IMG/VR virus record: IMGVR_UViG_3300045971_000344
Span: 186,001 to 250,000 of that record
DNA: 64,000 bases
Reading direction: 5' to 3' (one strand)
Source: a virus
Part shown: positions 1 to 64,000 of the stretch, one piece after another
Numbering within the stretch: the first letter of the stretch is position 1
How the letters are laid out: the number at the start of each line of letters is the position of its first letter
The notes under the pieces: model-generated
Told to the model about the DNA's origin: nothing
What the model saw: the letters and a program-made list of their open reading frames with translations, nothing else
Database searches by the model: none
Made by a program: the position numbers and the translations under genes

Positions 1-1358
1 GCAAACCACGTTGCCCAGTTAGTGTCGGTAGCACAGTAAACTGCGGCGACATGACCTGATGGAGGAACAGTATTTACTTTACCTGTAAAGTTATCTACAA
101 TATCAATCCATGGAGTGTAGATAGCTCCATAAGGAGTATCAACTGCGAGTCCACCATACTTGTTATCTCTATAGTCTACCGCATCCGTAGTAGGATCAAA
201 ACGATTACCTTGCTTATCAAAAGGCATGTCCAGAATAACAAAGCAGTCTCCTCTCTTAATGGCGATATCCAGCATGCGCTTCTGTACTGAAGGGAAAGTA
301 ATACCAGCATTAATCAGTAGGTCGAACTTAACTTCTTCACGCTCATAATACAGCTGAAGACCGCTGTTCTTAACAGGCGTAGGTGGATTAGCTATCTGTG
401 AAGGGAATGCGTCTGTACCGTTGTAAATAATAGGCAGATCGGTCATACTAATAGGCGACCCATCTTCCATAGTTGTTCCACTTTCACCATTAGACAGATA
501 AGCCAGGGATGCAGGATCTGTTCCTACAGGCGGTAAATACAGTAAGATATTATCTGAAGGAATCAATGAAGGGACAATTTTATCAGTATTTAGCGCGTTA
601 TTAGCTACCCTGATATACTTGGACTTTCCGTTTATTACTGTCTCCAGAAATTGCTGACGACCATAGCCATCTACCTGCTGGTCACGACTTACTGTCCAAG
701 TCTCTACAGGCCTAGAATTGGCCGCGCTATTTTTAGAGTAAACCAAAATCTGGAAAGTATTTGGATTAGACTTATCCGTGCTGTCTTTTATATTGGCAAC
801 TGCTACCCGATAATTTCCATTATACTTATTAGGATCTGCCCCGTAAATATAAAAGAAGTCTGCGTATTTATCTGGGATCATTATAGGGTGTCCGCCTGCG
901 TCAACCATAGGAACACCACCTGCATCAGTCTGCTGCTTCAAGGTATTGGTCAGACTAAAATCTGTATCGGCAGAGTCCAAGTAAAACATATTTGGATCAT
1001 ACGCGTCTACGTCTTTAGGTGTTGCCCATTGCTTGAATCCCATACCGCCCGAACCTTTGGTTACTGAGATCCCACCAAAACGTGCTCTGTGATGAACCCT
1101 GGTAATCAGGATCTCCTGCATATACAGTAAAGCGGTTAAGACAGTTTGATGCCCAAAACCTAGACTAGCGTCTGGAGTACCAAACAAAGACAGAAACTGA
1201 TTGGGACCATTTGTTATCTTAACAATTTGGTCAACAGGACCTTGATTAGATAACAATACGACCACGCCTTTACTTACTTGTTTTTGGTGTGAAGCAACCC
1301 GAGACCTATCTTCTACCTCGATGTATACTCCAGCTGATGCTTTAACAACTGATGCCAT
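1..1358 (-). CDS. Contractile tail sheath protein (3' end outside window)
   Basis: The reading frame starts at ATG 1358 after an AAAGGAG ribosome site and runs off the left edge, so about 452 N-terminal residues are visible. The N-terminus (MASVVKASAGVYIEVEDRS) fits the usual sheath opening 'sPGVyi.E.D'. Near the visible end the stretch VPPSGHVAAVYCATD is the conserved sheath motif 'P.SG.vAgvya.tD' that precedes the C-terminal domain. The protein would polymerise around the tail tube and contract on infection. It is the most downstream gene of the head-neck-tail block, as expected for a myovirus. Tail tube and baseplate genes should follow outside the window. The family call is fairly sure; the subfamily is not determined. 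Confidence 0.85.
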   Translation of the reverse strand, partial: MASVVKASAGVYIEVEDRSRVASHQKQVSKGVVVLLSNQGPVDQIVKITNGPNQFLSLFGTPDASLGFGHQTVLTALLYMQEILITRVHHRARFGGISVTKGSGGMGFKQWATPKDVDAYDPNMFYLDSADTDFSLTNTLKQQTDAGGVPMVDAGGHPIMIPDKYADFFYIYGADPNKYNGNYRVAVANIKDSTDKSNPNTFQILVYSKNSAANSRPVETWTVSRDQQVDGYGRQQFLETVINGKSKYIRVANNALNTDKIVPSLIPSDNILLYLPPVGTDPASLAYLSNGESGTTMEDGSPISMTDLPIIYNGTDAFPSQIANPPTPVKNSGLQLYYEREEVKFDLLINAGITFPSVQKRMLDIAIKRGDCFVILDMPFDKQGNRFDPTTDAVDYRDNKYGGLAVDTPYGAIYTPWIDIVDNFTGKVNTVPPSGHVAAVYCATDTNWATWF

Positions 1359-1373
1359 AGAAGCTCCTTTCTA

Positions 1374-1700
1374 TTAGATATTATCTTGTTGTACATCTGT
1401 ACTAGAAGTGTTTGGTACATCTTGTGAACCACTCGTCTTACTTTTCTTATTACCGTAAAAAGTAGACGCGGCTGGTGACGCAGCTGGAGCAGAGGTCTCG
1501 ACCTTAGCTACTACGGGTCCATCTTTTAAGATCTTTAGACCTTTCTTAGTAAGGTCAGCCGCAGGGGTAAGAATTGTATCTTCATCAATTGATATTTGCT
1601 GACGACTTAATACTGTTGCGGAATCATGGTCTCCTTGCCGGTTAATAAATTCAATCCTCTGTGCGGTCTGGCCAAAATTTACTACTTTTACATTCGCCAT
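1374..1700 (-). CDS. Small virion-block protein of unknown function
   Basis: A 108-residue protein. I chose ATG 1700 because a CTCCTTTT complement (AAAAGGAG) sits just upstream; an upstream in-frame start would run 18 codons into the previous gene. The first ~80 residues look beta-rich and hydrophilic (MANVKVVNFGQTAQRIEF, then a stretch ending GPVVAKVE). The last ~35 residues are Ser/Thr/Ala-rich and probably disordered. It lies 15 bp upstream of the sheath gene, between neck-like genes and sheath, so a head-tail joining or tail-completion role is plausible from position only. I do not recognise the family. Confidence 0.6.
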   Translation of the reverse strand: MANVKVVNFGQTAQRIEFINRQGDHDSATVLSRQQISIDEDTILTPAADLTKKGLKILKDGPVVAKVETSAPAASPAASTFYGNKKSKTSGSQDVPNTSSTDVQQDNI

Positions 1701-1716
1701 AATACGGGTTCTCCTT

Positions 1717-2274
1717 TTAGGGTAGTGAAAGTACAGGCAATCCTTTTGTCTCACCTTTTCTTGTGTATACTAAAATATTTGTATCTATTTTATCCAAGGG
1801 TATAAAGGTAGCACCATTTTCTACAGGTACTCCCATCTCTACCCCACTTAAATTCTTAAGTTTGACCTTATGTTTTTTCCTGTTTAACTGGGTTACGTTT
1901 ATATAGAGGCCTTGATTAAGGATCTTATCGTCTGTACTATACCAAACGGTCGTTATTACGGGTAGTTCTGTTATGGGTACTTTAAGCCAGACACGACCCA
2001 TATCCCCATGATTTATAAACAGACTGTTACAATAAATTTGTGCTGGTTTATCCATATCAATACGCTGAAACTCAATTAGGATAGGCTTCTCTGGTTTTAT
2101 CGCCAAAAAGTCTGTAATTACCCCTAAGTAAGTTCCAACCTGATCTGCAGTGTAAGTAGTACTATAAAAGTTCAGTCCTGTTAGCTTAGACGCGATCTTT
2201 TCATCGCCCACAATTTTGGGCTTATTGGCGTCCGCTATTCGGATAGAAAAATTTGTGGAAATTGATTTTGCCAC
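1717..2274 (-). CDS. Neck/tail-completion-region protein, unknown
   Basis: A 185-residue protein starting at GTG 2274. A strong GAGGAGG ribosome site lies within the 3' end of the upstream gene, which it overlaps by 53 bp, so the two are probably translationally coupled. The sequence is mixed alpha/beta with no transmembrane segment or zinc motif. Towards the C-terminus a basic strand (QLNRKKHKVKLKNLSG) precedes two more strands. It lies in the capsid-to-sheath interval where myoviruses keep neck, tail terminator and completion genes. I assign no precise function. Confidence 0.6.
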   Translation of the reverse strand: MAKSISTNFSIRIADANKPKIVGDEKIASKLTGLNFYSTTYTADQVGTYLGVITDFLAIKPEKPILIEFQRIDMDKPAQIYCNSLFINHGDMGRVWLKVPITELPVITTVWYSTDDKILNQGLYINVTQLNRKKHKVKLKNLSGVEMGVPVENGATFIPLDKIDTNILVYTRKGETKGLPVLSLP

Positions 2275-3007
2275 TGGCGTCCTCCTCTTCGCTTAAGACG
2301 TAGGAGAATTGTAATTGAGGGTCCAAATTTGCTTCTTCTGTATAAACATTTATCTTTACGTTCTTCACAGTTGGTGCAAAGGTAGTGAAGCCCATCCAAG
2401 ACTGAACCTCGAATCCGCAAGTTAAATGCCCTGTTGCAAAGTCATTTTCTTGGTCAGTGTTGATTCCCATTTCAGGAAAACTTATGTTACCTGTACGTTG
2501 GACCTTTACTTTAGCAAGCTGATCAAACGCCTTTATACCAAAATTGAATGCCCGACTAACGTCAGCCAAAAAGATTGACTGAGTTATACTAAGCATGCGC
2601 TGAATGTCTGAATCTAAAATATTAAGAGTGATATTGAATTTTATAGGAAACAGATAAGACACAGGAACTGCGTTTCCACTAAACTGAGGATTTATTATTC
2701 CTCTACGTGCCGCCGCCCCAGTATTTATTTGGTCCTTTACTAGGTCTAGATCTACAAAGTTCAAGTAACAGTAAGGGTATTTCAAGTTTCCTTTTGTTCT
2801 TTTGAATAACAGCTCTTTAAAACGGTCGGTAAACGCAAACTCTGGTGTGGTCGTACTCTGGACAATGCGGTTAAATGAAGACCTCAACCCGTGGAGGGTA
2901 AGGTTCAACCAGGATATATCTTTTATTGCCTGAATACTATTTGTAGTATATCCTGAAATATCTGTGTTAAATAAAAAGCTTACGTCTTGTTGATCCTGGT
3001 TATCCAT
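2222..3007 (-). CDS. Neck/tail-completion-region protein, unknown
   Basis: A 261-residue protein starting MDNQDQQDVSFLFNTDI. The middle (residues ~80-200) alternates short strands and loops and contains a Tyr/Asn-rich stretch (YPYCYLNFVDLDLVKDQ) of the kind seen in phage neck or tail-terminator proteins, but I cannot tie it to a named family. The C-terminus overlaps the next gene by 53 bp. It starts 3 bp downstream of the previous gene's stop, so it is co-transcribed with the capsid-block genes. A structural role is inferred from context only. Confidence 0.6.
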   Translation of the reverse strand: MDNQDQQDVSFLFNTDISGYTTNSIQAIKDISWLNLTLHGLRSSFNRIVQSTTTPEFAFTDRFKELLFKRTKGNLKYPYCYLNFVDLDLVKDQINTGAAARRGIINPQFSGNAVPVSYLFPIKFNITLNILDSDIQRMLSITQSIFLADVSRAFNFGIKAFDQLAKVKVQRTGNISFPEMGINTDQENDFATGHLTCGFEVQSWMGFTTFAPTVKNVKINVYTEEANLDPQLQFSYVLSEEEDASGKINFHKFFYPNSGRQ

Positions 3008-3010
3008 AGG

Positions 3011-3730
3011 TCACCCTAATAACAACGGTTTTACTGCCTTATGTAATTTCTTCAAGATCTTTTCGTTAATCTTATGGAGCCTGTTTAAGACCCCATTAAC
3101 TACATCTATGAGCTCTGCATCTCGCCCATTCCCCGAAGCTAAATCAGGAAGGATCTTAATCAACTTAGGAATATACTTTTTAGATTCCCAGTCATTAGAT
3201 CTAACCTTTAAAGCTATCATAGCGTTCTTTACGGCCTCGACTAATTCAGAATAAGATAGCGTAGCTACTGAGTGTTCTCTATGGACGTCAGAGGACTCAA
3301 ACTCGCAGACGCAAGGATATGACTCACAGTCCGGACACTCATATTCTTCATCCGGATCGTCTTCAGTTATATCCATAGTAAATTCGTTGGATGCTCTTGT
3401 TTTCTTTATTGTCCTAACCGCGTAGTTCAACTCAGAAACAGACATAGGTCCGTCTGATTCTAAGGAGTCTTCTATAGCTGATAGCACTCTATTAGAGGAG
3501 ATCTGAATATCTGATAGTCTCAGCTCGGAAGAAGAAACCGAAATATTACGGTCATTTTTTATAACGGACTTTATGAAAGTATCATGGTCAGAACAAGAGC
3601 ATGCAGTGGCAAAAAAGCGTGCCGCGGCCTTCATATCGTTAGCCTGGTAGGCTTTTATAGCCAACACCATTAGATTAGATGTAAGCATGAATGTCTCCAA
3701 TGTATACTTCACGTTAATTTTTATTCTCAT
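3011..3730 (-). CDS. Unknown virion-block protein with Cys-pair motif and N-terminal strand leader
   Basis: A 239-residue protein whose N-terminus (MRIKINVKYTLETFM) resembles the basic plus beta-strand leader common in this genome. Residues ~35-50 hold Cys, Cys and His (ATACSCSDHD), and residues ~130-145 hold a CPDCESYPCVC cluster inside a strongly acidic segment, a possible small metal site. The C-terminal ~70 residues are helical and basic (ENILKKLHK-like). It is the first gene after the capsid terminator and has an AT-rich promoter-like element (CATAATTTACC) directly before its ATG. The position would suit a head-completion protein, but that is inference. Confidence 0.6.
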   Translation of the reverse strand: MRIKINVKYTLETFMLTSNLMVLAIKAYQANDMKAAARFFATACSCSDHDTFIKSVIKNDRNISVSSSELRLSDIQISSNRVLSAIEDSLESDGPMSVSELNYAVRTIKKTRASNEFTMDITEDDPDEEYECPDCESYPCVCEFESSDVHREHSVATLSYSELVEAVKNAMIALKVRSNDWESKKYIPKLIKILPDLASGNGRDAELIDVVNGVLNRLHKINEKILKKLHKAVKPLLLG

Positions 3731-3742
3731 TGGTAAATTATG

Positions 3743-3814
3743 AAAAAAGGGAGAGAGAATTAATCCCTCCCCCTTTATCTCAGCTAATATTTACGTTACT
3801 TACGACTAACGTAA
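3743..3814 (-). terminator. Rho-independent terminator after the capsid gene
   Basis: On the minus strand GGGAG (3771-3767) pairs with CTCCC (3753-3749) and is followed directly by six T residues (3748-3743), the classic intrinsic terminator form. A second 7-bp hairpin (TTACGTT 3791-3797 with AACGTAA 3808-3814) lies between the capsid stop codon and this terminator and may protect the 3' end of the capsid mRNA. Confidence 0.75.
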
Positions 3815-3835
3815 CCCATTGAAATCATTGAGTTT

Positions 3836-4930
3836 TCATCCCAGCTTTTGGCCTTTAGCAACTGAGCGCGCGTTGGTCAGAATCATGGACAGAGATTCTG
3901 CCAAGAACCAGCCCTTGCTGTTACGGCCCTGGAGTGATCCGTCGATGGGTGTTGACTCAACGCCGCCCCTTGTGGTGTACTGACCATGATTCTGAGGAGC
4001 ACCTACTACGTAGATTTCACCTGGGTTGAGAACCTGCAGTTCAGGTGCACGATAGCCGTCTGTTACGATTCTGAGTCCCAGAAGAATTCCGAGCTCACCG
4101 TTCAGAACGAGGTCGTACTTGCTGACCGGATCAAGCATGCTCTGGAATTCGCTATTGCTAACAATGTCATTCCAGAAGTCCTGTGCGAGCAGACAGGTAG
4201 TTGCAGGGATTTTCCAGTGAGCAACATTGTTCCTAAGTGTAGACAGAGTCGTTGGGCTAAGCTGGCCTGCGATATAGGTGATGTTATTGGCACTACCAAC
4301 AGTACCATCAGCCATTTTCTTCCAGGTAAGGTCTTCCTGAACCATGATGTTCTGCAGACCTTCTGTGTACTTCTCGTCCAGAATGTCGCTCGAGATCTGG
4401 TCGATATCGCGGTTTTCTACTTCAACATTGGCGTTGATGTAGAACTCGGGTGGATAGTAAATGCGCTCACGGACGAGCTGAGGGATGATGTCCGATACCG
4501 AAGTAGCAACCATTGCTACTACGTTGTTTACGCGCATACGGGCGCGTGGAATTTCACCCTGATTGAGCTGCTCTTCAACCATGAGGTTACGAGCAAAACC
4601 TTCACGATAAGCTGCTTCTTCAATCTTTGCGGCAAGTGCAACGCCGAGTTGTCCCCATTTAATGCCAGACTTGTCGTTATACGCTGCGGCGAGAACTTCA
4701 CGATGGAGTTTGCGGTCCTTCTCAGGAACGGACCGTACGATTTCACCACGTGAACTTGCTGTTACCAGTTCAGTGATTTTGCCCAGAAGGTCTTTGTTAG
4801 AGGAAGCGTTAATTTCGCCGTTAGATGCAATAGCTGCCTCACGCGAGGTACCAAGACGAAGGTCTGTAATTTCTGCACCCGAAGCAAGGGTGAATTTTAC
4901 ACCGGCATAGGGATTACGTTTTGACTTCAT
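3836..4930 (-). CDS. Major capsid protein, HK97 fold
   Basis: A 364-residue protein. The order of elements fits HK97-fold major capsid proteins: a long helical region (residues ~95-130), a beta strand with NANVEVENRDI typical of the E-loop to spine region, an A-domain-like central part, and near the end the very typical GELGILLGLRIVTDGY stretch. It lies downstream of scaffold-like and decoration-like genes and is followed by a strong terminator, as expected for a highly expressed coat gene. Residues 11-20 (VKFTLASGAE) and 55-63 (LVTASSRGE) resemble the leader/processing motif found in many other proteins here, so the N-terminus may be cleaved during maturation (inference). Confidence 0.85.
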   Translation of the reverse strand: MKSKRNPYAGVKFTLASGAEITDLRLGTSREAAIASNGEINASSNKDLLGKITELVTASSRGEIVRSVPEKDRKLHREVLAAAYNDKSGIKWGQLGVALAAKIEEAAYREGFARNLMVEEQLNQGEIPRARMRVNNVVAMVATSVSDIIPQLVRERIYYPPEFYINANVEVENRDIDQISSDILDEKYTEGLQNIMVQEDLTWKKMADGTVGSANNITYIAGQLSPTTLSTLRNNVAHWKIPATTCLLAQDFWNDIVSNSEFQSMLDPVSKYDLVLNGELGILLGLRIVTDGYRAPELQVLNPGEIYVVGAPQNHGQYTTRGGVESTPIDGSLQGRNSKGWFLAESLSMILTNARSVAKGQKLG

Positions 4931-4984
4931 TCATTTTCTCCTTTTTATTGAGTAATATGGTATATTGTTTTTTATTAACTTGGG

Positions 4985-5725
4985 TTAGGCGCCACTGTAA
5001 GGACCAAAATAGAGCGTCAAGAAAGCACCAAAGAACGAGCCATTAGGCGCGGTAGGAGCTTCAATGATGTTTGCGCCCTTAAGCTCAGTACCACCAGATT
5101 TAAGAGTGAAGATACCATTACCCAGATAAATAGGACCTTCAGTTTGGGTCCAATCATCAGTTACATCAAACTGGTCTGTGGCTACATCACCTTCTACGAT
5201 TACACCAGAAACAGCATAATACTGTGCGGCAGTAAATCCGCCGGCAGGGCCATTGCCCTGGGCATTGATTGCTTCTACAACTGTAGGTACATACTTGTAG
5301 ACGGCTTTGATTGAAACAGGAGCCAAAGCAGTACCAGCATTAGCAGAGTGAAGAGTAACAACACCAGTAGAGGTATTTACGCTGAATTTACCAGCTGCTT
5401 CTGAACCAGCGGCTACAGCCTGAAGGTAAGCCCCATTAACAATGATAGCAACCTGACCAGCTACGAGAGAAATACGAGCCAAGCTGATAGCTGTGCTACC
5501 ATTACCAACAAAGGTTTCTACTGCAGTCATCTGACTAGGAACTGCGACCTGTGAAAGACTCACGCCAGCAAACTTCTCACCAGCTACGCCCTGTGAAGGA
5601 CGTACTTTTGCAGAGCCTGCCTCGTTCACATAAACCAAGGGTACGCCTTCCTGTGCAATGTCATGACCAGTAGCAACATTGCGGTGAAGCGACTTGATGA
5701 TACGGGTTTTCTGAAGTTTAATCAT
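4985..5725 (-). CDS. Putative capsid decoration / head-stabilising protein
   Basis: A 246-residue protein, rich in Ala, Gly, Val and Thr with almost no charged clusters, predicted all-beta. The N-terminal section (NVATGHDIAQEGVPLVYV, then GVAGEKFAGVSLSQ) is typical of phage head-decoration-type proteins, where a strand is followed by 'G..faGvs'. It lies 54 bp upstream of the major capsid gene in the same orientation with its own strong ribosome site. It would bind the outer surface of the capsid lattice. Alternative: an unrelated structural protein; the call rests on composition and position. Confidence 0.55.
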   Translation of the reverse strand: MIKLQKTRIIKSLHRNVATGHDIAQEGVPLVYVNEAGSAKVRPSQGVAGEKFAGVSLSQVAVPSQMTAVETFVGNGSTAISLARISLVAGQVAIIVNGAYLQAVAAGSEAAGKFSVNTSTGVVTLHSANAGTALAPVSIKAVYKYVPTVVEAINAQGNGPAGGFTAAQYYAVSGVIVEGDVATDQFDVTDDWTQTEGPIYLGNGIFTLKSGGTELKGANIIEAPTAPNGSFFGAFLTLYFGPYSGA

Positions 5726-5776
5726 TTGATTCTGTCTCCTTTTTAATTTATTAGTTTAAAATCTGCCTAGAGTAAA

Positions 5777-7618
5777 CTAGAGCGATTTAATCGCTGTTTT
5801 AAGAATATTTGAAAAGTCGTTATTGCCGACTACCGAACTCGCTTGTGCTACATTGCCGCTGTTGCGCGAACCAAACATCTTGGAAGAGGCTTCTACTGCG
5901 GTATCTTCCTGCTGTTCCTGATCGTCCACTTCTTCAACTACAGGCTCTTCTACATCTACGTCTTCATCAGCGACAGTGATATAAGAAGTACCGATAATTG
6001 CCTTTGAAAGCTCTACCCGAACTTCCTGAGGTTTAGCATGAAGTTCACAAGCCTTTTCAATCAAGATTCTGGAGTAATCTTCAGCTGTTTCCTTAAACAC
6101 GCGGTCAATTACGCGGTGGGGCTGAGGAATTCCCATTGAAGAAAGTTCTTCCCACATCCGAACCTTAAGGGGATTGATGACCTCACCGAAGAATCCTCGG
6201 TTAATTCCAGCAGCGGCCATACCCATTGAAACCTTAAAATCAGATGCAAGAGTCTTGAGCTTGTTGTCAACTTTGGTCTCTGCGCTAGCAATTTCTGTAG
6301 CAACAGCGCTATTGATAAGTCCTTTAATCGGGGCAGAGATTACGATTGGAGTAAATCCCACTCCATTCAAACCTTTGAGGCCCGAAGAGGCAATAACCTG
6401 CTTTACAACTTTACCAAATGCGTCTGTATGGAAGATGTCTTTGTTCTGACCAGCAGTCTCTACAGTTGCATAGGCTACAGGAAGACCATTAACATTTACC
6501 AGCCAACGCTTTACACCATTCATTGAGGAGCTGTACTCTACATCGCAGTCATCGCCATCCTCAACTTCTGAGCCATTAACGAGATCGATATCAACTGAAC
6601 CTTCATCGTCTACGTAAAAATCTCCGTCCAGGTCTTCACTGTCTTCAAGTTCTTCATCATCAAGTTCATCACCAAGATCAAGATCTTCATCGTCTTCGAG
6701 TGCATCACCTTCTCCAACTTCTACTTCCTCGTCATCAAAGTCCTCGTCTTCATCGAGTTCGTCTCCGGGCTCTAGGTCTTCATCTTCATTCTCTTCATCA
6801 AGTTCATCTCCGTCCAGCTCTTCAAGGTCTTCCTCTTCTTCGTCTAGCTCATCACCAGTCTCAATGTCCTCATCCTCATCGTCTTCATCGAGTTCGTCTC
6901 CGAGCTCTAGGTCTTCATCATCTTCCTCATCCAACTCATCACCTTCAAGATCCTCAAGATCTTCGTCTTCATCAAGATCATCACCAAAGCTTTCCAAATC
7001 CTCGCCGTCATCTTCGTCTTCGTCCAGCTCATCACCCTCAAGATCATCTACAATTTCTTCATCTTCATCAAGTTCATCGCCTTCGATATCTTCAAGCTCT
7101 TCATCTTCATCAAGTTCATCACCATCAAGATCATCTTCAAGCTCTTCATCTTCATCAAGTTCATCGCCTTCGCAATCCTCATCACCTTCACAGTCTTCTT
7201 CGTCCATAGCATCAAATTCTTCGTTAGAAGGAATATCGAGCTCTACGGGCTCATAATCTTCTTCTTCAACTTCGGCCGCACAGAGAATGCAATGCTTAAG
7301 CTTTGTCTCACTGAGAATCGTTTCTTTACAGCAACTGCACTCTGTAGTGTACGCACGGACTCCATTACCTGAACGACCATCACTTGCTGTAGTAAGATTC
7401 AGGTCCTTTGCAAGTACACGAGCATGGTTTACTCCAGTTTTCGGATCCCAAAATTTTACCCCCGGAATCTTGTTTACTGCAAGTACACGCCCATCGTTTG
7501 CCACAATAAGTTGTTTCTTGTGGCCAGCGATTACCTGAACAAACTTCTGTGCTGCAGACTCTAATGATCCCGCAACTGTTACTACGCCAGAAAACCTAAG
7601 TTGCTTGCGTTTTGCCAT
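5777..7618 (-). CDS. Acidic scaffold-like (prohead core) protein with zinc-ribbon-like motif
   Basis: A 613-residue protein in three parts. Residues 1-~90 are a compact basic N-terminal region opening MAKRKQLRFSGVVTVAGS. Residues ~95-120 carry two CxxC pairs (ECSCCKE and HCILCAAE), a likely zinc ribbon. Residues ~135-360 are an extreme acidic tract built from degenerate GDELDEDEDLED-type units, encoded by repetitive GAA/GAT codons. The remaining ~250 residues are a folded domain that includes a helical segment (MGMAAAGINRGFFGEV). The acidic bulk and its place just upstream of decoration and capsid genes suggest a prohead core/scaffold, comparable in character but not in sequence to T4 core proteins. 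It could also include the prohead protease; I see no clear serine-protease triad. Confidence 0.6.
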   Translation of the reverse strand: MAKRKQLRFSGVVTVAGSLESAAQKFVQVIAGHKKQLIVANDGRVLAVNKIPGVKFWDPKTGVNHARVLAKDLNLTTASDGRSGNGVRAYTTECSCCKETILSETKLKHCILCAAEVEEEDYEPVELDIPSNEEFDAMDEEDCEGDEDCEGDELDEDEELEDDLDGDELDEDEELEDIEGDELDEDEEIVDDLEGDELDEDEDDGEDLESFGDDLDEDEDLEDLEGDELDEEDDEDLELGDELDEDDEDEDIETGDELDEEEEDLEELDGDELDEENEDEDLEPGDELDEDEDFDDEEVEVGEGDALEDDEDLDLGDELDDEELEDSEDLDGDFYVDDEGSVDIDLVNGSEVEDGDDCDVEYSSSMNGVKRWLVNVNGLPVAYATVETAGQNKDIFHTDAFGKVVKQVIASSGLKGLNGVGFTPIVISAPIKGLINSAVATEIASAETKVDNKLKTLASDFKVSMGMAAAGINRGFFGEVINPLKVRMWEELSSMGIPQPHRVIDRVFKETAEDYSRILIEKACELHAKPQEVRVELSKAIIGTSYITVADEDVDVEEPVVEEVDDQEQQEDTAVEASSKMFGSRNSGNVAQASSVVGNNDFSNILKTAIKSL

Positions 7619-7624
7619 TTGTTT

Positions 7625-7735
7625 CTCCTTTCACTGGATATAACCTACTTCACTAGGTTTAGTAAAATGTTACAGATATGTTACGACCCACAAAACACGT
7701 TCATTATGTATATAAATTATTAACTTCAAATTTTA
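7625..7735 (-). promoter_or_regulatory. Promoter/leader region of the head operon
   Basis: About 110 bp between ferritin and the scaffold-like gene. On the minus strand it contains the recurring AT-rich element (AATAATTTATATACAT, about 7727-7710). Nearer the start codon is a 6-bp hairpin formed by AACCTA and TAGGTT (about 7643-7660). A GGAG ribosome site precedes ATG 7618. The arrangement fits a phage promoter with a structured leader for the abundant head mRNAs. Confidence 0.45.
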
Positions 7736-7756
7736 TATATCTATTTTACCCATATT

Positions 7757-8299
7757 CTACAACCCTTTTAACTCATGGTCAATTAAGAGCAATCCACCTG
7801 GGTTGTCCAAAGCTAATTCTATTCGGTCAATTATGTTTTTTAAGGACGCCTCTTCTTCAATCTGCTCTTTTATAAACGGTTGAAACCAGATAGCAGTAAC
7901 TATATCCATTTGCTGATAGATTTCAGTTAAGCCCTTTGTTCCAAACACCTCAATCTGGAGCGCCGTTAAGAACGCTTCTTTTAAGGTAGATATAGTAATA
8001 GTAAAGCTCTCAATAGTAGGGATTGTAATATTCAACTGTTTATCTCTGAGGTAGTCAATAATGATATGAGCATGAGATCTTTCTTCGGTGCTTCTTTTAG
8101 AAAAGTAAGAAGACGCACCGGTATAACCCATAAGATCGCAATCTAAAGAGAGCTTTAGATACACAAAGCTATTATAGAATTCGGTTCCTATTTGCTTAGT
8201 AAGATCCGCGTAGACCTCAGGTGCTATTGGAGTAACAGATAGTCCTCCACTTCCGCTTGCAGTTAGTACATTTAGTTTAAATGGGTTTGTTTTTGACAT
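7757..8299 (-). CDS. Ferritin (non-haem, FtnA-like)
   Basis: A 180-residue protein. I chose ATG 8299, with AAGGAG 8 bases upstream, over the upstream in-frame GTG 8305. From residue ~26 it follows the bacterial ferritin pattern: helix A with Glu40 (TEFYNS), helix B with Glu73 and His76 (STEERSHAH), helix C with Glu117 (LQIEVFG) and helix D with Gln146 and Glu149/150 (KEQIEEE). These match the ferroxidase-centre ligands of FtnA in spacing. Ferritin oxidises Fe(II) and stores the mineral inside a 24-mer shell. Unusual is the ~25-residue N-terminal extension (FKLNVLTASGSGG), which resembles the leader of many other proteins in this phage, and the location directly upstream of head genes. Confidence 0.85.
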   Translation of the reverse strand: MSKTNPFKLNVLTASGSGGLSVTPIAPEVYADLTKQIGTEFYNSFVYLKLSLDCDLMGYTGASSYFSKRSTEERSHAHIIIDYLRDKQLNITIPTIESFTITISTLKEAFLTALQIEVFGTKGLTEIYQQMDIVTAIWFQPFIKEQIEEEASLKNIIDRIELALDNPGGLLLIDHELKGL

Positions 8300-8304
8300 G
8301 AACA

Positions 8305-8730
8305 CTACTCCTTATCATTTCCAATCAACTTACTTTTATAGAAAATATTGGACAGAATCTTCAAACCTTCATTCAGGGCCTTATTTTTCTTTGCCGCGGA
8401 CACGTTTAACGCTATCTGGAGGAGCTTAAATCTTCTATTAACTTCAATTTTTGGAAGCCTACGAATTGTGTTTAAAACCTGGGTTTCTTGATAAGGCGCT
8501 ATTTTTGTCAAGTCCCTTGGAAGTTCAACTTCTTCTATTATGTCATCAACTGTAGGTATATAATTAATTTTGGTTTTCCAGCAACGGTTAAACTCATCTA
8601 AATGTTGTGCAGTAAAGCTTTTGTTTTGATCCTTAAATTTTTTCTTTATGTATTCAAAAACCTCTTTTTTACTATACTGTAAGTTCTTGTACTCTGCTAC
8701 CTTATCTATCCACTTAGTTCTTGTCTTCAT
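8305..8730 (-). CDS. Unknown basic helical protein
   Basis: A 141-residue basic, helix-rich protein. Residues ~5-52 (a segment ending HLDEFNRCW) match in pattern a small helical module found near the N-termini of two plus-strand proteins at 38819 and 44417: a helix with 'LK/NL..y/G.s..EV', a second basic helix, then 'w/f....l..Lf/F...W'. The C-terminal half has two more amphipathic helices. It ends with TAG just before the ferritin start, so both are in one operon. No catalytic motif is visible. Confidence 0.6.
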   Translation of the reverse strand: MKTRTKWIDKVAEYKNLQYSKKEVFEYIKKKFKDQNKSFTAQHLDEFNRCWKTKINYIPTVDDIIEEVELPRDLTKIAPYQETQVLNTIRRLPKIEVNRRFKLLQIALNVSAAKKNKALNEGLKILSNIFYKSKLIGNDKE

Positions 8731-8736
8731 GGTTAA

Positions 8737-8952
8737 TTACTCCGTTAGAATTCTCCACAGAGGACTATAGTCACCTTTGTGCTTAATAAGCTCTAGCAAA
8801 GCCTCTGCTACATCCAGTTTACCTTCAGCTCTATATAGAACTGGAGCGATAGACGGATTACGTGAGTCCTTTTTACAAAATGCTATAGTTTCTTTTTGCT
8901 CTTTTATTATTTTCTCACAGTCAGTGCGTAGGCGTTTTAACGTGAGGCCCAT
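8737..8952 (-). CDS. Small unknown protein
   Basis: A 71-residue, mostly helical protein (MGLTLKRLRTDCEKIIKEQ...). It overlaps the upstream gene by 16 bp and lies 6 bp before the next start, so it is probably co-translated. Its middle 'APVLYRAEGKLDVAEALLE' resembles a short helical hairpin. No motif identifies a function. Confidence 0.5.
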   Translation of the reverse strand: MGLTLKRLRTDCEKIIKEQKETIAFCKKDSRNPSIAPVLYRAEGKLDVAEALLELIKHKGDYSPLWRILTE

Positions 8953-9242
8953 CTTAAATACCTCATTTCAATAATAGTCTTTTTTAGATAAATACAGTTG
9001 CCCGTACCTAGACAGCCTATATCCGCCATAACCTTTAACTTATTTCGGTCGTCACTTAAGCAGGCTTTGACCTCACAAGTAAAATGGTATAAGATCCACC
9101 CAAATATAGGATCTGGCTTATTGAGAATCAAATAGTTCTTTATCATGTTATCAATTAACTGATAATTTTTTGACTCAATGGCGGTAATAACGTGGTCTAT
9201 TACTATAAGATGTTCTATACCGATATCTTCGGAATTAATCAT
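8937..9242 (-). CDS. Small unknown protein
   Basis: A 101-residue protein (MINSEDIGIEHLIVIDHV...) with an acidic, helical first half and three scattered Cys in the second half (CEVKAC, GCLGTGNC). The 3' end overlaps the next gene by 16 bp. No recognisable domain. It belongs to the small-gene cluster between the glycosyltransferase and ferritin. Confidence 0.5.
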   Translation of the reverse strand: MINSEDIGIEHLIVIDHVITAIESKNYQLIDNMIKNYLILNKPDPIFGWILYHFTCEVKACLSDDRNKLKVMADIGCLGTGNCIYLKKTIIEMRYLRWASR

Positions 9243-9257
9243 AATACTACACTCTCT

Positions 9258-9656
9258 TTATGTTAGAAGAATTTTACTATTCCCTCGCTTATTAGACTTA
9301 TCATACGCAGGATAAACATTCTCACTAACTTTTGACTTCATACCCTTATACTTCTCAAAATCAGAGTGATTGTCCGACCGGCGGACATTTACTGTAATAT
9401 CACTAGGTAGGGGCTTATTATCTTCTTGGTCGAATAAATCTCTAGGTTGTTTTCTACGCTGGTCCTCGTACAAAGCAAGTGTATAATTACAGCAACAGCC
9501 TTTTTCAGAGCCGTTCTTTCTAGAGCTAGTAGATTCATGGACTGGACAAAGTTGTTCCTCCTCTAGCATATCCCTTACCATTTTAGTTGTTGACTCACCA
9601 GATTCATTATAGGTAAAACGTGCATCCGCTACTATAACGAATTTAATGATCTTCAT
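9258..9656 (-). CDS. Unknown protein with strand leader
   Basis: A 132-residue protein starting MKIIKFVIVADARF, a basic residue plus alternating hydrophobic strand as in the leader family described for the right arm. A Cys/His-containing middle (CPVHESTS, then GCCCNYTLA) may bind metal. The C-terminal half is charged and low in hydrophobics, so probably extended. Its ATG overlaps the stop codon of a 29-codon ORF upstream (ATGA). Function unknown. Confidence 0.55.
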   Translation of the reverse strand: MKIIKFVIVADARFTYNESGESTTKMVRDMLEEEQLCPVHESTSSRKNGSEKGCCCNYTLALYEDQRRKQPRDLFDQEDNKPLPSDITVNVRRSDNHSDFEKYKGMKSKVSENVYPAYDKSNKRGNSKILLT

Positions 9657-9742
9657 GGGAAGCCCTTATCAATTAAGCATTTTATAACTGTTGCTGACCC
9701 ACATACATAGATCAACCCGCAGGTGATGATAAACATTGACAT
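9653..9742 (-). CDS. Possible 29-residue membrane peptide
   Basis: A short ORF encoding MSMFIITCGLIYVCGSATVI followed by KCLIDKGFP. It has a GGAG ribosome site 8 bases upstream of ATG 9742, and its TGA overlaps the next ATG (ATGA), the same coupling used throughout this genome. The first ~22 residues could form one transmembrane helix. The ORF fills an otherwise empty gap between two genes. It is short, so the call is tentative. Confidence 0.4.
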   Translation of the reverse strand: MSMFIITCGLIYVCGSATVIKCLIDKGFP

Positions 9743-9757
9743 AGCTCAATCTCCAAT

Positions 9758-9964
9758 TTATAGTAAACCTCTCGAACTGAACTTCACATTCTTTCTCGCA
9801 TCTTCTAAAAGAGCCTCATGCTCTAATCCCTGGGTTTCATCAATCTCGGGCTTTATTTTTATTCTTAAATCTGGTGCAGTTAGTAACGCAGGGCTTTTAG
9901 CCGTAGGGAAAGCACGTGGTTTATCAAGGCTCCTATTTGCGATTGTAACCGCTTTGATCTTCAT
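9758..9964 (-). CDS. Small unknown protein with strand leader
   Basis: A 68-residue protein beginning MKIKAVTIANRSLD, which fits the recurrent leader (basic residue, alternating strand, small polar cluster). The rest is Pro/Lys/Glu-rich and looks mostly extended. It overlaps the end of the upstream glycosyltransferase gene by 4 bp. Function unknown. Confidence 0.5.
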   Translation of the reverse strand: MKIKAVTIANRSLDKPRAFPTAKSPALLTAPDLRIKIKPEIDETQGLEHEALLEDARKNVKFSSRGLL

Positions 9965-11247
9965 ATAACTATTCTCCCGGACAACCTGTTGTAATCTTTT
10001 ATGGCAATCAAGTGTGCAACTGCATAAGGGATATCGTTTTCTTTATGCCAATCTGAAAAGAAAACAGTATCTAAGTAGGACTCTCTAAAATGGATTGTAT
10101 CATTATCAATAAACTTGGATTGTTCCCGCCGGGTGTAGTACCAGAAGGAATTAGTATTCCAATAGCTGATATGGGTTGGGTCTTGGAATGCACCTTTACT
10201 TGGAGAAGATGGAACTTGAATAAGAATCATACCACCAGGAGCTAATACTCTGTGGGCCTCACTCATGACAAATTGCTTGTCCTTTAGGTGTTCTATAACG
10301 TCATTGGCTACAATCAGGCCCACGCTATTGTCTTCAAAAGGCCACGACTCATTTAAGTCGCATACTACATCTGCATCTTTTAGATCAACAGATAGTATCC
10401 CCGGTTTTTTATCAAAGCGTCCACCAAAGTCTAATGCCAGGAGGTTATTACGCGCCGCCCAAACAGTTGCTATTTGGTGAATATACCGGTTATATATAGG
10501 TAACACATTATCTTGGATTTCCTTATTATGGATAAGCCAAGTGTTGTTACCAGTTACCCTATACAGATATAAGCATTCTTTGATATGATACATCTCTGTA
10601 TAGATCGCTGTCCTACAAAGTAGCTCCTGATCATCTAATACCCGCATATTGGGATTATGACCACCTATATGCTTATACACTTCGGCTCGCCAGGCGCGTA
10701 AATGATTCGGAGCGTACCAGATTTTAGATACCGCGGCTGGGTGGTCATCAAAGCTCATAGGTACATCTAGAACATGACCTTTGTACTCTATCTGATAGTA
10801 GGTCCAACCGTTGCTTTCAGGATAACGCTCTACGTTCTCAAAGTCACCTTTAAAGTTAGCACAATCAGAATAAACGAAGCCAACTTCTGGATGGGCCATA
10901 AAGACGTCTATAACCTTTTGGATCGCGTTATCCATAAAGATATCATCGTGATCAACTTCAAGGTAAACGTCTCCGGTACAGTAAGAACAAGCATTGGCCT
11001 TTAATGCACCTACATAGGGATTACCAGTAAACCAATGAATACTTACCCTAGGGTCGGCCGCAATGTCCTTAAAGGCAGAGGCTTTCCAATCAGGATCATT
11101 TAAGTACAAGTACTCTAAATCTGTGTCGAGCCCATTTGCTACAATTACCCACTCATAAAATGGCTGGTCCTTTATAGATTCATAAAGGTCAAAAAGATAG
11201 GTCAAGTTATGGGTGGGCGTAAAGATTGATACTTTTAGTTGTTCCAT
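9961..11247 (-). CDS. Glycosyltransferase family 2 fused to SAM-dependent methyltransferase
   Basis: A 428-residue protein. I chose ATG 11247 (MEQLKVSIFTPTHN) with GAGGGAA upstream. Residues ~5-245 are a GT-A domain: the opening strand SIFTPTHNL, the DHDD metal-binding motif near residue 110, and a DDQELLCR segment typical of family-2 transferases. Residues ~270-428 are a class I methyltransferase: LDFGGR for motif I, VDLKDADVVCDL, ANDVIEHL for the post-II motif, and LAPGGMILIQVPS for motif III. It would transfer a sugar and methylate it or a linked sugar. Targets may be virion glycoproteins, host surface glycans or modified bases; the sequence does not decide. It starts just downstream of a terminator/promoter pair. 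Confidence 0.8.
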   Translation of the reverse strand: MEQLKVSIFTPTHNLTYLFDLYESIKDQPFYEWVIVANGLDTDLEYLYLNDPDWKASAFKDIAADPRVSIHWFTGNPYVGALKANACSYCTGDVYLEVDHDDIFMDNAIQKVIDVFMAHPEVGFVYSDCANFKGDFENVERYPESNGWTYYQIEYKGHVLDVPMSFDDHPAAVSKIWYAPNHLRAWRAEVYKHIGGHNPNMRVLDDQELLCRTAIYTEMYHIKECLYLYRVTGNNTWLIHNKEIQDNVLPIYNRYIHQIATVWAARNNLLALDFGGRFDKKPGILSVDLKDADVVCDLNESWPFEDNSVGLIVANDVIEHLKDKQFVMSEAHRVLAPGGMILIQVPSSPSKGAFQDPTHISYWNTNSFWYYTRREQSKFIDNDTIHFRESYLDTVFFSDWHKENDIPYAVAHLIAIKDYNRLSGRIVI

Positions 11248-11270
11248 TTGTTCCCTCACTCTCACGTAGT

Positions 11271-11296
11271 ATTTAATAGTAAATTACGAATTTAGC
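11271..11296 (-). promoter_or_regulatory. Candidate phage promoter (GTAATTTA element)
   Basis: On the minus strand the sequence reads TTCGTAATTTACTATTAAAT and lies 25-50 bases upstream of the GT2-methyltransferase start, directly after a terminator hairpin. It matches the element seen at 30.74, 36.90, 46.75 and 55.30 kb. Confidence 0.5.
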
Positions 11297-11334
11297 GTGG
11301 TAAGGACAACCAAATAGCTGTCTGCCCTTACCAC
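11297..11334 (-). terminator. Terminator hairpin downstream of the lectin-domain gene
   Basis: Nine perfectly paired bases (GTGGTAAGG 11297-11305 with CCTTACCAC 11326-11334) around a 20-base loop, placed 15 bp after the stop of the 1,744-residue gene on the minus strand. No long T tract follows, so termination may be partial. Confidence 0.55.
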
Positions 11335-11349
11335 TATACTAAGTATTAA

Positions 11350-14300
11350 CTAAAAGGCTACAGTCGGTACATCATAGTAATTTCTAGCTTTTCCTACGGT
11401 CAGTCTAAAGTCATCAATGTAGCAATCTGGACTAGACCCAAGAGTGGTATACTCACCGATTCTGTTTATTGTACCAGCGTATAGAGTACCAGTAAGCGTA
11501 GACTCATAAATCTGTACGCCGTCTTTCAGTACATAATAGTTTGAACCTACACGACTGACCCTTAAATGATACCAAGTGCCTGCTACCATTGGAGTAGTTA
11601 CAGCAGTAGTAAACTGCCACGTTGTTCCATTTATTGAAGCATAGAATAATAGCCCGGTAGTACTAGAAGTACGAACTCCGAATCCTGCATAACCTGTAGC
11701 ATTAGCATTAAGGATTACAAGATGCTTATTGTCAACAACGGTAACAAAGTTGAACCAGAATTCAAGAGTGAAGTCCTGAGCACCTAAAGTTGGTGGATTA
11801 ATTATCTCTACATAGTTTCCACTACCACCAGGTATTCTTAAACTAGAGGTTCCATACTTGAAGTTTGAAGTCGATATTGCTGCTGTACCTTTTAGCATCA
11901 AGGTACTTGTCATAGACTGGTCAACTACTTGTCCGTTTATTCCACTCAATAATAACTGAGTGTTTGTTATGGCAGTCAAGGGTCCAAGTTCTGGTGTAAA
12001 GTTGATATTATAAAGTGCGGTACCTTTTACAATACGAACATTTGAAATATAACCATTATAAAAATAACCATTAGCCCCTGCAATAAATACACCGGTGTTA
12101 TCAGTAAAATTCACTGCATTTGTAACAGAGCCACCACCGTCTATACCATTAATATAAATCTTAAATACGTTTCCTGTTCTAACTAACGCAATATGAGTCC
12201 ATGTGTTAAGACTCACAGAAGCAGTAGTAGTCATAATCGTAGAACCAACTGTGCTTACAGTAACACAGCCAGTAGCCTGTTGAATGTATAGTGCCCAACC
12301 AGTAGAACCTGAATTTGTAGTTACTCCTAAAAGAAAGCCTATTGCCGTCCGCGCACTTTGGTATGCCCAGCATTCAGCAGTAAAATCAGAGGTACCCATC
12401 ACTACATTAGGGCTAATAGCTGATGTAATTATATCAGAAGTCCCGTTAAAGTATAGAGAACCACAGATACTATTACTAACTACTGCCAAAGGAAAGGGAG
12501 ATTGCGTAGAAATCAGAGGGTTAGTATTAGCAGTAACAGTTAAGTTATTAGTGGAGGCATCTGTAAACTTATTAGATGTACACATTAATAACTGAGTACC
12601 TGAAACTGCGGTCAATGTCTGAGTAGGTACTGCAAAGTTGGAGGTATAGATAGCAGTACCTTTAATGATACGAGCGTTAGAAACGTATCCACCTAAAAAG
12701 TGGCCTATTTGTATAGTAGGTGTTGTACCTTCCAGTGCCCAAGTGTACGTCATTGATGCCTTAGATACGCCATCAACCCATAGTGTTAATAGATTACCTT
12801 GACGAGTTAATGCAACATGATACCATCTACCTGTAACTGGAATTATACCTGAGTTCAAAGTTTGACTACTCCAGCTCTGACCTGAAGCAGAACTCATAAA
12901 AGATATTTGACTGTACCTACCAGGATTTCCTAAATTTAAACTCCAGGCTGAAGAGGAGTTACCAAAAATTAAGCTTAAAGGATAGACTCCATTATTATAG
13001 GGGGCATATTCAACTTTACCAAATGCTTCAATAGTAAAATCACCAGTACCTAAAGTAATCCCAGCATTAGTAGGTACCGACAAAGAACAGGTACTAACCT
13101 GATAAACGCTATTACCAAAATAGGTGCTCCAGTCAGTATTAACACTTATAGTATCCAACTTAGTGAAAGGAGACATAGGTACAACTTGAAGAGTTCCTGT
13201 TACGGTTAGCGTGCTATTATTACTTGAGTTATCTAAGAAACGATTTGACTGGCAGGTCAACAACTGAGTATTAGTTACAGCTGTTAATGCTGCAGTAGGT
13301 ACTGAGAAATCAGAAGTATATAATGCGGTACCCTTTACAAGTCTAAGATTTGAAAGGTTGCCAGACATTGCTTGACTAGTATCTGCACCATTCATACCAA
13401 TAAATACAAATCCTGTAGTACAGGTATAGTTTGTACTATCAGAATAAGTTGTATTTACTTGGGTACCATTTAAGTAAATTCTTGTACTTCCTGATGCTCT
13501 ACATACAGAAATATGATTCCAGACATTTGTTAGAACTACTCCACCTGAGGTCTTTACTGCGCCACTTGCACCAGCTAACTGAATTACCCCAGAGGTAGAT
13601 AACAATAATAACATTCTGCCTGCGCTATTACCGTCATAAATATCAAGTATGTCTCTGGCAGTAGACAAATCTTTAACCCTTAGCCAGCATTCCATAGTAA
13701 AATCACCAGTACCTAATGCAAAATTTGATGACCATGAAACTTTTTGTCCATTACCGGTTGTACCATCAGAGTAAACACTCCAATTTGGAGCATACGGAGT
13801 AAATGATCCTTGACTTGGAGCACCTGTTGGAGTAACAGTAAAGTTATTCAAAGACGAGTCCAAGAATATTCCGTTAGTACCATCGGAAGTCATACCGCTC
13901 AATCCAGAAATTGAAGTAGAACCATTCGTACCTTCTGCTTTAAGTAGCAAAGAGGTAACTGACCAGTAGTTATCTGTAACATCTGGTAGTTCTGTGACTG
14001 GTGATGTGAAGTTTGCTGTGTAACGAGCAACACCTTTTGTTAGTCGAATGGAATCCAGGTAACCAACAAACGGGTTACCTCCAGTTATCCACATGCCTAG
14101 TCTAAACTGATTATTGTTACAATCAGTAGAATCAGTCCAACTCGAACCTTCTTGAACTCCATCTAAGAACATTTTGGTAATACCAGATGCTCTAGCTACG
14201 GCTACATGATACCAGGTATTATTCTGAATTGTTGTAGCACCTACAATGTTAGTAATACCTGAAACTCCATAGGATAACTTATTGCTTGCATTAACCCATA

Positions 14301-16584
14301 AACGAGGACCATTAACTCCTGAATTTGCAAAGTCCATAATGCAACTACCTGCATTAGTCTGGCGGTAAATCCAAAGTTCTACTGTGTAGTTACCAGTACC
14401 GAAGTTGTAGAGTAGCGTAGATGCGGGACCCATTGCATAGTCGCCGGAACCACCTGGGAAGTACAAACTAGACGTTCCAAATTTCTTTTGTGCGGTTGAA
14501 ATCTGAGCAGAACCATAAGCAGTAAGTGTAATAACACCCATGCCAGCTACGGGTGGCTCATAGCTAAGCTGTAATTGAGTATAGTTACTTTGTGAGTCCA
14601 AACTTAAATTTGGATTTTTAGCAGGAGTGAAGTTTCTAGAATACCTACAAGCACCATTGGTAATCCTTACGTCATCAACCAATATTGGTGCCGTGTAAGT
14701 ATTCATCTGACCAATAGTTATATAGCTCTGTGTTACTGATATAGCAGTAAAAGTATTTACTAATCCTTCTTTTACTCCGTTTACAAAGAGTGAGATTACT
14801 CCGGCTTCACAGGTTACAGCTAAATGATACCACTGATTTAGAGCCAATACTGTAGAACCAGTTAAATTAACGGCTGCTGAACCGGTCCAATAATAAAAAT
14901 GTGCATAACTCTGCCAGTCTATACCAAAACCCCAATCCATAAAGGCACCACTTGGACTGTACTGACCAATACCACATGGAAACGAGGCATAACCGTAAGT
15001 ACCTGTTCTGCATAACCACATTTCAACAGTCCAGTTAGCACTGGTATTCATTGAAATTTGTGGGGGATTGGTTATTGGAGTCTGTAGATAACCACCTGCA
15101 TCCAACTTAATACTTCCTGTACCAAACTTCTTACTAGAAGTAGTAATCTGTGCATTACCTACCGAAGTCCAGTTCTGTAACTTTGATTCATCTATTATTC
15201 CAGCGTTTGAATTTGTTACCAAAAGCTTAGTATTGGTAATAGCCATTAACGAGGAAGTAGGAACTGTATAGGTAGTCCCTGAATAAACTGCGGTTCCTAT
15301 AACTACTCTCGCATTTGAGATATACCCATTAAAGAAATGTAAAGTTGGGTCCCAACCTATTCTGGTCGCATACTGATAATACACATCTCCGGCTCTAGTA
15401 AATGTTTTAAGTTGGACCCCGTCCATCCACAAGGCATAAACAGAACCAGTACGAGTTATAGCTACATGATGCCACTGATTAAGACCAACAGCAACTAAAC
15501 TATCCATGTTGGCCACACTCTGTATAGTAAAATACAGATTATTAGTATTTTGCATGAATAACAGAATTTGGTCATTTGCTATAATTGGTTGAATGGCCCC
15601 ACCAGCTTTTGGATAGATAAATGCTTCCCAGGTAAAGTCCTGAGAAAGGATTACGTTATTTGTACTTGAAGCAGCAGTTAAATAATCAGTAGTGCCATTT
15701 AGCAATACAGAAGCCCCATTAATAGCTGGGTCATAAGTAACAGTCTTAAACGGAGAAAACGTTGAGATTGCGGCACTTCCATAGACCACTGGAGTTTGAG
15801 CAATAGTAGAGTTGTCTAAGAATCTGTTATCTTGGCAAGTCAACAACTGGGTTCCAGTTATAGCCGGTAGTCTCGTTGTAGGTACTGTAAAATTAGAGGT
15901 ATATACAGCACTACCTTTAACTAGTCGGAAGTTTGAAACAACTCCGTTAATACCACACTCTGGTCCTGTCCAGTAATCACCAATAGATATTTTAGTATTA
16001 GTATAGTTCATGGTATCTGCAACAGTATAAATATTAACTCCGTTAAGATATATCTTAGTTGAACCTCCGGTCTTAACGTATGCAATATGATACCAGGTAT
16101 TGCGTTTAGGTAAAACTGTGGTATATGCTACTTGAGAACCATTAGCAGAAAAATACCAACCATTTGAGTGAACAGCAACTGCCCACAGGTTAGCTACACT
16201 ATTACTAACTCCGCTGTTACCACCACCGGGACATGAAAATACTCCTCCTGCATAAGTACCCCATGCTGTAAAATACGCCCAGCACTCAGCTGTAAAATCT
16301 CCTGTACCCATTGCATTTCCAGCATTAGTGAAACTAACGGCCCCTACAGGAGACCATGTAAAAGACGTTGCCCAGTCTGAACCGAAAGGTCCGAATGAAC
16401 CTTGACTTGGAGTACCAGTTGGAGTTATTGCCAAAGCGTTTGTACTCGTATCTAAATAAGTATTATTGTTTGCCGCATTTACTCCATCACCAGATAGTAA
16501 TATCGTAACATAACTTGCTAAAACATCGGCTAAGGTTTGGGTAAATACTTTTCGAGCTGCAACAAATCTTGAGTATGATAACAT
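11350..16584 (-). CDS. Giant adhesin-like protein with about eight concanavalin A-like domains
   Basis: A 1,744-residue protein. About eight tandem jelly-roll domains of ~160-220 residues are visible by the recurring signatures 'FTAECW.....', 'WYH[IV]A..R.G....y.[ND]G......', and 'G.[IV]SN.R[IL].KG.A.Y...F..P', separated by linkers that end LLTCQ.NRFLDNS. This is the Laminin-G-3/ConA-like lectin family. Such domains bind glycans, so the protein probably recognises the host surface as a side fibre or baseplate decoration. It starts with GGGGAGGAAAA before ATG 16584. The N-terminal ~25 residues may anchor it. It sits in a block with a Kelch-like protein and collagen-like fibres. Confidence 0.8.
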   Translation of the reverse strand: MLSYSRFVAARKVFTQTLADVLASYVTILLSGDGVNAANNNTYLDTSTNALAITPTGTPSQGSFGPFGSDWATSFTWSPVGAVSFTNAGNAMGTGDFTAECWAYFTAWGTYAGGVFSCPGGGNSGVSNSVANLWAVAVHSNGWYFSANGSQVAYTTVLPKRNTWYHIAYVKTGGSTKIYLNGVNIYTVADTMNYTNTKISIGDYWTGPECGINGVVSNFRLVKGSAVYTSNFTVPTTRLPAITGTQLLTCQDNRFLDNSTIAQTPVVYGSAAISTFSPFKTVTYDPAINGASVLLNGTTDYLTAASSTNNVILSQDFTWEAFIYPKAGGAIQPIIANDQILLFMQNTNNLYFTIQSVANMDSLVAVGLNQWHHVAITRTGSVYALWMDGVQLKTFTRAGDVYYQYATRIGWDPTLHFFNGYISNARVVIGTAVYSGTTYTVPTSSLMAITNTKLLVTNSNAGIIDESKLQNWTSVGNAQITTSSKKFGTGSIKLDAGGYLQTPITNPPQISMNTSANWTVEMWLCRTGTYGYASFPCGIGQYSPSGAFMDWGFGIDWQSYAHFYYWTGSAAVNLTGSTVLALNQWYHLAVTCEAGVISLFVNGVKEGLVNTFTAISVTQSYITIGQMNTYTAPILVDDVRITNGACRYSRNFTPAKNPNLSLDSQSNYTQLQLSYEPPVAGMGVITLTAYGSAQISTAQKKFGTSSLYFPGGSGDYAMGPASTLLYNFGTGNYTVELWIYRQTNAGSCIMDFANSGVNGPRLWVNASNKLSYGVSGITNIVGATTIQNNTWYHVAVARASGITKMFLDGVQEGSSWTDSTDCNNNQFRLGMWITGGNPFVGYLDSIRLTKGVARYTANFTSPVTELPDVTDNYWSVTSLLLKAEGTNGSTSISGLSGMTSDGTNGIFLDSSLNNFTVTPTGAPSQGSFTPYAPNWSVYSDGTTGNGQKVSWSSNFALGTGDFTMECWLRVKDLSTARDILDIYDGNSAGRMLLLLSTSGVIQLAGASGAVKTSGGVVLTNVWNHISVCRASGSTRIYLNGTQVNTTYSDSTNYTCTTGFVFIGMNGADTSQAMSGNLSNLRLVKGTALYTSDFSVPTAALTAVTNTQLLTCQSNRFLDNSSNNSTLTVTGTLQVVPMSPFTKLDTISVNTDWSTYFGNSVYQVSTCSLSVPTNAGITLGTGDFTIEAFGKVEYAPYNNGVYPLSLIFGNSSSAWSLNLGNPGRYSQISFMSSASGQSWSSQTLNSGIIPVTGRWYHVALTRQGNLLTLWVDGVSKASMTYTWALEGTTPTIQIGHFLGGYVSNARIIKGTAIYTSNFAVPTQTLTAVSGTQLLMCTSNKFTDASTNNLTVTANTNPLISTQSPFPLAVVSNSICGSLYFNGTSDIITSAISPNVVMGTSDFTAECWAYQSARTAIGFLLGVTTNSGSTGWALYIQQATGCVTVSTVGSTIMTTTASVSLNTWTHIALVRTGNVFKIYINGIDGGGSVTNAVNFTDNTGVFIAGANGYFYNGYISNVRIVKGTALYNINFTPELGPLTAITNTQLLLSGINGQVVDQSMTSTLMLKGTAAISTSNFKYGTSSLRIPGGSGNYVEIINPPTLGAQDFTLEFWFNFVTVVDNKHLVILNANATGYAGFGVRTSSTTGLLFYASINGTTWQFTTAVTTPMVAGTWYHLRVSRVGSNYYVLKDGVQIYESTLTGTLYAGTINRIGEYTTLGSSPDCYIDDFRLTVGKARNYYDVPTVAF

Positions 16585-16605
16585 TTTTCCTCCCCAAATT
16601 TAAAG

Positions 16606-17616
16606 TTATAAAACTCCACTATAGTCATTTAGGCCTCCAGAAAATGGAGCGTATTGCCACAATTTAGAATATGCACCACCTATAGCATATAGTCTTGAAC
16701 TAGTTATTAATAGTTCTGGCGCATCTGTACAGCTTACTGTAGGTGTTTCAACAATCCAAGTTCCAATAGTACCATCAGAGTTTATTGGAGCACTTTGTGT
16801 ATAAGTTGTATAGCCTCCATTATGTCCACTAAAAACATATACACGATTTCTAGTAGCTATAACTTTTGCTCGACCAACAGCATACGTCTTTTGCGTACTA
16901 GAAGTAGTCCAGGGTCCTATATTTCCGTTGCTATCTATAGTTGACTGAATGTTTAATAAATTTCCAGTATTACCACCACATACTCTATGTATAATATTTT
17001 TTGCAATTATAAATGCATCTCCTCTATTACATACTGGTGCTGAATTAGCAAGTTGTTTAAATGTTCCAACAATACCAGAAGAGTCTATAGGGGCTACGTA
17101 ACTAACACCACCAGTTCCACCAACTAAATAAATTCTTCCGTTATATACTAATGGAAATTTACCATTTCCTGCAGCAAATAAACCTGTTGTTAGCACCCAA
17201 GTATTTAATGAACCATCACTATTATAAGTAGCAGATAATAAGTCGGTACCCATTACAATGTATACCATACTTCTAGTAGTAAAAGCATATGCACTAGCAT
17301 CAATAGTTGTTACTGGTATTGTCTTATCTACAAGTTGTGTCCAAGTACCAATAACACCAGAAGAATCAATAGGTGCTCTCCAGCATGTTCCACCTACTTG
17401 GTAAATAAAATACGCATAAGATTTTAAGATAAAGGTTATACCATTAGTTGTTGCTGCGCCATAAGGTAAAGTACCTAATGCTGTAAATGCACCGAGAGCA
17501 GAATAGGTGGAGGTATTAAACGTATATTGCTGACACCAAGGATTGCAGTTTACAAACGAAGTATCTCCCGATGGCAGCATTAAAGCCCTATTTCTTGCGA
17601 GCCGTGTAGAAAACAT
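16606..17616 (-). CDS. Kelch-like / galactose-oxidase-like beta-propeller
   Basis: A 336-residue protein. I chose ATG 17616 (MFSTRLARNRALMLPSG) because GGAG precedes it; an upstream in-frame ATG lies inside the terminator stem at 17.65 kb. Blades are marked by a repeated pattern 'API[DN]S[DS]G.IGTW' with following strands such as 'RVYVFSG' and 'RLYAIGG', about six times, the hallmark of Kelch/galactose-oxidase propellers in phage fibre clusters. No copper ligands are evident, so a binding role in host recognition is more likely than oxidation. Confidence 0.7.
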   Translation of the reverse strand: MFSTRLARNRALMLPSGDTSFVNCNPWCQQYTFNTSTYSALGAFTALGTLPYGAATTNGITFILKSYAYFIYQVGGTCWRAPIDSSGVIGTWTQLVDKTIPVTTIDASAYAFTTRSMVYIVMGTDLLSATYNSDGSLNTWVLTTGLFAAGNGKFPLVYNGRIYLVGGTGGVSYVAPIDSSGIVGTFKQLANSAPVCNRGDAFIIAKNIIHRVCGGNTGNLLNIQSTIDSNGNIGPWTTSSTQKTYAVGRAKVIATRNRVYVFSGHNGGYTTYTQSAPINSDGTIGTWIVETPTVSCTDAPELLITSSRLYAIGGAYSKLWQYAPFSGGLNDYSGVL

Positions 17617-17630
17617 AGTTTCTCCAATTT

Positions 17631-17662
17631 GGGGCGGGTTCCTAATAAAAAGAACCCGCCCC
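17631..17662 (-). terminator. Strong GC-rich hairpin between fibre and propeller genes
   Basis: Eleven perfect base pairs (GGGGCGGGTTC 17631-17641 with GAACCCGCCCC 17652-17662) and a 10-base AT-rich loop. It lies just after the stop of the 1,753-residue fibre gene on the minus strand. No T tract follows before the next ribosome site, so it may attenuate or protect the mRNA rather than stop all transcription. Confidence 0.6.
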
Positions 17663-17679
17663 ACACCCAATAAAGTTAA

Positions 17680-20600
17680 TTAGTAGTTCCGTCCGCCATC
17701 AGCTCCGAAGGTATTTGTTCCATCAGAGGTAAATACATAAATATCAAATTTACTATTAACTGAGGTAGCAGTCGGAGCGGAACCACCTTGCCACTTCAAA
17801 GTTCCTCCACCTGCCCAAGTAACAGTATGCGAACCGCCATAAGCTACTATAACAGTGTAGGACTTACCTGCTACAGCCGAAGGTAATGTAATAGTAGTAT
17901 TAGCATTGGTAGTAAACTTCTGCATTGTTCCATTAGCCAAATCCATTGTAAAGGATGCACCAGCCGCAGGAGCATATAATGTCTCTACGTAGTTCGTAAC
18001 AACTGGATTAGTTAGGGTCTTATTAGTTAATGTCTCACTACCAGTGAGTGTAACACCACCTGCACCGGCCACCCCTTGATTACCCTGGTTACCTTGATTG
18101 CCTTGGTAACCTTGCGGGCCTTGGACGTTGGATGCAGTACCTATCGAACCCTGATTGCCTTGGTTTCCCTGATAACCTTGAGGTCCCTGACTACCAGTTT
18201 GACCTTGTGCACCGTTTAATCCTGCAGAACCTTGAGATCCTTGAGAACCAGCCGCACCTTGAGGTCCTTGTGCACCAGCCTGACCTTGTGTTCCATTCAA
18301 TCCCGCAGAACCTTGCGCTCCCTGTGCACCTTGGCTTCCAGAACCAGTAGAACCTTGAGGGCCTTGGATACCAGTAGAGCCAGAAAGGTCAGTTATAAAC
18401 TGATAAGCCGAACCTGTCCACAAATATACTTTAGCGTTGTCTGCATCTTGAACGTTTCCGGTATTGATTATCGCAAATTCACCAGAAAGAATACCACTAG
18501 GGTTTGTATCGGCTGTTAACGCCGCAACAGATGCATACGTCTTGGAGGCAACAAAGTTTTTACCTGTTAAACCCTGAGTACCTTGTGAACCTTGAGGTCC
18601 TTGGACATTTGAGGCCGCACCAACCGAACCTTGAGGACCAGTTTGACCTTGTGAACCCTGAGAACCTTGTGCTCCAGCAGAACCTTGTTGACCTTGAGAT
18701 CCAGAAGCACCTTGTGCACCTGTACCGGTCAAACCTTGGGTACCTTGAGAACCAGTTTGTCCCTGATAACCCTGGAATCCTTGATACCCGCGAGCACCTT
18801 GAGTACCCTGGGTTCCCTGTGTACCGACCGAACCTTGAGGTCCTTGACTACCTGTGGCTCCCTGGACACCAGACCCAGTAAAGCCTTGTGTACCTTGAGG
18901 GCCTTGACTACCAGTTGGTCCCTGAGGTCCAGTATCTCCAGTGTATCCCTGTACACCCGGAATATTAGATGGAGTTCCTTGTGGTCCCCTTAATCCTTGT
19001 GTGCCTTGAGGTCCTTGTGATCCAACAGAAGCCCAAATCATCCAATAGCTTGAACCAATGGCTGGGCTAGCGTTTGATGTAGCGACTGCACAGTACCAGC
19101 TAGAACCATTGTAACTTACTGCGTCTCCAATAGCGTAAGCCACACCTGAAACCCAAGTTCCTTTCCAGCGATAATTAACGTTCGCCATTGGAACCATTGG
19201 ATCAATAGCGTACCCAACTTCGAGCTCAATTATTTGTGGAGTATTTCCTGGGTTATCCCCTGAAGACATTGCTACTTGTGCCTTCCAGTATTTATAGCTC
19301 GTGCTTGTTATTGCAGAAAGAGGAATATTCTGTCCATTTGGAATATTGAAGTACTTTCCTTCTTCAAACCAGCTATGTGTACTTGGATAAGTAACTGAGG
19401 TCTTAAACGACAAATCATTAGATCCAAGCAAACGGAAACGAGGATTAGGATTATAGTAACCTGTCCAAACGGACCGTAAAGAAGTGGGCTTAATTAGCCT
19501 AATATCTTGTGAGCCAAACACTGCTGAGGTCCATACCTGAGTATCTGAGTAATAGCCTGTAGGTCCATAAAGTACAGACACCTGTGCCAGTAATGGAGTC
19601 TGTGAGCCGTTGCCCGTGATATTAATCTTGTAGTAAAAATTTCCACCATTTGGAGTAATTCCAGAAATATCAATACCATTGGTAAGGTTCAAGGTTGTTG
19701 GAGCACCCCAGTTCACGCCGTTTGTACTAAACTGAACGGTAGCCGTACAAGTATCTGGTAAATCGTAGAACGTGCAGTAGAATCCACTAAGACCCGTTAC
19801 TACTTTATCTTTAAGGATATTTGTAGAAACAATAGTTGCAGTTGTAGAGTATGACCCTTCAAGGTCAACTATGTTTGAATCGGGCTTAAAGTAAGTTGTA
19901 GCATAAGGGCTTCGTGTTTGGTATATAGTTACGATCCTACCAACACCTCCACCATTAGCGTACTGTGCTTCTTGAGTATTGTAAGCATACATACGAACAT
20001 TACTAAGTTCTTTTGTCTTCAGAACTATAGTACCAGGGGAGGAGACTACACCTGGGTTACTTCTTCCAGAATTAGATACAATACTTCCAGATACACTAGC
20101 AGTACCAGAACAAGTAATATAAATTACACCAGCACCTGTTCTCCCAGAAGCACAGCCACCTATGGCTAGTCTTGAAATGTCTCCACCCATTCCATTTAAG
20201 ATATTATCTACTGGAGGCATACCAGCCGTTCCATCCGGAGACATTCCAGTATTAAACCAAACAGGGTGAAGACCCTGATTAGACATATCTATCGTACCAT
20301 CAACAACAAGGTTGTTACAACGGAAAAATATTGTACCAGAACCACCGTAGGCGATGCACCTTGAAGAAATAGTTGCTCCTTGACCTACGGACACAGTATT
20401 CCAGTTAGGCACTTTGCTAATAGTACAAATAGCACGACCAGAAGCAGTATTAACTCCAGATATTGTTATTCCGTTATCATCGTTACCTGTACCATAATTT
20501 TTAAGCTTCGGTGTTGTAAAATAAATCTTATTACTTACTATTTCTTTTACCTTCAAGAATTCATAGTTACCATAGTTAGTGGGACTAATAGTAGAGTGAA

Positions 20601-22941
20601 GTACTACCTCGTCTCCTACTTTTAATTTTGCTTGATTAACATTTGCATTTGTAAGTACAAAGTCCTCACCTAGTTGAACAACATGGTCCCAATAAACATT
20701 GTCACAATAGGTCCAGCCACTACCATTGGGTCTTATTAAGTCACCGTCTGCCCCTGTACTATACTCAATATTTGTCCCAACTGAGATTGAACTTTCTTTG
20801 GATACAATGTTTACACTTTTAACTGGGTCAATATGAATAAGATCGTAACAATCATCTATAAAGGACCCGTTTGCTAAAGCCAGCCTAAGGTCAGCATTAG
20901 CAGTGTCAATACCTACGTCTTTTGCTGAGGCACTACTAAAGGCACCACTAGTATTCCAAACTATTGATCCACTACCAACACCTTCTACATCAATAGTTAC
21001 TTTCTGATTGGCGTTATCGTATGCAACAGTAGCACCATTACCTATAATGTCTACAGTAGAAACTGCAGAACCAATTGAGACTCCGTCTTTCTGGACAGTA
21101 AGTTTATTCAGCCCGGCTGCACCTTGAGGACCTTGTATTCCCATACCAATCGCAGATAGTACTGTCCAATCTGAGGTCGTTGTAGGAACGCTGGTTGCTG
21201 TCTGGACCTTACAAATATAAGATGAACCTTCAAAACTTACTATATCACCTTCATAATAAGTAGTGGCGTCTGCCCAAGTTCCTTTATTGATTAATCCTCT
21301 TTTTGCTAAGATAAACCAATAAGTATCTGCGGCATCAATGGGTGGGGTATGATTAGTATTAGCAGGGACCTTACTCAGATAAGAACTACCTTTGTAAAGA
21401 ACAATGTCATTCTCTTCATACCTAGTAGTTGAATTCCAGTCACCTTTATCAGATACGCCTATTGCTACGCATTCCCAATACTGAGGGCTAGCCGTAGTAG
21501 GATTAATACTTTTGTTTGCCCAGATACAACGCCAAGTACCGTTACCGTAGGTAACTACGTCTTTAACTTGGTAGGTTATATCTGTTGACCAAACACCTTT
21601 AGTTAAATAACTTGAAGGACCAACTACACCTTGGAAGCCTTGTGTACCTTGGTTTCCCTGATACCCTTGAGGTCCTTGGACTGTTGAAGGCAGACCTTGA
21701 TTACCCTGATTACCCTGGTTACCTTGGTTTCCCTGGTACCCTTGAACACCAGTCGCTCCTTGGACTCCCTGTGAACCTGTTGCACCAGTATATCCTTGTG
21801 GTCCAAGTAGACCTTGGGTACCTTGAGATCCTTGTGTACCAGTATCACCCTTCAAACCTTGTACGCCTTGGTCGCCTTTTATAATAGACGCAGGTCCAAG
21901 TGTATTTACGTAGTCATAAGTAGACCCGGTCCAGATATAAAACTTACCGTTATCTCCGTCTGAGGACTGTACGAGTCCAAATTCACCAACTAAAATACCA
22001 GGAGAGTTGTCCGCCTGCAGACTGGACAGACTTGAGTAAACCTTTGCGATTTTAAATCCCGAACCTATGCCACCCTGAACACCGACTTGACCTTGTACAC
22101 CTTGTGTTCCTTGTACTCCTGTCAAGCCCTGGGTTCCTTGAGTTCCCTGTGTACCTTGTGAGCCTTGTGCTCCAGTGTTACCTTGAGGACCTGTTAAACC
22201 TTGTGTTCCCTGGATTCCCTGAAAGCCCTGAGTTCCCTGAACCCCTTGTGTACCTTGTGCACCGTTCAATCCAGTAGAACCTTGCGTACCCTGAGGACCA
22301 GGAACAGTAGAGTCTGCACCAATTTCTCCTTGAGTACCTTGATTACCTTGATTACCTTGATTACCTTGAGGGCCTGGAACAGTAGAGTCTGCACCGATTT
22401 CTCCTTGAGGACCTTGTGTACCTGCATCACCTTGAAGACCGGTAGCGCCCTGTGCTCCAGCATCACCTTGAGGGCCAGCCGAAGTTATTTGTTTCCAAAT
22501 AGCAACATTTGTGCCTGGGTTTACGTTTATGCAATCTACAAGGCAAACCCAACCTAGACTTAAATAAACAACTAGATCTCCAACAACATAAGAATCAGTT
22601 GCTACCCAGTCACCTTTAAGGGCAATACCTTCTCCAGATTGTCCTTGAGGACCAATGGAACCATTTTGTCCGTCAATACCATTGAAGCCCTGGGTTCCTT
22701 GTGCACCTTGAGAGCCTTGACTACCTTGAGGTCCTTGTGTACCAACTGATCCATTTAGACCAGCCGGTCCTTGTGTACCCTGAGGACCTTGAGCTCCACT
22801 ACCAACTAATACTTCAGCGATTCTAGTGTCGATATACGCAGCATCGCTAAGTGTATCAATAAGATCGGTAAAGTCAGTACCTGTAGGCTTATCTCCAGTT
22901 TCAAACCTTGTCTTTAAGACGTCTAATACGACTTTTGACAT
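17680..22941 (-). CDS. Giant collagen-like tail fibre with CBM-like modules
   Basis: A 1,753-residue protein. Residues 1-~45 (FETGDKPTGTDFTDLIDTL) form a common fibre N-terminal attachment motif. Four blocks of Gly-X-Y repeats follow, unusually rich in Gln at position Y (GPQGTQG, GNQGNQG). Between them are small modules with 'W....Y..GD.V.Y.G..W.C......N.SP' that resemble carbohydrate-binding modules of family 5/12. A central region at residues ~700-1200 looks beta-helical (SGTASVSGSIVSNSGRSNPG). The last ~90 residues are a beta C-terminal knob (TITLPSAVAGKSYTVIVAYG). The collagen parts should trimerise and the modules bind surface glycans. It is the longest fibre in the window. Confidence 0.8.
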   Translation of the reverse strand: MSKVVLDVLKTRFETGDKPTGTDFTDLIDTLSDAAYIDTRIAEVLVGSGAQGPQGTQGPAGLNGSVGTQGPQGSQGSQGAQGTQGFNGIDGQNGSIGPQGQSGEGIALKGDWVATDSYVVGDLVVYLSLGWVCLVDCINVNPGTNVAIWKQITSAGPQGDAGAQGATGLQGDAGTQGPQGEIGADSTVPGPQGNQGNQGNQGTQGEIGADSTVPGPQGTQGSTGLNGAQGTQGVQGTQGFQGIQGTQGLTGPQGNTGAQGSQGTQGTQGTQGLTGVQGTQGVQGQVGVQGGIGSGFKIAKVYSSLSSLQADNSPGILVGEFGLVQSSDGDNGKFYIWTGSTYDYVNTLGPASIIKGDQGVQGLKGDTGTQGSQGTQGLLGPQGYTGATGSQGVQGATGVQGYQGNQGNQGNQGNQGLPSTVQGPQGYQGNQGTQGFQGVVGPSSYLTKGVWSTDITYQVKDVVTYGNGTWRCIWANKSINPTTASPQYWECVAIGVSDKGDWNSTTRYEENDIVLYKGSSYLSKVPANTNHTPPIDAADTYWFILAKRGLINKGTWADATTYYEGDIVSFEGSSYICKVQTATSVPTTTSDWTVLSAIGMGIQGPQGAAGLNKLTVQKDGVSIGSAVSTVDIIGNGATVAYDNANQKVTIDVEGVGSGSIVWNTSGAFSSASAKDVGIDTANADLRLALANGSFIDDCYDLIHIDPVKSVNIVSKESSISVGTNIEYSTGADGDLIRPNGSGWTYCDNVYWDHVVQLGEDFVLTNANVNQAKLKVGDEVVLHSTISPTNYGNYEFLKVKEIVSNKIYFTTPKLKNYGTGNDDNGITISGVNTASGRAICTISKVPNWNTVSVGQGATISSRCIAYGGSGTIFFRCNNLVVDGTIDMSNQGLHPVWFNTGMSPDGTAGMPPVDNILNGMGGDISRLAIGGCASGRTGAGVIYITCSGTASVSGSIVSNSGRSNPGVVSSPGTIVLKTKELSNVRMYAYNTQEAQYANGGGVGRIVTIYQTRSPYATTYFKPDSNIVDLEGSYSTTATIVSTNILKDKVVTGLSGFYCTFYDLPDTCTATVQFSTNGVNWGAPTTLNLTNGIDISGITPNGGNFYYKINITGNGSQTPLLAQVSVLYGPTGYYSDTQVWTSAVFGSQDIRLIKPTSLRSVWTGYYNPNPRFRLLGSNDLSFKTSVTYPSTHSWFEEGKYFNIPNGQNIPLSAITSTSYKYWKAQVAMSSGDNPGNTPQIIELEVGYAIDPMVPMANVNYRWKGTWVSGVAYAIGDAVSYNGSSWYCAVATSNASPAIGSSYWMIWASVGSQGPQGTQGLRGPQGTPSNIPGVQGYTGDTGPQGPTGSQGPQGTQGFTGSGVQGATGSQGPQGSVGTQGTQGTQGARGYQGFQGYQGQTGSQGTQGLTGTGAQGASGSQGQQGSAGAQGSQGSQGQTGPQGSVGAASNVQGPQGSQGTQGLTGKNFVASKTYASVAALTADTNPSGILSGEFAIINTGNVQDADNAKVYLWTGSAYQFITDLSGSTGIQGPQGSTGSGSQGAQGAQGSAGLNGTQGQAGAQGPQGAAGSQGSQGSAGLNGAQGQTGSQGPQGYQGNQGNQGSIGTASNVQGPQGYQGNQGNQGNQGVAGAGGVTLTGSETLTNKTLTNPVVTNYVETLYAPAAGASFTMDLANGTMQKFTTNANTTITLPSAVAGKSYTVIVAYGGSHTVTWAGGGTLKWQGGSAPTATSVNSKFDIYVFTSDGTNTFGADGGRNY

Positions 22942-22963
22942 TATGTTTTCTCCTCTTTATTAT

Positions 22964-23344
22964 TTATTGGATAATGAAATTTTGACCTATAATTGCTTGT
23001 CCGATAGGAGGAAGCCCTTGAGGTAAGCCATCAATAAAAGGAACAGTATCAAAAACGGCTGAGGTTACTTGGAATGTAACAGCCGTAGCAAAGTCCTTCC
23101 TACGAATAATTGTCTGAGTATCAGTTACGCGCTTGGTCTCATAGTCAGAACCGGATCCGACTACACCGTTAGTTATCTCAACACTATCAGCGGTAACTGT
23201 AGGAATCTGGGTCAGTCCAATTGGGTCATGCGTGATACAAAGAAACTCCGCATCAGTTGTTAAAGGATCAACACTAGCAATCTGGGCCATACTTGGGTTT
23301 ATCTGTGTTCCGTAAAAAACTTGACTACTTTTCCTATACGTCAT
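22964..23344 (-). CDS. Small tail-fibre-cluster protein, unknown
   Basis: A 126-residue protein starting MTYRKSSQVFYGTQ, beta-rich, with no cysteines of note other than one in LCITHDP. It sits 22 bp before the giant collagen-like fibre in the same operon and may be a connector or chaperone. The GAGT/AAGGAG ribosome site is clear. I do not recognise a family. Confidence 0.5.
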   Translation of the reverse strand: MTYRKSSQVFYGTQINPSMAQIASVDPLTTDAEFLCITHDPIGLTQIPTVTADSVEITNGVVGSGSDYETKRVTDTQTIIRRKDFATAVTFQVTSAVFDTVPFIDGLPQGLPPIGQAIIGQNFIIQ

Positions 23345-23357
23345 GTGTTCTACTCCT

Positions 23358-24353
23358 TTATGCTAAGATTAACTTCAATTTCTGGATAAATTTATCGGCC
23401 TTCATTTGATTACAGCATTCTGCGGTTCCTAGAAAACACTGTTCATAATTCCAATAATGGGAAGCCCAGCGAGACTCACAATAAAGGCACTCAAGCTCTG
23501 GTTTAACCACATAGGTAACTCCAGTTGTCCTTATGGGTACCCTATGAATTGCATCTACGGTAGTATACCCACACACTATTGGAACGTCTGTACAGCCAGC
23601 CAAATGTATGGGCCCACTATCAAGTCCTATTACAGCCCTGCTCTTGGACATTATAGTAGCCAGTTCAGAAATGGTCGTTTTGTTTCTCAAGTCTAACCCG
23701 TGTGCTGAAATGTCTTCAGGAAGGTCAGATTTTGGAATCAAATGAGTATCCATATTCATGTCGGTCTTACCAACAAATACTGGCAAGAGATCTTGCTTTC
23801 TGATCCAGGCGGCGATCTCCAGCATATAATCTGCTTTCCACGCTCTAGTCTCATCTCTATAAGTAGAAACCAAAATAACTGCACTAGAGAATGGTCCAAA
23901 TTTATCTATATTAACCTTCTTAAGTGGAACATAATTAAGCTCGTCTAGGGTCAATATTCTATCAGCGAGCTTTATGGATGCAAACTCTGAAAGGTGATAC
24001 ATACGTGGTACATTTCTTAAAATCTTGCCTTGGTTCTTTGCATTTAAGGCCGAAATAGAAAAATCAGCAGGTATCCCCCAATCATTATCCTTATCCTCAT
24101 AATTTCGGAAATTTGAATCCGGAATAAAATGAAAAAACGGTCTAAACATTTGTTTAGCCACAACCATATAGGAACAAGGATCAGTATAATAATTTTCAAT
24201 CATGTACTTTACAACTGGAACCGCCGCTATAGCGTCGCCCATAGCTAAAGTATTCAACATGAAACACGTTGGATTTAATACCCACCTTGTAATATTCTTA
24301 TTAGGAACATTCCATTTATCTATCTTTTGCTTGTGTTCTTCACTAATTCCCAT
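23358..24353 (-). CDS. Glycosyltransferase family 9 (heptosyltransferase-like)
   Basis: A 331-residue protein. Near residue 40 'AMGDAIAAVPVVKYM' is the N-terminal 'GD.....P....l' motif of ADP-heptose-type transferases. 'VILVSTYRDETRAWKADYM' marks the start of the second Rossmann domain, and 'AVIGLDSGPIHLAG' is the conserved GT9 nucleotide-sugar motif 'D[ST]GP.HLA'. Such enzymes add sugars to lipopolysaccharide core or to protein side chains. In a fibre operon it could glycosylate fibre proteins or alter the host surface. Four Cys near the C-terminus (CLYCES, QCFLGTAECC) may bind metal. Confidence 0.75.
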   Translation of the reverse strand: MGISEEHKQKIDKWNVPNKNITRWVLNPTCFMLNTLAMGDAIAAVPVVKYMIENYYTDPCSYMVVAKQMFRPFFHFIPDSNFRNYEDKDNDWGIPADFSISALNAKNQGKILRNVPRMYHLSEFASIKLADRILTLDELNYVPLKKVNIDKFGPFSSAVILVSTYRDETRAWKADYMLEIAAWIRKQDLLPVFVGKTDMNMDTHLIPKSDLPEDISAHGLDLRNKTTISELATIMSKSRAVIGLDSGPIHLAGCTDVPIVCGYTTVDAIHRVPIRTTGVTYVVKPELECLYCESRWASHYWNYEQCFLGTAECCNQMKADKFIQKLKLILA

Positions 24354-24381
24354 CTCGTATCCGCCTCTCTCTCATTTTATA

Positions 24382-24416
24382 GAAAAATAGGAGGGTAGAT
24401 TTGCCTACCCTCCTAT
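24382..24416 (-). terminator. Rho-independent terminator after the 18-residue-repeat fibre
   Basis: Twelve perfect base pairs (ATAGGAGGGTAG 24387-24398 with CTACCCTCCTAT 24405-24416) and a 6-base loop. On the minus strand the stem is followed at once by TTTTTC. It follows the stop of the 1,218-residue fibre gene. Confidence 0.8.
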
Positions 24417-24435
24417 TATCCTACTTAGGTAAATC

Positions 24436-27400
24436 TTAAACGTATGCGGCGATGAAGTCGATAATAAGCAGATCGTTTACACCAGGAGCAGTAACAAACG
24501 AAACAGTGTTTCCGCTAACAGTGTAATCGTTAGCAGGGTGCTGACGCAGACCATTGAGGTAAACCTGCTCTGTACCAGCATCAAAAGATACAGAAGTTGT
24601 GAAGTTCATATTGAAACCATCAAGGGCACCACTGAAGATATCATTGATAATTACAGATGCGCGGAATACTGCGGTCTCATCAATTACTTTAATTGCGGCC
24701 GCGCGGGCAGTTACTTCGGTCAACAGATTCGCTGTAAGAGTAGCATCAGCGTTTGTGCGGGCGGTGATCTCAGTGTTCAGGTCAGCAGTCAGAGTACTTG
24801 CGGCACTCAGGCGGGCAGTTACTTCGGTCAGCAGATCTGCAGTCAGAGTAGCATCACCAGCTACGCGAGCAGTAGTCTCGATATCCAGGTTAGCCTGGAG
24901 TGTGCTGTCTGCGCCTGTGCGGGCAGTGATTTCAGTGTTCAGGTTACTCTGAAGAGTATTATCAGCGTTTACTCGTGCGGTGGTCTCGATATCCAGGTTA
25001 GACTGAAGGGTGCTGTCTGCGGACTTACGGGCAGTTACTTCTGTCAACAGATCGGCTGTAAGGGTGTTATCAGCTGCAGTCCGTGCAGTGATTTCAGTAT
25101 TGATAGCTGCAGTACGGTCCAGAACCTCAGTAGCTACTGCATTTGTCCTTGCAGTTACTTCGGTCAGCAGATCTGCAGTCAGGGTAGCATCAGCGTTTGT
25201 GCGACTCGTTATTTCATTGTTAATTGCCGTTGTGAGGTCACCATTAGCATTACTTACTGCATTGATACGGGCAGTGATTTCAATATCCAGGTTGGACTGA
25301 AGAGTGTTGTCAGCGTTTGTCCGTGCAGTTATTTCAGTGTTGATCGCCGCGGTCCGAGCAGTAATATCAGCATTCAACTGACCCAGAGTTACAGGTGCGT
25401 CAGCGTCAACTGCATCCTGAACGTGGACGGAACCATCTGCGTTGATCTTAAGGGCATTTAAACCTGCCTCAGTTTTAACCTGTACGATTTCTGCGGCTGC
25501 AAAACCCGTTACAGGCTGAACGCTTAAGCCTTTTGCTGCACCAGCGGGGCTAAGGTCAAGGTGTTCAGAGTTTGTAACAACAGAGTCGATCTGAGTAGTC
25601 GAACCACTTACGTAGAGCTCACCAGTGATAGTCATGTTACCACTTACATTAACAGGACCGGTCATTGAAGCCGAACCGGTTTCAGAGTCAACCTGGAAGT
25701 AAATAGTATCTTCGGTGTCGTCTGTAATACGGAAGTCTTTACCGGTTGTGAGCTTGATGTTTGCAACTCCACCACCAACAGCTGTCTGATTGTAAATATC
25801 TTGCAGGGTAACTGACTGACGGGCCGTTACTTCGGTTAACAAATTCGCAGTAAGCGTATCATCAGCAGACTTACGGGCCGTTGCTTCTACGTCCAGGTTG
25901 GATTGAAGAGTGTTGTCAGCGTTTGTGCGACTCGTGATTTCACTGTTAATAGCTGCCGTACGGTCCTGAACCTCAGTAGCTACTGCATTTGTCCTTGCAG
26001 TGATTTCAGTGTTCAGGTTAGCTGTAAGGGTGGCATCGCCAGCGATACGGCTCGTAGTTTCTACGTCCAGGTTGGATTGAAGAATGTTGTCAGCGTTTGT
26101 GCGGGCGGTGATTTCAGTATTTAATGCTGCACTACCATCAGTACCTGCACTCAGGCGGGCGGTGATTTCAGTCTGCAAATCAGCAGCCAGAGTAGCATCG
26201 CCAGAGATACGGGCAGTTACTTCGGTCAGCAAATCAGCTGTAAGGGTGTTATCAGCTGCAGTCCTTGCAGTGAGTTCAGTGTTGATAGCCGCAGTACGGT
26301 CCAGAACCTCAGTAGCTACTGCATTTGTCCTTGCAGTTATTTCAGTCTGCAGATCAGCCGTAAGGGTGTTGTCTGCAGTGGTCCGTGCAGTTACTTCTGT
26401 TAACAGATTAGCAGTAACTGTGTTAATGTTACCCTGAAGGGTAGCATCTGCATTTGTACGACCAGTGATCTCAGTCTGCAGATCAGCTGTAAGAGTAGCA
26501 TCAGCGTTTGTACGGGCGGTTACTTCGTTTGCGATAGCTGTAGTAATGTCGCCAGTAATTGTGTTAGACAGGTTATTGATCGCAGTGGTCCGTGCGGTTA
26601 CTTCTGTCAACAGATCAGCAGCCAGAGTAGCATCACCAGCAATGCGTGCGGTTACTTCTGTCAACAGATCAGCTGTAAGGGTAGCATCACCAGCGATACG
26701 TGCAGTTACTTCGGTCAGCAAGTCAGCTGTAAGAGTGTCATCAGCGGCCTTACGGGCGGTTACTTCAATGTCCAGATTGGACTGAAGGGTGCTGTCAGCG
26801 TTTGTACGACTCGTAATTTCAGTATTCAGACCCGAAGTCAGTATAGCATCGCCGGAGATACGGGCAGTTACTTCTGTCAACAGATCAGCCGTAAGGGTGT
26901 TGTCTGCAGTTGTTCTAGCCGTTGCTTCAATGTCCAGGTTAGATTGAAGAGTGTTATCGGCGTTTGTCCGACTCGTGATCTCACTGTTCAGGTTACTCTG
27001 AAGAGTGTTGTCACCAGCAACTCGGCTCGTGATTTCACTGTTAATGGCGGCTGTAAGGTCACCATTGGCATTACTTACAGCGTTCATACGGGCAGTGATC
27101 TCGATATCCAGGTTGGACTGAAGGGTGTTGTCAGCGTTTGCCCGAGCAGTTGCCTCAGTAGAAATTGCGGTAGTAAGGGTAGTTGCAATGCTAGCATCGT
27201 TAGCAATAGCATCAGCAATTTCTTTCAAGGTATCAAGAGCGGCTGGTGCGCTGTTAATAACACCAGCAATAGCTGTACTGATGTTACCATCAGTTTCTAC
27301 TTTGGTGTAAACATCGGCCTTACGATAGGTGTCACCAGCCAGAGTATCAAGGTTACCCTGGATAGTTAGGTCTGCGGCTTTACGGGCCGTGATTTCACTG

Positions 27401-28092
27401 TTAAGATCAGCAGTCAGTGTGTTGTCTGCAGACAGACGGGCAGTGATTTCAGTGTTCAATGCTGCACTGTTATCAGTACCTGCGGATAAACGTGCTGTGA
27501 TTTCAAGGTTCAGGTTTGCCTGAAGAGTATCATCAGCTGCCTTACGGGCTGTGATCTCAGTGTCCAAATTGCTAGTAAGCTGTGAATCACCAGACTGACG
27601 TGCAGTTACTTCGGTCAACAGGTCTGCAGTAAGAGTGGCGTCACCAGCTACTCGGGCAGTGATTTCAGTGTTCAGGTTACTCTGAAGAGTGTTATCACCA
27701 GCTACGCGAGCCGTTGTTTCTACATCTAAGTTACTCTGAAGAGTAGCATCACCAGCGATCCTGGCAGTTACTTCAGTCAGCAGATCTGCAGTCAGGGTAG
27801 CATCTGCATTTGTCCTTGCGGTTGCTTCTGTGTTAAGATTACTCTGAAGAGTGTTGTCTGCGGTGGTCCGGGCAGTTAGTTCTGTCAACAAGTCAGCAGT
27901 AAGGGTGTTCGATGCGGAAGTACGCGCAGTGATTTCAGTATTAATATTAGCTTGGAGATTGTCCAGGCTAGTACCAAGTCCTTCGATCTTGCTCTGCTTA
28001 ATACCGGCAGCGTTAATGATCTGACTATCGGTAATACCTTCCAGTGTAGTTGCGACAGCAATTTGACTGGCTTTAATCTGTGTAATAGACAT
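24436..28092 (-). CDS. Long fibre built of 18-residue 'TEITAR' repeats
   Basis: A 1,218-residue protein. After an N-terminal ~35 residues it consists of dozens of 18-residue units of the form T-E-[IV]-T-A-R-x-x-[AG]-D-x-T-L-x-[AS]-[DN]-L-[LDN], consistent with a trimeric coiled-coil or beta-roll fibre. Two non-repeat inserts occur: near residue 270-300 (APAALDTLKEIADAIAND) and near 780-880, a beta module with GPVNVSGNMTITGELYVSGS typical of tail fibre shaft-to-tip joints. The last ~60 residues (GALDGFNMNFTTSVSF... NGLRQHPANDYTVSG) are a tip module shared with the 28434 gene. The DNA is a 54-bp tandem-like repeat over about 3 kb. Confidence 0.75.
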   Translation of the reverse strand: MSITQIKASQIAVATTLEGITDSQIINAAGIKQSKIEGLGTSLDNLQANINTEITARTSASNTLTADLLTELTARTTADNTLQSNLNTEATARTNADATLTADLLTEVTARIAGDATLQSNLDVETTARVAGDNTLQSNLNTEITARVAGDATLTADLLTEVTARQSGDSQLTSNLDTEITARKAADDTLQANLNLEITARLSAGTDNSAALNTEITARLSADNTLTADLNSEITARKAADLTIQGNLDTLAGDTYRKADVYTKVETDGNISTAIAGVINSAPAALDTLKEIADAIANDASIATTLTTAISTEATARANADNTLQSNLDIEITARMNAVSNANGDLTAAINSEITSRVAGDNTLQSNLNSEITSRTNADNTLQSNLDIEATARTTADNTLTADLLTEVTARISGDAILTSGLNTEITSRTNADSTLQSNLDIEVTARKAADDTLTADLLTEVTARIAGDATLTADLLTEVTARIAGDATLAADLLTEVTARTTAINNLSNTITGDITTAIANEVTARTNADATLTADLQTEITGRTNADATLQGNINTVTANLLTEVTARTTADNTLTADLQTEITARTNAVATEVLDRTAAINTELTARTAADNTLTADLLTEVTARISGDATLAADLQTEITARLSAGTDGSAALNTEITARTNADNILQSNLDVETTSRIAGDATLTANLNTEITARTNAVATEVQDRTAAINSEITSRTNADNTLQSNLDVEATARKSADDTLTANLLTEVTARQSVTLQDIYNQTAVGGGVANIKLTTGKDFRITDDTEDTIYFQVDSETGSASMTGPVNVSGNMTITGELYVSGSTTQIDSVVTNSEHLDLSPAGAAKGLSVQPVTGFAAAEIVQVKTEAGLNALKINADGSVHVQDAVDADAPVTLGQLNADITARTAAINTEITARTNADNTLQSNLDIEITARINAVSNANGDLTTAINNEITSRTNADATLTADLLTEVTARTNAVATEVLDRTAAINTEITARTAADNTLTADLLTEVTARKSADSTLQSNLDIETTARVNADNTLQSNLNTEITARTGADSTLQANLDIETTARVAGDATLTADLLTEVTARLSAASTLTADLNTEITARTNADATLTANLLTEVTARAAAIKVIDETAVFRASVIINDIFSGALDGFNMNFTTSVSFDAGTEQVYLNGLRQHPANDYTVSGNTVSFVTAPGVNDLLIIDFIAAYV

Positions 28093-28195
28093 GTGATCTC
28101 CTTAAAATTTTGTTTTTATTATCATTTAAAACCCTCTCTCTTTCTTTCGCTCACTCACTCACGAACTCACACGTTCTCTTTTTACACTCAGTTTA
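28093..28195 (-). promoter_or_regulatory. Leader region of the repeat-fibre gene
   Basis: About 100 bp without a gene. On the minus strand it reads as a purine-rich GTGAGT/GAGAGAGG series followed by an AT-rich stretch (TTTTAAATGATAATAAAAAC) and an AAGGAG ribosome site before ATG 28092. I see no terminator hairpin. It may be a promoter or an mRNA leader. Confidence 0.3.
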
Positions 28196-28414
28196 CTAAC
28201 TCATGAATTGGCGCAACCCCATTACAAGTGAATCATGAACTCTACAACAAGAATTAGCATATTCAATTTCCAACTCTCCCTTTGTCCTCTCGTTACCGTC
28301 ATCGTCCATTGCCTCTAACCTAAACATTCTGTTTTCAAAACTAAGTAGTTTATGCCCCCGCATCTTAATATATGCAGCTAAACCTAAGTCCCTTGTCTCA
28401 ATCGCGCTAGTCAT
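28196..28414 (-). CDS. Small unknown protein
   Basis: A 72-residue protein (MTSAIETRDLGLAAYIKMRG...). The pattern 'R.LG.AA.I...G' with a following basic strand is often seen in small phage proteins, but I cannot name the family. AGGAGACC lies upstream of ATG 28414. It sits between two fibre genes. Confidence 0.5.
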   Translation of the reverse strand: MTSAIETRDLGLAAYIKMRGHKLLSFENRMFRLEAMDDDGNERTKGELEIEYANSCCRVHDSLVMGLRQFMS

Positions 28415-28433
28415 CTGCTTGGTCTCCTGTTTA

Positions 28434-29099
28434 TTATGCTTTATTATAGTCGATTACTAAAACGTCATCTAATTGCGGGGGATCCATAAGAAGAATGGAG
28501 GTATTTGTTTCTTCAAAATAGTCTTCACCTGGTAATATTCGCAGACCGTTCAAACTAACTGTAACTGAACCGGATCTAAATGCCGGTAGAATATAGGACT
28601 GGTTGAATCCGTCTATTGCGCCTGTATAAGTTCCTCCATAGATTCGGTTATTAACTAGATCTGTAATTGTCCCACCACTTATGGTTACGATCGCTGTATC
28701 CATTAAGTCAGTTTGATAATTACGGACCGCTGTAAGAAAATCAGAAGAGATATTAAAGAGTAAAAAATCTGGAATCTGAATAAGACCAGAATGATTGGGT
28801 CTACCAATTATGCCTTCAAAAGATTGTGGATCATAGATAGCATCCATAGGATATTCTTGTCTTACGGTTATAACAACTGTAGGTGGATTGCTGTTGTCAT
28901 CAACTGAAATAACATGATAACGTAAAACCTGAGGATAAAATGCAGGCACTCCATTGGAATAAAAAATATCTCCTATCTGGACGTCTCCTGAATAGTATAC
29001 TCCTGTGTTATCAACTACATTTCCAGTAATCTGAAAATCACCAGGCGGATCAAGCGCAGTCACGCCTTGCACTATAAAGGAGGCATTAAATTTACTCAT
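28434..29099 (-). CDS. Tail-fibre tip protein
   Basis: A 221-residue protein. Its first ~150 residues are paralogous to the 30768 gene: both have 'DNTGV....D...GD..YS', then 'LRY/F.....D..... VVI.V', and a late 'A.RN'. Its C-terminal ~65 residues (GAIDGFNQSYILP...NGLRILPGEDYFEET) are the same tip module that ends the 1,218-residue fibre. It likely forms part of a fibre or adapter tip. It is co-transcribed with the fibre cluster. Confidence 0.6.
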   Translation of the reverse strand: MSKFNASFIVQGVTALDPPGDFQITGNVVDNTGVYYSGDVQIGDIFYSNGVPAFYPQVLRYHVISVDDNSNPPTVVITVRQEYPMDAIYDPQSFEGIIGRPNHSGLIQIPDFLLFNISSDFLTAVRNYQTDLMDTAIVTISGGTITDLVNNRIYGGTYTGAIDGFNQSYILPAFRSGSVTVSLNGLRILPGEDYFEETNTSILLMDPPQLDDVLVIDYNKA

Positions 29100-29112
29100 A
29101 GTGAGCCCCCCC

Positions 29113-29697
29113 TTAAAATGCTATGTTCATTATGTAATTCATATTCGCTGTAAGGCCTGTAATCTGAAGAGTGTTTTGTGCTGTATTCCAGTTTATCGCA
29201 CCAACTGCCGCTCTAGACCCAGGTGTATCCCTAAAACAAATATATTGAATTGCATAATAGCTAGAGCCAGTACCTACACCAAATCCAGACGGAACGGTAA
29301 CAAGAAAGTTAGTATTAGTTGAAAGCTGAGTTGAAGTTAAATACAGAGAAGCTGTTATTATTTGTACTCCAACGGGAACAGTAATAACTGCAGTTGGAGG
29401 ACTTCCACTTATTGTAATATCTACTCCTGACCCTGTAGCTAATACCTGACAATTTGGGCTCGATGCTGTTGCGTATCTTGTTATAGACGCACCACCACCA
29501 GCTTGTCCCTGAAAACCTTGTGCTCCTTGGTAACCTTGCGCTCCCTGCGGTCCCTGCAATCCTAAGGCTTCTAAGGATTGTCCCACTCCCTTACCCATGA
29601 ATAATTGTTTAGTATCAAGGGTTAAAAGCAATTCACCAAGATCAGCGGAACTAGGTAGGTTGGCAAAATTACCCCTTTTTAAGAGTATTTTTGTCAT
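29113..29697 (-). CDS. Small collagen-like fibre protein with tropism-determinant-like N-terminus
   Basis: A 194-residue protein. Residues 1-45 (MTKILLKRGNFANLP, ending LTLDTKQLFMGKG) match the phage 'major tropism determinant N-terminal' motif 'lkRG....LP...GEl..t.Dt..lyiG.G'. Next come seven Gly-X-Y triplets (GPQGAQGYQG) and a beta-rich C-terminal ~110 residues. This is the shortest member of the collagen-like fibre group here. It is preceded by a perfect terminator. Confidence 0.65.
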   Translation of the reverse strand: MTKILLKRGNFANLPSSADLGELLLTLDTKQLFMGKGVGQSLEALGLQGPQGAQGYQGAQGFQGQAGGGASITRYATASSPNCQVLATGSGVDITISGSPPTAVITVPVGVQIITASLYLTSTQLSTNTNFLVTVPSGFGVGTGSSYYAIQYICFRDTPGSRAAVGAINWNTAQNTLQITGLTANMNYIMNIAF

Positions 29698-29711
29698 TAT
29701 TAAACCTCACG

Positions 29712-29746
29712 GTGGAGTGCAGTGAGCATTACTCACTGCACTCCAC
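29712..29746 (-). terminator. Perfect 15-bp hairpin terminator
   Basis: Fifteen consecutive base pairs (GTGGAGTGCAGTGAG 29712-29726 with CTCACTGCACTCCAC 29732-29746) around a 5-base loop, placed right after the stop of the 29758-30702 gene. No T tract is visible. It probably acts as a strong stop or mRNA 3' end stabiliser. Confidence 0.65.
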
Positions 29747-29757
29747 TAACCTTTAGA

Positions 29758-30702
29758 TTAAAATGCTCCGCCGTCTACGGTACCAACTGAAAGTACACCT
29801 GTTGTAAAGACCAAACCATCACCAGCGACTGTTGGGTCAAGTTGGAAGTCATTAACGCTTTTTGTTACACCGGTTGATGCTGTGTAGGTAACTATGGCCG
29901 ACATACGGGCTGTGATCTCAGTGTTAAGGGCAGCTTGAAGAGTACTATCAGCAGATGTCCGGGCAGTGATTTCAGTGTTCAAGTTAGAGGTTAAGGTACT
30001 GTCCGCACTTGTACGGGCCGTGATCTCAATGTCCAGGGCAGCTGAAGTAGCTTTGTCGCCTACAGATGTAAGAAGTGTACTAAGGGTACCTTCATCTGCC
30101 TGAAGAGCGGTAGCAAGTTCTTGGAGGGTATCAAGAGTAGCTGGGGCAGTACCAACCAGATCAGCAATAGCAGCCTTACGAGCAGTTACTTCAGTATCAA
30201 TTGCTGCTTGAACTGTTGAAACCGCGGATGTTCGGGCCGTGATCTCAATCAATAAATCAGAGGCTACTGTACTAACTGCAGAAGTCCGTGCAGTGATTTC
30301 AGTCAACAGGTCCGCTGCTACAGTACTAACTGCAGAAGTCCGGGCGGTGATTTCGGTATTAAGGGCCGTAACATCTGCTTTTCCATCCAGTGCTGATTGG
30401 AGCGCAGTACTATCTGAAGGTACACCAGTCAAGGACGCAAAACTCGCGGCCGCTGCTTCAGGTGCAAGAATAACCCAAGTAGTACCGTTATGACGCTTCA
30501 TTACGTTATTAGTTGTGTCTACCCACAAGCGGGTAGTATCGGAGGGGGCTGAGGTAGCAAAGTTTACATCTGTAACTTTAGCAACGCCTGTACCCGTACC
30601 GATATAAAGTTCATTAGTGTCGGTAGTTACCAACGGTTCACCGACAGTTGCAGTTGCAGGAAGATTGGCTTTCAAACCACGCTTTAGTAGAACTTGTGTC
30701 AT
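29758..30702 (-). CDS. Fibre protein with tropism-determinant-like N-terminus and 18-residue repeats
   Basis: A 314-residue protein. Residues 1-45 (MTQVLLKRGLKANLPATA, then TTDTNELYIGTGTG) are the same N-terminal module as in the 29113 and 33779 genes. After a linker with WVDTTNNVMKRHNGTTW, typical of phage fibre heads, come the 18-residue TEITAR repeats found in the 1,218-residue fibre. A copy of the 'APATLDTLQELATAL' insert is also present. It looks like a short version or partner of the long fibre. Confidence 0.7.
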   Translation of the reverse strand: MTQVLLKRGLKANLPATATVGEPLVTTDTNELYIGTGTGVAKVTDVNFATSAPSDTTRLWVDTTNNVMKRHNGTTWVILAPEAAAASFASLTGVPSDSTALQSALDGKADVTALNTEITARTSAVSTVAADLLTEITARTSAVSTVASDLLIEITARTSAVSTVQAAIDTEVTARKAAIADLVGTAPATLDTLQELATALQADEGTLSTLLTSVGDKATSAALDIEITARTSADSTLTSNLNTEITARTSADSTLQAALNTEITARMSAIVTYTASTGVTKSVNDFQLDPTVAGDGLVFTTGVLSVGTVDGGAF

Positions 30703-30730
30703 GTTTATTTCTCCTTTTTTGTCTTTTTAT

Positions 30731-30753
30731 TATTCGTAAGTAAATTACGAATT
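30731..30753 (-). promoter_or_regulatory. Candidate phage promoter with inverted repeat
   Basis: On the minus strand the sequence is TTCGTAATTTACTTACGAAT, which matches the recurring GTAATTTA element and here also forms an 8-bp inverted repeat (ATTCGTAA / TTACGAAT). It lies about 30-50 bp upstream of ATG 30702. Confidence 0.5.
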
Positions 30754-30767
30754 TCAAATATTGATTG

Positions 30768-31346
30768 TTAAAATGTTCCGGAGTCAACTACTTGTGACCA
30801 AGACAAACTACGATCTTTGTTTCCAAATAAAACTGAGCTATCTTCAGATGGTACCGGCAATTCAGGTTGTAGAGCGATTGGGTTATTTGTAGTTAGTGAA
30901 GGATTACTTATACTTAAGTATTTACTGTGCCTAGTTGATTCTACGTTCCTAATTGCGGCAATAAAAAATTCATCTACGCCATTAACAAACATGGAAGTTA
31001 TTGCCATTGTTCCTAAGTCATCTGTTGCACCAATTACTGCCTGTGAACTTTGCAAGGGGTAATCATAAGTTGTCCAGCCGGAGGGCTGTGCTTCTAGCAT
31101 ATCCCATTTTAAGATCACCCTTAAGAAAGCTCCATTGGTAGCCACATCAATAGTTGTTATCTTAAATCTAAGAGCTCCTAATCCTAATAAAGCACAGTCA
31201 GAATAAACTACGTCTCCTAGTTTAGCGTCCATTGCACTGAATACACCAGTGTTATCAATTACAGTTCCCTCTAAAACCCACTCATCTGTAGTTCCACCCA
31301 CAGGGGTGACAGATGAAATATCCAGCCTACCATTTAGCACATTCAT
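30768..31346 (-). CDS. Fibre-cluster protein, paralogue of the 28434 gene
   Basis: A 192-residue protein (MNVLNGRLDISSVTP...) with the shared pattern 'GTVIDNTGVF.A.DAKLGDVVYSD' and later 'FIAAIRNVES'. Unlike its paralogue it lacks the C-terminal 'NGLR' tip module and ends KDRSLSWSQVVDSGTF. It lies between two collagen/repeat fibres, 10 bp after the previous stop. Confidence 0.55.
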   Translation of the reverse strand: MNVLNGRLDISSVTPVGGTTDEWVLEGTVIDNTGVFSAMDAKLGDVVYSDCALLGLGALRFKITTIDVATNGAFLRVILKWDMLEAQPSGWTTYDYPLQSSQAVIGATDDLGTMAITSMFVNGVDEFFIAAIRNVESTRHSKYLSISNPSLTTNNPIALQPELPVPSEDSSVLFGNKDRSLSWSQVVDSGTF

Positions 31347-31356
31347 CTAACACCCC

Positions 31357-33720
31357 TTAAAACACGAGATTTATCCAACACGGCTGACTGTTCTGCGTAA
31401 ACCCTGTTAGCTTCAGCGTGTGGGAATTTGTTCCAAAATTTCCGAAAACTGTTGACTTATTAGCATACCCTGCTCCATCATCTGAGAAAACTTGAAACTG
31501 TGGACAGTACAGGGTGCTATACGCAGTATACAGAGAGGAAGATACTTCGGCTAAGTCAATGGTTACTCCAGATGTTGCAGTCGACATGTCCGTTGCAGTC
31601 ATGTGGATACTCATACTATGAAGTATCGTATTAGCAGCAACTGAAATCTTAACATCCGTTGTCTGACTACTTCCATCTTTTAGGTATGCTATAGCCGTAG
31701 AATATTCTGTAGGTGCGTCTAAAGATGCTACTGTTGCATAACTATTTGAGGAAGATAAAGGGTTCATTGTATTAGCTGATACACCACAGCGTATTCTAGC
31801 TGTCGTGTAGCCCCCAGTTGAACCTGACCCAGGCAAACCTTGAGGACCTTGTGGTCCTGCTACTGTTGAGGCCGTTCCTTGTGTTCCTTGTGAACCAGTC
31901 AGACCTTGGGGTCCCTGTGAACCTGTGTTACCTTGTGAACCTTGAGGTCCCTGACTTCCAGTCAAACCTTGAGGACCAGTACTACCTTGATTACCGGTTA
32001 CACCGATATTACCCTGACTGCCTTGACTACCGGTCAACCCCTGGTAACCTTGAGTGCCCTGACTACCAGTATTACCTTGATAACCTTGACTACCTTGTGC
32101 TCCAGTAGTTCCCTGTGCTCCTGTTAAACCTTGATAACCTTGAGGGCCTTGACTACCAGTTTGTCCTTGACTACCAGTGTTGCCTTGACTGCCAGTCAAA
32201 CCTTGAGTTCCTTGAGGACCCTGAATACCTTGAGCTCCACTTAAATCGGTAACGTAAGAATAAGCGTTGGATGCCCAAATATATAGTTTAGAATTATCTG
32301 GATCATTAACGTCATTAGTATTAATGACAGCAAATTCGCCGTTACTAATCCCCGTAGGACTAGTGTCCGCCAATAACTGCGCTACAGAAGTATAAACTTT
32401 CGAGACAGTAAAACCTTGTCCTGCAACGCCTTGACTGCCCTGAGGTCCTTGTGCGCCTTGGGATCCAGAAGAACCTTGTGTACCTTGTGTACCTTGAGAA
32501 CCAGTCTGGCCTTGTGATCCAGTTAGTCCTTGAGAACCTTGTGCTCCGACCAGGCCTTGACTCCCAGTTAAACCTTGTGTTCCTTGACTGCCTTGTGTTC
32601 CCTGACTGCCTTGTGTTCCTTCATTTCCTTGTGGTCCAGTTAACCCCTGTTGACCTTGACCTCCAGTGTTGCCTTGATAACCTTGAGGGCCCTGACTTCC
32701 AGTCAAACCTTGGGTTCCAGTTAATCCCTGAGGACCTTGACTTCCAGTATTACCTTGAGCTCCTTGACTACCGGTAAGACCTTGTGCACCTACCTGACCT
32801 TGAGGTCCTTGACTTCCGGTGTTACCTTGTACTCCCTGTGCTCCTGTTAGGCCCTGAGGACCTTGCACTCCAGTATTACCTTGAGTTCCAGTATTTCCCT
32901 GCGATCCTTGACTACCAGTTTGTCCTTGTACTCCCTGTGCTCCTGTTAGGCCTTGAGGACCTTGGACATTAGACGGAGCACCAATTTGTCCTTGGTAACC
33001 TTGGTAGCCCTGATTACCTTGAGTACCAACCGCACCTTGGACACCTTGTGTTCCCTGAGCTCCAGTTATTCCTTGTACGCCTTGAGTGCCCTGAGGTCCT
33101 TGTGCACCGACCGTTCCTTGTACCCCATCTGTTCCTCGGGCAATAAAAAGTTCCCAGTAAACACCGCTAACAGGAGTTTCATTGGTATTGGTAGTCAAAC
33201 AAACCCACGCCTCACCGTTATAGTTAACTATATCGGCTGGTGCATAAGTTGTAATTGATGCCCAATTACCTTTGTAAGATCCAGTTAAGCCAATTGAACC
33301 TTGAATACCTTGAGTTCCTTGTTGACCTTGGATACCCTGAGGTCCTTGATATCCCCTAGGTCCTTGTGCACCTTGAGGACCTGACCCTCCGGATCCACCT
33401 GTGCCTAACTGCTGACCGTTCCACGTTGGGTTGCCCACACCGTCCACGCCCAGCATTTCAAGCGCAGTTCCATTAGTATGAGCGTGCATGGATACAAGTT
33501 TCCAGTTTGCATTGTTAGCATACGCTGCCTGTGTTTCAGTTCCTGTAAACTCAAACTTGTAGTAAGTATTAGTCGAGCGAACAAAAACAATCATCCCTTT
33601 ATAGCGATAACCCGCAGGAATGGCATCCCTCTCAGCAACGGTATTAACGGATTCTCGACTATCCAGTGCCTTGTTGACCACATCAACAAAAATTTGTCCG
33701 CTTATAGGGTTTCCTTTCAT
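31357..33720 (-). CDS. Collagen-like tail fibre
   Basis: A 787-residue protein. Residues 1-~100 are an N-terminal attachment region with 'AIPAGYRYKGMIVFVRS' and 'YKFEFTG'. A first collagen stretch follows, then a CBM-like module (WASITTYAPADIVNYNGEAW), two long Gly-X-Gln collagen stretches of ~250 and ~170 residues separated by a small domain also found in the giant fibre (GFTVSKVYTSVAQLLADTSP), and a beta C-terminal domain of ~140 residues. It should form a trimeric side fibre. The architecture is a shorter version of the 17680-22941 fibre. Confidence 0.8.
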   Translation of the reverse strand: MKGNPISGQIFVDVVNKALDSRESVNTVAERDAIPAGYRYKGMIVFVRSTNTYYKFEFTGTETQAAYANNANWKLVSMHAHTNGTALEMLGVDGVGNPTWNGQQLGTGGSGGSGPQGAQGPRGYQGPQGIQGQQGTQGIQGSIGLTGSYKGNWASITTYAPADIVNYNGEAWVCLTTNTNETPVSGVYWELFIARGTDGVQGTVGAQGPQGTQGVQGITGAQGTQGVQGAVGTQGNQGYQGYQGQIGAPSNVQGPQGLTGAQGVQGQTGSQGSQGNTGTQGNTGVQGPQGLTGAQGVQGNTGSQGPQGQVGAQGLTGSQGAQGNTGSQGPQGLTGTQGLTGSQGPQGYQGNTGGQGQQGLTGPQGNEGTQGSQGTQGSQGTQGLTGSQGLVGAQGSQGLTGSQGQTGSQGTQGTQGSSGSQGAQGPQGSQGVAGQGFTVSKVYTSVAQLLADTSPTGISNGEFAVINTNDVNDPDNSKLYIWASNAYSYVTDLSGAQGIQGPQGTQGLTGSQGNTGSQGQTGSQGPQGYQGLTGAQGTTGAQGSQGYQGNTGSQGTQGYQGLTGSQGSQGNIGVTGNQGSTGPQGLTGSQGPQGSQGNTGSQGPQGLTGSQGTQGTASTVAGPQGPQGLPGSGSTGGYTTARIRCGVSANTMNPLSSSNSYATVASLDAPTEYSTAIAYLKDGSSQTTDVKISVAANTILHSMSIHMTATDMSTATSGVTIDLAEVSSSLYTAYSTLYCPQFQVFSDDGAGYANKSTVFGNFGTNSHTLKLTGFTQNSQPCWINLVF

Positions 33721-33778
33721 TCGTACCCCCTAACGATAAAGTTACCTTGTCCCATAAAGGTCCTCCAATAGTTATTGT

Positions 33779-34366
33779 TTAAATAATGTAGCGTATTGTT
33801 TTACCACTTAAAGACAGGCAAGGATCTGCTGTAAAGTACACATAAAAGTCAACACCATCATAAGTAACTTCTCTAGGAAGGACTTCGTAAGATGCAAGAA
33901 TAGAAGCATAGCTAAAATTAGGATCCTGGACGTCAACAATAGGCCCATAGCTCTTAGGATAAGCAAAGGTCCTATAAGTTACATTAGACGTATAGATAAC
34001 ATCTTTAGGTCCACCTTGCCATTGCATGGTTGTCAAACCCGCAAAGAATCCTGGAGGGTCAAGTATTGGATCATTAGTAAGTACGTCCCCAAAATAGACG
34101 TTGGTTGCAACATTATTTGTGAATCTAAAAATTACATCCAGTGCTTCGGACACAGTCCTCACGTCTACTTGCTCATTGAAACGATTAGAGAATGCCGATC
34201 TAACATAGGGCATTTCAGAAGCGGAAACTGGACGTCCGCCGGGTGTTACACCATCACCTACCCAAAGTTGTAATACATCTGTACACCATACGAGCTCACC
34301 ATTAGCAAAGACCACCCCAACTCGCTCAGAGTTTGTTCCTCTTCTGACCTGAATACAATTTGACAT
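33779..34366 (-). CDS. Tropism-determinant-like N-terminal fibre protein
   Basis: A 195-residue protein starting MSNCIQVRRGTNSERVG, followed by NGELVWCTDVLQLWVGDG, again the 'RRGT......GEl.w..D...L.vGDG' N-terminal motif of phage receptor-binding or baseplate proteins. The remainder is beta-rich with many Tyr residues (SYASILASYEVLPREV). Ribosome site GGAAG is clear. It is the second gene of the leftward fibre operon. Confidence 0.6.
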   Translation of the reverse strand: MSNCIQVRRGTNSERVGVVFANGELVWCTDVLQLWVGDGVTPGGRPVSASEMPYVRSAFSNRFNEQVDVRTVSEALDVIFRFTNNVATNVYFGDVLTNDPILDPPGFFAGLTTMQWQGGPKDVIYTSNVTYRTFAYPKSYGPIVDVQDPNFSYASILASYEVLPREVTYDGVDFYVYFTADPCLSLSGKTIRYII

Positions 34367-34385
34367 AGACTATTCTTCCTTTCCT

Positions 34386-34619
34386 TTATTGTATTGTTCC
34401 ACCATCGTACTTAACACTGTCAACAGGATACACATCCTGAATTAAGCCCCCATCTATGTGCTCCATTAGATGGGTGAAGCGATCCCTACAGGTTCCACCA
34501 TCTATTAAGGCATGTAGGTTAAACAGATTCCTAGGTATAGTGTCTGCGGCAGTATATTCAGACAGGGCAATAACATTACCTTGTCCATCATATACCAGTT
34601 TAACCGGATATATGTCCAT
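34386..34619 (-). CDS. Small fibre-cluster protein with IDGG repeats
   Basis: A 77-residue protein. I chose ATG 34619 (MDIYPVKLVYDGQGNV) with AAAGGGG upstream. It has three short units of the type '[IY]DGG......Y' (LIDGGTCRDRF, HIDGGLIQDVY, KYDGGTIQ). A protein at 58910 in the other fibre cassette ends with the same kind of unit (IDGGSPDSVY, SIDGGGP). Such small proteins are common beside tail fibre genes; the role is unknown. Confidence 0.6.
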   Translation of the reverse strand: MDIYPVKLVYDGQGNVIALSEYTAADTIPRNLFNLHALIDGGTCRDRFTHLMEHIDGGLIQDVYPVDSVKYDGGTIQ

Positions 34620-34635
34620 TATGGATACCCCTTTA

Positions 34636-34668
34636 TGTTTATATACATATAAATTATGTATTGTTTGT
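34636..34668 (-). promoter_or_regulatory. Candidate promoter of the leftward fibre operon
   Basis: On the minus strand the sequence ACATAATTTATATGTATATAAAC lies 20-45 bases before the start codon of the first fibre-cluster gene. It matches the recurring TAATTTAT element and contains a TATATAA core. Confidence 0.45.
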
Positions 34669-34744
34669 TCTATATTGATTATGAAATACGTAGCAAAATT
34701 AAAGAATCTTAATTTTCGGGGCGCCGCGCTAAGTGTTGCATCCC

Positions 34745-35286
34745 GCACGCTGTGCTAGCACAGCGTGCTTTCAATAAGCATCTAGATCCGGTTCTGCTAG
34801 CGATACTCAACAAAGTGAAGTATATAGTGCTTCTGAGCTAGCTCAGAAGCTAAAGGTAAGCGTGGTTAGATTTGGAAAATGCTAAGAAAGGAAGGATAAA
34901 GGGAAGTGATAAGCGAAGTAAGTACAGCAATAAGTAAAGTACCGCCGAAGGCGGATTGAAAATCCCAAAAAAAAAAAAAAAGAAAAGCTTTCCAGATTTT
35001 AGGTACAGTGAGGGTTTTATGGAAAGGGCCTAGTGAACCTAGTGAGGTTAGAGCTATCCATTACCGCCCTACCACCGCACCTTTCACACTGTCCTCATGC
35101 TCTTTCAATCTTTTCCCTTTTGTACTGTTCCTTGTACCCTAACTCCCAGGTTATCGATCTTACGGCAGACTACGTCTGCCATGTCTCGAGCTAAGCTCTC
35201 AACATTTGAGAAACTTCGTTTCTCTAGCATTGTTTATCATTGTGAGACAATGCGCGGTCGCAAGAAATCCCGCGGAAACGGGATTT
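34745..35286. repeat. Non-coding array of perfect palindromes and hairpins
   Basis: No plausible gene. Perfect inverted repeats visible by eye: a 24-bp palindrome (34745-34768), a 22-bp palindrome (34829-34850, also with central CTAG), CCGCC-GAA-GGCGG (34942-34954), GGCAGAC-TAC-GTCTGCC (35164-35180), GAGAAAC-TTC-GTTTCTC (35208-35224), GCATTGT/ACAATGC (35227-35253) and an 8-bp stem AAATCCCG/CGGGATTT (35265-35286). A run of 15 A lies at 34967-34981, and a CCTAGTGAA direct repeat at 35029-35047. Possible roles: tandem transcription stops, a replication origin, or a second structured RNA. I cannot decide between them. Confidence 0.6.
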
Positions 35287-35349
35287 ACTGATAAAATTAC
35301 AAATAAACATAAAAATTATAAAAAATACAAGTAATTTATGTATTTCTAT

Positions 35350-36892
35350 AGGATTTTATGAGAATTCGGGTACAATTATCAGGGTGTTGGGTTATGGTCT
35401 CCAGGTCGTGCATTACAACCACAAGCTTGAGTCATAAGCTAGTACCAAACACCTCCTACACGGACGGTTTACTTTCATCTGGAACAGCACCCTTATTTAG
35501 CGAGGAGTGCCACCCTCGACTACCTGACTCTTAGGTACTTGCCTAAGACTCTCGTATCCTCTTGTCGGATACGGCCACGCTGGTAGTTTTTGTTCTATAA
35601 ACAGTGTTGGAATATTATTCCGCAGTTCATAGAACGTTGCGTGGTCTACATGCCAGGACATGTTAGATTAGATACCTGGTCCCATTACCTAGCCTTCAAT
35701 TCATAAGTATTCGGTGCGCTTTCGGTACACACCTACATATATTGTTTTAAGCTCATCCTTATGAGCAAAATACTTATGTTCTTGAAGATCGCAACCCTTG
35801 GGGTTAGGGCTCCCCAGTCTGATGGATTCTTATCGTACTTGGTCTAAACAAGTTAGAACCCTGTTTCCGATAGTCATTTCGTGCCAATGTACTTTCGTAG
35901 CGCAGGTCTCGATGGACCCGACTATTGGCCTTATCGCTGTTACGGAAGTAACGATCTTCCTACAGCTCATTCCATTGTGCTGGTAATAGTGAGTAGGGTG
36001 AGTACCTTTATACTCTGATATTAGGCATTGTCCACATTTTGTGTGGTAATGGAAGACATTATCTGCATAAGCACATTGCGTAGCGGTAGTTAGCCCCTCG
36101 CTTCCGTGGTCTCCATGTGGGACTCAATCCCACCTCCCGAGTATGACAATTGCGGTCGCCTTTAATCTCGGACATAGCCTTTCTCTAGATCTTATCTGTG
36201 CGTATCTGCGATGTGCTTAAACGCCATTCATACCTTTATACTCAACCTAGGTCACTATGCCTATATCTGAAGAGTAAACCTGGAGAATTTTTACAGATTT
36301 TAAAAATCTACGTGCGTTTGATCCGCGTTCAGGTACAGTGTACCCTTCGACTTACGCCTCGTTTTCGTAGATCTTTCGGTGGATCCAAAGCCACCATAAC
36401 CCAAACAACTCAGAATGAAAACCTGATTACCGCAACATTACGCCCTTGGGTTAAAACCTCCGGGGCAGCCCGAGTATCGTAGTACCTACTATTTCCTGTA
36501 GGTTAGCATTGGGCTATGCCTTCTCGTGACTGTGTTGCCTTCATCCTCGGATAATCAGTGATCCTGATTTGCACTATTAGACTCGGATATATAACGCATC
36601 ATATCTACTTAGATTTGGTTAAACCGTCTTTAGGATAGACGATAAGACCGATTGAAGTTTACGAAACTTATCACATAACGGACAGGTTCTTTAAAGGAGA
36701 ATAGTCAGAAAAACCTTGTGGGGTTTGTAGGGGCTCGCGCATCCTACTTCCTCTGTGAGGCATTCGTAAAGTTCCCGCTCAATGCCCGCGGTACTAATGC
36801 TCTTGGTACAGCGTACTCATAACTGGTTACAACAAGACAGTTGTCTCCACTTATCAGGACGATGTACTTCTCTTATTTACATTATTCACTCG
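35350..36892 (-). ncRNA. Candidate giant structured RNA (~1.5 kb)
   Basis: About 1.5 kb without a credible ORF on either strand but with many nested complementary segments. Examples: 35694-35711 pairs with 35769-35787 (16 bp with a small internal loop) and encloses two further hairpins (35713-35733 and 35751-35766), a three-way junction. 35575-35580 pairs with 35639-35644 and encloses 35592-35602/35625-35635, which encloses GGAAT/ATTCC. Other stems are 35501-35518, 35530-35547, 35554-35572, 36117-36133 and 36757-36787. Counting stems that keep G-U pairs on one strand only, the minus strand is favoured (about 11 to 7), and its loops are more A-rich, with GAAA and GCGA tetraloop candidates. A promoter-like element precedes it on the minus strand. 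No 16S/23S signatures are found. Strand and ends are provisional. Confidence 0.6.
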
Positions 36893-36915
36893 TTGTATAA
36901 ACAAATTACGTAGTT
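36889..36915 (-). promoter_or_regulatory. Candidate promoter of the structured RNA
   Basis: The minus strand reads TACGTAATTTGTTTATACAA just after the RuvC terminator and just before the structured region. It matches the GTAATTTA element followed by a TATACA -10-like box. A second, plus-strand copy (GTAATTTATGTATTTCTATA, 35331-35350) lies at the opposite border. Confidence 0.4.
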
Positions 36916-36951
36916 CAGCAATGACGTTAAAAAATACGTCTAGTGTGTACC

Positions 36952-36994
36952 TAGTACAACCCAGTAACGCTTATGACTTTACTGGGTTGTACTA
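36952..36994. terminator. Perfect 16-bp hairpin between RuvC gene and structured RNA
   Basis: TAGTACAACCCAGTAA (36952-36967) pairs without mismatch with 36979-36994 around an 11-base loop. It lies 22 bp after the RuvC stop codon on the minus strand. It has no adjacent T tract and is symmetric, so it could serve either strand. Confidence 0.6.
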
Positions 36995-37016
36995 CATTAA
37001 GTAACTATAATCTTAA

Positions 37017-37652
37017 TTATTTTTTAATGATACAGGTTTTAATGCGAGGTTTGGATATTCTTTTTGCTTTCTTAGCAGCCTTTGCTTCTTCGTCTACTCT
37101 AAAGCCTATTTCTTTCAAACCAGCTATTATACGTCCTACGTTCCTATCGCTAAGCGTGCTATAGGGTTTTACACCTAAATGAGAGTATAACCCATACAGG
37201 GCGATAAAGGTGGAGTCTACTAGGTGAGGTGGACAGGGCTTTACTTCTGCATAGATTTCTGATAGGTCGTAATAGCGTTTTATCTGAGATTTCCAAGTAA
37301 CAGCGGGAATAACAGTACAGACAGTTGACTTTAATTGTAGAGCAGTTACCGCAAGCATACAAGTAATCGCTTCTCCTAACTGGACCAGTCCACCCCTCGG
37401 CATGAATCTCTCGGCTATCCAGATATCCGGGTAGCCATGTTCAGTTATAAGGGCCTTTACACTTCGTCTATATTTAGTCAAGACCTTTCTAAAGTTGGTC
37501 TTTATATCCGTTGGAACAATGGGATTAGCTACCATCCAGGACTTTAACGAGACTATCCTAAAGGTATTATCTTTAGTAAGTTGTACGGTTAATAGTGTAC
37601 GCCCATAGTTTACCGTTGCAGGGTCATCTCCAAGAATAACATATTTTTTCAT
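37017..37652 (-). CDS. RuvC-like Holliday junction resolvase
   Basis: A 211-residue protein from ATG 37652 (MKKYVILGDDPATVNYG); an in-frame GTG at 37661 is an alternative start. The fold order matches RuvC/RNase-H resolvases: strand 1 with the first catalytic acid (ILGDDPAT, cf. 'ILGIDPG'), the second acid in IWIAERF (residue ~75), and the C-terminal acid in HLVDSTFIALYG (cf. 'HDA.DALAIA'). Length is close to phage and bacterial RuvC (~170-210). It would cut branched DNA during recombination or before packaging. Two basic C-terminal segments (EEAKAAKKAKRISKPR) may bind DNA. It is the only gene between the structured RNA and the divergent promoter region. Confidence 0.75.
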   Translation of the reverse strand: MKKYVILGDDPATVNYGRTLLTVQLTKDNTFRIVSLKSWMVANPIVPTDIKTNFRKVLTKYRRSVKALITEHGYPDIWIAERFMPRGGLVQLGEAITCMLAVTALQLKSTVCTVIPAVTWKSQIKRYYDLSEIYAEVKPCPPHLVDSTFIALYGLYSHLGVKPYSTLSDRNVGRIIAGLKEIGFRVDEEAKAAKKAKRISKPRIKTCIIKK

Positions 37653-37741
37653 AGCCCACACTCACTCTCAAAAGAAAAATTACATAATTTATTATTAAAT
37701 ATACAATCATAATCAAATTACAAACAAAGTGGGGGGCCTAT
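37653..37741. promoter_or_regulatory. Divergent promoter region
   Basis: All genes left of here are leftward and all right of here rightward. The ~90 bp is very AT-rich and contains ATAATTTATTATTAAATATA on the plus strand (37684-37703) and AAATTATGTAATTTTTC on the minus strand, both versions of the recurring element. No hairpin is seen. Confidence 0.5.
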
Positions 37742-38809
37742 ATGGTCCAACGAATATCACATAAAAACCCAATTAACGCTAAAAACTTCACAGCAAAGTT
37801 GGCAGAACAGCGTAGAATTGAGATACAAAAGGCGCGTCAAAATTTCCAACAAAACTCTTTCTTGGTTGACAGCCCAGTAATTATATATTACTCTCAGATC
37901 AGAAATGGCTATACCTGTACGTGCCACGCTTATGAAAAGCCAGTAGAGGCGGAGAACGTACTAACTGTGGAGCCCACACTGGTTAATCATACTAATAAGG
38001 TTACAGAGATTTCGTACTCTACGCTGTCCAAGTCTCCGATGTTTGGATCATCTCTCCCTGTAGAGTCCAATATAGAAGACCTTTTATTGGATGATACCGA
38101 GACTGCTGAATCAAGTTCTACCCACCCATTATTTGGGACGCTCTTCAATAAAGGTTCTGATTGTGGGATTTGTATGAGGACAGGATTTAGCCCCTTATTT
38201 AGTCCCGTGGGTCGCCAGTTCTATGCTCTTACTACACATAATGTGTCTAACCTGGACGGGTATTATGTGGATACAACAGCAACCCCTCATTTATTTAAGC
38301 ACATACCTGAGGGACGTTCTTTATTTACATTTAAGGTACCCAAGTATTTCAAGACCTGTTCTTACAGGATTTTTAATAACGTACAGCCCTTGGAAGAAAA
38401 TCTCTATGTGGGGGCCGTTGCGCTAAATAAAGACCTGCTGAATTTAGCACGTGGGCAGGAATTAGTTGTGGAAATCCGTAACAAGGACTTTACTCATGTC
38501 TTTATTGAGTTCGATCTAGGTGTAGAGACTCACGCCAATTTTCCTCAGTTTTCTGTCTCAAAGGATTACACTTCGTTTTTCAATCTACAGTCAGTGTCAA
38601 TTGAGCTCCCTCCTTCAATGGGGAACTGTCAGGTGAATGATATTGTGTATGCTCCACAATGGAGTCGTTCTTGGCTAGTGTTTGATGTTCAGCCAAAATG
38701 GGAGGGGCCGAATCAGACAGTATTACTGGGTACAACCGTACAAGGTAGATTAATCCAGCCCCTAGAAACATTTTCAATATTAAGATCATTAAGACCAATA
38801 GAAAGGTAG
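37742..38809 (+). CDS. Unknown virion-like protein
   Basis: A 355-residue protein starting MVQRISHKNPINAKNF. An N-terminal helix is followed by a Cys-containing strand (YYSQIRNGYTCTCHAYE), an acidic linker and a second Cys motif (GSDCGICMRTGFSPLF). The last ~220 residues are beta-rich, without a catalytic motif. CxC plus CxxC elements may bind zinc. It leads the rightward operon, followed within 10 bp by the next gene. Its profile (many strands, late-type ribosome site GGGGGG) suits a structural or head-tail interface protein, but I do not recognise it. Confidence 0.5.
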   Translation: MVQRISHKNPINAKNFTAKLAEQRRIEIQKARQNFQQNSFLVDSPVIIYYSQIRNGYTCTCHAYEKPVEAENVLTVEPTLVNHTNKVTEISYSTLSKSPMFGSSLPVESNIEDLLLDDTETAESSSTHPLFGTLFNKGSDCGICMRTGFSPLFSPVGRQFYALTTHNVSNLDGYYVDTTATPHLFKHIPEGRSLFTFKVPKYFKTCSYRIFNNVQPLEENLYVGAVALNKDLLNLARGQELVVEIRNKDFTHVFIEFDLGVETHANFPQFSVSKDYTSFFNLQSVSIELPPSMGNCQVNDIVYAPQWSRSWLVFDVQPKWEGPNQTVLLGTTVQGRLIQPLETFSILRSLRPIER

Positions 38810-38818
38810 GTGAGTTAA

Positions 38819-39394
38819 GTGTCTACGGTATCTCAAGAAGAAAAAGAAAGAGAGAAGCTGATTAATCAGTTTGTAATTCGGGTCTTTAAGCTCCGAGCAA
38901 AGAATATTCCTCAGGAATACATCGAAATAAAGCTCAAGGCTTTTATTCGGGCACGTGGTAAGAAGTGGAGTCCTAGGCTCCAGTTACTCTTTGATTCCTC
39001 CATGAAAAAAGATATTCCTCAGAGCGTGCTTCGTAAGCTCAATTTACTAGAACCAAAGATCAAGCCTAACGCTAAGCAACAACAGGAGCACGAGCCTAAT
39101 ATAAAGCCAAAGCGTAAATATAGGCAGGACCGTGTAGATGAGTTTGAAGAAGAATTTGATGATCCTCGTTATGACTATCCTATTGAGGCAATACCAGAGG
39201 TAACTAGAACGTGCACCAAGTGCAATAATAAGTTCGTACAGAATAAGGATTACGTTAATCGTATGCTGTGTCCAAAGTGTGATGCTTGGTCAAAAAACAT
39301 CTTTTCTATAAATAATATTTATGCTTCTTCGGATGAGATAATTGACCAACAGCAAGATAAAAAACATAAGGCACTGAAAATACGTCCATTATAA
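38819..39394 (+). CDS. Unknown protein with helical module and zinc ribbon
   Basis: A 191-residue protein starting at GTG 38819 after AGGTGAG. Residues ~15-60 hold a basic helical module with 'FKLRAKNIPQEYIEIKLK' and 'KKWSPRLQLLFD', similar in pattern to the 44417 and 8305 proteins. A charged linker follows (residues ~70-120), then a C-terminal zinc ribbon: CTKCNNKF and CPKCDAW, 20 residues apart. A nucleic-acid- or protein-binding role is likely, but the function is unknown. In operon with its neighbours. Confidence 0.5.
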   Translation: MSTVSQEEKEREKLINQFVIRVFKLRAKNIPQEYIEIKLKAFIRARGKKWSPRLQLLFDSSMKKDIPQSVLRKLNLLEPKIKPNAKQQQEHEPNIKPKRKYRQDRVDEFEEEFDDPRYDYPIEAIPEVTRTCTKCNNKFVQNKDYVNRMLCPKCDAWSKNIFSINNIYASSDEIIDQQQDKKHKALKIRPL

Positions 39395-39408
39395 GAGGAG
39401 TAAAATAT

Positions 39409-40941
39409 ATGTCACGCAAGGTCGCAGAAAACTTTTTATTTGAGTTCAACGACTCAAGGTCGGTAAAAGAAGGAATTAAGGTATTGAACAATATCCTCAG
39501 TTTTCTTCAAAAAAAGAAACAAACTATAGATGACATCTTAACAGAGATGAGCTCGAACAATGCTTTTATTAGGGTCATAAAGACAAAGCAGGTAGTGATC
39601 TCTGCAGGAGAAAGAGAAATAACCACCCGAGGTACGCCTACTCTTATAGAGGTTCAGGCCAAACCTGCGGATATAAAAGAGGTAATTGCAACTTGGGACA
39701 CTCTAGTGGAACTCAATGAAGTTATTGATCGCTATGAACGTTCTATTGCTCCATCTGCGGAATCTCGCTATAAGAACGTGCCTGAGCTTAAGGCTGTTGA
39801 AGCAAAGGTAGAGTCCTTCATAAAGAAAACAAAGGAAAGCAGGGACAAGCTTTTGAAGAAGTTACAGTCAAAAGTTGATACTTATATGCCACGTTCTTTG
39901 AAGGTCATTGTAGATAAGTTGAAAGAAGAGCTAACTACAAACCTTAAGGGGAGGTTTGAAGAATGCAATGTTCTTTATTATCCATGTGTAATGCCTGTAA
40001 ATAAAGTAAACGTACTCGCATTTTACTGTTACCTCAGTTTTACCCGATTGAAGGACGATGATGACTGGCAACATGAGGTCTTTGACGTGGTCGTGATCTC
40101 CATACCCTTAGCAGATGGGACGACCAAATTTCAGATAAACACTTATGAAGGCCACGCGCTTCCTCTAGAAATTCCTTTGGAGCCTAACAGCTGGGTTGGT
40201 ACTGTTAAGGGCGTTACGGACCGATTGTACTCAACACTAACTGATGTTCACGCCCTTAATTTATTGAAGCCCCAGATGCTTAAAGTTTCAGATAAGGACG
40301 CGAAAAAGACAAAGGACTTTAAATCAAACCAAGAAGTTGCGAAGCTCGAAGTAGTGGATGAAACTTTTAAGATCTATTTAAAGCCTTCTTATGTTAAGTC
40401 AGAGCCTCAGGCGCATAACGTTGGTAAGGCTTTGTGGGCAAAGGTAGTAAAATTCCTCTTAATAGATGCCAAATATAAGTTGAGTTATAAACCAACTCAA
40501 GAAGGAACGAGCTGGATTTTGAATTTTAAAGTGTCTACCCCTACTCAAATAAGTGGTAAGATACAGTCAAATATTCATTTCGATAGTTCTGCGTTTAAAG
40601 ATTTCTGTGTAAGGCAAAACCTGGATGGCCCTCAAATCCGTAAGGTTGAAGAGGCTTTGAAGCACGCAATTTATGAAAAGCATAAGCGGTCAGCGTTTAC
40701 ACAACCCGATATTATTACAGAAAAGGATGATGTTAAGAACCGTCTAAATGATAGCGCAATTATTCCTGCAAAGCGCACAAGTGTAGAAAAACCTGAAACT
40801 GAAAAGACTGCGGTAAGGAAGATACAGCCTAGTATGGCCCCAGAGTCAAAGGAAAAACTTACTAAGGAAATGATTAGACAACAAACTCTGAACAAGCGTA
40901 AGTTCGCACGCCAATTGGAAGATGAGGACGTGGATATATGA
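39409..40941 (+). CDS. Unknown large protein with coiled-coil segment
   Basis: A 510-residue protein. Residues ~15-60 and ~95-180 are predicted long helices or coiled coil (KVESFIKKTKESRDKLLKKL). Residues ~190-400 are mixed alpha/beta, with two similar strand-rich halves. The last ~70 residues are basic and low-complexity. No nuclease, ATPase or protease motif is seen. It overlaps the next gene by ATGA. The setting among other unknown rightward genes suggests a virion or injection-related protein only by position. Confidence 0.5.
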   Translation: MSRKVAENFLFEFNDSRSVKEGIKVLNNILSFLQKKKQTIDDILTEMSSNNAFIRVIKTKQVVISAGEREITTRGTPTLIEVQAKPADIKEVIATWDTLVELNEVIDRYERSIAPSAESRYKNVPELKAVEAKVESFIKKTKESRDKLLKKLQSKVDTYMPRSLKVIVDKLKEELTTNLKGRFEECNVLYYPCVMPVNKVNVLAFYCYLSFTRLKDDDDWQHEVFDVVVISIPLADGTTKFQINTYEGHALPLEIPLEPNSWVGTVKGVTDRLYSTLTDVHALNLLKPQMLKVSDKDAKKTKDFKSNQEVAKLEVVDETFKIYLKPSYVKSEPQAHNVGKALWAKVVKFLLIDAKYKLSYKPTQEGTSWILNFKVSTPTQISGKIQSNIHFDSSAFKDFCVRQNLDGPQIRKVEEALKHAIYEKHKRSAFTQPDIITEKDDVKNRLNDSAIIPAKRTSVEKPETEKTAVRKIQPSMAPESKEKLTKEMIRQQTLNKRKFARQLEDEDVDI

Positions 40942-41696
40942 GACATATAGAAACTTCGGTACCTATTTCAAAAGGTGATTACGAAGATACGTTTTTTTAT
41001 AGTGAGACAAAAAATATTTATACTGATATTTTTGGTGCAATGATGGATTACGTAACTACATCAGATAGAGACTCCAAGAGTAGATTAGGTAGACTACTAT
41101 TACAGAATTGGAATAAGCTACCTAAGAGAACAGTTCAGTTATCGGGCTCTGCGTTTCGCATTTGGATATTTGGACCCAAGAAAGCAGGAAAAGTTCTTGA
41201 ACGGCTTGAAAATAATGAAGGAATTAAGATTGATTGCTCTGATTTTTTGTCTTTCACGGCCAAACTACCAAGTAGTCCAAGTACATTTAAAAAGTATTGG
41301 TCAGTTCTGAAAACAAATTCAGAATGTGGATCAGTTGTTCTAGTACAGAAGTGTAGATACAAGAAAGGCTTTTCGGTAACAGACTTCCTTGAGTGGTTAA
41401 GAACAGCGGGGTACTTTAAAGATAGCGATGAAACAGACGATTACTCTAGCGGTATAATGATGGACGTAGATGACTCATTAATAACACTGATGAATCAAGA
41501 GCAGGAAGTCTTTGTCTTTGATTCTGTTTTGGACATACATCCAAAGGAAGTAGTAAATATAAAGGTTGCGGTTAAACCAAGTTCACCTTTACCTGGGTTA
41601 CTAATTCCAAGAACAGGAGTAAAGTTTGTAGAAGCACCTGATACAGATCACGCAAAAGAGATGTTGGGCTTAAATAAAAGGAGGACGTCACTGTGA
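40938..41696 (+). CDS. Unknown protein
   Basis: A 252-residue protein starting MRHIETSVPISKGDY at an ATGA overlap. The middle has a basic 'FGPKKAGKVLERLE' segment that only superficially resembles a P-loop; it lacks G..GKS/T. The C-terminal third is acidic then beta-rich (VVNIKVAVKPSSPLPG). The stop overlaps the next start (GTGA). Function not recognisable. Confidence 0.45.
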   Translation: MRHIETSVPISKGDYEDTFFYSETKNIYTDIFGAMMDYVTTSDRDSKSRLGRLLLQNWNKLPKRTVQLSGSAFRIWIFGPKKAGKVLERLENNEGIKIDCSDFLSFTAKLPSSPSTFKKYWSVLKTNSECGSVVLVQKCRYKKGFSVTDFLEWLRTAGYFKDSDETDDYSSGIMMDVDDSLITLMNQEQEVFVFDSVLDIHPKEVVNIKVAVKPSSPLPGLLIPRTGVKFVEAPDTDHAKEMLGLNKRRTSL

Positions 41697-42841
41697 ATTT
41701 TGTCTATAAGTCAACTGATTACCATTTTAGAAACAGAGTAAATCCACGTACTAAGTCATATTTTAATATCATGGTAGGTAGGAATCACAACCACCTTAAA
41801 ACCTATAAGGTTATTGAGCGATTGAAGAAGTATTTGTTTGCACAACAGGCTATATTGGTCAGCCCCAATAACTTCACACTGGTTAATGTAACTTCCTTAT
41901 TGTCCGCAATTTCCTTTGGTTATTCTCAAGAGCCAGTAAACGTACTTCGCTTTGACTCTACTATTGCTTTTACGTTTGCTTTGAGGGCTGACTCCGATCT
42001 TAACTATAGTGCCGCTCCTCCGCATATCAAGAAAATTAGTCATGACATTACGTTCTGGGGTTATAACCACCCGCAGGACTTTGTTACTATTGCCGTGGAT
42101 ATCGCTGACATAGTAGAGGAAGGACTTTCCATAAAGGACTTTGAATACCTTTACTTGGTTACAGGGTCAGTAACTAAGAACTTTGCGCTCTTTAAAGAGG
42201 CGGCACAGCACTCTATGCCTAAGGACAAGCATACTATTGTAAAGAACTATACCAATATCTATAATCTGGATTTGGCTACCCTGATGTACACTGTACCTTA
42301 CGTAGAGTGGGTTTACAATAAACAGATTTGGGAATTTGCACCCGAAGTTATTCCTGCAAACCAAATACACGCCTATAGCGCCCTGTATTATGCTTTGTTT
42401 CTGTCTACCAAATCCTTGACGGTTAAGTACGTTACGAACCTCAAAGGTTGTGGACATTTACTCAATGAGCTGTATCGCTATTATCTAAAATCTCAACAGC
42501 AGTTAATCTCCAATCAGGTTGGTGAGACCGACCACTCCGAAGAGCAAGAGTATCTGATTTCCTTTATTTACCCCGCGTCTGTTTATTGCGTCTTCGCAAT
42601 GATGAACACGCCGGGCTATCGTGACTGGAAGCCCAAAGCTCGTCTGTCTAATATGTACGAATGGTTGTCAAATTTGTCGGTCAAGCTTCAAGAAGATATT
42701 GCTATATTCCAGGATCTCCAATTCTTAGCACAGATTCCTGGACTAGCTAAAGACGCTATTACAAACAAGCTTGCTACATTTAGAAAGGCCGCTGTAATCT
42801 TAGGTGAGCAGTCTAAAATGGCAACCTTCATGCCTAAATAA
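41693..42841 (+). CDS. Unknown protein
   Basis: A 382-residue protein starting at GTG 41693 with GGAGG 9 bases upstream and a GTGA overlap with the preceding stop. Rich in Tyr, Phe and Leu, largely helical, with no transmembrane prediction strong enough to call. Segments such as FWGYNHPQDFVTIAVDI and LKGCGHLLNELYRYY suggest a globular helical fold. Position suggests the last gene of the first rightward block. Family not recognised. Confidence 0.45.
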   Translation: MNFVYKSTDYHFRNRVNPRTKSYFNIMVGRNHNHLKTYKVIERLKKYLFAQQAILVSPNNFTLVNVTSLLSAISFGYSQEPVNVLRFDSTIAFTFALRADSDLNYSAAPPHIKKISHDITFWGYNHPQDFVTIAVDIADIVEEGLSIKDFEYLYLVTGSVTKNFALFKEAAQHSMPKDKHTIVKNYTNIYNLDLATLMYTVPYVEWVYNKQIWEFAPEVIPANQIHAYSALYYALFLSTKSLTVKYVTNLKGCGHLLNELYRYYLKSQQQLISNQVGETDHSEEQEYLISFIYPASVYCVFAMMNTPGYRDWKPKARLSNMYEWLSNLSVKLQEDIAIFQDLQFLAQIPGLAKDAITNKLATFRKAAVILGEQSKMATFMPK

Positions 42842-42861
42842 TAATCTATAAGGAGAATTAA

Positions 42862-43107
42862 ATGAGACGTGTAGTTATATCCTCTAGTCCTAGAAAACCT
42901 AATAAGGTAATAACTATTTCTTATGAGGATTGGATAAGGTTCAAACTACATCCATATTTTAGGCGTGCCACCCCTATGGAAACCTCAGGTGAGATTAAAT
43001 GTGAGTTACTCTTTTTACCTGAGAGAAATGAGACTTTTGTTTTTAATAACCATAAGACCAGAGAATATTTTAAATTAAACAAAATAAAAAAGGAGTGTAC
43101 TAAATGA
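42862..43107 (+). CDS. Small unknown protein with N-terminal leader signature
   Basis: An 81-residue protein beginning MRRVVISSSPRKPNK, the first clear right-arm case of the leader (basic residues, V-V-I strand, SSS cluster). The remainder contains a compact 'SYEDWIRFKLHPYF' helix and a C-terminal basic stretch. AAGGAG precedes its ATG; its stop overlaps the next ATG by 4 bp. Possibly a small internal virion protein (inference from the leader). Confidence 0.5.
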   Translation: MRRVVISSSPRKPNKVITISYEDWIRFKLHPYFRRATPMETSGEIKCELLFLPERNETFVFNNHKTREYFKLNKIKKECTK

Positions 43108-43784
43108 GAAAAGTAATTGTAACGTTGGCAGCGTCAAAAAGGCCCTCAAAAGAACAACTGAAAGCAGAGTTAAAACTGGCGATTGCTGACCATAAGAAAA
43201 TATTGGCAAAGCTCAAAAAGGCTAACGTTAATATAACGCTCGAAAATGAACCTGAAATAGGATGGACTGATTCCGGTTATGATGCAGTTCTGAGTGGAGA
43301 GATAGTTGTAAGAGGTAAGACTGCCTCATACTCTATTAATACCCCTGAAGTAAATTCTGTTGCTAAATTAACAAAAAAGACAAGTTGGGTATTTGATGTA
43401 TTTAAAGGACAGCCTTTGGCTTGTCTAAAGTTTATTATAGAAGCTGTTACTGCAGACGGTGGTGTAACTAAGGTAGACAGTAATCTATTAAGTGCTGAAA
43501 AAGGAATTCTAAAGGCATTGTCAAACGCCGCTGATGCTTATGTAAGAGCTACTAATGTAGCACGCTTAACCTATAGAACTAAAAGTCAGGGTGGCAAAAT
43601 CCTTTGGATTGCAGTACAAGCTCCAAGCGATATGACTGATATGGAAGGTGGGGCAATTCGTGAGGACGATGCTAAAAAGGTTGGGGTGACACTTCAACAG
43701 ATACTGGATTATCTTGTAGCAAAAGATGCGCGTAAGCCCAAGCCTCAGAAACGCTCTCCTTTTAGAGGATGTATGTATGACTAA
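43104..43784 (+). CDS. Unknown protein with leader signature
   Basis: A 226-residue protein with the N-terminus MRKVIVTLAASKRPS. A basic helical segment (residues ~18-50) is followed by an alpha/beta domain and a helix-rich C-terminal part (LSAEKGILKALSNAADAYV). No catalytic motif. It overlaps the HNH gene at its 3' end by 8 bp. The strand leader and AAS cluster place it in the putative packaged-protein set. Confidence 0.5.
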   Translation: MRKVIVTLAASKRPSKEQLKAELKLAIADHKKILAKLKKANVNITLENEPEIGWTDSGYDAVLSGEIVVRGKTASYSINTPEVNSVAKLTKKTSWVFDVFKGQPLACLKFIIEAVTADGGVTKVDSNLLSAEKGILKALSNAADAYVRATNVARLTYRTKSQGGKILWIAVQAPSDMTDMEGGAIREDDAKKVGVTLQQILDYLVAKDARKPKPQKRSPFRGCMYD

Positions 43785-44103
43785 GGTTGGGGTGGTGGGA
43801 TTATTCGGACCAGTTGAGCTAAAAGAAGTGTATCACCCACCTAGTCATAAGAGACGGTATAACGATTATGGTCCTGACTGGGATGAACTGTCTAACACTT
43901 GCTTACTCTTGGCAAATCATATCTGTCAGGACTGTCATAAAAACAAGGCAACTAATGCTCATCACATTACTCCCCTGACCAAAGGTGGGGCAAATGTGCT
44001 GAGTAACCTAAAAGCACTCTGTTTTTATTGCCACGCTAAGTATCATACGCACATGAACAAAGGTCGTAGAAAGGAGGACCATCCTAATGGCGGTGGCAAT
44101 TAA
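43777..44103 (+). CDS. HNH endonuclease
   Basis: A 108-residue protein. I chose ATG 43777 with GAGG upstream; longer in-frame starts lie inside the previous gene. The HNH core is clear: CQDCHKN, then AHHITPLTKGG, then NLKALCFYCHAKYH, that is two Cys pairs for zinc and the His-His...Asn...His catalytic layout. It lacks the leader signature. A paralogue lies at 58587. Free-standing HNH genes of this type can be homing endonucleases or act with terminase in packaging; being far from any terminase here, the homing or selfish explanation is reasonable. Confidence 0.8.
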   Translation: MTKVGVVGLFGPVELKEVYHPPSHKRRYNDYGPDWDELSNTCLLLANHICQDCHKNKATNAHHITPLTKGGANVLSNLKALCFYCHAKYHTHMNKGRRKEDHPNGGGN

Positions 44104-44401
44104 ACAACCCAAGTTAAGTTTTAAAAAACAGCCGGGGGCTAAGGGATTATCTTCGGTCGGTAACCCTCATCAGGACGTGACCATTCTATTAGATAAAAAG
44201 CAGATTGGCGTGATTTATGGCCCTACTTGGAGAGACAAAGATAGTAAATGGTCCATCCAGCTAATGGTTAAACATGCTAATAGTTGGAAAAATATTTTGC
44301 TTAAGGCTAAATTTGATACTGAAGAACACGCTAGACAGTTTATGATAAACAATATTGGCCGTATACTCCAAAAATACGAAATACATTACTTAGAAAATTA
44401 A
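44087..44401 (+). CDS. Unknown small protein
   Basis: A 104-residue protein starting MAVAIKQPKLSFKKQPG, with AGGAGG upstream and a 17-bp overlap with the HNH gene. A basic N-terminus precedes an alpha/beta part (VTILLDKKQIGVIYGPTW, then HARQFMINNIGRILQKYE) that may form a small ligand-binding domain. No known family. Confidence 0.45.
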   Translation: MAVAIKQPKLSFKKQPGAKGLSSVGNPHQDVTILLDKKQIGVIYGPTWRDKDSKWSIQLMVKHANSWKNILLKAKFDTEEHARQFMINNIGRILQKYEIHYLEN

Positions 44402-44416
44402 GATGGGAGATTTACA

Positions 44417-45412
44417 ATGACACTGACCGAAACCGTTGTTAAGTTAAAAGCAAAAGGTAAATCTAAGGATGAGGTCTTGGCCAAAGTAAAGGAATCTATT
44501 AAGACCTTGGGTGAACGGTGGACTTCTAAGAAGCAAGATCTATTTGATGAAGCTTGGGGAACTGAGGTAACTGTTAAGACAAAAGAACCTAAAATTAAGT
44601 TACCCAAAAAGAGTAAGAACCCAGAATTGGACGCAGCTCTCCAGTGGTACTCCGCAAAATACGGTGGTGGTCAGGGACCCAAGGCTACTCCAGATCAGAT
44701 TATAGCAATGTGGAAAAAGGCAACAGGTAGTAAAAAGGAAGCAACGAGGAAAGAACCTGTTCCTAGAGAGCGCGTTAAGAACAAAGAAAAGGTTATCAAA
44801 GAAAAAACAAAGTCCGTCTCTAAGTATGACCTTTATTTGGAGTTCAATAACGTAATAAGTGGATTGGCTTTCAATACAGGGCTCGTAAGTAATGAGGACC
44901 GTAGAGAGCTCTACAATGGTCCTACCAAAGTTTTAGGTGATTTCGGTCAAGGCCTGGGTGCCCTTTGGGGTGAAGGCATGAATGGTGGTATCGCCTTTGG
45001 TAAAAAAGCTCTGAAGAAGATACCTCAGGATCGTGTAGAGAAGGCTATAAAGGCAGTTTTACCTAAGATCGTACCTGCCGCCAAGGAACAAAAGCAAACC
45101 TTGATTACTATAATGGAGCAACTACCTGAGATTTATTCTACCGTAAACGGTACAAAGGCCAGCGTAGATGACGTAGGTGAGCCCATTGGTAACTTCATGT
45201 TGTTCATTGGTAAGATTTATAAATCCAAACCTGAGATTGACACAACTCAAGATGGGTGTAAGGTATATACCTACTTCAATGGCCCAAAGTCAGGTCTTCC
45301 CAAGCTGTACGTAATTCTGGATAAAAAGACTTTCTTATATGCTCGTATAAAAGACAACACTTACTTGACGCTTGAAACCTTAAAGACAAAACTAGACTCT
45401 TATAAGGGGTAG
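44417..45412 (+). CDS. Unknown protein with small helical module
   Basis: A 331-residue protein. Residues 1-~50 carry the helical module 'VVKLKAKGKSKDEVLAKVK' and 'GERWTSKKQDLFDEAW' also seen at 38819 and 8305. Residues ~50-135 are a basic Lys/Pro/Glu-rich linker. Residues ~140-331 are a folded domain with a long Gly-rich helix pair (FGQGLGALWGEGMNGGIAFG), reminiscent of structural or pore-like segments. Function unknown. Confidence 0.5.
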   Translation: MTLTETVVKLKAKGKSKDEVLAKVKESIKTLGERWTSKKQDLFDEAWGTEVTVKTKEPKIKLPKKSKNPELDAALQWYSAKYGGGQGPKATPDQIIAMWKKATGSKKEATRKEPVPRERVKNKEKVIKEKTKSVSKYDLYLEFNNVISGLAFNTGLVSNEDRRELYNGPTKVLGDFGQGLGALWGEGMNGGIAFGKKALKKIPQDRVEKAIKAVLPKIVPAAKEQKQTLITIMEQLPEIYSTVNGTKASVDDVGEPIGNFMLFIGKIYKSKPEIDTTQDGCKVYTYFNGPKSGLPKLYVILDKKTFLYARIKDNTYLTLETLKTKLDSYKG

Positions 45413-45418
45413 AGGTCT

Positions 45419-46441
45419 ATGAGATATGTAGCCATTTCAAGCGGACTAACGGATGAGATCAGAGGTTTGTTCTCAATAGCCGTTAAGGACGATAAACAAC
45501 CGGGTGATATAAGGGAATGGGAAGATAGCCTAAAAGCACTTAAGCCTAAGCTATATGAAGCATATAGATCAGCTATTACTAATAAGCTCATAGAGTGGCG
45601 TGTAGAGCTCGTACCTTACCATGGATTAGGTAGTCGTAGCTGGAGCGTTAATTCCTACAGAGCTGGTCTTAAAGGTGATGACGCGGCGATCAAGCACCCC
45701 GCCCACGTTTTAAGAGAGACGAATTCTAAGACACAGGCCCAGAAGGCAAAAGAAAAAATTGATGAATATAAATACACTAAGGTTTTATCAAGAGAACAGG
45801 GCTTCTATAAGCGCCTACGGTATCTGTATAAATTCAATTCCACTAAATTGTCTGATTGGGACCGACAGTTTATTACCTCTTTGGGTAACCAATTGACCGA
45901 AGGTAGACCTAGTACATTGAAGCAAAAGCAAATAGCGAGTAAATTATTTGAAAAATATAAAGTACCAGAAGGAGCAGAGGCAACTACTATGAGAAAGACT
46001 ACTATAAGGCATACCAAATCTAATAAGTCCAAGACTACTGCTGTGGACATGGATACAGAGTACAAAATGCTTAAGGCTCTTAATAAGTTTGCTGGTAAAG
46101 ACATTAGATTCAAGGACATGATTAAGCTCGAATTTAGGGGTGAAACCGACCACATTGAGATTTTTAGTCACCCTTTGAATTTCAATGTCAGTATAAACAC
46201 AAGCGAATTACTACATAAGTTTAAGGTTCACCCTGGTGCATTCTTGACCTTTTTGTACTATAACGGGGCTCAAAATAACGATCCTCAGAATTTAAAAGCT
46301 TATGTACCATATTCCTTTAGAAGGAAAGGCGTAAAAGCATTCAAAGGCCCTTCAAAATGGGTACATGATAGCGCTGGTTTTTGGAAGCAGATTCCTCTTA
46401 ATCCAGAAGATGAGGATTTTGAAAGCATAGAAGTTGAATAA
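45419..46441 (+). CDS. Unknown protein with leader signature and possible internal start
   Basis: A 340-residue protein with leader-like N-terminus MRYVAISSGLTDE. Residues ~85-105 are basic helix. At residue 191 there is a second leader-like start (MRKTTIRHTKSNKS) preceded by an AGAGG ribosome-site-like sequence, so a shorter 150-residue product from 45989 is possible, or the gene is a fusion of two leader-bearing ancestors. The C-terminal part has 'RRKGVKAFKGPSKWVHD' and an acidic end. Function unknown. Confidence 0.5.
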   Translation: MRYVAISSGLTDEIRGLFSIAVKDDKQPGDIREWEDSLKALKPKLYEAYRSAITNKLIEWRVELVPYHGLGSRSWSVNSYRAGLKGDDAAIKHPAHVLRETNSKTQAQKAKEKIDEYKYTKVLSREQGFYKRLRYLYKFNSTKLSDWDRQFITSLGNQLTEGRPSTLKQKQIASKLFEKYKVPEGAEATTMRKTTIRHTKSNKSKTTAVDMDTEYKMLKALNKFAGKDIRFKDMIKLEFRGETDHIEIFSHPLNFNVSINTSELLHKFKVHPGAFLTFLYYNGAQNNDPQNLKAYVPYSFRRKGVKAFKGPSKWVHDSAGFWKQIPLNPEDEDFESIEVE

Positions 46442-46469
46442 CTAATCTCTTAATGAAGGGAGTGTATAA

Positions 46470-46715
46470 ATGAGAAAGACCCTTGTTGTTAATATCCGCC
46501 AAAAAGAACAATCTTATGTAAATGAAATAGAGATAGAAAAGGCTGTAGAAAAGGCTAGAGAGGCCAAAGATTTTCGTCAAGAACTACTAAAATTAGATAG
46601 GATCTTTACGAAAAACCTAAACGAGTCAATTGGTAGTGACCGCTTTATCTATAAGAAGTATAGAGACAAGGTTAGAGGTCTTATGACGGTCCGTATGCCC
46701 GCTGGTTGGGACTGA
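46470..46715 (+). CDS. Small unknown protein with leader signature
   Basis: An 81-residue protein, MRKTLVVNIRQKEQ, then a long charged helix of ~35 residues and a basic C-terminal part (YKKYRDKVRGLMTVR). GAAGGGAG lies upstream. Highly helical and soluble; likely binds another protein or DNA. No family recognised. Confidence 0.5.
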   Translation: MRKTLVVNIRQKEQSYVNEIEIEKAVEKAREAKDFRQELLKLDRIFTKNLNESIGSDRFIYKKYRDKVRGLMTVRMPAGWD

Positions 46716-46745
46716 TCACTAAAAATACAAGCATATCTAAGCAAA

Positions 46746-46762
46746 TCGTAATTTATTTATGA
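46746..46762 (+). promoter_or_regulatory. Candidate phage promoter (GTAATTTAT element)
   Basis: TCGTAATTTATTTATGA lies in a 64-bp gene-free gap and 18 bases before ATG 46780, the same element as at 55301 (plus) and 11271, 30731 and 36889 (minus). It follows the previous gene without a terminator. Confidence 0.5.
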
Positions 46763-46779
46763 TTGAGGAGGTTTGATCT

Positions 46780-47238
46780 ATGCGAAAGATAAGGGTTGCT
46801 ATTGCATCCGTAAAGAACGAATTATCTTATCAGTGGTACAAAATAAAGAGTCGGGTACAGCCCATGGAACTCCGAGGTAAAGAAGTACGACTCAATCAGG
46901 GTGATGTTATCGGTTTCCGTCCAGGTTCCAATGGAAAGACCACTCGCATGGTCCTCAAGGATAGCATCGGGTACGTTATGAGTCCTACCAAAGAACAGGT
47001 TGAGTATTTATTGAAGAAATGCGAGCCCTTAATTGGTGGCGCAATAGACACAGCCAAGATAGGCTTAGTAACTGAACCTAAGGTTAGCGTTAAAGACAGG
47101 CGCATACTTGAAGAACTAAAGGACATGTCTAATATCTTGAAAAGGTATAAAGACATAACTGACATAAAGATCGAAAATAAACGTTTGCTATTTAGGTACG
47201 ATAATCGTCCTTACAGTATTATTAGCGACCCTTCTTAA
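46780..47238 (+). CDS. Unknown protein with leader signature
   Basis: A 152-residue protein beginning MRKIRVAIASVKNE, with GAGGAGG upstream. A basic strand-rich N-terminal half (GKEVRLNQGDVIGFRPGSNG) resembles small SH3-like or barrel domains; the C-terminal half has a helix and ends in strands. First gene after the promoter-like element. Function unknown. Confidence 0.5.
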   Translation: MRKIRVAIASVKNELSYQWYKIKSRVQPMELRGKEVRLNQGDVIGFRPGSNGKTTRMVLKDSIGYVMSPTKEQVEYLLKKCEPLIGGAIDTAKIGLVTEPKVSVKDRRILEELKDMSNILKRYKDITDIKIENKRLLFRYDNRPYSIISDPS

Positions 47239-47249
47239 AGGAGAAGTGT

Positions 47250-47801
47250 ATGAAGACCATTAGTGTAGAAATAAGTAGCGGAGATAACCAGTTAGTGTCC
47301 CAAGCAATACGGATCCTAACTAAGGTTGTTGACGCGGGTTTTAAGAAGAAAAAGGGTAAGGGCGCTACGGGGAAAAATACTGTACAAAAGGCCATAGAGA
47401 AATTCGTTAGAAGTCTTCCTGAAAAGGATCTTCAGGAATTGATAGAAAGTAAGTACGAAAATACGGAGACCTCTGAAGATAGATTACTCGCTTTGGCTTA
47501 CAATATGAAGCAGCAGTCTACTAGGATGCCAAAAGAAAAGATAGCGGAACGGTCGGAACGCCATAAGGCAATGATAACAAAGCGTAAGAACAGAATAAAA
47601 GAACTTGAAATGAAGAAAAAGAACAGTACAAACCCAGATACTGTAAAGCGTATCTCACAGATTGTTACCAAGCATAAAGATCGTATTGACCGCCATAATG
47701 AAGCTCTTAAGTATTACAAAATGCTTGGGTCGTTAAAGCCCAAGACGCATAAAGACATAGTTAAAAAGAAGACCAATCCAATGGGCCAGTCTACTAAATA
47801 A
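47250..47801 (+). CDS. Unknown helical basic protein with leader signature
   Basis: A 183-residue protein starting MKTISVEISSGDNQ. The C-terminal ~120 residues are long charged helices (ERSERHKAMITKRKNRIKEL) ending KKKTNPMGQSTK. The last 56 codons are duplicated downstream (48228-48398), with a further remnant at 48897. Mostly coiled coil; may bind nucleic acid or act as a core protein. Lys-rich composition fits DNA contact inside a head (inference). Confidence 0.55.
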   Translation: MKTISVEISSGDNQLVSQAIRILTKVVDAGFKKKKGKGATGKNTVQKAIEKFVRSLPEKDLQELIESKYENTETSEDRLLALAYNMKQQSTRMPKEKIAERSERHKAMITKRKNRIKELEMKKKNSTNPDTVKRISQIVTKHKDRIDRHNEALKYYKMLGSLKPKTHKDIVKKKTNPMGQSTK

Positions 47802-47813
47802 GGATAAATAAAA

Positions 47814-48206
47814 ATGAGAAAAATCAGTGTCCGTATTGTCACAACCGCGGCTGGCGCAGGAGAAGCATGGTGGAACAATCAGAGCAAAGAGCAGAAGGCG
47901 GCGTACATCAAAGCTCATCCAAATAGTAAGTATGCTAAACAAGCGGGAGCAGAAAAAGAGACTGTGGTAAACCAACATCCAAAGAAACTTATAACTGATT
48001 CTAAACTTAATAAGAAACAAGAAAAAATAAAGGAGCTTAACGTCCAGTTAAAAAATGAAAAGGAGACGTTAAAAAAGCTTACGAAACAACTACCAAAGTA
48101 TAGATGGGGCTCATCCGCTAGTTTATGTAGATCAGAAATAGCCGATATTAAAGAAAAGATACAAAAGATTGAAAAGCAACTACAAAAATATGAAGATAAA
48201 ATCTAA
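47814..48206 (+). CDS. Leader protein with WW...HPxSKYAK module
   Basis: A 130-residue protein. Residues 1-14 are the leader MRKISVRIVTTAAG. Residues ~17-46 are a module with EAWWNNQSKEQKAAYIKAHP and SKYAKQ. The rest is a basic coiled coil. It is nearly identical in its first 45 residues to the 48411 protein, showing recent duplication. The module lies right after the small-residue cluster, which would make it the mature N-terminus if the leader is cut. Confidence 0.6.
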   Translation: MRKISVRIVTTAAGAGEAWWNNQSKEQKAAYIKAHPNSKYAKQAGAEKETVVNQHPKKLITDSKLNKKQEKIKELNVQLKNEKETLKKLTKQLPKYRWGSSASLCRSEIADIKEKIQKIEKQLQKYEDKI

Positions 48207-48227
48207 CAAAAAAGAAATAAAGGAGAA

Positions 48228-48398
48228 ATGAAAAAGAAAAATACGACTAACCCAGATACTGTAAAGCGTATCTCTCAGATCGTGACCAAGCATAATGAGG
48301 CACTAAAGTATTACAAAATGCTTGGGTCGTTAAAGCCCAAGACACATAAAGACATAGTTAAGAAGAAGACCAACCCTATGGGACAGTCTACTAAGTAA
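48228..48398 (+). pseudogene. Duplicated 3' fragment of the 47250 gene (56 codons)
   Basis: An intact 56-codon frame (MKKKNTTNPDTVKRIS...) with its own AGGAG site, 80-90% identical to the last 62 residues of the 47250 protein but missing six residues (DRIDRH). It could still be translated, but it has lost the leader and N-terminal half. It marks the start of a duplicated cassette, followed by a second WW-module gene. Confidence 0.65.
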
Positions 48399-48410
48399 AA
48401 GGGAGATGTT

Positions 48411-48896
48411 ATGAGAAGAATAATTGTAAAGATTGTAACAACTGCTTCTGGGGATGACTGGTGGAATAGTCAGAGCAAAGAGCAGAAAGCGGCTTACATA
48501 AAAGCCCATCCTAGAAGTAAGTACGCTAAACAAGCTGGTTCGGCTGCACCTAAAGCCACTAAAACAAAGACCGAAAAGGTAGAATCACTAAAAAATAAAT
48601 TGGTAGTACATCATAAGCCATCAAAAAATTTAACGAAAGAGCAAATTGAAGATAATAAAAGGTATAATAAGTTTAAAGATAAAGAGAATCTTAAAAAAGC
48701 GAAGCTTTTAGCTGAAGGTGCTGAAGAAAAAATTAAAGCCCTTAAGGCTAAACTTAAAAAAGAAAATGACGCTAGCATAAAAACGCGCATCCAAAAACAA
48801 ATACAAAAGTTAGAGTCAGCTGTTCGTATAACGGCTATGTACTCTAGAGAAAAGGTTGACGGTTACTATAATTCAGACCGACATTATCAAAGTTAA
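48411..48896 (+). CDS. Leader protein with WW...HPxSKYAK module (second copy)
   Basis: A 161-residue protein, MRRIIVKIVTTASG then DDWWNSQSKEQKAAYIKAHP and SKYAKQAG. The following ~110 residues are a Lys-rich coiled coil that differs from the first copy, so the front end was copied and the tail diverged or was swapped. The stop is followed by a 24-bp remnant coding KKKTNPMG, the same tail found twice upstream. Confidence 0.6.
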   Translation: MRRIIVKIVTTASGDDWWNSQSKEQKAAYIKAHPRSKYAKQAGSAAPKATKTKTEKVESLKNKLVVHHKPSKNLTKEQIEDNKRYNKFKDKENLKKAKLLAEGAEEKIKALKAKLKKENDASIKTRIQKQIQKLESAVRITAMYSREKVDGYYNSDRHYQS

Positions 48897-48950
48897 GAAG
48901 AAGACCAACCCTATGGGTAATAAACCCTAATACAAAAAAAGGAGAAGTGT

Positions 48951-50141
48951 ATGAAGAAGATTAGCGTACGTATCAGCAGCATGAACAAGGCAACTGCAGC
49001 AAGAACTCGTATGAACTTTGAGAGCGAAGGTGATGAAGGCATGAGCTTCAGGGCGGCCAAGGGCGTCAATGATGAGCTGAACGTAGTTGAAGGCGATGTT
49101 ATTTTTGATAGTGAGAACGGAATTAAATTCAAGCCTTCTCGGGCATTCCGAAAAGAAGTACCTATGAAGACAGGTAATACGATTAAGGTAGAAAAGGATG
49201 CAGAAGGTGAGCTTACCTTTGAGTTCGAAGGTAATGATATTAAATTTAAGCCTTCTCGCGCTCTTAAGAACAGCGTAATCCTTAAGAATAACAGTAAGAT
49301 CAAAGTAGCAAAAGACAATCACGGCGATATCATCTTTGAAGGCATTGACGGACTTGGATTCAAACCATCTAGCAAGATGAAGCGTATGCTCACAGCCTCG
49401 TCTGACTATACAGAGATTTCATCTGATAGTGGTGATGCATGGTGGGCGAAACAAAGCAAAGAGCAGAAAGCGGCTTATATAAAAGCCCACCCTAGAAGTA
49501 AGTACGCTAAACAATCAGGTGGACAAACTGCTCCAGCTAAAGAAAAGACAGGCGGGTCTAAGTCAACTAGCGCTCCAGAGCATTGGTTTAAGAATAAAGA
49601 AAAGCCTGGCACTAAAGAATATGACGATGCTATAATAGACGCTCTAAAGCAAAATAGTAAAGGATCTACATATGTAAATAAGAATGATAAACCTCTCTTT
49701 CTTAAGATAAAGAATCCTTCAGAAAGAGTACAAATGGAGGCAGTAAGAATTCAACCTTCTGTTTATGAGGCTATAAAAAATCCTAGTGAAAAAGTTTCTC
49801 TCTCTTACCTTAAATCTTTCCCTAGGGGAATAATGGATATAAAAAATCCTAGTGAAACTATGCTTAAAGTAGTTGAAAAGAAGGATCCCTTTTGGATAAA
49901 AGAACTGGAAAAGAAGAACGGTTCATCTAAAACAACCGTAGGTCCTAAAGATACTAACGGGCCTAAAGTAAAGGCTTTGAAAGAAAAGATTTCGGAGCTT
50001 ACTGAAAAAATGAATAAGTGGAAAGAAAAATATAGGGCGTCTAAATCAGCTACGGATAAGATAGTAGCAAAGACACACTATAAATCTACTAAAGCTGAAC
50101 TGACTAAGGTTAATCGCGAGATCAGGAAGCTTTCTAAGTAA
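48951..50141 (+). CDS. Multi-repeat leader protein with WW...HPxSKYAK module
   Basis: A 396-residue protein. Leader MKKISVRISSMNKA. Residues ~45-145 contain three copies of a ~40-residue unit with 'IKFKPSRA/S..K' and acidic strands. Residues ~144-156 show a second small-residue cluster (RMLTASSDYTE), directly followed by the module DAWWAKQSKEQKAAYIKAHP + SKYAKQSGG. After a linker come three or four short '[IL]KNPSE..' repeats of ~20 residues, resembling leucine-rich-like NPSE repeats of unknown role. A basic coiled coil ends the protein. Probably a structural or internal virion component. Confidence 0.6.
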   Translation: MKKISVRISSMNKATAARTRMNFESEGDEGMSFRAAKGVNDELNVVEGDVIFDSENGIKFKPSRAFRKEVPMKTGNTIKVEKDAEGELTFEFEGNDIKFKPSRALKNSVILKNNSKIKVAKDNHGDIIFEGIDGLGFKPSSKMKRMLTASSDYTEISSDSGDAWWAKQSKEQKAAYIKAHPRSKYAKQSGGQTAPAKEKTGGSKSTSAPEHWFKNKEKPGTKEYDDAIIDALKQNSKGSTYVNKNDKPLFLKIKNPSERVQMEAVRIQPSVYEAIKNPSEKVSLSYLKSFPRGIMDIKNPSETMLKVVEKKDPFWIKELEKKNGSSKTTVGPKDTNGPKVKALKEKISELTEKMNKWKEKYRASKSATDKIVAKTHYKSTKAELTKVNREIRKLSK

Positions 50142-50155
50142 AGGACTAATTAACC

Positions 50156-51355
50156 ATGGCTATCAGAATATGGGAATATGGGTCATCCCCAGAAGCAGTA
50201 AATCAGAGTACGACTAATGTCCAGATTGTGGTTGGAAACCCTATTTCCTGTTCTGAGCAATTTTTGTCTACCGAGACGGGGGTTCCTTTGGAGCCCCTTT
50301 CTGGGTATCCTATTGTCCAAGTATTAGAGGGAGTTGACCTCATTACATCCACAATAGGTTATAGAAACAATAACGCTCTGCCCGGGGAGTGGACCGCGGA
50401 TCTAACAATCCCGCCCACAATAGAATTCAATTCTGGTAAAGAGAAGATACTTACCTTATCTTGGATATTTAAGTCCCTTGAAGGAACGGAAAAGTCCAAT
50501 CAGTATATAACCGTTGTACCCAAAGACGATGTCTACTCTGAGGACTACAAAGAGATTGTTTTACTTGGACCAGTACAGGACTTGAAGGTTACTGTCCCTT
50601 ACATAATAAACGTTCTGGCAGGTGACATTGCAGAATATACGTTATACGATGAAAACTCCCCTATCTCTTCAGGGAAAGCCGCAGACTCGGCTATAAATGG
50701 TCCTCACAGCGTTCTGTCTTTTACTGTAATCAGCCCCTTGTTTGTTCCACGACTTCGTCCATATAATCTTGTTATTACCTTGCGCTTTAACACCGCTGTC
50801 CGTCAGTTGTTTTCCAACGTATATCAGATTAATCCTACCATACTTAGTGCGATGCAGGCTCTAGAACTATCCATAAATAAGGCAAATCAAATTGAGACAA
50901 TTAGAGGACTCCAGTTCCGTGAGGTAGACCTTTTACAAGGATTAACCCGGGGACTCGACTACTTCAATAACGTACCGCCTACCCTAACGAGTTTCACCGG
51001 CGTCTGCATGACAGGCGGTATAAGAGAGGGCTGGCTCGTCTGCGCGTCAATCCGGTCCCTTAGAGCACAGCTACAGTCGGAGGGGATGTTCCAATTTGAT
51101 TTTTCTGGACAAAATATTAGTCTTAATGTTGACCGTCAGCAGGCAATAGAGAGTGCTTGTGGTCATTATGAATCATTAGTCGATACTATGGTCAGGCCCT
51201 TGAAGATCATACTGGGTAAAAAGGGCGTAGTAAACGGTGATGGCTCATTAGGTGATAAATTGGCATTGATGTCTTCAATGGGTCTGACCAGACTGAGTAA
51301 TAATGCTATAACTCGTTCTAAGTTAGGCAATCCATTATACCCTAGGACATGGTGA
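50156..51355 (+). CDS. Unknown virion-like beta protein
   Basis: A 399-residue protein without the leader, starting MAIRIWEYGSSPEA. Largely beta-rich with few charged clusters, typical of a structural protein; a helical segment (SAMQALELSINKANQIET) and QGLTRGLDYFNNVPP lie in the second half. The following tiny gene starts just after its stop. I suspect a tail or baseplate component but see no named family. Confidence 0.5.
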   Translation: MAIRIWEYGSSPEAVNQSTTNVQIVVGNPISCSEQFLSTETGVPLEPLSGYPIVQVLEGVDLITSTIGYRNNNALPGEWTADLTIPPTIEFNSGKEKILTLSWIFKSLEGTEKSNQYITVVPKDDVYSEDYKEIVLLGPVQDLKVTVPYIINVLAGDIAEYTLYDENSPISSGKAADSAINGPHSVLSFTVISPLFVPRLRPYNLVITLRFNTAVRQLFSNVYQINPTILSAMQALELSINKANQIETIRGLQFREVDLLQGLTRGLDYFNNVPPTLTSFTGVCMTGGIREGWLVCASIRSLRAQLQSEGMFQFDFSGQNISLNVDRQQAIESACGHYESLVDTMVRPLKIILGKKGVVNGDGSLGDKLALMSSMGLTRLSNNAITRSKLGNPLYPRTW

Positions 51356-51359
51356 TAAT

Positions 51360-51596
51360 ATTAGATACACAACTATTGCTAAAACAACTAAGCGTGGTAA
51401 TTTAGATTACGACCCTGAAGATATCCCTGAGTATAAGAAGGGTGCGGTCAAAGCAAAGGCCGATGGTATGTTTGTTATGTTTTATGATAAAAAGGGAAAT
51501 GAACTGGGTAGAAAGAAAATAGGAAACGCTAATCAAGCACAAGAATGCGCGGAATCAAATAATGTATTCTATAAGAAATATGGAGTTATGCTATGA
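51360..51596 (+). CDS. Small leader protein with probable ATT start codon
   Basis: A 78-codon frame fills the gap between the 50156 and 51593 genes. It has no ATG, GTG or TTG before codon 38. The upstream in-frame ATT at 51360 is preceded by GGTGAT, which is complementary to the anti-Shine-Dalgarno region and at proper spacing. From there the product reads (M)RYTTIAKTTKRG, fitting the genome's leader signature. The 3' end overlaps the next start as ATGA, the coupling used by its neighbours. The rest (FVMFYDKKGNELGRKKIG) is a small beta hairpin protein with a C-terminal helix. A +1 frameshift from the previous gene is a less likely alternative. Confidence 0.6.
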   Translation: MRYTTIAKTTKRGNLDYDPEDIPEYKKGAVKAKADGMFVMFYDKKGNELGRKKIGNANQAQECAESNNVFYKKYGVML

Positions 51597-52027
51597 GGTA
51601 CGTTACCCTATCTGTATCTACTAATCCAAATAGACCTAAATTTGGGACCTGTATTACTAAAGGTAAATTATGTCTATGCTTTGAAAATGCTCGTTTAGAG
51701 TATTGGGCCCAAAAGGCTAAGGGTAATGATTGCAAGTACATAGTTGGACTTGTTTATGGTGTTCCAAAAGAATTTGAGAAGGAAAAACAAGATAGTAAAC
51801 CCAGTGGTCTTTCTCACGCATGGGTAGAACTTGAAGATAATACAATAGTGGACCCCACACCCTATGCAATAGGTAAGTGGGTTCAAAGTAGAGAAATAGA
51901 AAATAATACTGCTCCAAAAGAGTATGCACTTAAGTATTGGAGTAAAAAGCATCCTTTAGAATACAAGATAAATAAGGAAATAAAAGAATCAAAATTAAGG
52001 GCGGTACTAAAATACTTTCCTCTATAG
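51593..52027 (+). CDS. Leader protein with papain/transglutaminase-like motifs
   Basis: A 144-residue protein, MRYVTLSVSTNPNR leader. Cys in CFENARLEYW, His in SHAWVELEDN and Asp in IVDPTPYAIG follow the order Cys-His-Asp of the papain-like/transglutaminase-like fold, with the 'HAWVE....ivDPT' spacing typical of that superfamily in phage and bacterial proteins. It could be a peptidase, amidase or transferase, or an inactive relative. Activity is not proven by sequence. It overlaps the ATT-start gene by 4 bp. Confidence 0.5.
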   Translation: MRYVTLSVSTNPNRPKFGTCITKGKLCLCFENARLEYWAQKAKGNDCKYIVGLVYGVPKEFEKEKQDSKPSGLSHAWVELEDNTIVDPTPYAIGKWVQSREIENNTAPKEYALKYWSKKHPLEYKINKEIKESKLRAVLKYFPL

Positions 52028-52040
52028 ACAGGAATAAATT

Positions 52041-52313
52041 ATGCAAGTAGATACTGAGAAAATGGTTCCCACCCAAATGAAGTCCAAGCTTAAGAAGAAG
52101 GGCTATTGGATCGTATCTTGTGAGTCCGCGGGTGGTGGTAACCGTGCCCACAGCTATTGGTTCGTCTATTGGAATGACCTAGACGACTCGGTCCACGTAC
52201 AGACCGATGGTACCTTAGGTGGGGCGAGTAAGTCCTATAATAAGCAAAAGGCAATGGAAATCGCCATAACAAAAAGATATAAAGAACTTTATACGAAAGG
52301 ACAATTGCTATGA
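52041..52313 (+). CDS. Small unknown protein
   Basis: A 90-residue protein, MQVDTEKMVPTQMKSKL. It lacks the leader. The centre 'SYWFVYWNDLDDSVHVQ' is a beta hairpin; the last 30 residues form a helix. It overlaps the next gene by ATGA. Function unknown. Confidence 0.45.
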   Translation: MQVDTEKMVPTQMKSKLKKKGYWIVSCESAGGGNRAHSYWFVYWNDLDDSVHVQTDGTLGGASKSYNKQKAMEIAITKRYKELYTKGQLL

Positions 52314-52798
52314 AAAAGATAACGGTTAGAATCACCACCGCAAAGACCGATGAGCCTGTAGTAGAAAATCAATTTGCAGAGATCGTAAAAGAGATGCGGC
52401 AAATGCCTGCAGTTAAGAACAAAGAAGCCGTGTTGAAGAAGCGTAAAAACTGTATTCACCTGGAATATAAGGGCGCTAATTACTATATCGTACGCCATAT
52501 CCATGAATTGAAGAAACTTAGAGAAGAGTCTTCTGAAACTCCAGGGGACTTAGACTTTATGGATTCTTATGGCTTTAAATACTATGGGTTAACTGAAGGT
52601 AACCACGTATTTTCTTATTCTAAATTCGTGCCATCTAAAGGTATAACTTTTAGTTGTTCCGTTCGAGTAGCTAAAGATGGAACTTGGAGTGGTGGTGGGT
52701 CTGATGCTAAATTTCCTAAAAACAGAGGGTCTAACCTTTCTCAGTTAAAGACTTACGCTAATTCAGTTAAAAAGAAAATGAATTCCTTAGGTTCTTAA
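52310..52798 (+). CDS. Unknown protein with leader signature
   Basis: A 162-residue protein, MKKITVRITTAKTDEP. The N-terminal third is helical; the middle has 'IHLEYKGANYYIVRHIHEL', and the C-terminal half is beta-rich with a Gly-rich loop (GTWSGGGSD). AAAGGA precedes its ATG. No recognised family. Confidence 0.5.
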   Translation: MKKITVRITTAKTDEPVVENQFAEIVKEMRQMPAVKNKEAVLKKRKNCIHLEYKGANYYIVRHIHELKKLREESSETPGDLDFMDSYGFKYYGLTEGNHVFSYSKFVPSKGITFSCSVRVAKDGTWSGGGSDAKFPKNRGSNLSQLKTYANSVKKKMNSLGS

Positions 52799-52825
52799 AT
52801 AAAAGAAATTGAAGGAGCAATAGTA

Positions 52826-53197
52826 ATGGCAACAATTTGTGTTGACTTTGATGGAACTGTAGTTACCCATGACTACCCAAGAGTAGGTAAAGATATAGGA
52901 GCGGTTCCTGTACTAAAAAGATTAGTCGAAGACGGGCATAGACTAATCTTATGGACAATGAGAGACAAAGCTGAGTTACAAGATGCAGTCAATTGGTTTT
53001 TTCAGAATAATATACCTCTTTGGGGTGTGAATGAGAACCCAGAACAACATACTTGGACGGACAGTCCAAAGGCTTATGGCCAACATTATATAGACGATTG
53101 TGCGGTTGGCACTCCCTTAATTCATGGTGTACACAGTAGACCTTATATTGATTGGGCACGTATGGAGCAATTATTGTTGGAGATGGGGGTACTATGA
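52826..53197 (+). CDS. HAD-superfamily hydrolase
   Basis: A 123-residue protein. DFDGTVV at residues 7-13 is HAD motif I with the nucleophile Asp and the acid Asp. LILWTMRDK (motif II, Thr/Met-Arg) and YIDDCAVGTPL (motif IV, DD) complete the small-HAD (C0/cap-less) pattern. Likely a phosphatase of nucleotides or a 5'(3')-deoxyribonucleotidase-like enzyme; similar small HADs are frequent in large phages. It lacks the leader. It overlaps the next gene as ATGA. Confidence 0.75.
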   Translation: MATICVDFDGTVVTHDYPRVGKDIGAVPVLKRLVEDGHRLILWTMRDKAELQDAVNWFFQNNIPLWGVNENPEQHTWTDSPKAYGQHYIDDCAVGTPLIHGVHSRPYIDWARMEQLLLEMGVL

Positions 53198-53397
53198 AGA
53201 TCAAACGACTAAAAATAACAACTGCGGCTGATACAGATAAGCATGACTACATAATTGCCGTAAAAGAGATGCTAGATAGCCATGATGAAAATGACCACAA
53301 TAAGACACAGTTCGATAACTACTCTGATAAAGCGCGCCAATTATTGGACAACAATAAAGATCGTGATAGAATGACAGTACTACTTTTATCTACCTGA
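53194..53397 (+). CDS. Small acidic protein with leader signature
   Basis: A 67-residue protein. I chose ATG 53194, which overlaps the HAD stop (ATGA) and gives MKIKRLKITTAADTDK; a longer frame begins inside the HAD gene. After the leader it is a charged helix (EMLDSHDENDHNKTQFD). Function unknown. It directly precedes the topoisomerase gene by 13 bp. Confidence 0.5.
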   Translation: MKIKRLKITTAADTDKHDYIIAVKEMLDSHDENDHNKTQFDNYSDKARQLLDNNKDRDRMTVLLLST

Positions 53398-53410
53398 TAA
53401 GGATAATCTT

Positions 53411-54727
53411 ATGATATGTATTAAGCGATATAGGGTCCATATAAGAACCACAGCTAAAGAAGTATTGGCTAAAAACGATGACGAATGGTTTAAGGGCCTA
53501 ACTAAAGAACAGCAAAAGCAGTACTTGGAAGAACACCCAAATAGTAAATTTGCTAAAACCTTTAAGGCTAAAGAAGATGAGAATGGCCAATCAGGATCTA
53601 AAAAGACTGGCCCAGCCAAAGTAAAAAAAGAAAAGACTGACCCTTATAAAGATGTACCCGAAGAAGATAAAAAGGTCATGCTGGCGGCAAAGACTCGCGG
53701 ATATAGAGTGCCTCCTGCGTGGAGAAATGTGTGGCTCAATCCTAACCCAAAGGCTGATCTTCAGGTTAAAGGTAAGGATGCAAAGGGCCGTACTCAAAGT
53801 GTATATACTGCGTCTTTTAGAGCCGCTCAGGATATAAAGAAGTTTAACCGCCTAAGAGATTTCACTAAGGCCTATAAAGGTATGCGGACCCAGATAGACA
53901 AGGACTTTGATGAATCTCCTGAGGCACAGTGTTTATATTTGATAGCCAAGACAGGATTCAGGATTGGCAGCTCCAAAGAGACTGGCGCGAAGGTTAAAGC
54001 GTACGGAGCATCTACTCTTACTGTTGACCATATCTCAATAGATGGGGACATTATTAACTTTGATTTTACTGGTAAAAAGGGCGTACACCAGAAACATGAG
54101 ATTGTAGATGCAAAGCTCGCTAAAATGCTGAGTACTAAGAAAGAGGGCTTATTATTTGAGACGAATGGAGCAAAGATACATAAGTATTTAGAATCCTTAA
54201 ATCCAGAACAAAAATTTGAGGTCAAAGATTTTAGAACATACGTTGCTACCTCCACAGCTCTATCTTCGGTATCCTCTATGGAAGCCCCTAGGACTAAAGC
54301 AGAATATATAAAATCCGTAAATAAGGTCTGTAAGACTGTTTCAGAAAAATTAGGTAACTCCCCAGACATGGCTAAAAAGTCTTATATAGATCCTACCGTC
54401 TTCAAGGAATGGCAATCGAATATAACTGACCCGGATGTAGAGACCTCGAGTGATTCTATTGGGCCTTATTTCTGTCTAGCTATGGACAAAGAACAGCAAC
54501 TTATGCAGGACTTTATAGAGTGCAATCACTATAGGATTCCAGATAAGGTAGTTATAGCCCTTAAGAGAGTTATTAAACTTCCTCGTGGAAAAGATAGAGA
54601 GATCGCCTATTCTGCCTTCCAAAAGCTCGCAAAGGTTTTCAACTTAGTAGATACTTCAAGTAAAAAGGTCTACATAGACTCTCTCCGTGAGATCGAAAAG
54701 ATTGCACGTTCACAGGGTGATTTATGA
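53411..54727 (+). CDS. Type IB DNA topoisomerase fused to a phage leader/WF module
   Basis: A 438-residue protein. Residues 1-15 (MICIKRYRVHIRTTAKE) are leader-like and ~24-50 form the DEWFKGLTKEQQKQYLEEHP module. From residue ~95 it is a bacterial/poxvirus-type topoisomerase IB: VPPAWRNVWLNP, the RGR loop (DAKGRTQSVY), Arg184 in TGFRIGSS, Lys222 in FTGKKGV, Arg275 in VKDFRTYVAT, and Tyr325 in KKSYIDPTVF with LGNSPDMA just before it. All catalytic positions are present, so it should nick and rejoin one strand to relax supercoils. The N-terminal fusion suggests delivery into the virion, as in poxviruses (inference). It ends in an ATGA overlap. Confidence 0.8.
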   Translation: MICIKRYRVHIRTTAKEVLAKNDDEWFKGLTKEQQKQYLEEHPNSKFAKTFKAKEDENGQSGSKKTGPAKVKKEKTDPYKDVPEEDKKVMLAAKTRGYRVPPAWRNVWLNPNPKADLQVKGKDAKGRTQSVYTASFRAAQDIKKFNRLRDFTKAYKGMRTQIDKDFDESPEAQCLYLIAKTGFRIGSSKETGAKVKAYGASTLTVDHISIDGDIINFDFTGKKGVHQKHEIVDAKLAKMLSTKKEGLLFETNGAKIHKYLESLNPEQKFEVKDFRTYVATSTALSSVSSMEAPRTKAEYIKSVNKVCKTVSEKLGNSPDMAKKSYIDPTVFKEWQSNITDPDVETSSDSIGPYFCLAMDKEQQLMQDFIECNHYRIPDKVVIALKRVIKLPRGKDREIAYSAFQKLAKVFNLVDTSSKKVYIDSLREIEKIARSQGDL

Positions 54728-54972
54728 GTCGTCTCGTAGTTATCGCCGGCTCGGCCTGTAAAGGCTGTGGGGAGTCGAATACTATAAAAGACAAGCGTAG
54801 GGACTACGTAGATGTAGATAACAGCGATGAAATGCAGACTTTTAGGGTCTGTCGTCTTTGTGGACACAGGGAAATTATAAAGACACGAATGACGGTCCGT
54901 AAACGCGCAAGGCAGGATAAGCTGGCTGGTCTAGCTGACCTAATAAACGAATTGACCAATAGAGGGCAATAG
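54724..54972 (+). CDS. Small zinc-ribbon protein with leader signature
   Basis: An 82-residue protein, MSRLVVIAGSACKGCG. CKGCG and CRLCG, about 30 residues apart, make a zinc ribbon. The rest is basic and helical (MTVRKRARQDKLAGLADL). It is coupled to the topoisomerase gene by a 4-bp overlap and could bind DNA or support the topoisomerase. The start fits the leader style with an 'AGSA' cluster. Confidence 0.55.
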   Translation: MSRLVVIAGSACKGCGESNTIKDKRRDYVDVDNSDEMQTFRVCRLCGHREIIKTRMTVRKRARQDKLAGLADLINELTNRGQ

Positions 54973-54974
54973 AT

Positions 54975-55292
54975 ATGAAGATCAAAGGAATTACTATAGC
55001 TTCTTCTATAGATGACCGGCTGGAGACCATATTCAAGCAATTAGGTGCAAAGTACATGAACCATAACGGACAGTCAGTATTGGTCTTGAATACTACTCCA
55101 GACGTAATGGCACAAAAGGTTGAGATAGCGTATGAACAGTTGAGGAAACTGGGATATGATAATAAAAGCCAGTCCCAAAAGCATTTCTGGTATATAGTAG
55201 ATGCTCAAAATGAATTACCTGAGGTTCAGATTGAGTCACAAGGTTCTGAGGGTTTTATCAAAGAAAAGCACAATTATACTATAACTTGGTAA
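54975..55292 (+). CDS. Unknown protein with leader signature
   Basis: A 105-residue protein, MKIKGITIASSIDDRLE. It looks like a small alpha/beta domain (VLVLNTTPDVMAQKVEI, then YEQLRKLGYDNK). It starts 3 bp after the zinc-ribbon gene. No recognised family. Confidence 0.5.
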   Translation: MKIKGITIASSIDDRLETIFKQLGAKYMNHNGQSVLVLNTTPDVMAQKVEIAYEQLRKLGYDNKSQSQKHFWYIVDAQNELPEVQIESQGSEGFIKEKHNYTITW

Positions 55293-55299
55293 GGGTCTT

Positions 55300-55320
55300 T
55301 GTAATTTATTAATAACAATG
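55300..55320 (+). promoter_or_regulatory. Candidate phage promoter (GTAATTTAT element)
   Basis: GTAATTTATTAATAACAATG lies 14-34 bases before ATG 55334 in a short gap. It matches the element at 46746 and the minus-strand copies. Confidence 0.5.
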
Positions 55321-55333
55321 ATGAGGAGAAATC

Positions 55334-55633
55334 ATGAGAACGATAAGGGTAAGTATTGAGACCACCAAGACTACTGCGGCATCTCCGAAGGGAATTATCC
55401 AAGTATTCTTCTGTAATGGCTTGAATACTGCAATGGGTAAAGGCGTTATCTTTCCTACTAAGGCTGAGGCAGTTGAGTATGCTATTAGCAAGTTAAGAAC
55501 AAGCAGTAATTTATTTAGTTCAAAAGTATGTTTAGATACAGTTGACTCTAAAGGATGGACTTCACAAGAAACTCTCGCTGAGTTTGTAAAAAACAGCTCG
55601 GGTAAGGTTTGCAAATTAGTTCCAGTAAAATAA
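55334..55633 (+). CDS. Small protein with leader signature
   Basis: A 99-residue protein, MRTIRVSIETTKTTAAS. The next part (GIIQVFFCNGLNTAMGKGV) and 'AVEYAISKLRTSSN' suggest a compact alpha/beta fold. GAGGAG precedes its ATG. Function unknown. First gene after the promoter-like element. Confidence 0.5.
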   Translation: MRTIRVSIETTKTTAASPKGIIQVFFCNGLNTAMGKGVIFPTKAEAVEYAISKLRTSSNLFSSKVCLDTVDSKGWTSQETLAEFVKNSSGKVCKLVPVK

Positions 55634-55655
55634 TAAATATCAGGAGCACTTGTCC

Positions 55656-56522
55656 ATGACAAGACAAATACAAACAGCAGGACAAAGGAGAAGGGTCATG
55701 AAAGAAATCGGGAAATCAATTATTCAGGAATTAGCGGCAAACATGGATCGTCTCACTGTTGGCATCGAGAGCTTCAAGACACACGGAGACAAGAGCAAGG
55801 TTCGTGTATCAGTAATTGCAACTTCGGACTCAAACAAATCTGATATCTTGAAGTCAATTAACTCACAGTTCGGTGGTCGTCTTAGGGCAGTTGCTCGCTC
55901 ATTCCGTATCGTAGAATCGTCTAATGCGGACCGTAATAACGTAACTTTTAAGCTCCAGGGATACGTTGTACCAAATGTAGAAATAGTGGCCGCATCTTCT
56001 GAGCAGGGAAAGAAAATGAAGTGTGTTGCGTCCAATATGTTTATGGACCAGTCTGATTGCATTTGGAGCAAAACTGGAGATTTCTTATATAAGAAATCAG
56101 ATGTTGAGACCGCAGAAGAACTTAATCAGTTTCTTACTGAGTGTAGCTCAACCACAACCCGGGTCAGAAAGGGCCTTGATTTTGAGACCGTAGTGGCCTC
56201 CGCAGGAGATTTCGTCCGTTACTTGAGTAAAGGTGAAATGTGCTGTGGTATTGTAGTAGCGGCCGATGAAACAAATCATAAGCTCATGGTACTGGCCGAA
56301 GGTGAAGAAGACCCAGAAGTTATTGATACTTTTGACGTCCAGGATAGTCTGCCCGTAGATGATGAGAAAGTACGCTTTCCTGAAGAGACGGACATGGTTG
56401 AGACCTCGGCGTCAGCCGTAGATATTAACGCCATCGTTTCTTACTACAAGCGTTGGTTTACCTACAATCCCAACTACGCCCAGATGCTGATTGACCGATT
56501 GAATCAGCATGCCTTTTGCTAA
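55656..56522 (+). CDS. Unknown protein with several internal leader-like motifs
   Basis: A 288-residue protein. I chose ATG 55656 (9 bases after AGGAG) over TTG 55650. Residues ~45-60 (KVRVSVIATSDSNK), ~107-116 (VEIVAASSEQ) and ~180-187 (FETVVASAGD) each show the strand plus small-residue cluster, as if a processed polyprotein carried several sites. The C-terminal third has an acidic beta domain (VVAADETNHKLMVLAEGEED) and a helical end. A terminator-like structure follows the gene. Function unknown. Confidence 0.5.
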   Translation: MTRQIQTAGQRRRVMKEIGKSIIQELAANMDRLTVGIESFKTHGDKSKVRVSVIATSDSNKSDILKSINSQFGGRLRAVARSFRIVESSNADRNNVTFKLQGYVVPNVEIVAASSEQGKKMKCVASNMFMDQSDCIWSKTGDFLYKKSDVETAEELNQFLTECSSTTTRVRKGLDFETVVASAGDFVRYLSKGEMCCGIVVAADETNHKLMVLAEGEEDPEVIDTFDVQDSLPVDDEKVRFPEETDMVETSASAVDINAIVSYYKRWFTYNPNYAQMLIDRLNQHAFC

Positions 56523-56530
56523 AAAGAATT

Positions 56531-56650
56531 TACCCATATAGACTGTTTCGTTTTTGACCGCACACGTCCTTTAAGGATGACCTAACTGAGCGTAAAACAA
56601 ATATGTGGGTTCTGGGGTGGGGTGGTGATTAACTTTACTACCCCACCCCA
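56531..56650 (+). terminator. Terminator and small structured element
   Basis: On the plus strand TGGGGTGGGGTGGT (56613-56626) pairs with 56637-56650 around a 10-base loop, 14 bp with one G-U, a very stable stop. Just upstream a longer stem joins ACCCATAT (56532-56539) with ATATGTGGGT (56601-56610), enclosing a ~60-base region with a small TCC/GGA hairpin. This could be a short RNA or a 3' end structure. The 160-bp gap holds no gene that I can support. Confidence 0.55.
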
Positions 56651-56683
56651 ACAATATTATTATTATATACTGTAGGAGAGTTT

Positions 56684-57013
56684 ATGAAAGTACGTTCAAT
56701 TGCCATTAAAGGCGAAGGAATAGAACTGGCTAAAGTTGCGATCCATGCAAAGAGAAACCGAATGAAGGGTATGTACGATAACACAAACCCTACGGCTATG
56801 GATATTTATAAAGCCCGTCATAAGTATGACTTTAAGCACGAGTTCAATAAGTTCATAGAAGATAACTACGTAGATGTTATATCCAAGACAGACCGTAAGG
56901 CTCTAATGCAGGCCGTAGAGACACACTACAATGAGGGCTGTATAGAGAACGTAGAAGACCTTAAAAGACATATTGAGGTCATAGGTAAGCGTGAAGGCAT
57001 AATCTTTGATTAA
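56684..57013 (+). CDS. Small protein with leader signature
   Basis: A 109-residue protein, MKVRSIAIKGEGIEL. Highly charged and helical (KYDFKHEFNKFIEDNYVD). GTAGGAG is upstream. No recognised family; probably DNA- or protein-binding. Confidence 0.45.
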   Translation: MKVRSIAIKGEGIELAKVAIHAKRNRMKGMYDNTNPTAMDIYKARHKYDFKHEFNKFIEDNYVDVISKTDRKALMQAVETHYNEGCIENVEDLKRHIEVIGKREGIIFD

Positions 57014-57031
57014 ACCATATAGGTGTGAACT

Positions 57032-57691
57032 ATGAAGACCCCAAAACGTACAGAAGTGGAATTGAGTACCTCAAGTAAGAGTAAGAAGCCTGTTAAAGTA
57101 AAGAAGGATTGTACTGATGTAAAGCCCGCCTTAGAAGTGAAAAAGAAGAAAAGGACTCCTGAACAGAAAGCAAAACGACTTGAAAAAATAAAGGCCAAAG
57201 TAGTGGCGGAAGAAGCGGTTGCACTCAAGCTCATTGATGACATTCATTTAAAGGCAAAAAAGAAGTTCAATGGTGAAGATGACCATAAAGAAGTTTATTT
57301 GGATATGTTTCGCCAATTGAGAAGAATAATAAAGAAAACAGAACGGTCCTGTCTTAAGTCAAAGAACGGTCAAGGTGCGTATCAACTTGCTACGTTGTAT
57401 ACTCAGTTAAGGGAAGTTCTGGCTGAGATTAGAGCCTACACGGATCTTTCTGACCATGTTGACTCTATGATTGAGCGCGTAATGAAACCCCTTTTTACTA
57501 CATTAGTACAAAGTACATCCAATGCAATGTACCAAACAAAAATAAAAATAAAAGACAAATTGAAAGAAAAAAGGGTCAGGCGGACCTTCGAAGACATAGA
57601 TGAAATAACACTTGACCAGGCGAATCAATTGCAGACACAGTATGATAAGGCCTGTCAGACAATAAGAGAGATTTTAATAGGAAATACGTAG
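57032..57691 (+). CDS. Basic coiled-coil protein with leader-like start
   Basis: A 219-residue protein, MKTPKRTEVELSTSSKSKK. Residues ~20-70 are very Lys-rich. From residue ~65 on it is a long helical bundle (LKLIDDIHLKAKKKFNGE, RVRRTFEDIDEITLDQAN). Shape and charge would suit an internal DNA-associated virion protein. Function unknown. Confidence 0.5.
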   Translation: MKTPKRTEVELSTSSKSKKPVKVKKDCTDVKPALEVKKKKRTPEQKAKRLEKIKAKVVAEEAVALKLIDDIHLKAKKKFNGEDDHKEVYLDMFRQLRRIIKKTERSCLKSKNGQGAYQLATLYTQLREVLAEIRAYTDLSDHVDSMIERVMKPLFTTLVQSTSNAMYQTKIKIKDKLKEKRVRRTFEDIDEITLDQANQLQTQYDKACQTIREILIGNT

Positions 57692-57720
57692 TCATTAATA
57701 AAGATTTGAGGTAAACCTTT

Positions 57721-58590
57721 ATGGCATATCATAAGTTACAAGTAACTATTTCAGCGGCAGGTGGTGGAAAGTCCACGCATGACCATCCTAAGGGACTTTC
57801 TAAGCCAGCTAGCTCTGGTGATAACTGGTTTGACCGTTTAAGTGAGGACGAGCAGACGGAATATATAGAGTCGCATCCTAATTCAAAGTATGCTAAAAAT
57901 ATTCACCGTGTTGACCACGAAGACCAATCGGATAAGAGTAAGAAGAAATCCGGATCTGATACTAAAAATCCAAAAGCAATGCGCCATGTATTGGCTGATA
58001 AAATAAAGGTCCTACCTAAGAAACACAAAGAATTTTTTGAGACCGAGCAGGACCAACCCAATTCAGAACAACGTTCAGGTATTGCAAAGCACATACGATT
58101 GAACCATAAAGAAATAGTTAAGCACATGAAAGGTCAGATTGTAGAGTGGAAAGATGGATGCGGGGCTATTGCAAAGCTCGCTACTGGTAAGTCCATTTCG
58201 GCACATGAAAAGAAAGCATTGAAGGCCCTAGTTATAGATGCATCCGTTATAGCTGCTTCTGTTGCTGTAACAGGTGGGTTTGCTCACGGAGCAGCGCTGG
58301 CATTGAAGCACGTTGGATTCGATGTCTTAAAAGATGTTGTACTCAAAACGGTTATAAGAGGAACTACAAGAGCAATGGGCGCATCTACAGGAGTAACTGG
58401 ACTGGTAGGCTTAGAAGCCTTGGCTACTACAGCTGCCTCTAAGAAAGTAAACCCAGATAGAATAAACGATAAGATAATGAGCATGCTGGTTAAACAGCTT
58501 GCGGCCTATATTGAAAAGGGTGATATCCCTAAAGAGGCTTGGGATAAGGCTATTGATGAATTGGCTGCAACTAATAGGAAGCGTAAATGA
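57721..58590 (+). CDS. Leader protein with WF...HPxSKYAK module and hydrophobic helices
   Basis: A 289-residue protein, MAYHKLQVTISAAGGGKS. A second small cluster (KPASSGDNWFDRLSEDEQ) directly precedes the module, which continues YIESHPNSKYAKN. Residues ~165-245 are Ala/Val/Gly-rich helices (LVIDASVIAASVAVTGGFAH), possibly membrane-active, as expected for an ejection protein. The C-terminal helix is charged. It overlaps the next gene by ATGA. Inference: a virion protein that may cross the host membrane. Confidence 0.55.
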   Translation: MAYHKLQVTISAAGGGKSTHDHPKGLSKPASSGDNWFDRLSEDEQTEYIESHPNSKYAKNIHRVDHEDQSDKSKKKSGSDTKNPKAMRHVLADKIKVLPKKHKEFFETEQDQPNSEQRSGIAKHIRLNHKEIVKHMKGQIVEWKDGCGAIAKLATGKSISAHEKKALKALVIDASVIAASVAVTGGFAHGAALALKHVGFDVLKDVVLKTVIRGTTRAMGASTGVTGLVGLEALATTAASKKVNPDRINDKIMSMLVKQLAAYIEKGDIPKEAWDKAIDELAATNRKRK

Positions 58591-58868
58591 AAGCCCGTTC
58601 AGCGTATGGCGCGTATAAGCAAGCACAAAGAACAATCCTTAAACAAAGACCTACGGCTAAACAGATTAGAACATCCAGTTATGGCGATGACTGGTCAAGT
58701 ATAAGTGCTACTTGTCTTAAGCTAGCAAATTATACTTGTAGCTGTGGATTGAAGGCAAATAGGGCGCATCATATTATTCCTCTATCTAAAGGCGGATCAA
58801 ACGCTCAGTTTAACCTAAAAGCAGTCTGTGAGGTCTGCCATAAAAAATATCATAAGCACCTGCGATAG
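58587..58868 (+). CDS. HNH endonuclease (second copy)
   Basis: A 93-residue protein. CSCGLKANRAHHIIPLSKGG and NLKAVCEVCHKKYHKH give the HNH core with two Cys pairs. It shares 'YGDDW...S.TCLKLANYTC' with the 43777 HNH, so the two are paralogues. It starts by ATGA overlap with the previous gene and closes the packed small-gene block before the tail-fibre cassette. Confidence 0.8.
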   Translation: MKARSAYGAYKQAQRTILKQRPTAKQIRTSSYGDDWSSISATCLKLANYTCSCGLKANRAHHIIPLSKGGSNAQFNLKAVCEVCHKKYHKHLR

Positions 58869-58909
58869 TATGTAGGGAATTAAATCTAATAAATGAGTGG
58901 GAGCAGCCT

Positions 58910-59158
58910 ATGGCTCGTACACAAGTAAATGCTGCACAGATCCTAAATGGAACAATACAAAAAGAGGACTTGAATACTAATACTCCAGGTAAGGCTGTAA
59001 TAACAAATTTAATAGCTGGTAATGGTATATCTTTAAGTAGCTCCGGCGTAGATCAAGGTACAGGATCAGTTACAATAAACGTAGTTAGAAATATTGATGG
59101 AGGTTCTCCAGATTCTGTCTACGCGAGAACACAGTCGATAGATGGAGGAGGACCTTAA
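58910..59158 (+). CDS. Small tail-fibre-cassette protein
   Basis: An 82-residue protein, MARTQVNAAQILNGTIQ. 'GNGISLSSSGVDQGTGSVT' is a typical fibre head motif. The last 25 residues have IDGGSPDSVY and SIDGGGP units like the 34386 gene. It lies directly before the next gene (stop TAA 59156-59158, ATG 59159). Confidence 0.6.
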   Translation: MARTQVNAAQILNGTIQKEDLNTNTPGKAVITNLIAGNGISLSSSGVDQGTGSVTINVVRNIDGGSPDSVYARTQSIDGGGP

Positions 59159-59524
59159 ATGGCAGATTTAATTCAATTACGTGGTGGAGACTCGGCACAT
59201 TGGTCATTGGCCAACCCTGTACTTATGTCGCGTGAAGTAGGAATTGAGACAGATACTAATAGGATGAAGATTGGTGATGGAGTTACAAATTGGAATGATT
59301 TACCTTACCCTGCTACTTCTAATCATACTCATTTGACCTTTATTTTTAATCAAGATACTCCCAGTAACGTCTGGAATATAAATCATGGTCAAAATAAATT
59401 TCCTTCGGTTACTATCGTAGACTCAAGCGGCAGAGTAGTTATTGGACAAATAACTTATGTTGATCTTAATAATGTTCAACTTGACTTCAATGAAGGCTTT
59501 TCGGGAAAAGCCTATCTAAATTAA
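59159..59524 (+). CDS. Tropism-determinant-like N-terminal fibre adapter
   Basis: A 121-residue protein. Residues 1-50 (LIQLRGGDSAHWSLANPVL, then ETDTNRMKIGDGVTNWNDLP) are the same N-terminal motif as in the left-arm fibre genes, here closer to the classical 'IGDGvT.WndLPy' form. The C-terminal half is a beta module ending FSGKAYLN, common at the end of myovirus fibres. It probably connects fibre to baseplate. Confidence 0.65.
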   Translation: MADLIQLRGGDSAHWSLANPVLMSREVGIETDTNRMKIGDGVTNWNDLPYPATSNHTHLTFIFNQDTPSNVWNINHGQNKFPSVTIVDSSGRVVIGQITYVDLNNVQLDFNEGFSGKAYLN

Positions 59525-59536
59525 AGGGGATTGACA

Positions 59537-61477
59537 ATGGCTTTAGACTACTACCAGAGTATAAACCTACACAAGGGTGAAATCCAGAATGTAAGAATCC
59601 AGAATTTACCGTCAGCACCAGCAGGACCAGTAGAAGGTCTTATTTATTATGACACTACGCTTCATCAGTTTGGTCACTACAATGGAACAGCCTGGGAATA
59701 TGTATCCTCAGTAGCAGGACTCAATTTAAAAGCAGACAAAACAATTACAATAAACGGTCATGACCTTTCTGCCAATGTAACCTTAAATGCCTCAGATGTA
59801 GGACTTGGTAACGTACTTAACGTAGCACAGATTCCAGCTACGGATAAAGGCGCGGCAAACGGTGTGGCCACCCTTGATGGTTCTGGTAGGTTGACTACTT
59901 CACAGATTCCAACGGTCTTAACCGGTGCAATGGTTTATCAGGGTACTTGGAACGCCGCTACTAATAGTCCTGCCCTAGCAAGTGGTACAGGCACGAAAGG
60001 TCAATATTACAAAGTATCTAATGCTGGTTCTACAGCTATTGATGGTAACAGCAATTGGACTACCGGAGATTTAATTATCTTCAATGGAACTACTTGGGAT
60101 AAAGTAGAAGGAGGATCTCCTGATGTTGTCTCCGTTGCTGGTCGGATTGGGGCTGTTGTGCTTACAACAGCAGATGTGGCTGCCTCTACTAATAAGAATT
60201 ATGTCACCGATGCCCAAGCAGTCGTCATCGGAAACACAAGTAACACAAACACAGGCGATGAGACTATCACCACAATCAAGTCCAAACTTGGAATAACTAC
60301 TCTCAGTGGTTCAAACACGGGTGATCAGACGATTACGCTTACTGGTGATGTAACTGGATCCGGTACAGGTTCATTTGCCACCACTATTGCTGCTTCTTCG
60401 GTAACGCTTGCTAAGATGTCAACGTTGGCCGCAAACTCTTTTATAGGTAATAATACAGCATCTAATGCTACTCCTATTGCCTTAACAGTTGCACAAGCAA
60501 AGACGTTGCTGGCTATTACAGAAGCAGACGTTACGAACCTAACTACTGACTTGGCTGCCCGCGCACTGCTGACAACAAATACCTTTACGGGAAAACAGAC
60601 TTTTGTAGCTCCTACGACGGCAATAGCTTCAGTACTTCTTCCTAACGGTGCGGCGAACCCTACTACTCCAGTTAGCGGTGACTTATGGGCAAACACTGGC
60701 GTCATTAAATGGTACAATGGAACAACAACAAAGAACATTGCTTTTACGGATTCGGCTATTACAGGTTCAGCCGCAGGAGTAACGGGCGGACTTGTAAATC
60801 AGATTCTGTATCAGACCGCAGCTTCTACTACAGGTTTTATTACTACCGCAAACTCTGGAGTACTGATTACATCAGCCGCAGGGGTGCCTTCGATTGCAAC
60901 TACGCTTCCTGCAGTAAATGGCTCCGCCTTAACAGGATTAACCGGCGCACAGATTACTGGAAATATCGCGGGCAGCGCGGCGAATGTAACAGGTACTGTA
61001 GCAATAGCTAATGGTGGTACTGGACAGACTACTCAGCAAGCTGCTCTTAACGCGCTGTCAGGTACGCAATCCTCAGGGAAGTATTTACGTTCTGATGGAG
61101 CCAATACTACCTTGGCATCTATTCAGGCCGCTGATGTTCCAACACTTAATCAGAACACAACTGGTACGGCTGCTAACGTAACCGGCGTGGTGGCAATCGC
61201 AAATGGTGGTACTGGAGCAGCAACAGCCGCCTTGGCCAGGACTGCATTAGCAGTTCCTACAAAGTACTCGGTAGCAATAGGTAATGGGGCCTTAACATCT
61301 TTCGTTATCACGCATAACTTAGGTACTCAGGACTTTGTTTTTGACTGCTGGGATATTTCAGTTAGTCCAAGAACTAGAGCAGTACCCTCGATTGTAAATA
61401 CTGATGCTAATAACGCTACAGTAAGTTTTTCAGTTGCTCCGACAACTAACCAGTTTCAGTTAATCTTTATTGGATAA
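59537..61477 (+). CDS. Tail fibre protein
   Basis: A 646-residue protein. I chose ATG 59537 with AGGGGA upstream. Residues ~1-75 are an N-terminal head domain with 'GLIYYDTTLHQFGHYNGTAW'. The long middle is rich in Gly, Thr, Ala and Asn with phage-fibre signatures (GNTSNTNTGDETITTIKSKL, VAIANGGTGQTT twice). The C-terminal ~75 residues form a beta tip (FVITHNLGTQDFVFDCWD). It likely contacts the receptor. Confidence 0.75.
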   Translation: MALDYYQSINLHKGEIQNVRIQNLPSAPAGPVEGLIYYDTTLHQFGHYNGTAWEYVSSVAGLNLKADKTITINGHDLSANVTLNASDVGLGNVLNVAQIPATDKGAANGVATLDGSGRLTTSQIPTVLTGAMVYQGTWNAATNSPALASGTGTKGQYYKVSNAGSTAIDGNSNWTTGDLIIFNGTTWDKVEGGSPDVVSVAGRIGAVVLTTADVAASTNKNYVTDAQAVVIGNTSNTNTGDETITTIKSKLGITTLSGSNTGDQTITLTGDVTGSGTGSFATTIAASSVTLAKMSTLAANSFIGNNTASNATPIALTVAQAKTLLAITEADVTNLTTDLAARALLTTNTFTGKQTFVAPTTAIASVLLPNGAANPTTPVSGDLWANTGVIKWYNGTTTKNIAFTDSAITGSAAGVTGGLVNQILYQTAASTTGFITTANSGVLITSAAGVPSIATTLPAVNGSALTGLTGAQITGNIAGSAANVTGTVAIANGGTGQTTQQAALNALSGTQSSGKYLRSDGANTTLASIQAADVPTLNQNTTGTAANVTGVVAIANGGTGAATAALARTALAVPTKYSVAIGNGALTSFVITHNLGTQDFVFDCWDISVSPRTRAVPSIVNTDANNATVSFSVAPTTNQFQLIFIG

Positions 61478-61489
61478 TTAGGAGTAACT

Positions 61490-61981
61490 ATGCAAGATTT
61501 TAAAGATGTGCCAACGGTAAATGGTGTCCGTGTGTCCCTCCAGGGACACACGCACTCCGTATCAGAGATAACAGATACTTATGCCACAAGGGTACGTAGA
61601 GCGACTACAGTTCAGAGTATCTCAGCTAATACTGCTACTAAGATTCAGTTTAACGTGGAAGACTATGACTATGGAAATAACTATGATAATGTAACAAATT
61701 TTAGGTGGACAACACCAGCTGCACAGACAGTAGGTATTTACCGGGTAATGTGCTCTATATATTTATCCGGTACTTCTATTGGTAGACTTATGTTGTATAA
61801 AAACGGAGTAGAATATCAGAGACTTGTTGAGTATTCCTCGGCAATTATTCAGTACACTGGCTCTACAGAAATTGGCGGCTTAGTAGCTGGAACAGATTAC
61901 CTTGAGATCTATGCGTATTTGAGCACTGCAAGAAGTGTTGCTATAACAAATAGCTTTTTATCCATTAGTAGTGTATTTTAG
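61490..61981 (+). CDS. Fibre tip protein, C1q/jelly-roll-like
   Basis: A 163-residue protein, MQDFKDVPTVNGVRVSLQGH. The last ~125 residues are a C1q/TNF-like trimeric jelly roll: 'ANTATKIQFN', 'PAAQTVGIYRVMCSIYLSG', 'LMLYKNGVEYQRL' and a terminal 'SVAITNSFLSISSVF'. Paralogous to the next gene. Likely a receptor-binding tip. Confidence 0.65.
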   Translation: MQDFKDVPTVNGVRVSLQGHTHSVSEITDTYATRVRRATTVQSISANTATKIQFNVEDYDYGNNYDNVTNFRWTTPAAQTVGIYRVMCSIYLSGTSIGRLMLYKNGVEYQRLVEYSSAIIQYTGSTEIGGLVAGTDYLEIYAYLSTARSVAITNSFLSISSVF

Positions 61982-61991
61982 TGGAGGCACA

Positions 61992-63023
61992 ATGCAAGAT
62001 TATAAAGTTACTCCTACTGTTAATGGAGTTAAAGTGGTTCTGGAAGGTGGGACTACTAGCAAGGTAATAGCTGGGACAAGTGTAGTAGTAAGTTCAACAG
62101 GGCCTCAAGGTACTGGAGATGTTACCGTCGGATTAAATCAAGATCTGATTGAAATGACTTCTAATCTGCCTAAGTTAGTAATGACTGATACCCAGCAAAA
62201 TTATACCTTTGAGATCTGGCAGTTAGGAGGTTCAGAGGTAGATTTATTATTAAGAGATAACCTCGGTAATATAACAAATACCATCAATATGAATTACGAT
62301 GGAGAAAATGAGTATTTATCTGGAATGGCTAGACCTTTAGGTTCAGCTATCGGTCCTCGCCATGTTTTTTATATTTGTAATACCGAAGTAGGTGGGTTTG
62401 ACCATAGAGGTTGGGTTGCAGTAAATAGTAATAGAACCTCAGGGTCTACTACTAGGTCCCCATTAGATGTTACAGGTGATGCACTAATTGAAGGGGCCAT
62501 AACTGCTAATAGTTACAAGTCAAACGGTTTTACAGGTGTAACCGCCACTATTGGTAATCTAAGTTTTAATAATGGTTTACTTGTAGATAGTCCAGTTATT
62601 CCAAATACTTTTACCTCAGCGGTAGCTCCAGTAAAGGTACATACTATAGCTGCGCAAGCTATATCCGCAACAACCTATACTAAACTTGTTTTTGGTTCTA
62701 TAGACCATGCACCAATATCTGCAGCTTGGTCAGCCGCTAATAATAGGTATATAGCACAAACTTCCGGTATTTTTAGGGTCAGTGCTGCAATTAGGTGTAC
62801 AGGTACCGCTAGGTCGTCTAAACTGATGATCTATAAAAATGGTGTTTTAGTACATTCACTTCAAGATAATAACACAACCGCATTAACGGCTGTAAGCTAT
62901 GGAGGAACTACAGATATACAGTTAGTTCTGAATGACTATATAGAACTGTGGATTTATTCCTCTGCCGCAACAACCGTTGCTAGTAGCGCAGACTGTCATT
63001 TTTGTGTATCTCGTATTTACTAA
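61992..63023 (+). CDS. Fibre tip protein with C1q/jelly-roll-like end
   Basis: A 343-residue protein. I chose ATG 61992 (MQDYKVTPTVNGVKV) with GGAGG upstream, matching the start of the 61490 paralogue. Residues ~20-200 contain a fibre-type beta module (DTQQNYTFEIWQLGGSEVDL, TRSPLDVTGDALIEGAI). The last ~125 residues repeat the jelly-roll pattern: 'ATTYTKLVFG', 'TSGIFRVSAAIRCTG', 'LMIYKNGVLVHSL'. Confidence 0.65.
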   Translation: MQDYKVTPTVNGVKVVLEGGTTSKVIAGTSVVVSSTGPQGTGDVTVGLNQDLIEMTSNLPKLVMTDTQQNYTFEIWQLGGSEVDLLLRDNLGNITNTINMNYDGENEYLSGMARPLGSAIGPRHVFYICNTEVGGFDHRGWVAVNSNRTSGSTTRSPLDVTGDALIEGAITANSYKSNGFTGVTATIGNLSFNNGLLVDSPVIPNTFTSAVAPVKVHTIAAQAISATTYTKLVFGSIDHAPISAAWSAANNRYIAQTSGIFRVSAAIRCTGTARSSKLMIYKNGVLVHSLQDNNTTALTAVSYGGTTDIQLVLNDYIELWIYSSAATTVASSADCHFCVSRIY

Positions 63024-63032
63024 GGAGTCGGT

Positions 63033-63821
63033 ATGATAAACTATGCACAATGTATACAGATAAAATACCCAGGAATTACTGAGTTAGACTTTGAATTACG
63101 TGAAGATGAAAATGGTTTAGACTTGATTTGGAATAATGAGGCAACTTATGGACCTAAGCCTTCATTTGGAGCTCTTGCAAGTTATGAACTTCCCACTAGA
63201 ATTCAGGAAAAGGTTATAGAACTTGATACAACTATGTATGATGAGATAACCAACGGCACTTCTGGTTATCAACTTCAAGGTCTTAACTCTAATTTTCGCA
63301 TAGACTCCGGTCGTGATGACCTGGACAATATGCGAAACTTGAGAGACTACTGCCGGCAGATGATAGTAGCATTTACAAATGGTGCCTATCCTGCAAACTT
63401 GGGTGGACAAGTTACAAACAATCACCCAGAGCTTAATCCCACTGGTGACTGGTATGGAGTAATCTCTAGCTTTGCGGTTGAATATGGATCGTGGGGAACT
63501 GGTGATGCCCAAGGAGTGGCCTACCTTAATTCCTGTAAAGGTACACTAACTGTAGGTGAACAAATTTATATGTGTGATAACGATCCTGTCAGATTGCCTG
63601 TTGCAGTTCCTGTATACTTTGTAAAAAATAACATGATGGGTACAGTTATCAAAGGTTTTGAAAATAACTTTCATCCAGTAACTTTGCAGGAACTAGACGT
63701 AATAATTTTTGAGTTACAAGCATACGGACTTTGGCTGTACCAACATAAATGGGAGAAGGTAGCACAGGTAATGACTTGTACTACTGTTGAACAATTAGAA
63801 GCAATTTCATTTTTCAGTTGA
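63033..63821 (+). CDS. Tail-fibre-cassette protein, probable tail assembly/connector
   Basis: A 262-residue protein. The N-terminus (INYAQCIQIKYPGITELDFE) matches the 'YAQ.I...YPG....dF.L' opening seen in XkdW-like and other tail proteins near fibres. A helical segment with RDDLDNMRNLRDYCRQ and a Trp-rich C-terminal helix (LQAYGLWLYQHKWEKV) follow. Precise function not known. Confidence 0.5.
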   Translation: MINYAQCIQIKYPGITELDFELREDENGLDLIWNNEATYGPKPSFGALASYELPTRIQEKVIELDTTMYDEITNGTSGYQLQGLNSNFRIDSGRDDLDNMRNLRDYCRQMIVAFTNGAYPANLGGQVTNNHPELNPTGDWYGVISSFAVEYGSWGTGDAQGVAYLNSCKGTLTVGEQIYMCDNDPVRLPVAVPVYFVKNNMMGTVIKGFENNFHPVTLQELDVIIFELQAYGLWLYQHKWEKVAQVMTCTTVEQLEAISFFS

Positions 63822-63854
63822 ACCTCAGTTAAACCCGTAAAGGGGAGGATAGAA

Positions 63855-64000
63855 ATGTCGGATAATATTTTATTTAAACCCATGGACGTTATTGTATTTT
63901 ATAGTCGCCCTTACAACATTCTCCATAAATTGATTAATTGGAGATGCTTAGATGATTCCCCTCATTGTGCCACTGTTGTAGACCTTGCTTCTTCTGGAGA
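63855..64000 (+). CDS. Possible permuted NlpC/P60-like protein (3' end outside window)
   Basis: An open frame from ATG 63855 with GGGGAGG upstream to the window edge. The visible 48 codons include DVIVFYSRPYNILHKLI and SPHCATVVDLASS, where 'D[VI][IV].f' followed by a late 'h.a.vv' suggests the permuted papain-like (YiiX/NlpC-P60) fold found in phage enzymes. Too short to confirm. Confidence 0.4.
   Translation, partial: MSDNILFKPMDVIVFYSRPYNILHKLINWRCLDDSPHCATVVDLASSG

Follow-up and report, generated by a model that had tools for sequence, protein, structure and literature searches.

The window analysed here is a 64,000-nucleotide stretch of DNA, positions 186,001–250,000 in the 294,944-bp record of a myophage, a 295-kb bacterial virus. 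Twenty-nine genes were called in its 42.8–58.6 kb region, and 19 of them had been listed by an initial annotation as carriers of a shared N-terminal leader; the six starts quoted there were all found at their coordinates. According to the consensus drawn from 33 leaders, M-[KR]-x-[IV]-x-[VI]-x-[IF]-[TSA]-[TSA], the first 10–18 residues start basic, run through a short segment with beta propensity, and close with a cluster of T/S/A. The leader is carried by approximately 30 genes at 228.9–276.7 kb of the genome, the tagged set thus continuing past the window to ~276.7 kb, and by two genes on the left arm. The tagged genes are interspersed with untagged ones (two HNH, one HAD-like, and the connector). 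Away from the cluster the genome was read as sampled stretches, and in these samples tagged genes were rare (0/24 at 20–40 kb, 0/29 at 100–110 kb, and 2/36 at 80–100 kb).

When an anchored profile was applied leave-one-out, 13 of the 19 listed genes, all on the plus strand, outscored the 99th percentile of internal segments. The first two, 42862..43107 (MRRVVISSSPRK, 81 aa, score 5.0) and 43104..43784 (MRKVIVTLAASKRPS, 226 aa, 6.7), are followed by 45419..46441 (MRYVAISSGLTDE, 340 aa), whose residues 203–326 are homologous to a separate sister-phage leader protein, which points to domain reshuffling. The product of 46780..47238 (MRKIRVAIASVKNE, 152 aa, 14.7; orthologue MSCKVQIEISAIKEA) has a weak match to KMPT-N (KTSC fusion) starting at residue 17. 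After 47250..47801 (MKTISVEISSGDNQ, 183 aa, 8.5), two genes combine the leader with an HPxSK module: in 47814..48206 (MRKISVRIVTTAAG, 130 aa, 19.8) the leader is directly followed by WWxxxSKEQxxxYIxxHPNSKYAK, and the second one is 48411..48896 (MRRIIVKIVTTASG, 161 aa, 16.5). The protein encoded by 48951..50141 (MKKISVRISSMNK, 396 aa; profile and sister-phage alignment) from residue 146 onward matches the beginning of a leader plus HPxSK protein of the sister phage, and hence probably represents two fused tagged proteins. Further downstream are 51593..52027 (MRYVTLSVSTNPNR, 144 aa, 4.4), 52310..52798 (MKKITVRITTAKTD, 162 aa, 16.5; residues 22–68 homologous to an 84-aa leader protein of the sister phage), 53194..53397 (MKIKRLKITTAADTD, 67 aa, 9.2), 54975..55292 (MKIKGITIASSIDD, 105 aa; full-length orthologue MKIKKIIIANNNFDERL), and 55334..55633 (MRTIRVSIETTKTTAAS, 99 aa, 15.5). 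The conserved head–tail connector-type gene at 50156..51355 (+), a landmark common to PaBG, Lu11, and Yoloswag, has no leader.

The remaining six listed genes, also on the plus strand, fail the leave-one-out profile. In two of them, 53411..54727 (topoisomerase IB, 438 aa, MICIKRYRVHIRTTAKEV; Pfam Topoisom_I, 8.6e-27; PDB 2f4q/3m4a) and 57721..58590 (MAYHKLQVTISAAGGGKS, 289 aa, with an HPNSK module at residues 35–59; orthologue MRTLTVYIKPIHRKRITLS), the leader is offset, and the pattern is retained in the sister-phage orthologues. An offset leader is also seen in the candidate 57032..57691 (MKTPKRTEVELSTSSKSKK, 219 aa; orthologue MKSNTNKTELTLSTKKKK). The genes 46470..46715 (MRKTLVVNIRQKE, 81 aa), 54724..54972 (MSRLVVIAGSACKGCGE, 82 aa), and 56684..57013 (MKVRSIAIKGEGIEL, 109 aa; orthologue MKIKSLVYIDKTEAQ) are weak candidates. 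One more listed gene, 51360..51596 (+), does contain the leader-like peptide IRYTTIAKTT, followed by Lys (IRYTTIAKTTK; ATT-AGA-TAC-ACA-ACT-ATT-GCT-AAA-ACA-ACT), and has no ATG, GTG, or TTG start; it is a possible, uncertain leader protein requiring an ATT start.

On the left arm, both members named earlier pass the leave-one-out profile: 9258..9656 (minus strand; MKIIKFVIVADARF, 132 aa, score 5.8; orthologue MKIKKVTLSDSRLSYNESGEST) and 9758..9964 (minus strand; MKIKAVTIANRSLDK, 68 aa, 6.7; orthologue MKITKFKVQSGARG). A complete ferritin (7757..8299, minus strand; Pfam Ferritin from residue 34) has ~23 extra N-terminal residues, MSKTNPFKLNVLTASGSGGLSVT, a probable offset leader. Two other genes were considered and rejected. 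The start of the scaffold-like protein at 5777–7618 resembles that of its homologues from Lu11 and the sister phage, and was read as the strand–helix start of a domain. The leader-like N-terminus AGVKFTLASGAE of the major head protein (3836..4930, minus strand; phrog_2522 from residue 31) is, according to the alignment, homologous throughout the group, also in those phages that lack a tag set, and this protein was not counted as tagged.

The statement that the leader is common to proteins with unrelated bodies was confirmed by profile and pair tests. The profile built from the listed genes picked 15 of 41 held-out genes in the adjoining DNA, compared to two of 104 in the control regions (p = 6e-8). 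With pairs having homologous bodies left out, 52 pairs of similar N-termini of non-homologous proteins were observed, vs. 3.3 in shuffles (maximum 7), and the same count for control regions of the phage genome was 3 vs. 2.5. Applied to T4 as a positive control, the method found the tags of the internal proteins, with IPII/IPIII ranked first. Codon choice at the leader residues matches the genome background, including Lys (17 AAA vs. 20 AAG), and the same codon is used in only 35% of identical-residue pairs. Since leader codons vary freely, selection acts on the peptide, and on the codon data the reading of the leader as a DNA-level copy or a translation enhancer was rejected.

In proteins with known folds, the leader precedes an enzyme that is already complete, as judged from alignments and models. 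Residue 26 of the ferritin aligns to residue 3 of 1eum (165-aa Ferritin 1). Topoisomerase IB is composed of the leader, the HPNSK module (residues 25–49), a linker, and the catalytic domain (~96–338), and AlphaFold leaves residues 1–22 unfolded (pLDDT <50). In the sister phage the leader pattern is kept on syntenic orthologues; the alignments usually start behind the leader, and the leaders mostly no longer align with their counterparts.

Leaders of their own are found in more distant phages that encode a homologue of the head-maturation protease, namely, MKIKISLSA, MEIVVSLSA, VFKIEAxxRIxA, and FKINAxxRLxAS, and, where mapped, these dialects lie ~10–20 kb or less from the protease homologue. 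Related enzymes bear the dialect of their own phage. The NUDIX hydrolase starts with MRFVIIAGEED here and with MEAAYRLLTD in the 54%-identical BcepSauron homologue; the more distant Yoloswag protein starts with MEIIVSLSARD, and the CBB protein has no leader at its start. Similarly, topoisomerase IB starts with MICIKRYRVHIRTTA here, MKIIQVKYISLAS in G004, and MKIQIALSK in G013. The tag is not universal, as no tag set was seen in the ~140 and ~90 kb read from PaBG and Lu11, respectively, which have the same protease. No relatives came up when viral contigs were scanned with the connector and topoisomerase proteins.

The head-maturation protease gene of the phage itself (275.4–276.1 kb; 275,388–276,131 of the genome) closes the leader cluster, together with a large helicase. 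It was identified via the Yoloswag homologue and matches phrog_18299 (5.7e-73); the protease has no Pfam match, and a genome search with the Pfam S77/S78 families (PF03420, PF04586) gave nothing above the curated cut-offs.

Taking all this into account, we consider the leader to be a virion-sorting (capsid-targeting) tag of ~30 unrelated proteins read by the prohead, with a probability of about 0.6. What the data show directly is a common peptide placed ahead of known enzymes, conserved as amino-acid sequence while its codons vary, on genes that cluster by the protease, with a single dialect in each phage. The tag would be recognized by the phage's own prohead component, that is, the scaffold or core, the N-terminal region of the capsid protein, or the head-maturation protease; this recognition would enclose ~30 otherwise unrelated proteins in the head, and they would probably be ejected together with DNA. 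The original suggestion of a cargo set with a non-T4 sorting tag is partly supported: it fits the add-on position, the clustering by the protease, and the dialects, while the head location is what we infer from sequence. We found no proteomics of this phage or of a tagged relative in the literature; for relatives, the PaBG virion study covers only 14 bands, and the Dickeya paper contains none.

In BcepSauron, tagged genes lie between those of the tail sheath and the tail tube and beside the connector, and the G010 and G013 clusters flank head and tail genes alike, as would be expected if the tag docked proteins on part of the tail (tube, sheath, or baseplate) instead of sorting them to the head interior. 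However, enzymes like topoisomerase IB, ferritin, and NUDIX would not normally be expected in a tail, and the cluster studied here ends at the protease and the helicase, the latter having a PaBG counterpart among the virion proteins, so we regard tail docking as unlikely. Delivery to a phage-made intracellular site, such as a replication compartment, a membrane, or an assembly site, is about as doubtful: it is compatible with the sequence, and the cargo includes a DNA enzyme, but the tagged genes adjoin structural genes and are rare in the control regions. Still less probable is common ancestry of the genes as paralogues, or a leader that serves as the opening strand of small folds related to one another. 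In the 54975 protein the leader is conserved along with the body (58% identity to the orthologue) and is drawn as a strand at pLDDT ~42 in a low-confidence AlphaFold model built with two sequences (mean pLDDT 49); yet pairs with homologous bodies were left out of the pair test, and the known folds start behind the leader. Ferritin, topoisomerase IB, and NUDIX contradict the condition named initially as grounds for refutation, a leader integral to different folds, which may hold for some small proteins such as this one. Finally, basic residues directly behind Met are frequent in well-translated genes, but an early-codon translation or mRNA signal boosting late-gene expression, the peptide being incidental, is very improbable given the background-like codons and completely different dialects elsewhere, such as EAAxRLxAS.

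Beyond this phage, we tentatively propose, at somewhat less than even odds, that a large group of jumbo myophages uses an address code: a lineage-specific N-terminal dialect would be read by the prohead, any gene gaining the dialect would become cargo, NUDIX, topoisomerase IB, and HPxSK-module proteins would have been repeatedly recruited and retagged, and the tag would co-evolve with its reader. Most jumbo-phage proteins lack annotation. Should the tag prove to be a packaging signal, dozens of unknown proteins in many phages could be assigned from sequence alone to virion cargo, with probable delivery into the host, a new short tag would be available to load proteins into phage heads, and cargo choice by the prohead would become testable, with the dialects serving as natural mismatched pairs.

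Among the closest known systems is the capsid targeting sequence (CTS) of T4, carried by IPI, IPII, IPIII, and Alt and removed by gp21. In both cases a short N-terminal peptide is common to unrelated proteins, and the phage encodes a head-maturation protease. As initially noted, the sequence is unlike that of T4: compared by eye, MKTYQEFIAEA in T4 stands against the beta-prone K-x-[IV]-x-[VI]-x-[IF]-T-[TSA] here. Moreover, T4 has only a handful of carriers, its protease differs from the enzyme found here, a phrog_18299 member below the Pfam S77 and S78 cut-offs, and it has a Glu cleavage site, whereas such sites are not enriched behind the leader ([ASG]xE, 10/33 vs. 37/144, p = 0.66; [ILV]xE, 6/33 vs. 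41/144). In P1, the N-terminal 30 residues of DarB suffice for entry of a reporter into the head, and a consensus signal was not found among the Dar proteins (PMC9024508), in contrast to the strong consensus here. In SPN3US and phiKZ, which are also jumbo phages, a role in targeting inner-head proteins has been proposed for N-terminal regions, gp53 and gp54 have an identical N-terminus, and the propeptides of ejection proteins are mostly longer than 100 residues and cut at AxE or SxE (PMC5694885); the leader described here comprises 10–18 residues without an enriched motif of that type. The best reading is that the tag would act like the T4 and P1 signals while being unrelated to them in sequence.

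Six N-termini that the initial annotation had quoted from a leader shared by unrelated small proteins (M-[KR]-x-[IV]-x-[VI]-x-[IF]-[TSA]-[TSA]) are all present at the positions assigned to them. With a position-anchored profile built from the 19 readable entries of its gene list and scored leave-one-out, 13 of the 19 lie above the 99th percentile of a null made up of segments from inside these proteins. The seeds had been picked by eye, so the held-out test carries more weight: beyond the list, 15 of 41 genes at genome positions 250-289 kb exceeded the threshold, compared with two of 104 genes in four control regions (p = 6e-8), examples from this adjoining DNA being MKKITVRFVSNAAAAETSS, MRKITVRFTETSAVP, and MRKIIVRFTETGSLK. 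The leader cluster extends from 228.9 to 276.7 kb of the 294,944-bp virus record (the window covers its bases 186,001-250,000), and the left arm contributes another two members. A profile-free count of similar N-terminal 13-mers between proteins with non-homologous bodies yielded 52 pairs vs. 3.3 (maximum 7) in shuffles, and three pairs vs. 2.5 in the control regions; in T4, the positive control, IPII/IPIII ranked first and IPI/IPIII third. A lone leader-like protein, MKIKTVVIETSSKDLL, is encoded far from the cluster (stretch L004, 7364-7879; genome ~87.4 kb), and the leader-like frame IRYTTIAKTTK... at 51360-51596 (+) would require an ATT start codon.

In the consensus of 33 members, position 2 is R/K (29/33), position 4 I/V (21/33), position 6 V/I (28/33), and position 8 mostly I, followed by S/T at 9-10 and T/A/K at 11-12. 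The small-residue patch is enriched (28/33 leaders vs. 69/144), partly circularly, the seeds having been chosen for it. Lys codons of the leaders (17 AAA, 20 AAG) match the background, and where two leaders share a residue, they also share its codon only 35% of the time; this speaks against recent copying at the DNA level and renders an effect on translation start improbable. Selection acts on the leader peptide.

The leader is an add-on to protein bodies. The ferritin (7757-8299) begins to align only at its own residue 26, which pairs with residue 3 of a solved ferritin 165 residues long; the NUDIX domain of the protein at genome 271,134 starts at residue 25. Topoisomerase IB (53411-54727, (+) strand), which carries the leader, matches Deinococcus and poxvirus-type enzymes and has a fold akin to that of bacterial and poxvirus ones; in its model the first 22 residues have pLDDT <50 and most of the catalytic core 70-92. 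Sister-phage orthologs, with bodies ~35-60% identical, keep the leader pattern, and most alignments begin after it. Domains also occur in other combinations: the one at the end of the 45419 protein forms a leader protein by itself in the sister phage, and the 48951 protein resembles two leader proteins joined together. A local duplication has left a 56-aa ORF at 48228-48398 (+), a near copy of the C-terminal portion of the protein at 47250.

A second motif, W[WF]xxx[ST]xxxxxxY[IL]xxHPxSK[YF]AK, occurs in five window proteins, behind an N-terminal leader in four and internally, at the apparent fusion point, in 48951. An IMG/VR scan gave 18 loci, including two that are the sister contig itself; here too, the motif mostly comes after a short leader at the N-terminus. 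The Yoloswag match (stretch L051, 106,440-106,538) coincides with a beta-1,4-glycosyltransferase annotation; in NCTB (L050) and the record G014 (L048), the module protein has a gene of its own, adjoining a glycosyltransferase-like one.

In the flanks of these loci and in Yoloswag, neighboring but unrelated genes of a phage share a leader particular to that phage: MKIKISLSA, MKIKVSLSA, and MKLNIALAA in G013; MEIVVSLSA, MEIIVSLSA, and MEKVVSLSA in Yoloswag; VFKIEAYKRILA, AFKIEAYKRIQAS, and KIEAMQRIMAS in G010; FKINAVQRLKATS and FKINAAFRLFAD in G007; IKINAARRLMAS in G008. Pair counts exceed shuffles in all five and in the sister contig, G004. The BcepSauron version (MFAVEAAKRLLAT, MKLEAATRLLAT) rests on inspection, because its pair count barely tops that of the shuffles (7 vs. 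maximum 6) and the tagged genes are not those in the high-scoring pairs. The pair test gave no leader set in the parts of PaBG and Lu11 that were read. The profile of the present phage recognizes leaders of the sister (9/25 vs. 7/443 in PaBG, Lu11, and Yoloswag), and other versions poorly. The same enzyme bears different versions: the NUDIX hydrolase starts with MRFVIIAGEED here vs. MEAAYRLLTD in its 54%-identical BcepSauron homolog, a more distant Yoloswag NUDIX protein starts with MEIIVSLSARD, and in the CBB homolog the domain begins right at the start, with no leader. Topoisomerase IB, also tagged in G004 and G013, starts with MICIKRYRVHIRTTA here, MKIIQVKYISLAS in G004, and MKIQIALSK in G013. 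The tag follows the phage, not the enzyme, as would be expected of an address that some phage-specific component reads.

The major head protein, a phrog_2522 match, shares ~42-47% identity with its counterparts in jumbo phages of Erwinia, Dickeya, and Pseudomonas, a group named "Lupandier" (PMC7412058); between the sister contig and the present phage, head proteins are 88% and connector proteins 57% identical. The ferritin gene, complete and on the (-) strand, adjoins the head genes, its product possibly storing iron or protecting DNA in the particle. The major head protein has as its neighbor a scaffold-like protein (5777-7618, (-) strand; PHROG name "ATPase") with a long Asp/Glu repeat block at approximately aa 140-340. 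Fibre proteins with collagen-like GPQG repeats are encoded at 17680-22941, 29113-29697, and 31357-33720 (-), and TARTNADATL-type repeats at 24436-28092 (-).

A homolog of the Yoloswag head-maturation protease (phrog_18299, 5.7e-73) is encoded at genome 275,448-276,116, close to where the leader cluster ends. Such homologs were found in nine of 11 other records searched, no more than ~10-20 kb from leader genes where both were mapped. The protease is followed by a giant helicase, whose PaBG counterpart is a virion protein; maturation costs the head protein of PaBG ~20% of its mass (PMC7412058). Behind the leader there is no enrichment of the Glu-type motif at which T4 and phiKZ proteases cleave; hence, either the tag stays on or the protease of the present phage cuts elsewhere. 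The literature searched contained no virion proteomics of leader-bearing phages, and the tagged proteins may possibly be destined for the tail rather than the head.

T4 (PMC5694885) and P1 (PMC9024508) are precedents for the targeting of proteins to heads by short peptides at the N-terminus. We consider it somewhat probable (roughly 0.6) that the leader works as a capsid-targeting tag. Given the cleavage result, the possible tail destination, and a localization that we infer, membership in the T4 capsid targeting sequence family is not claimed; it is in its mode of working that the leader is likened to the T4 sequence.
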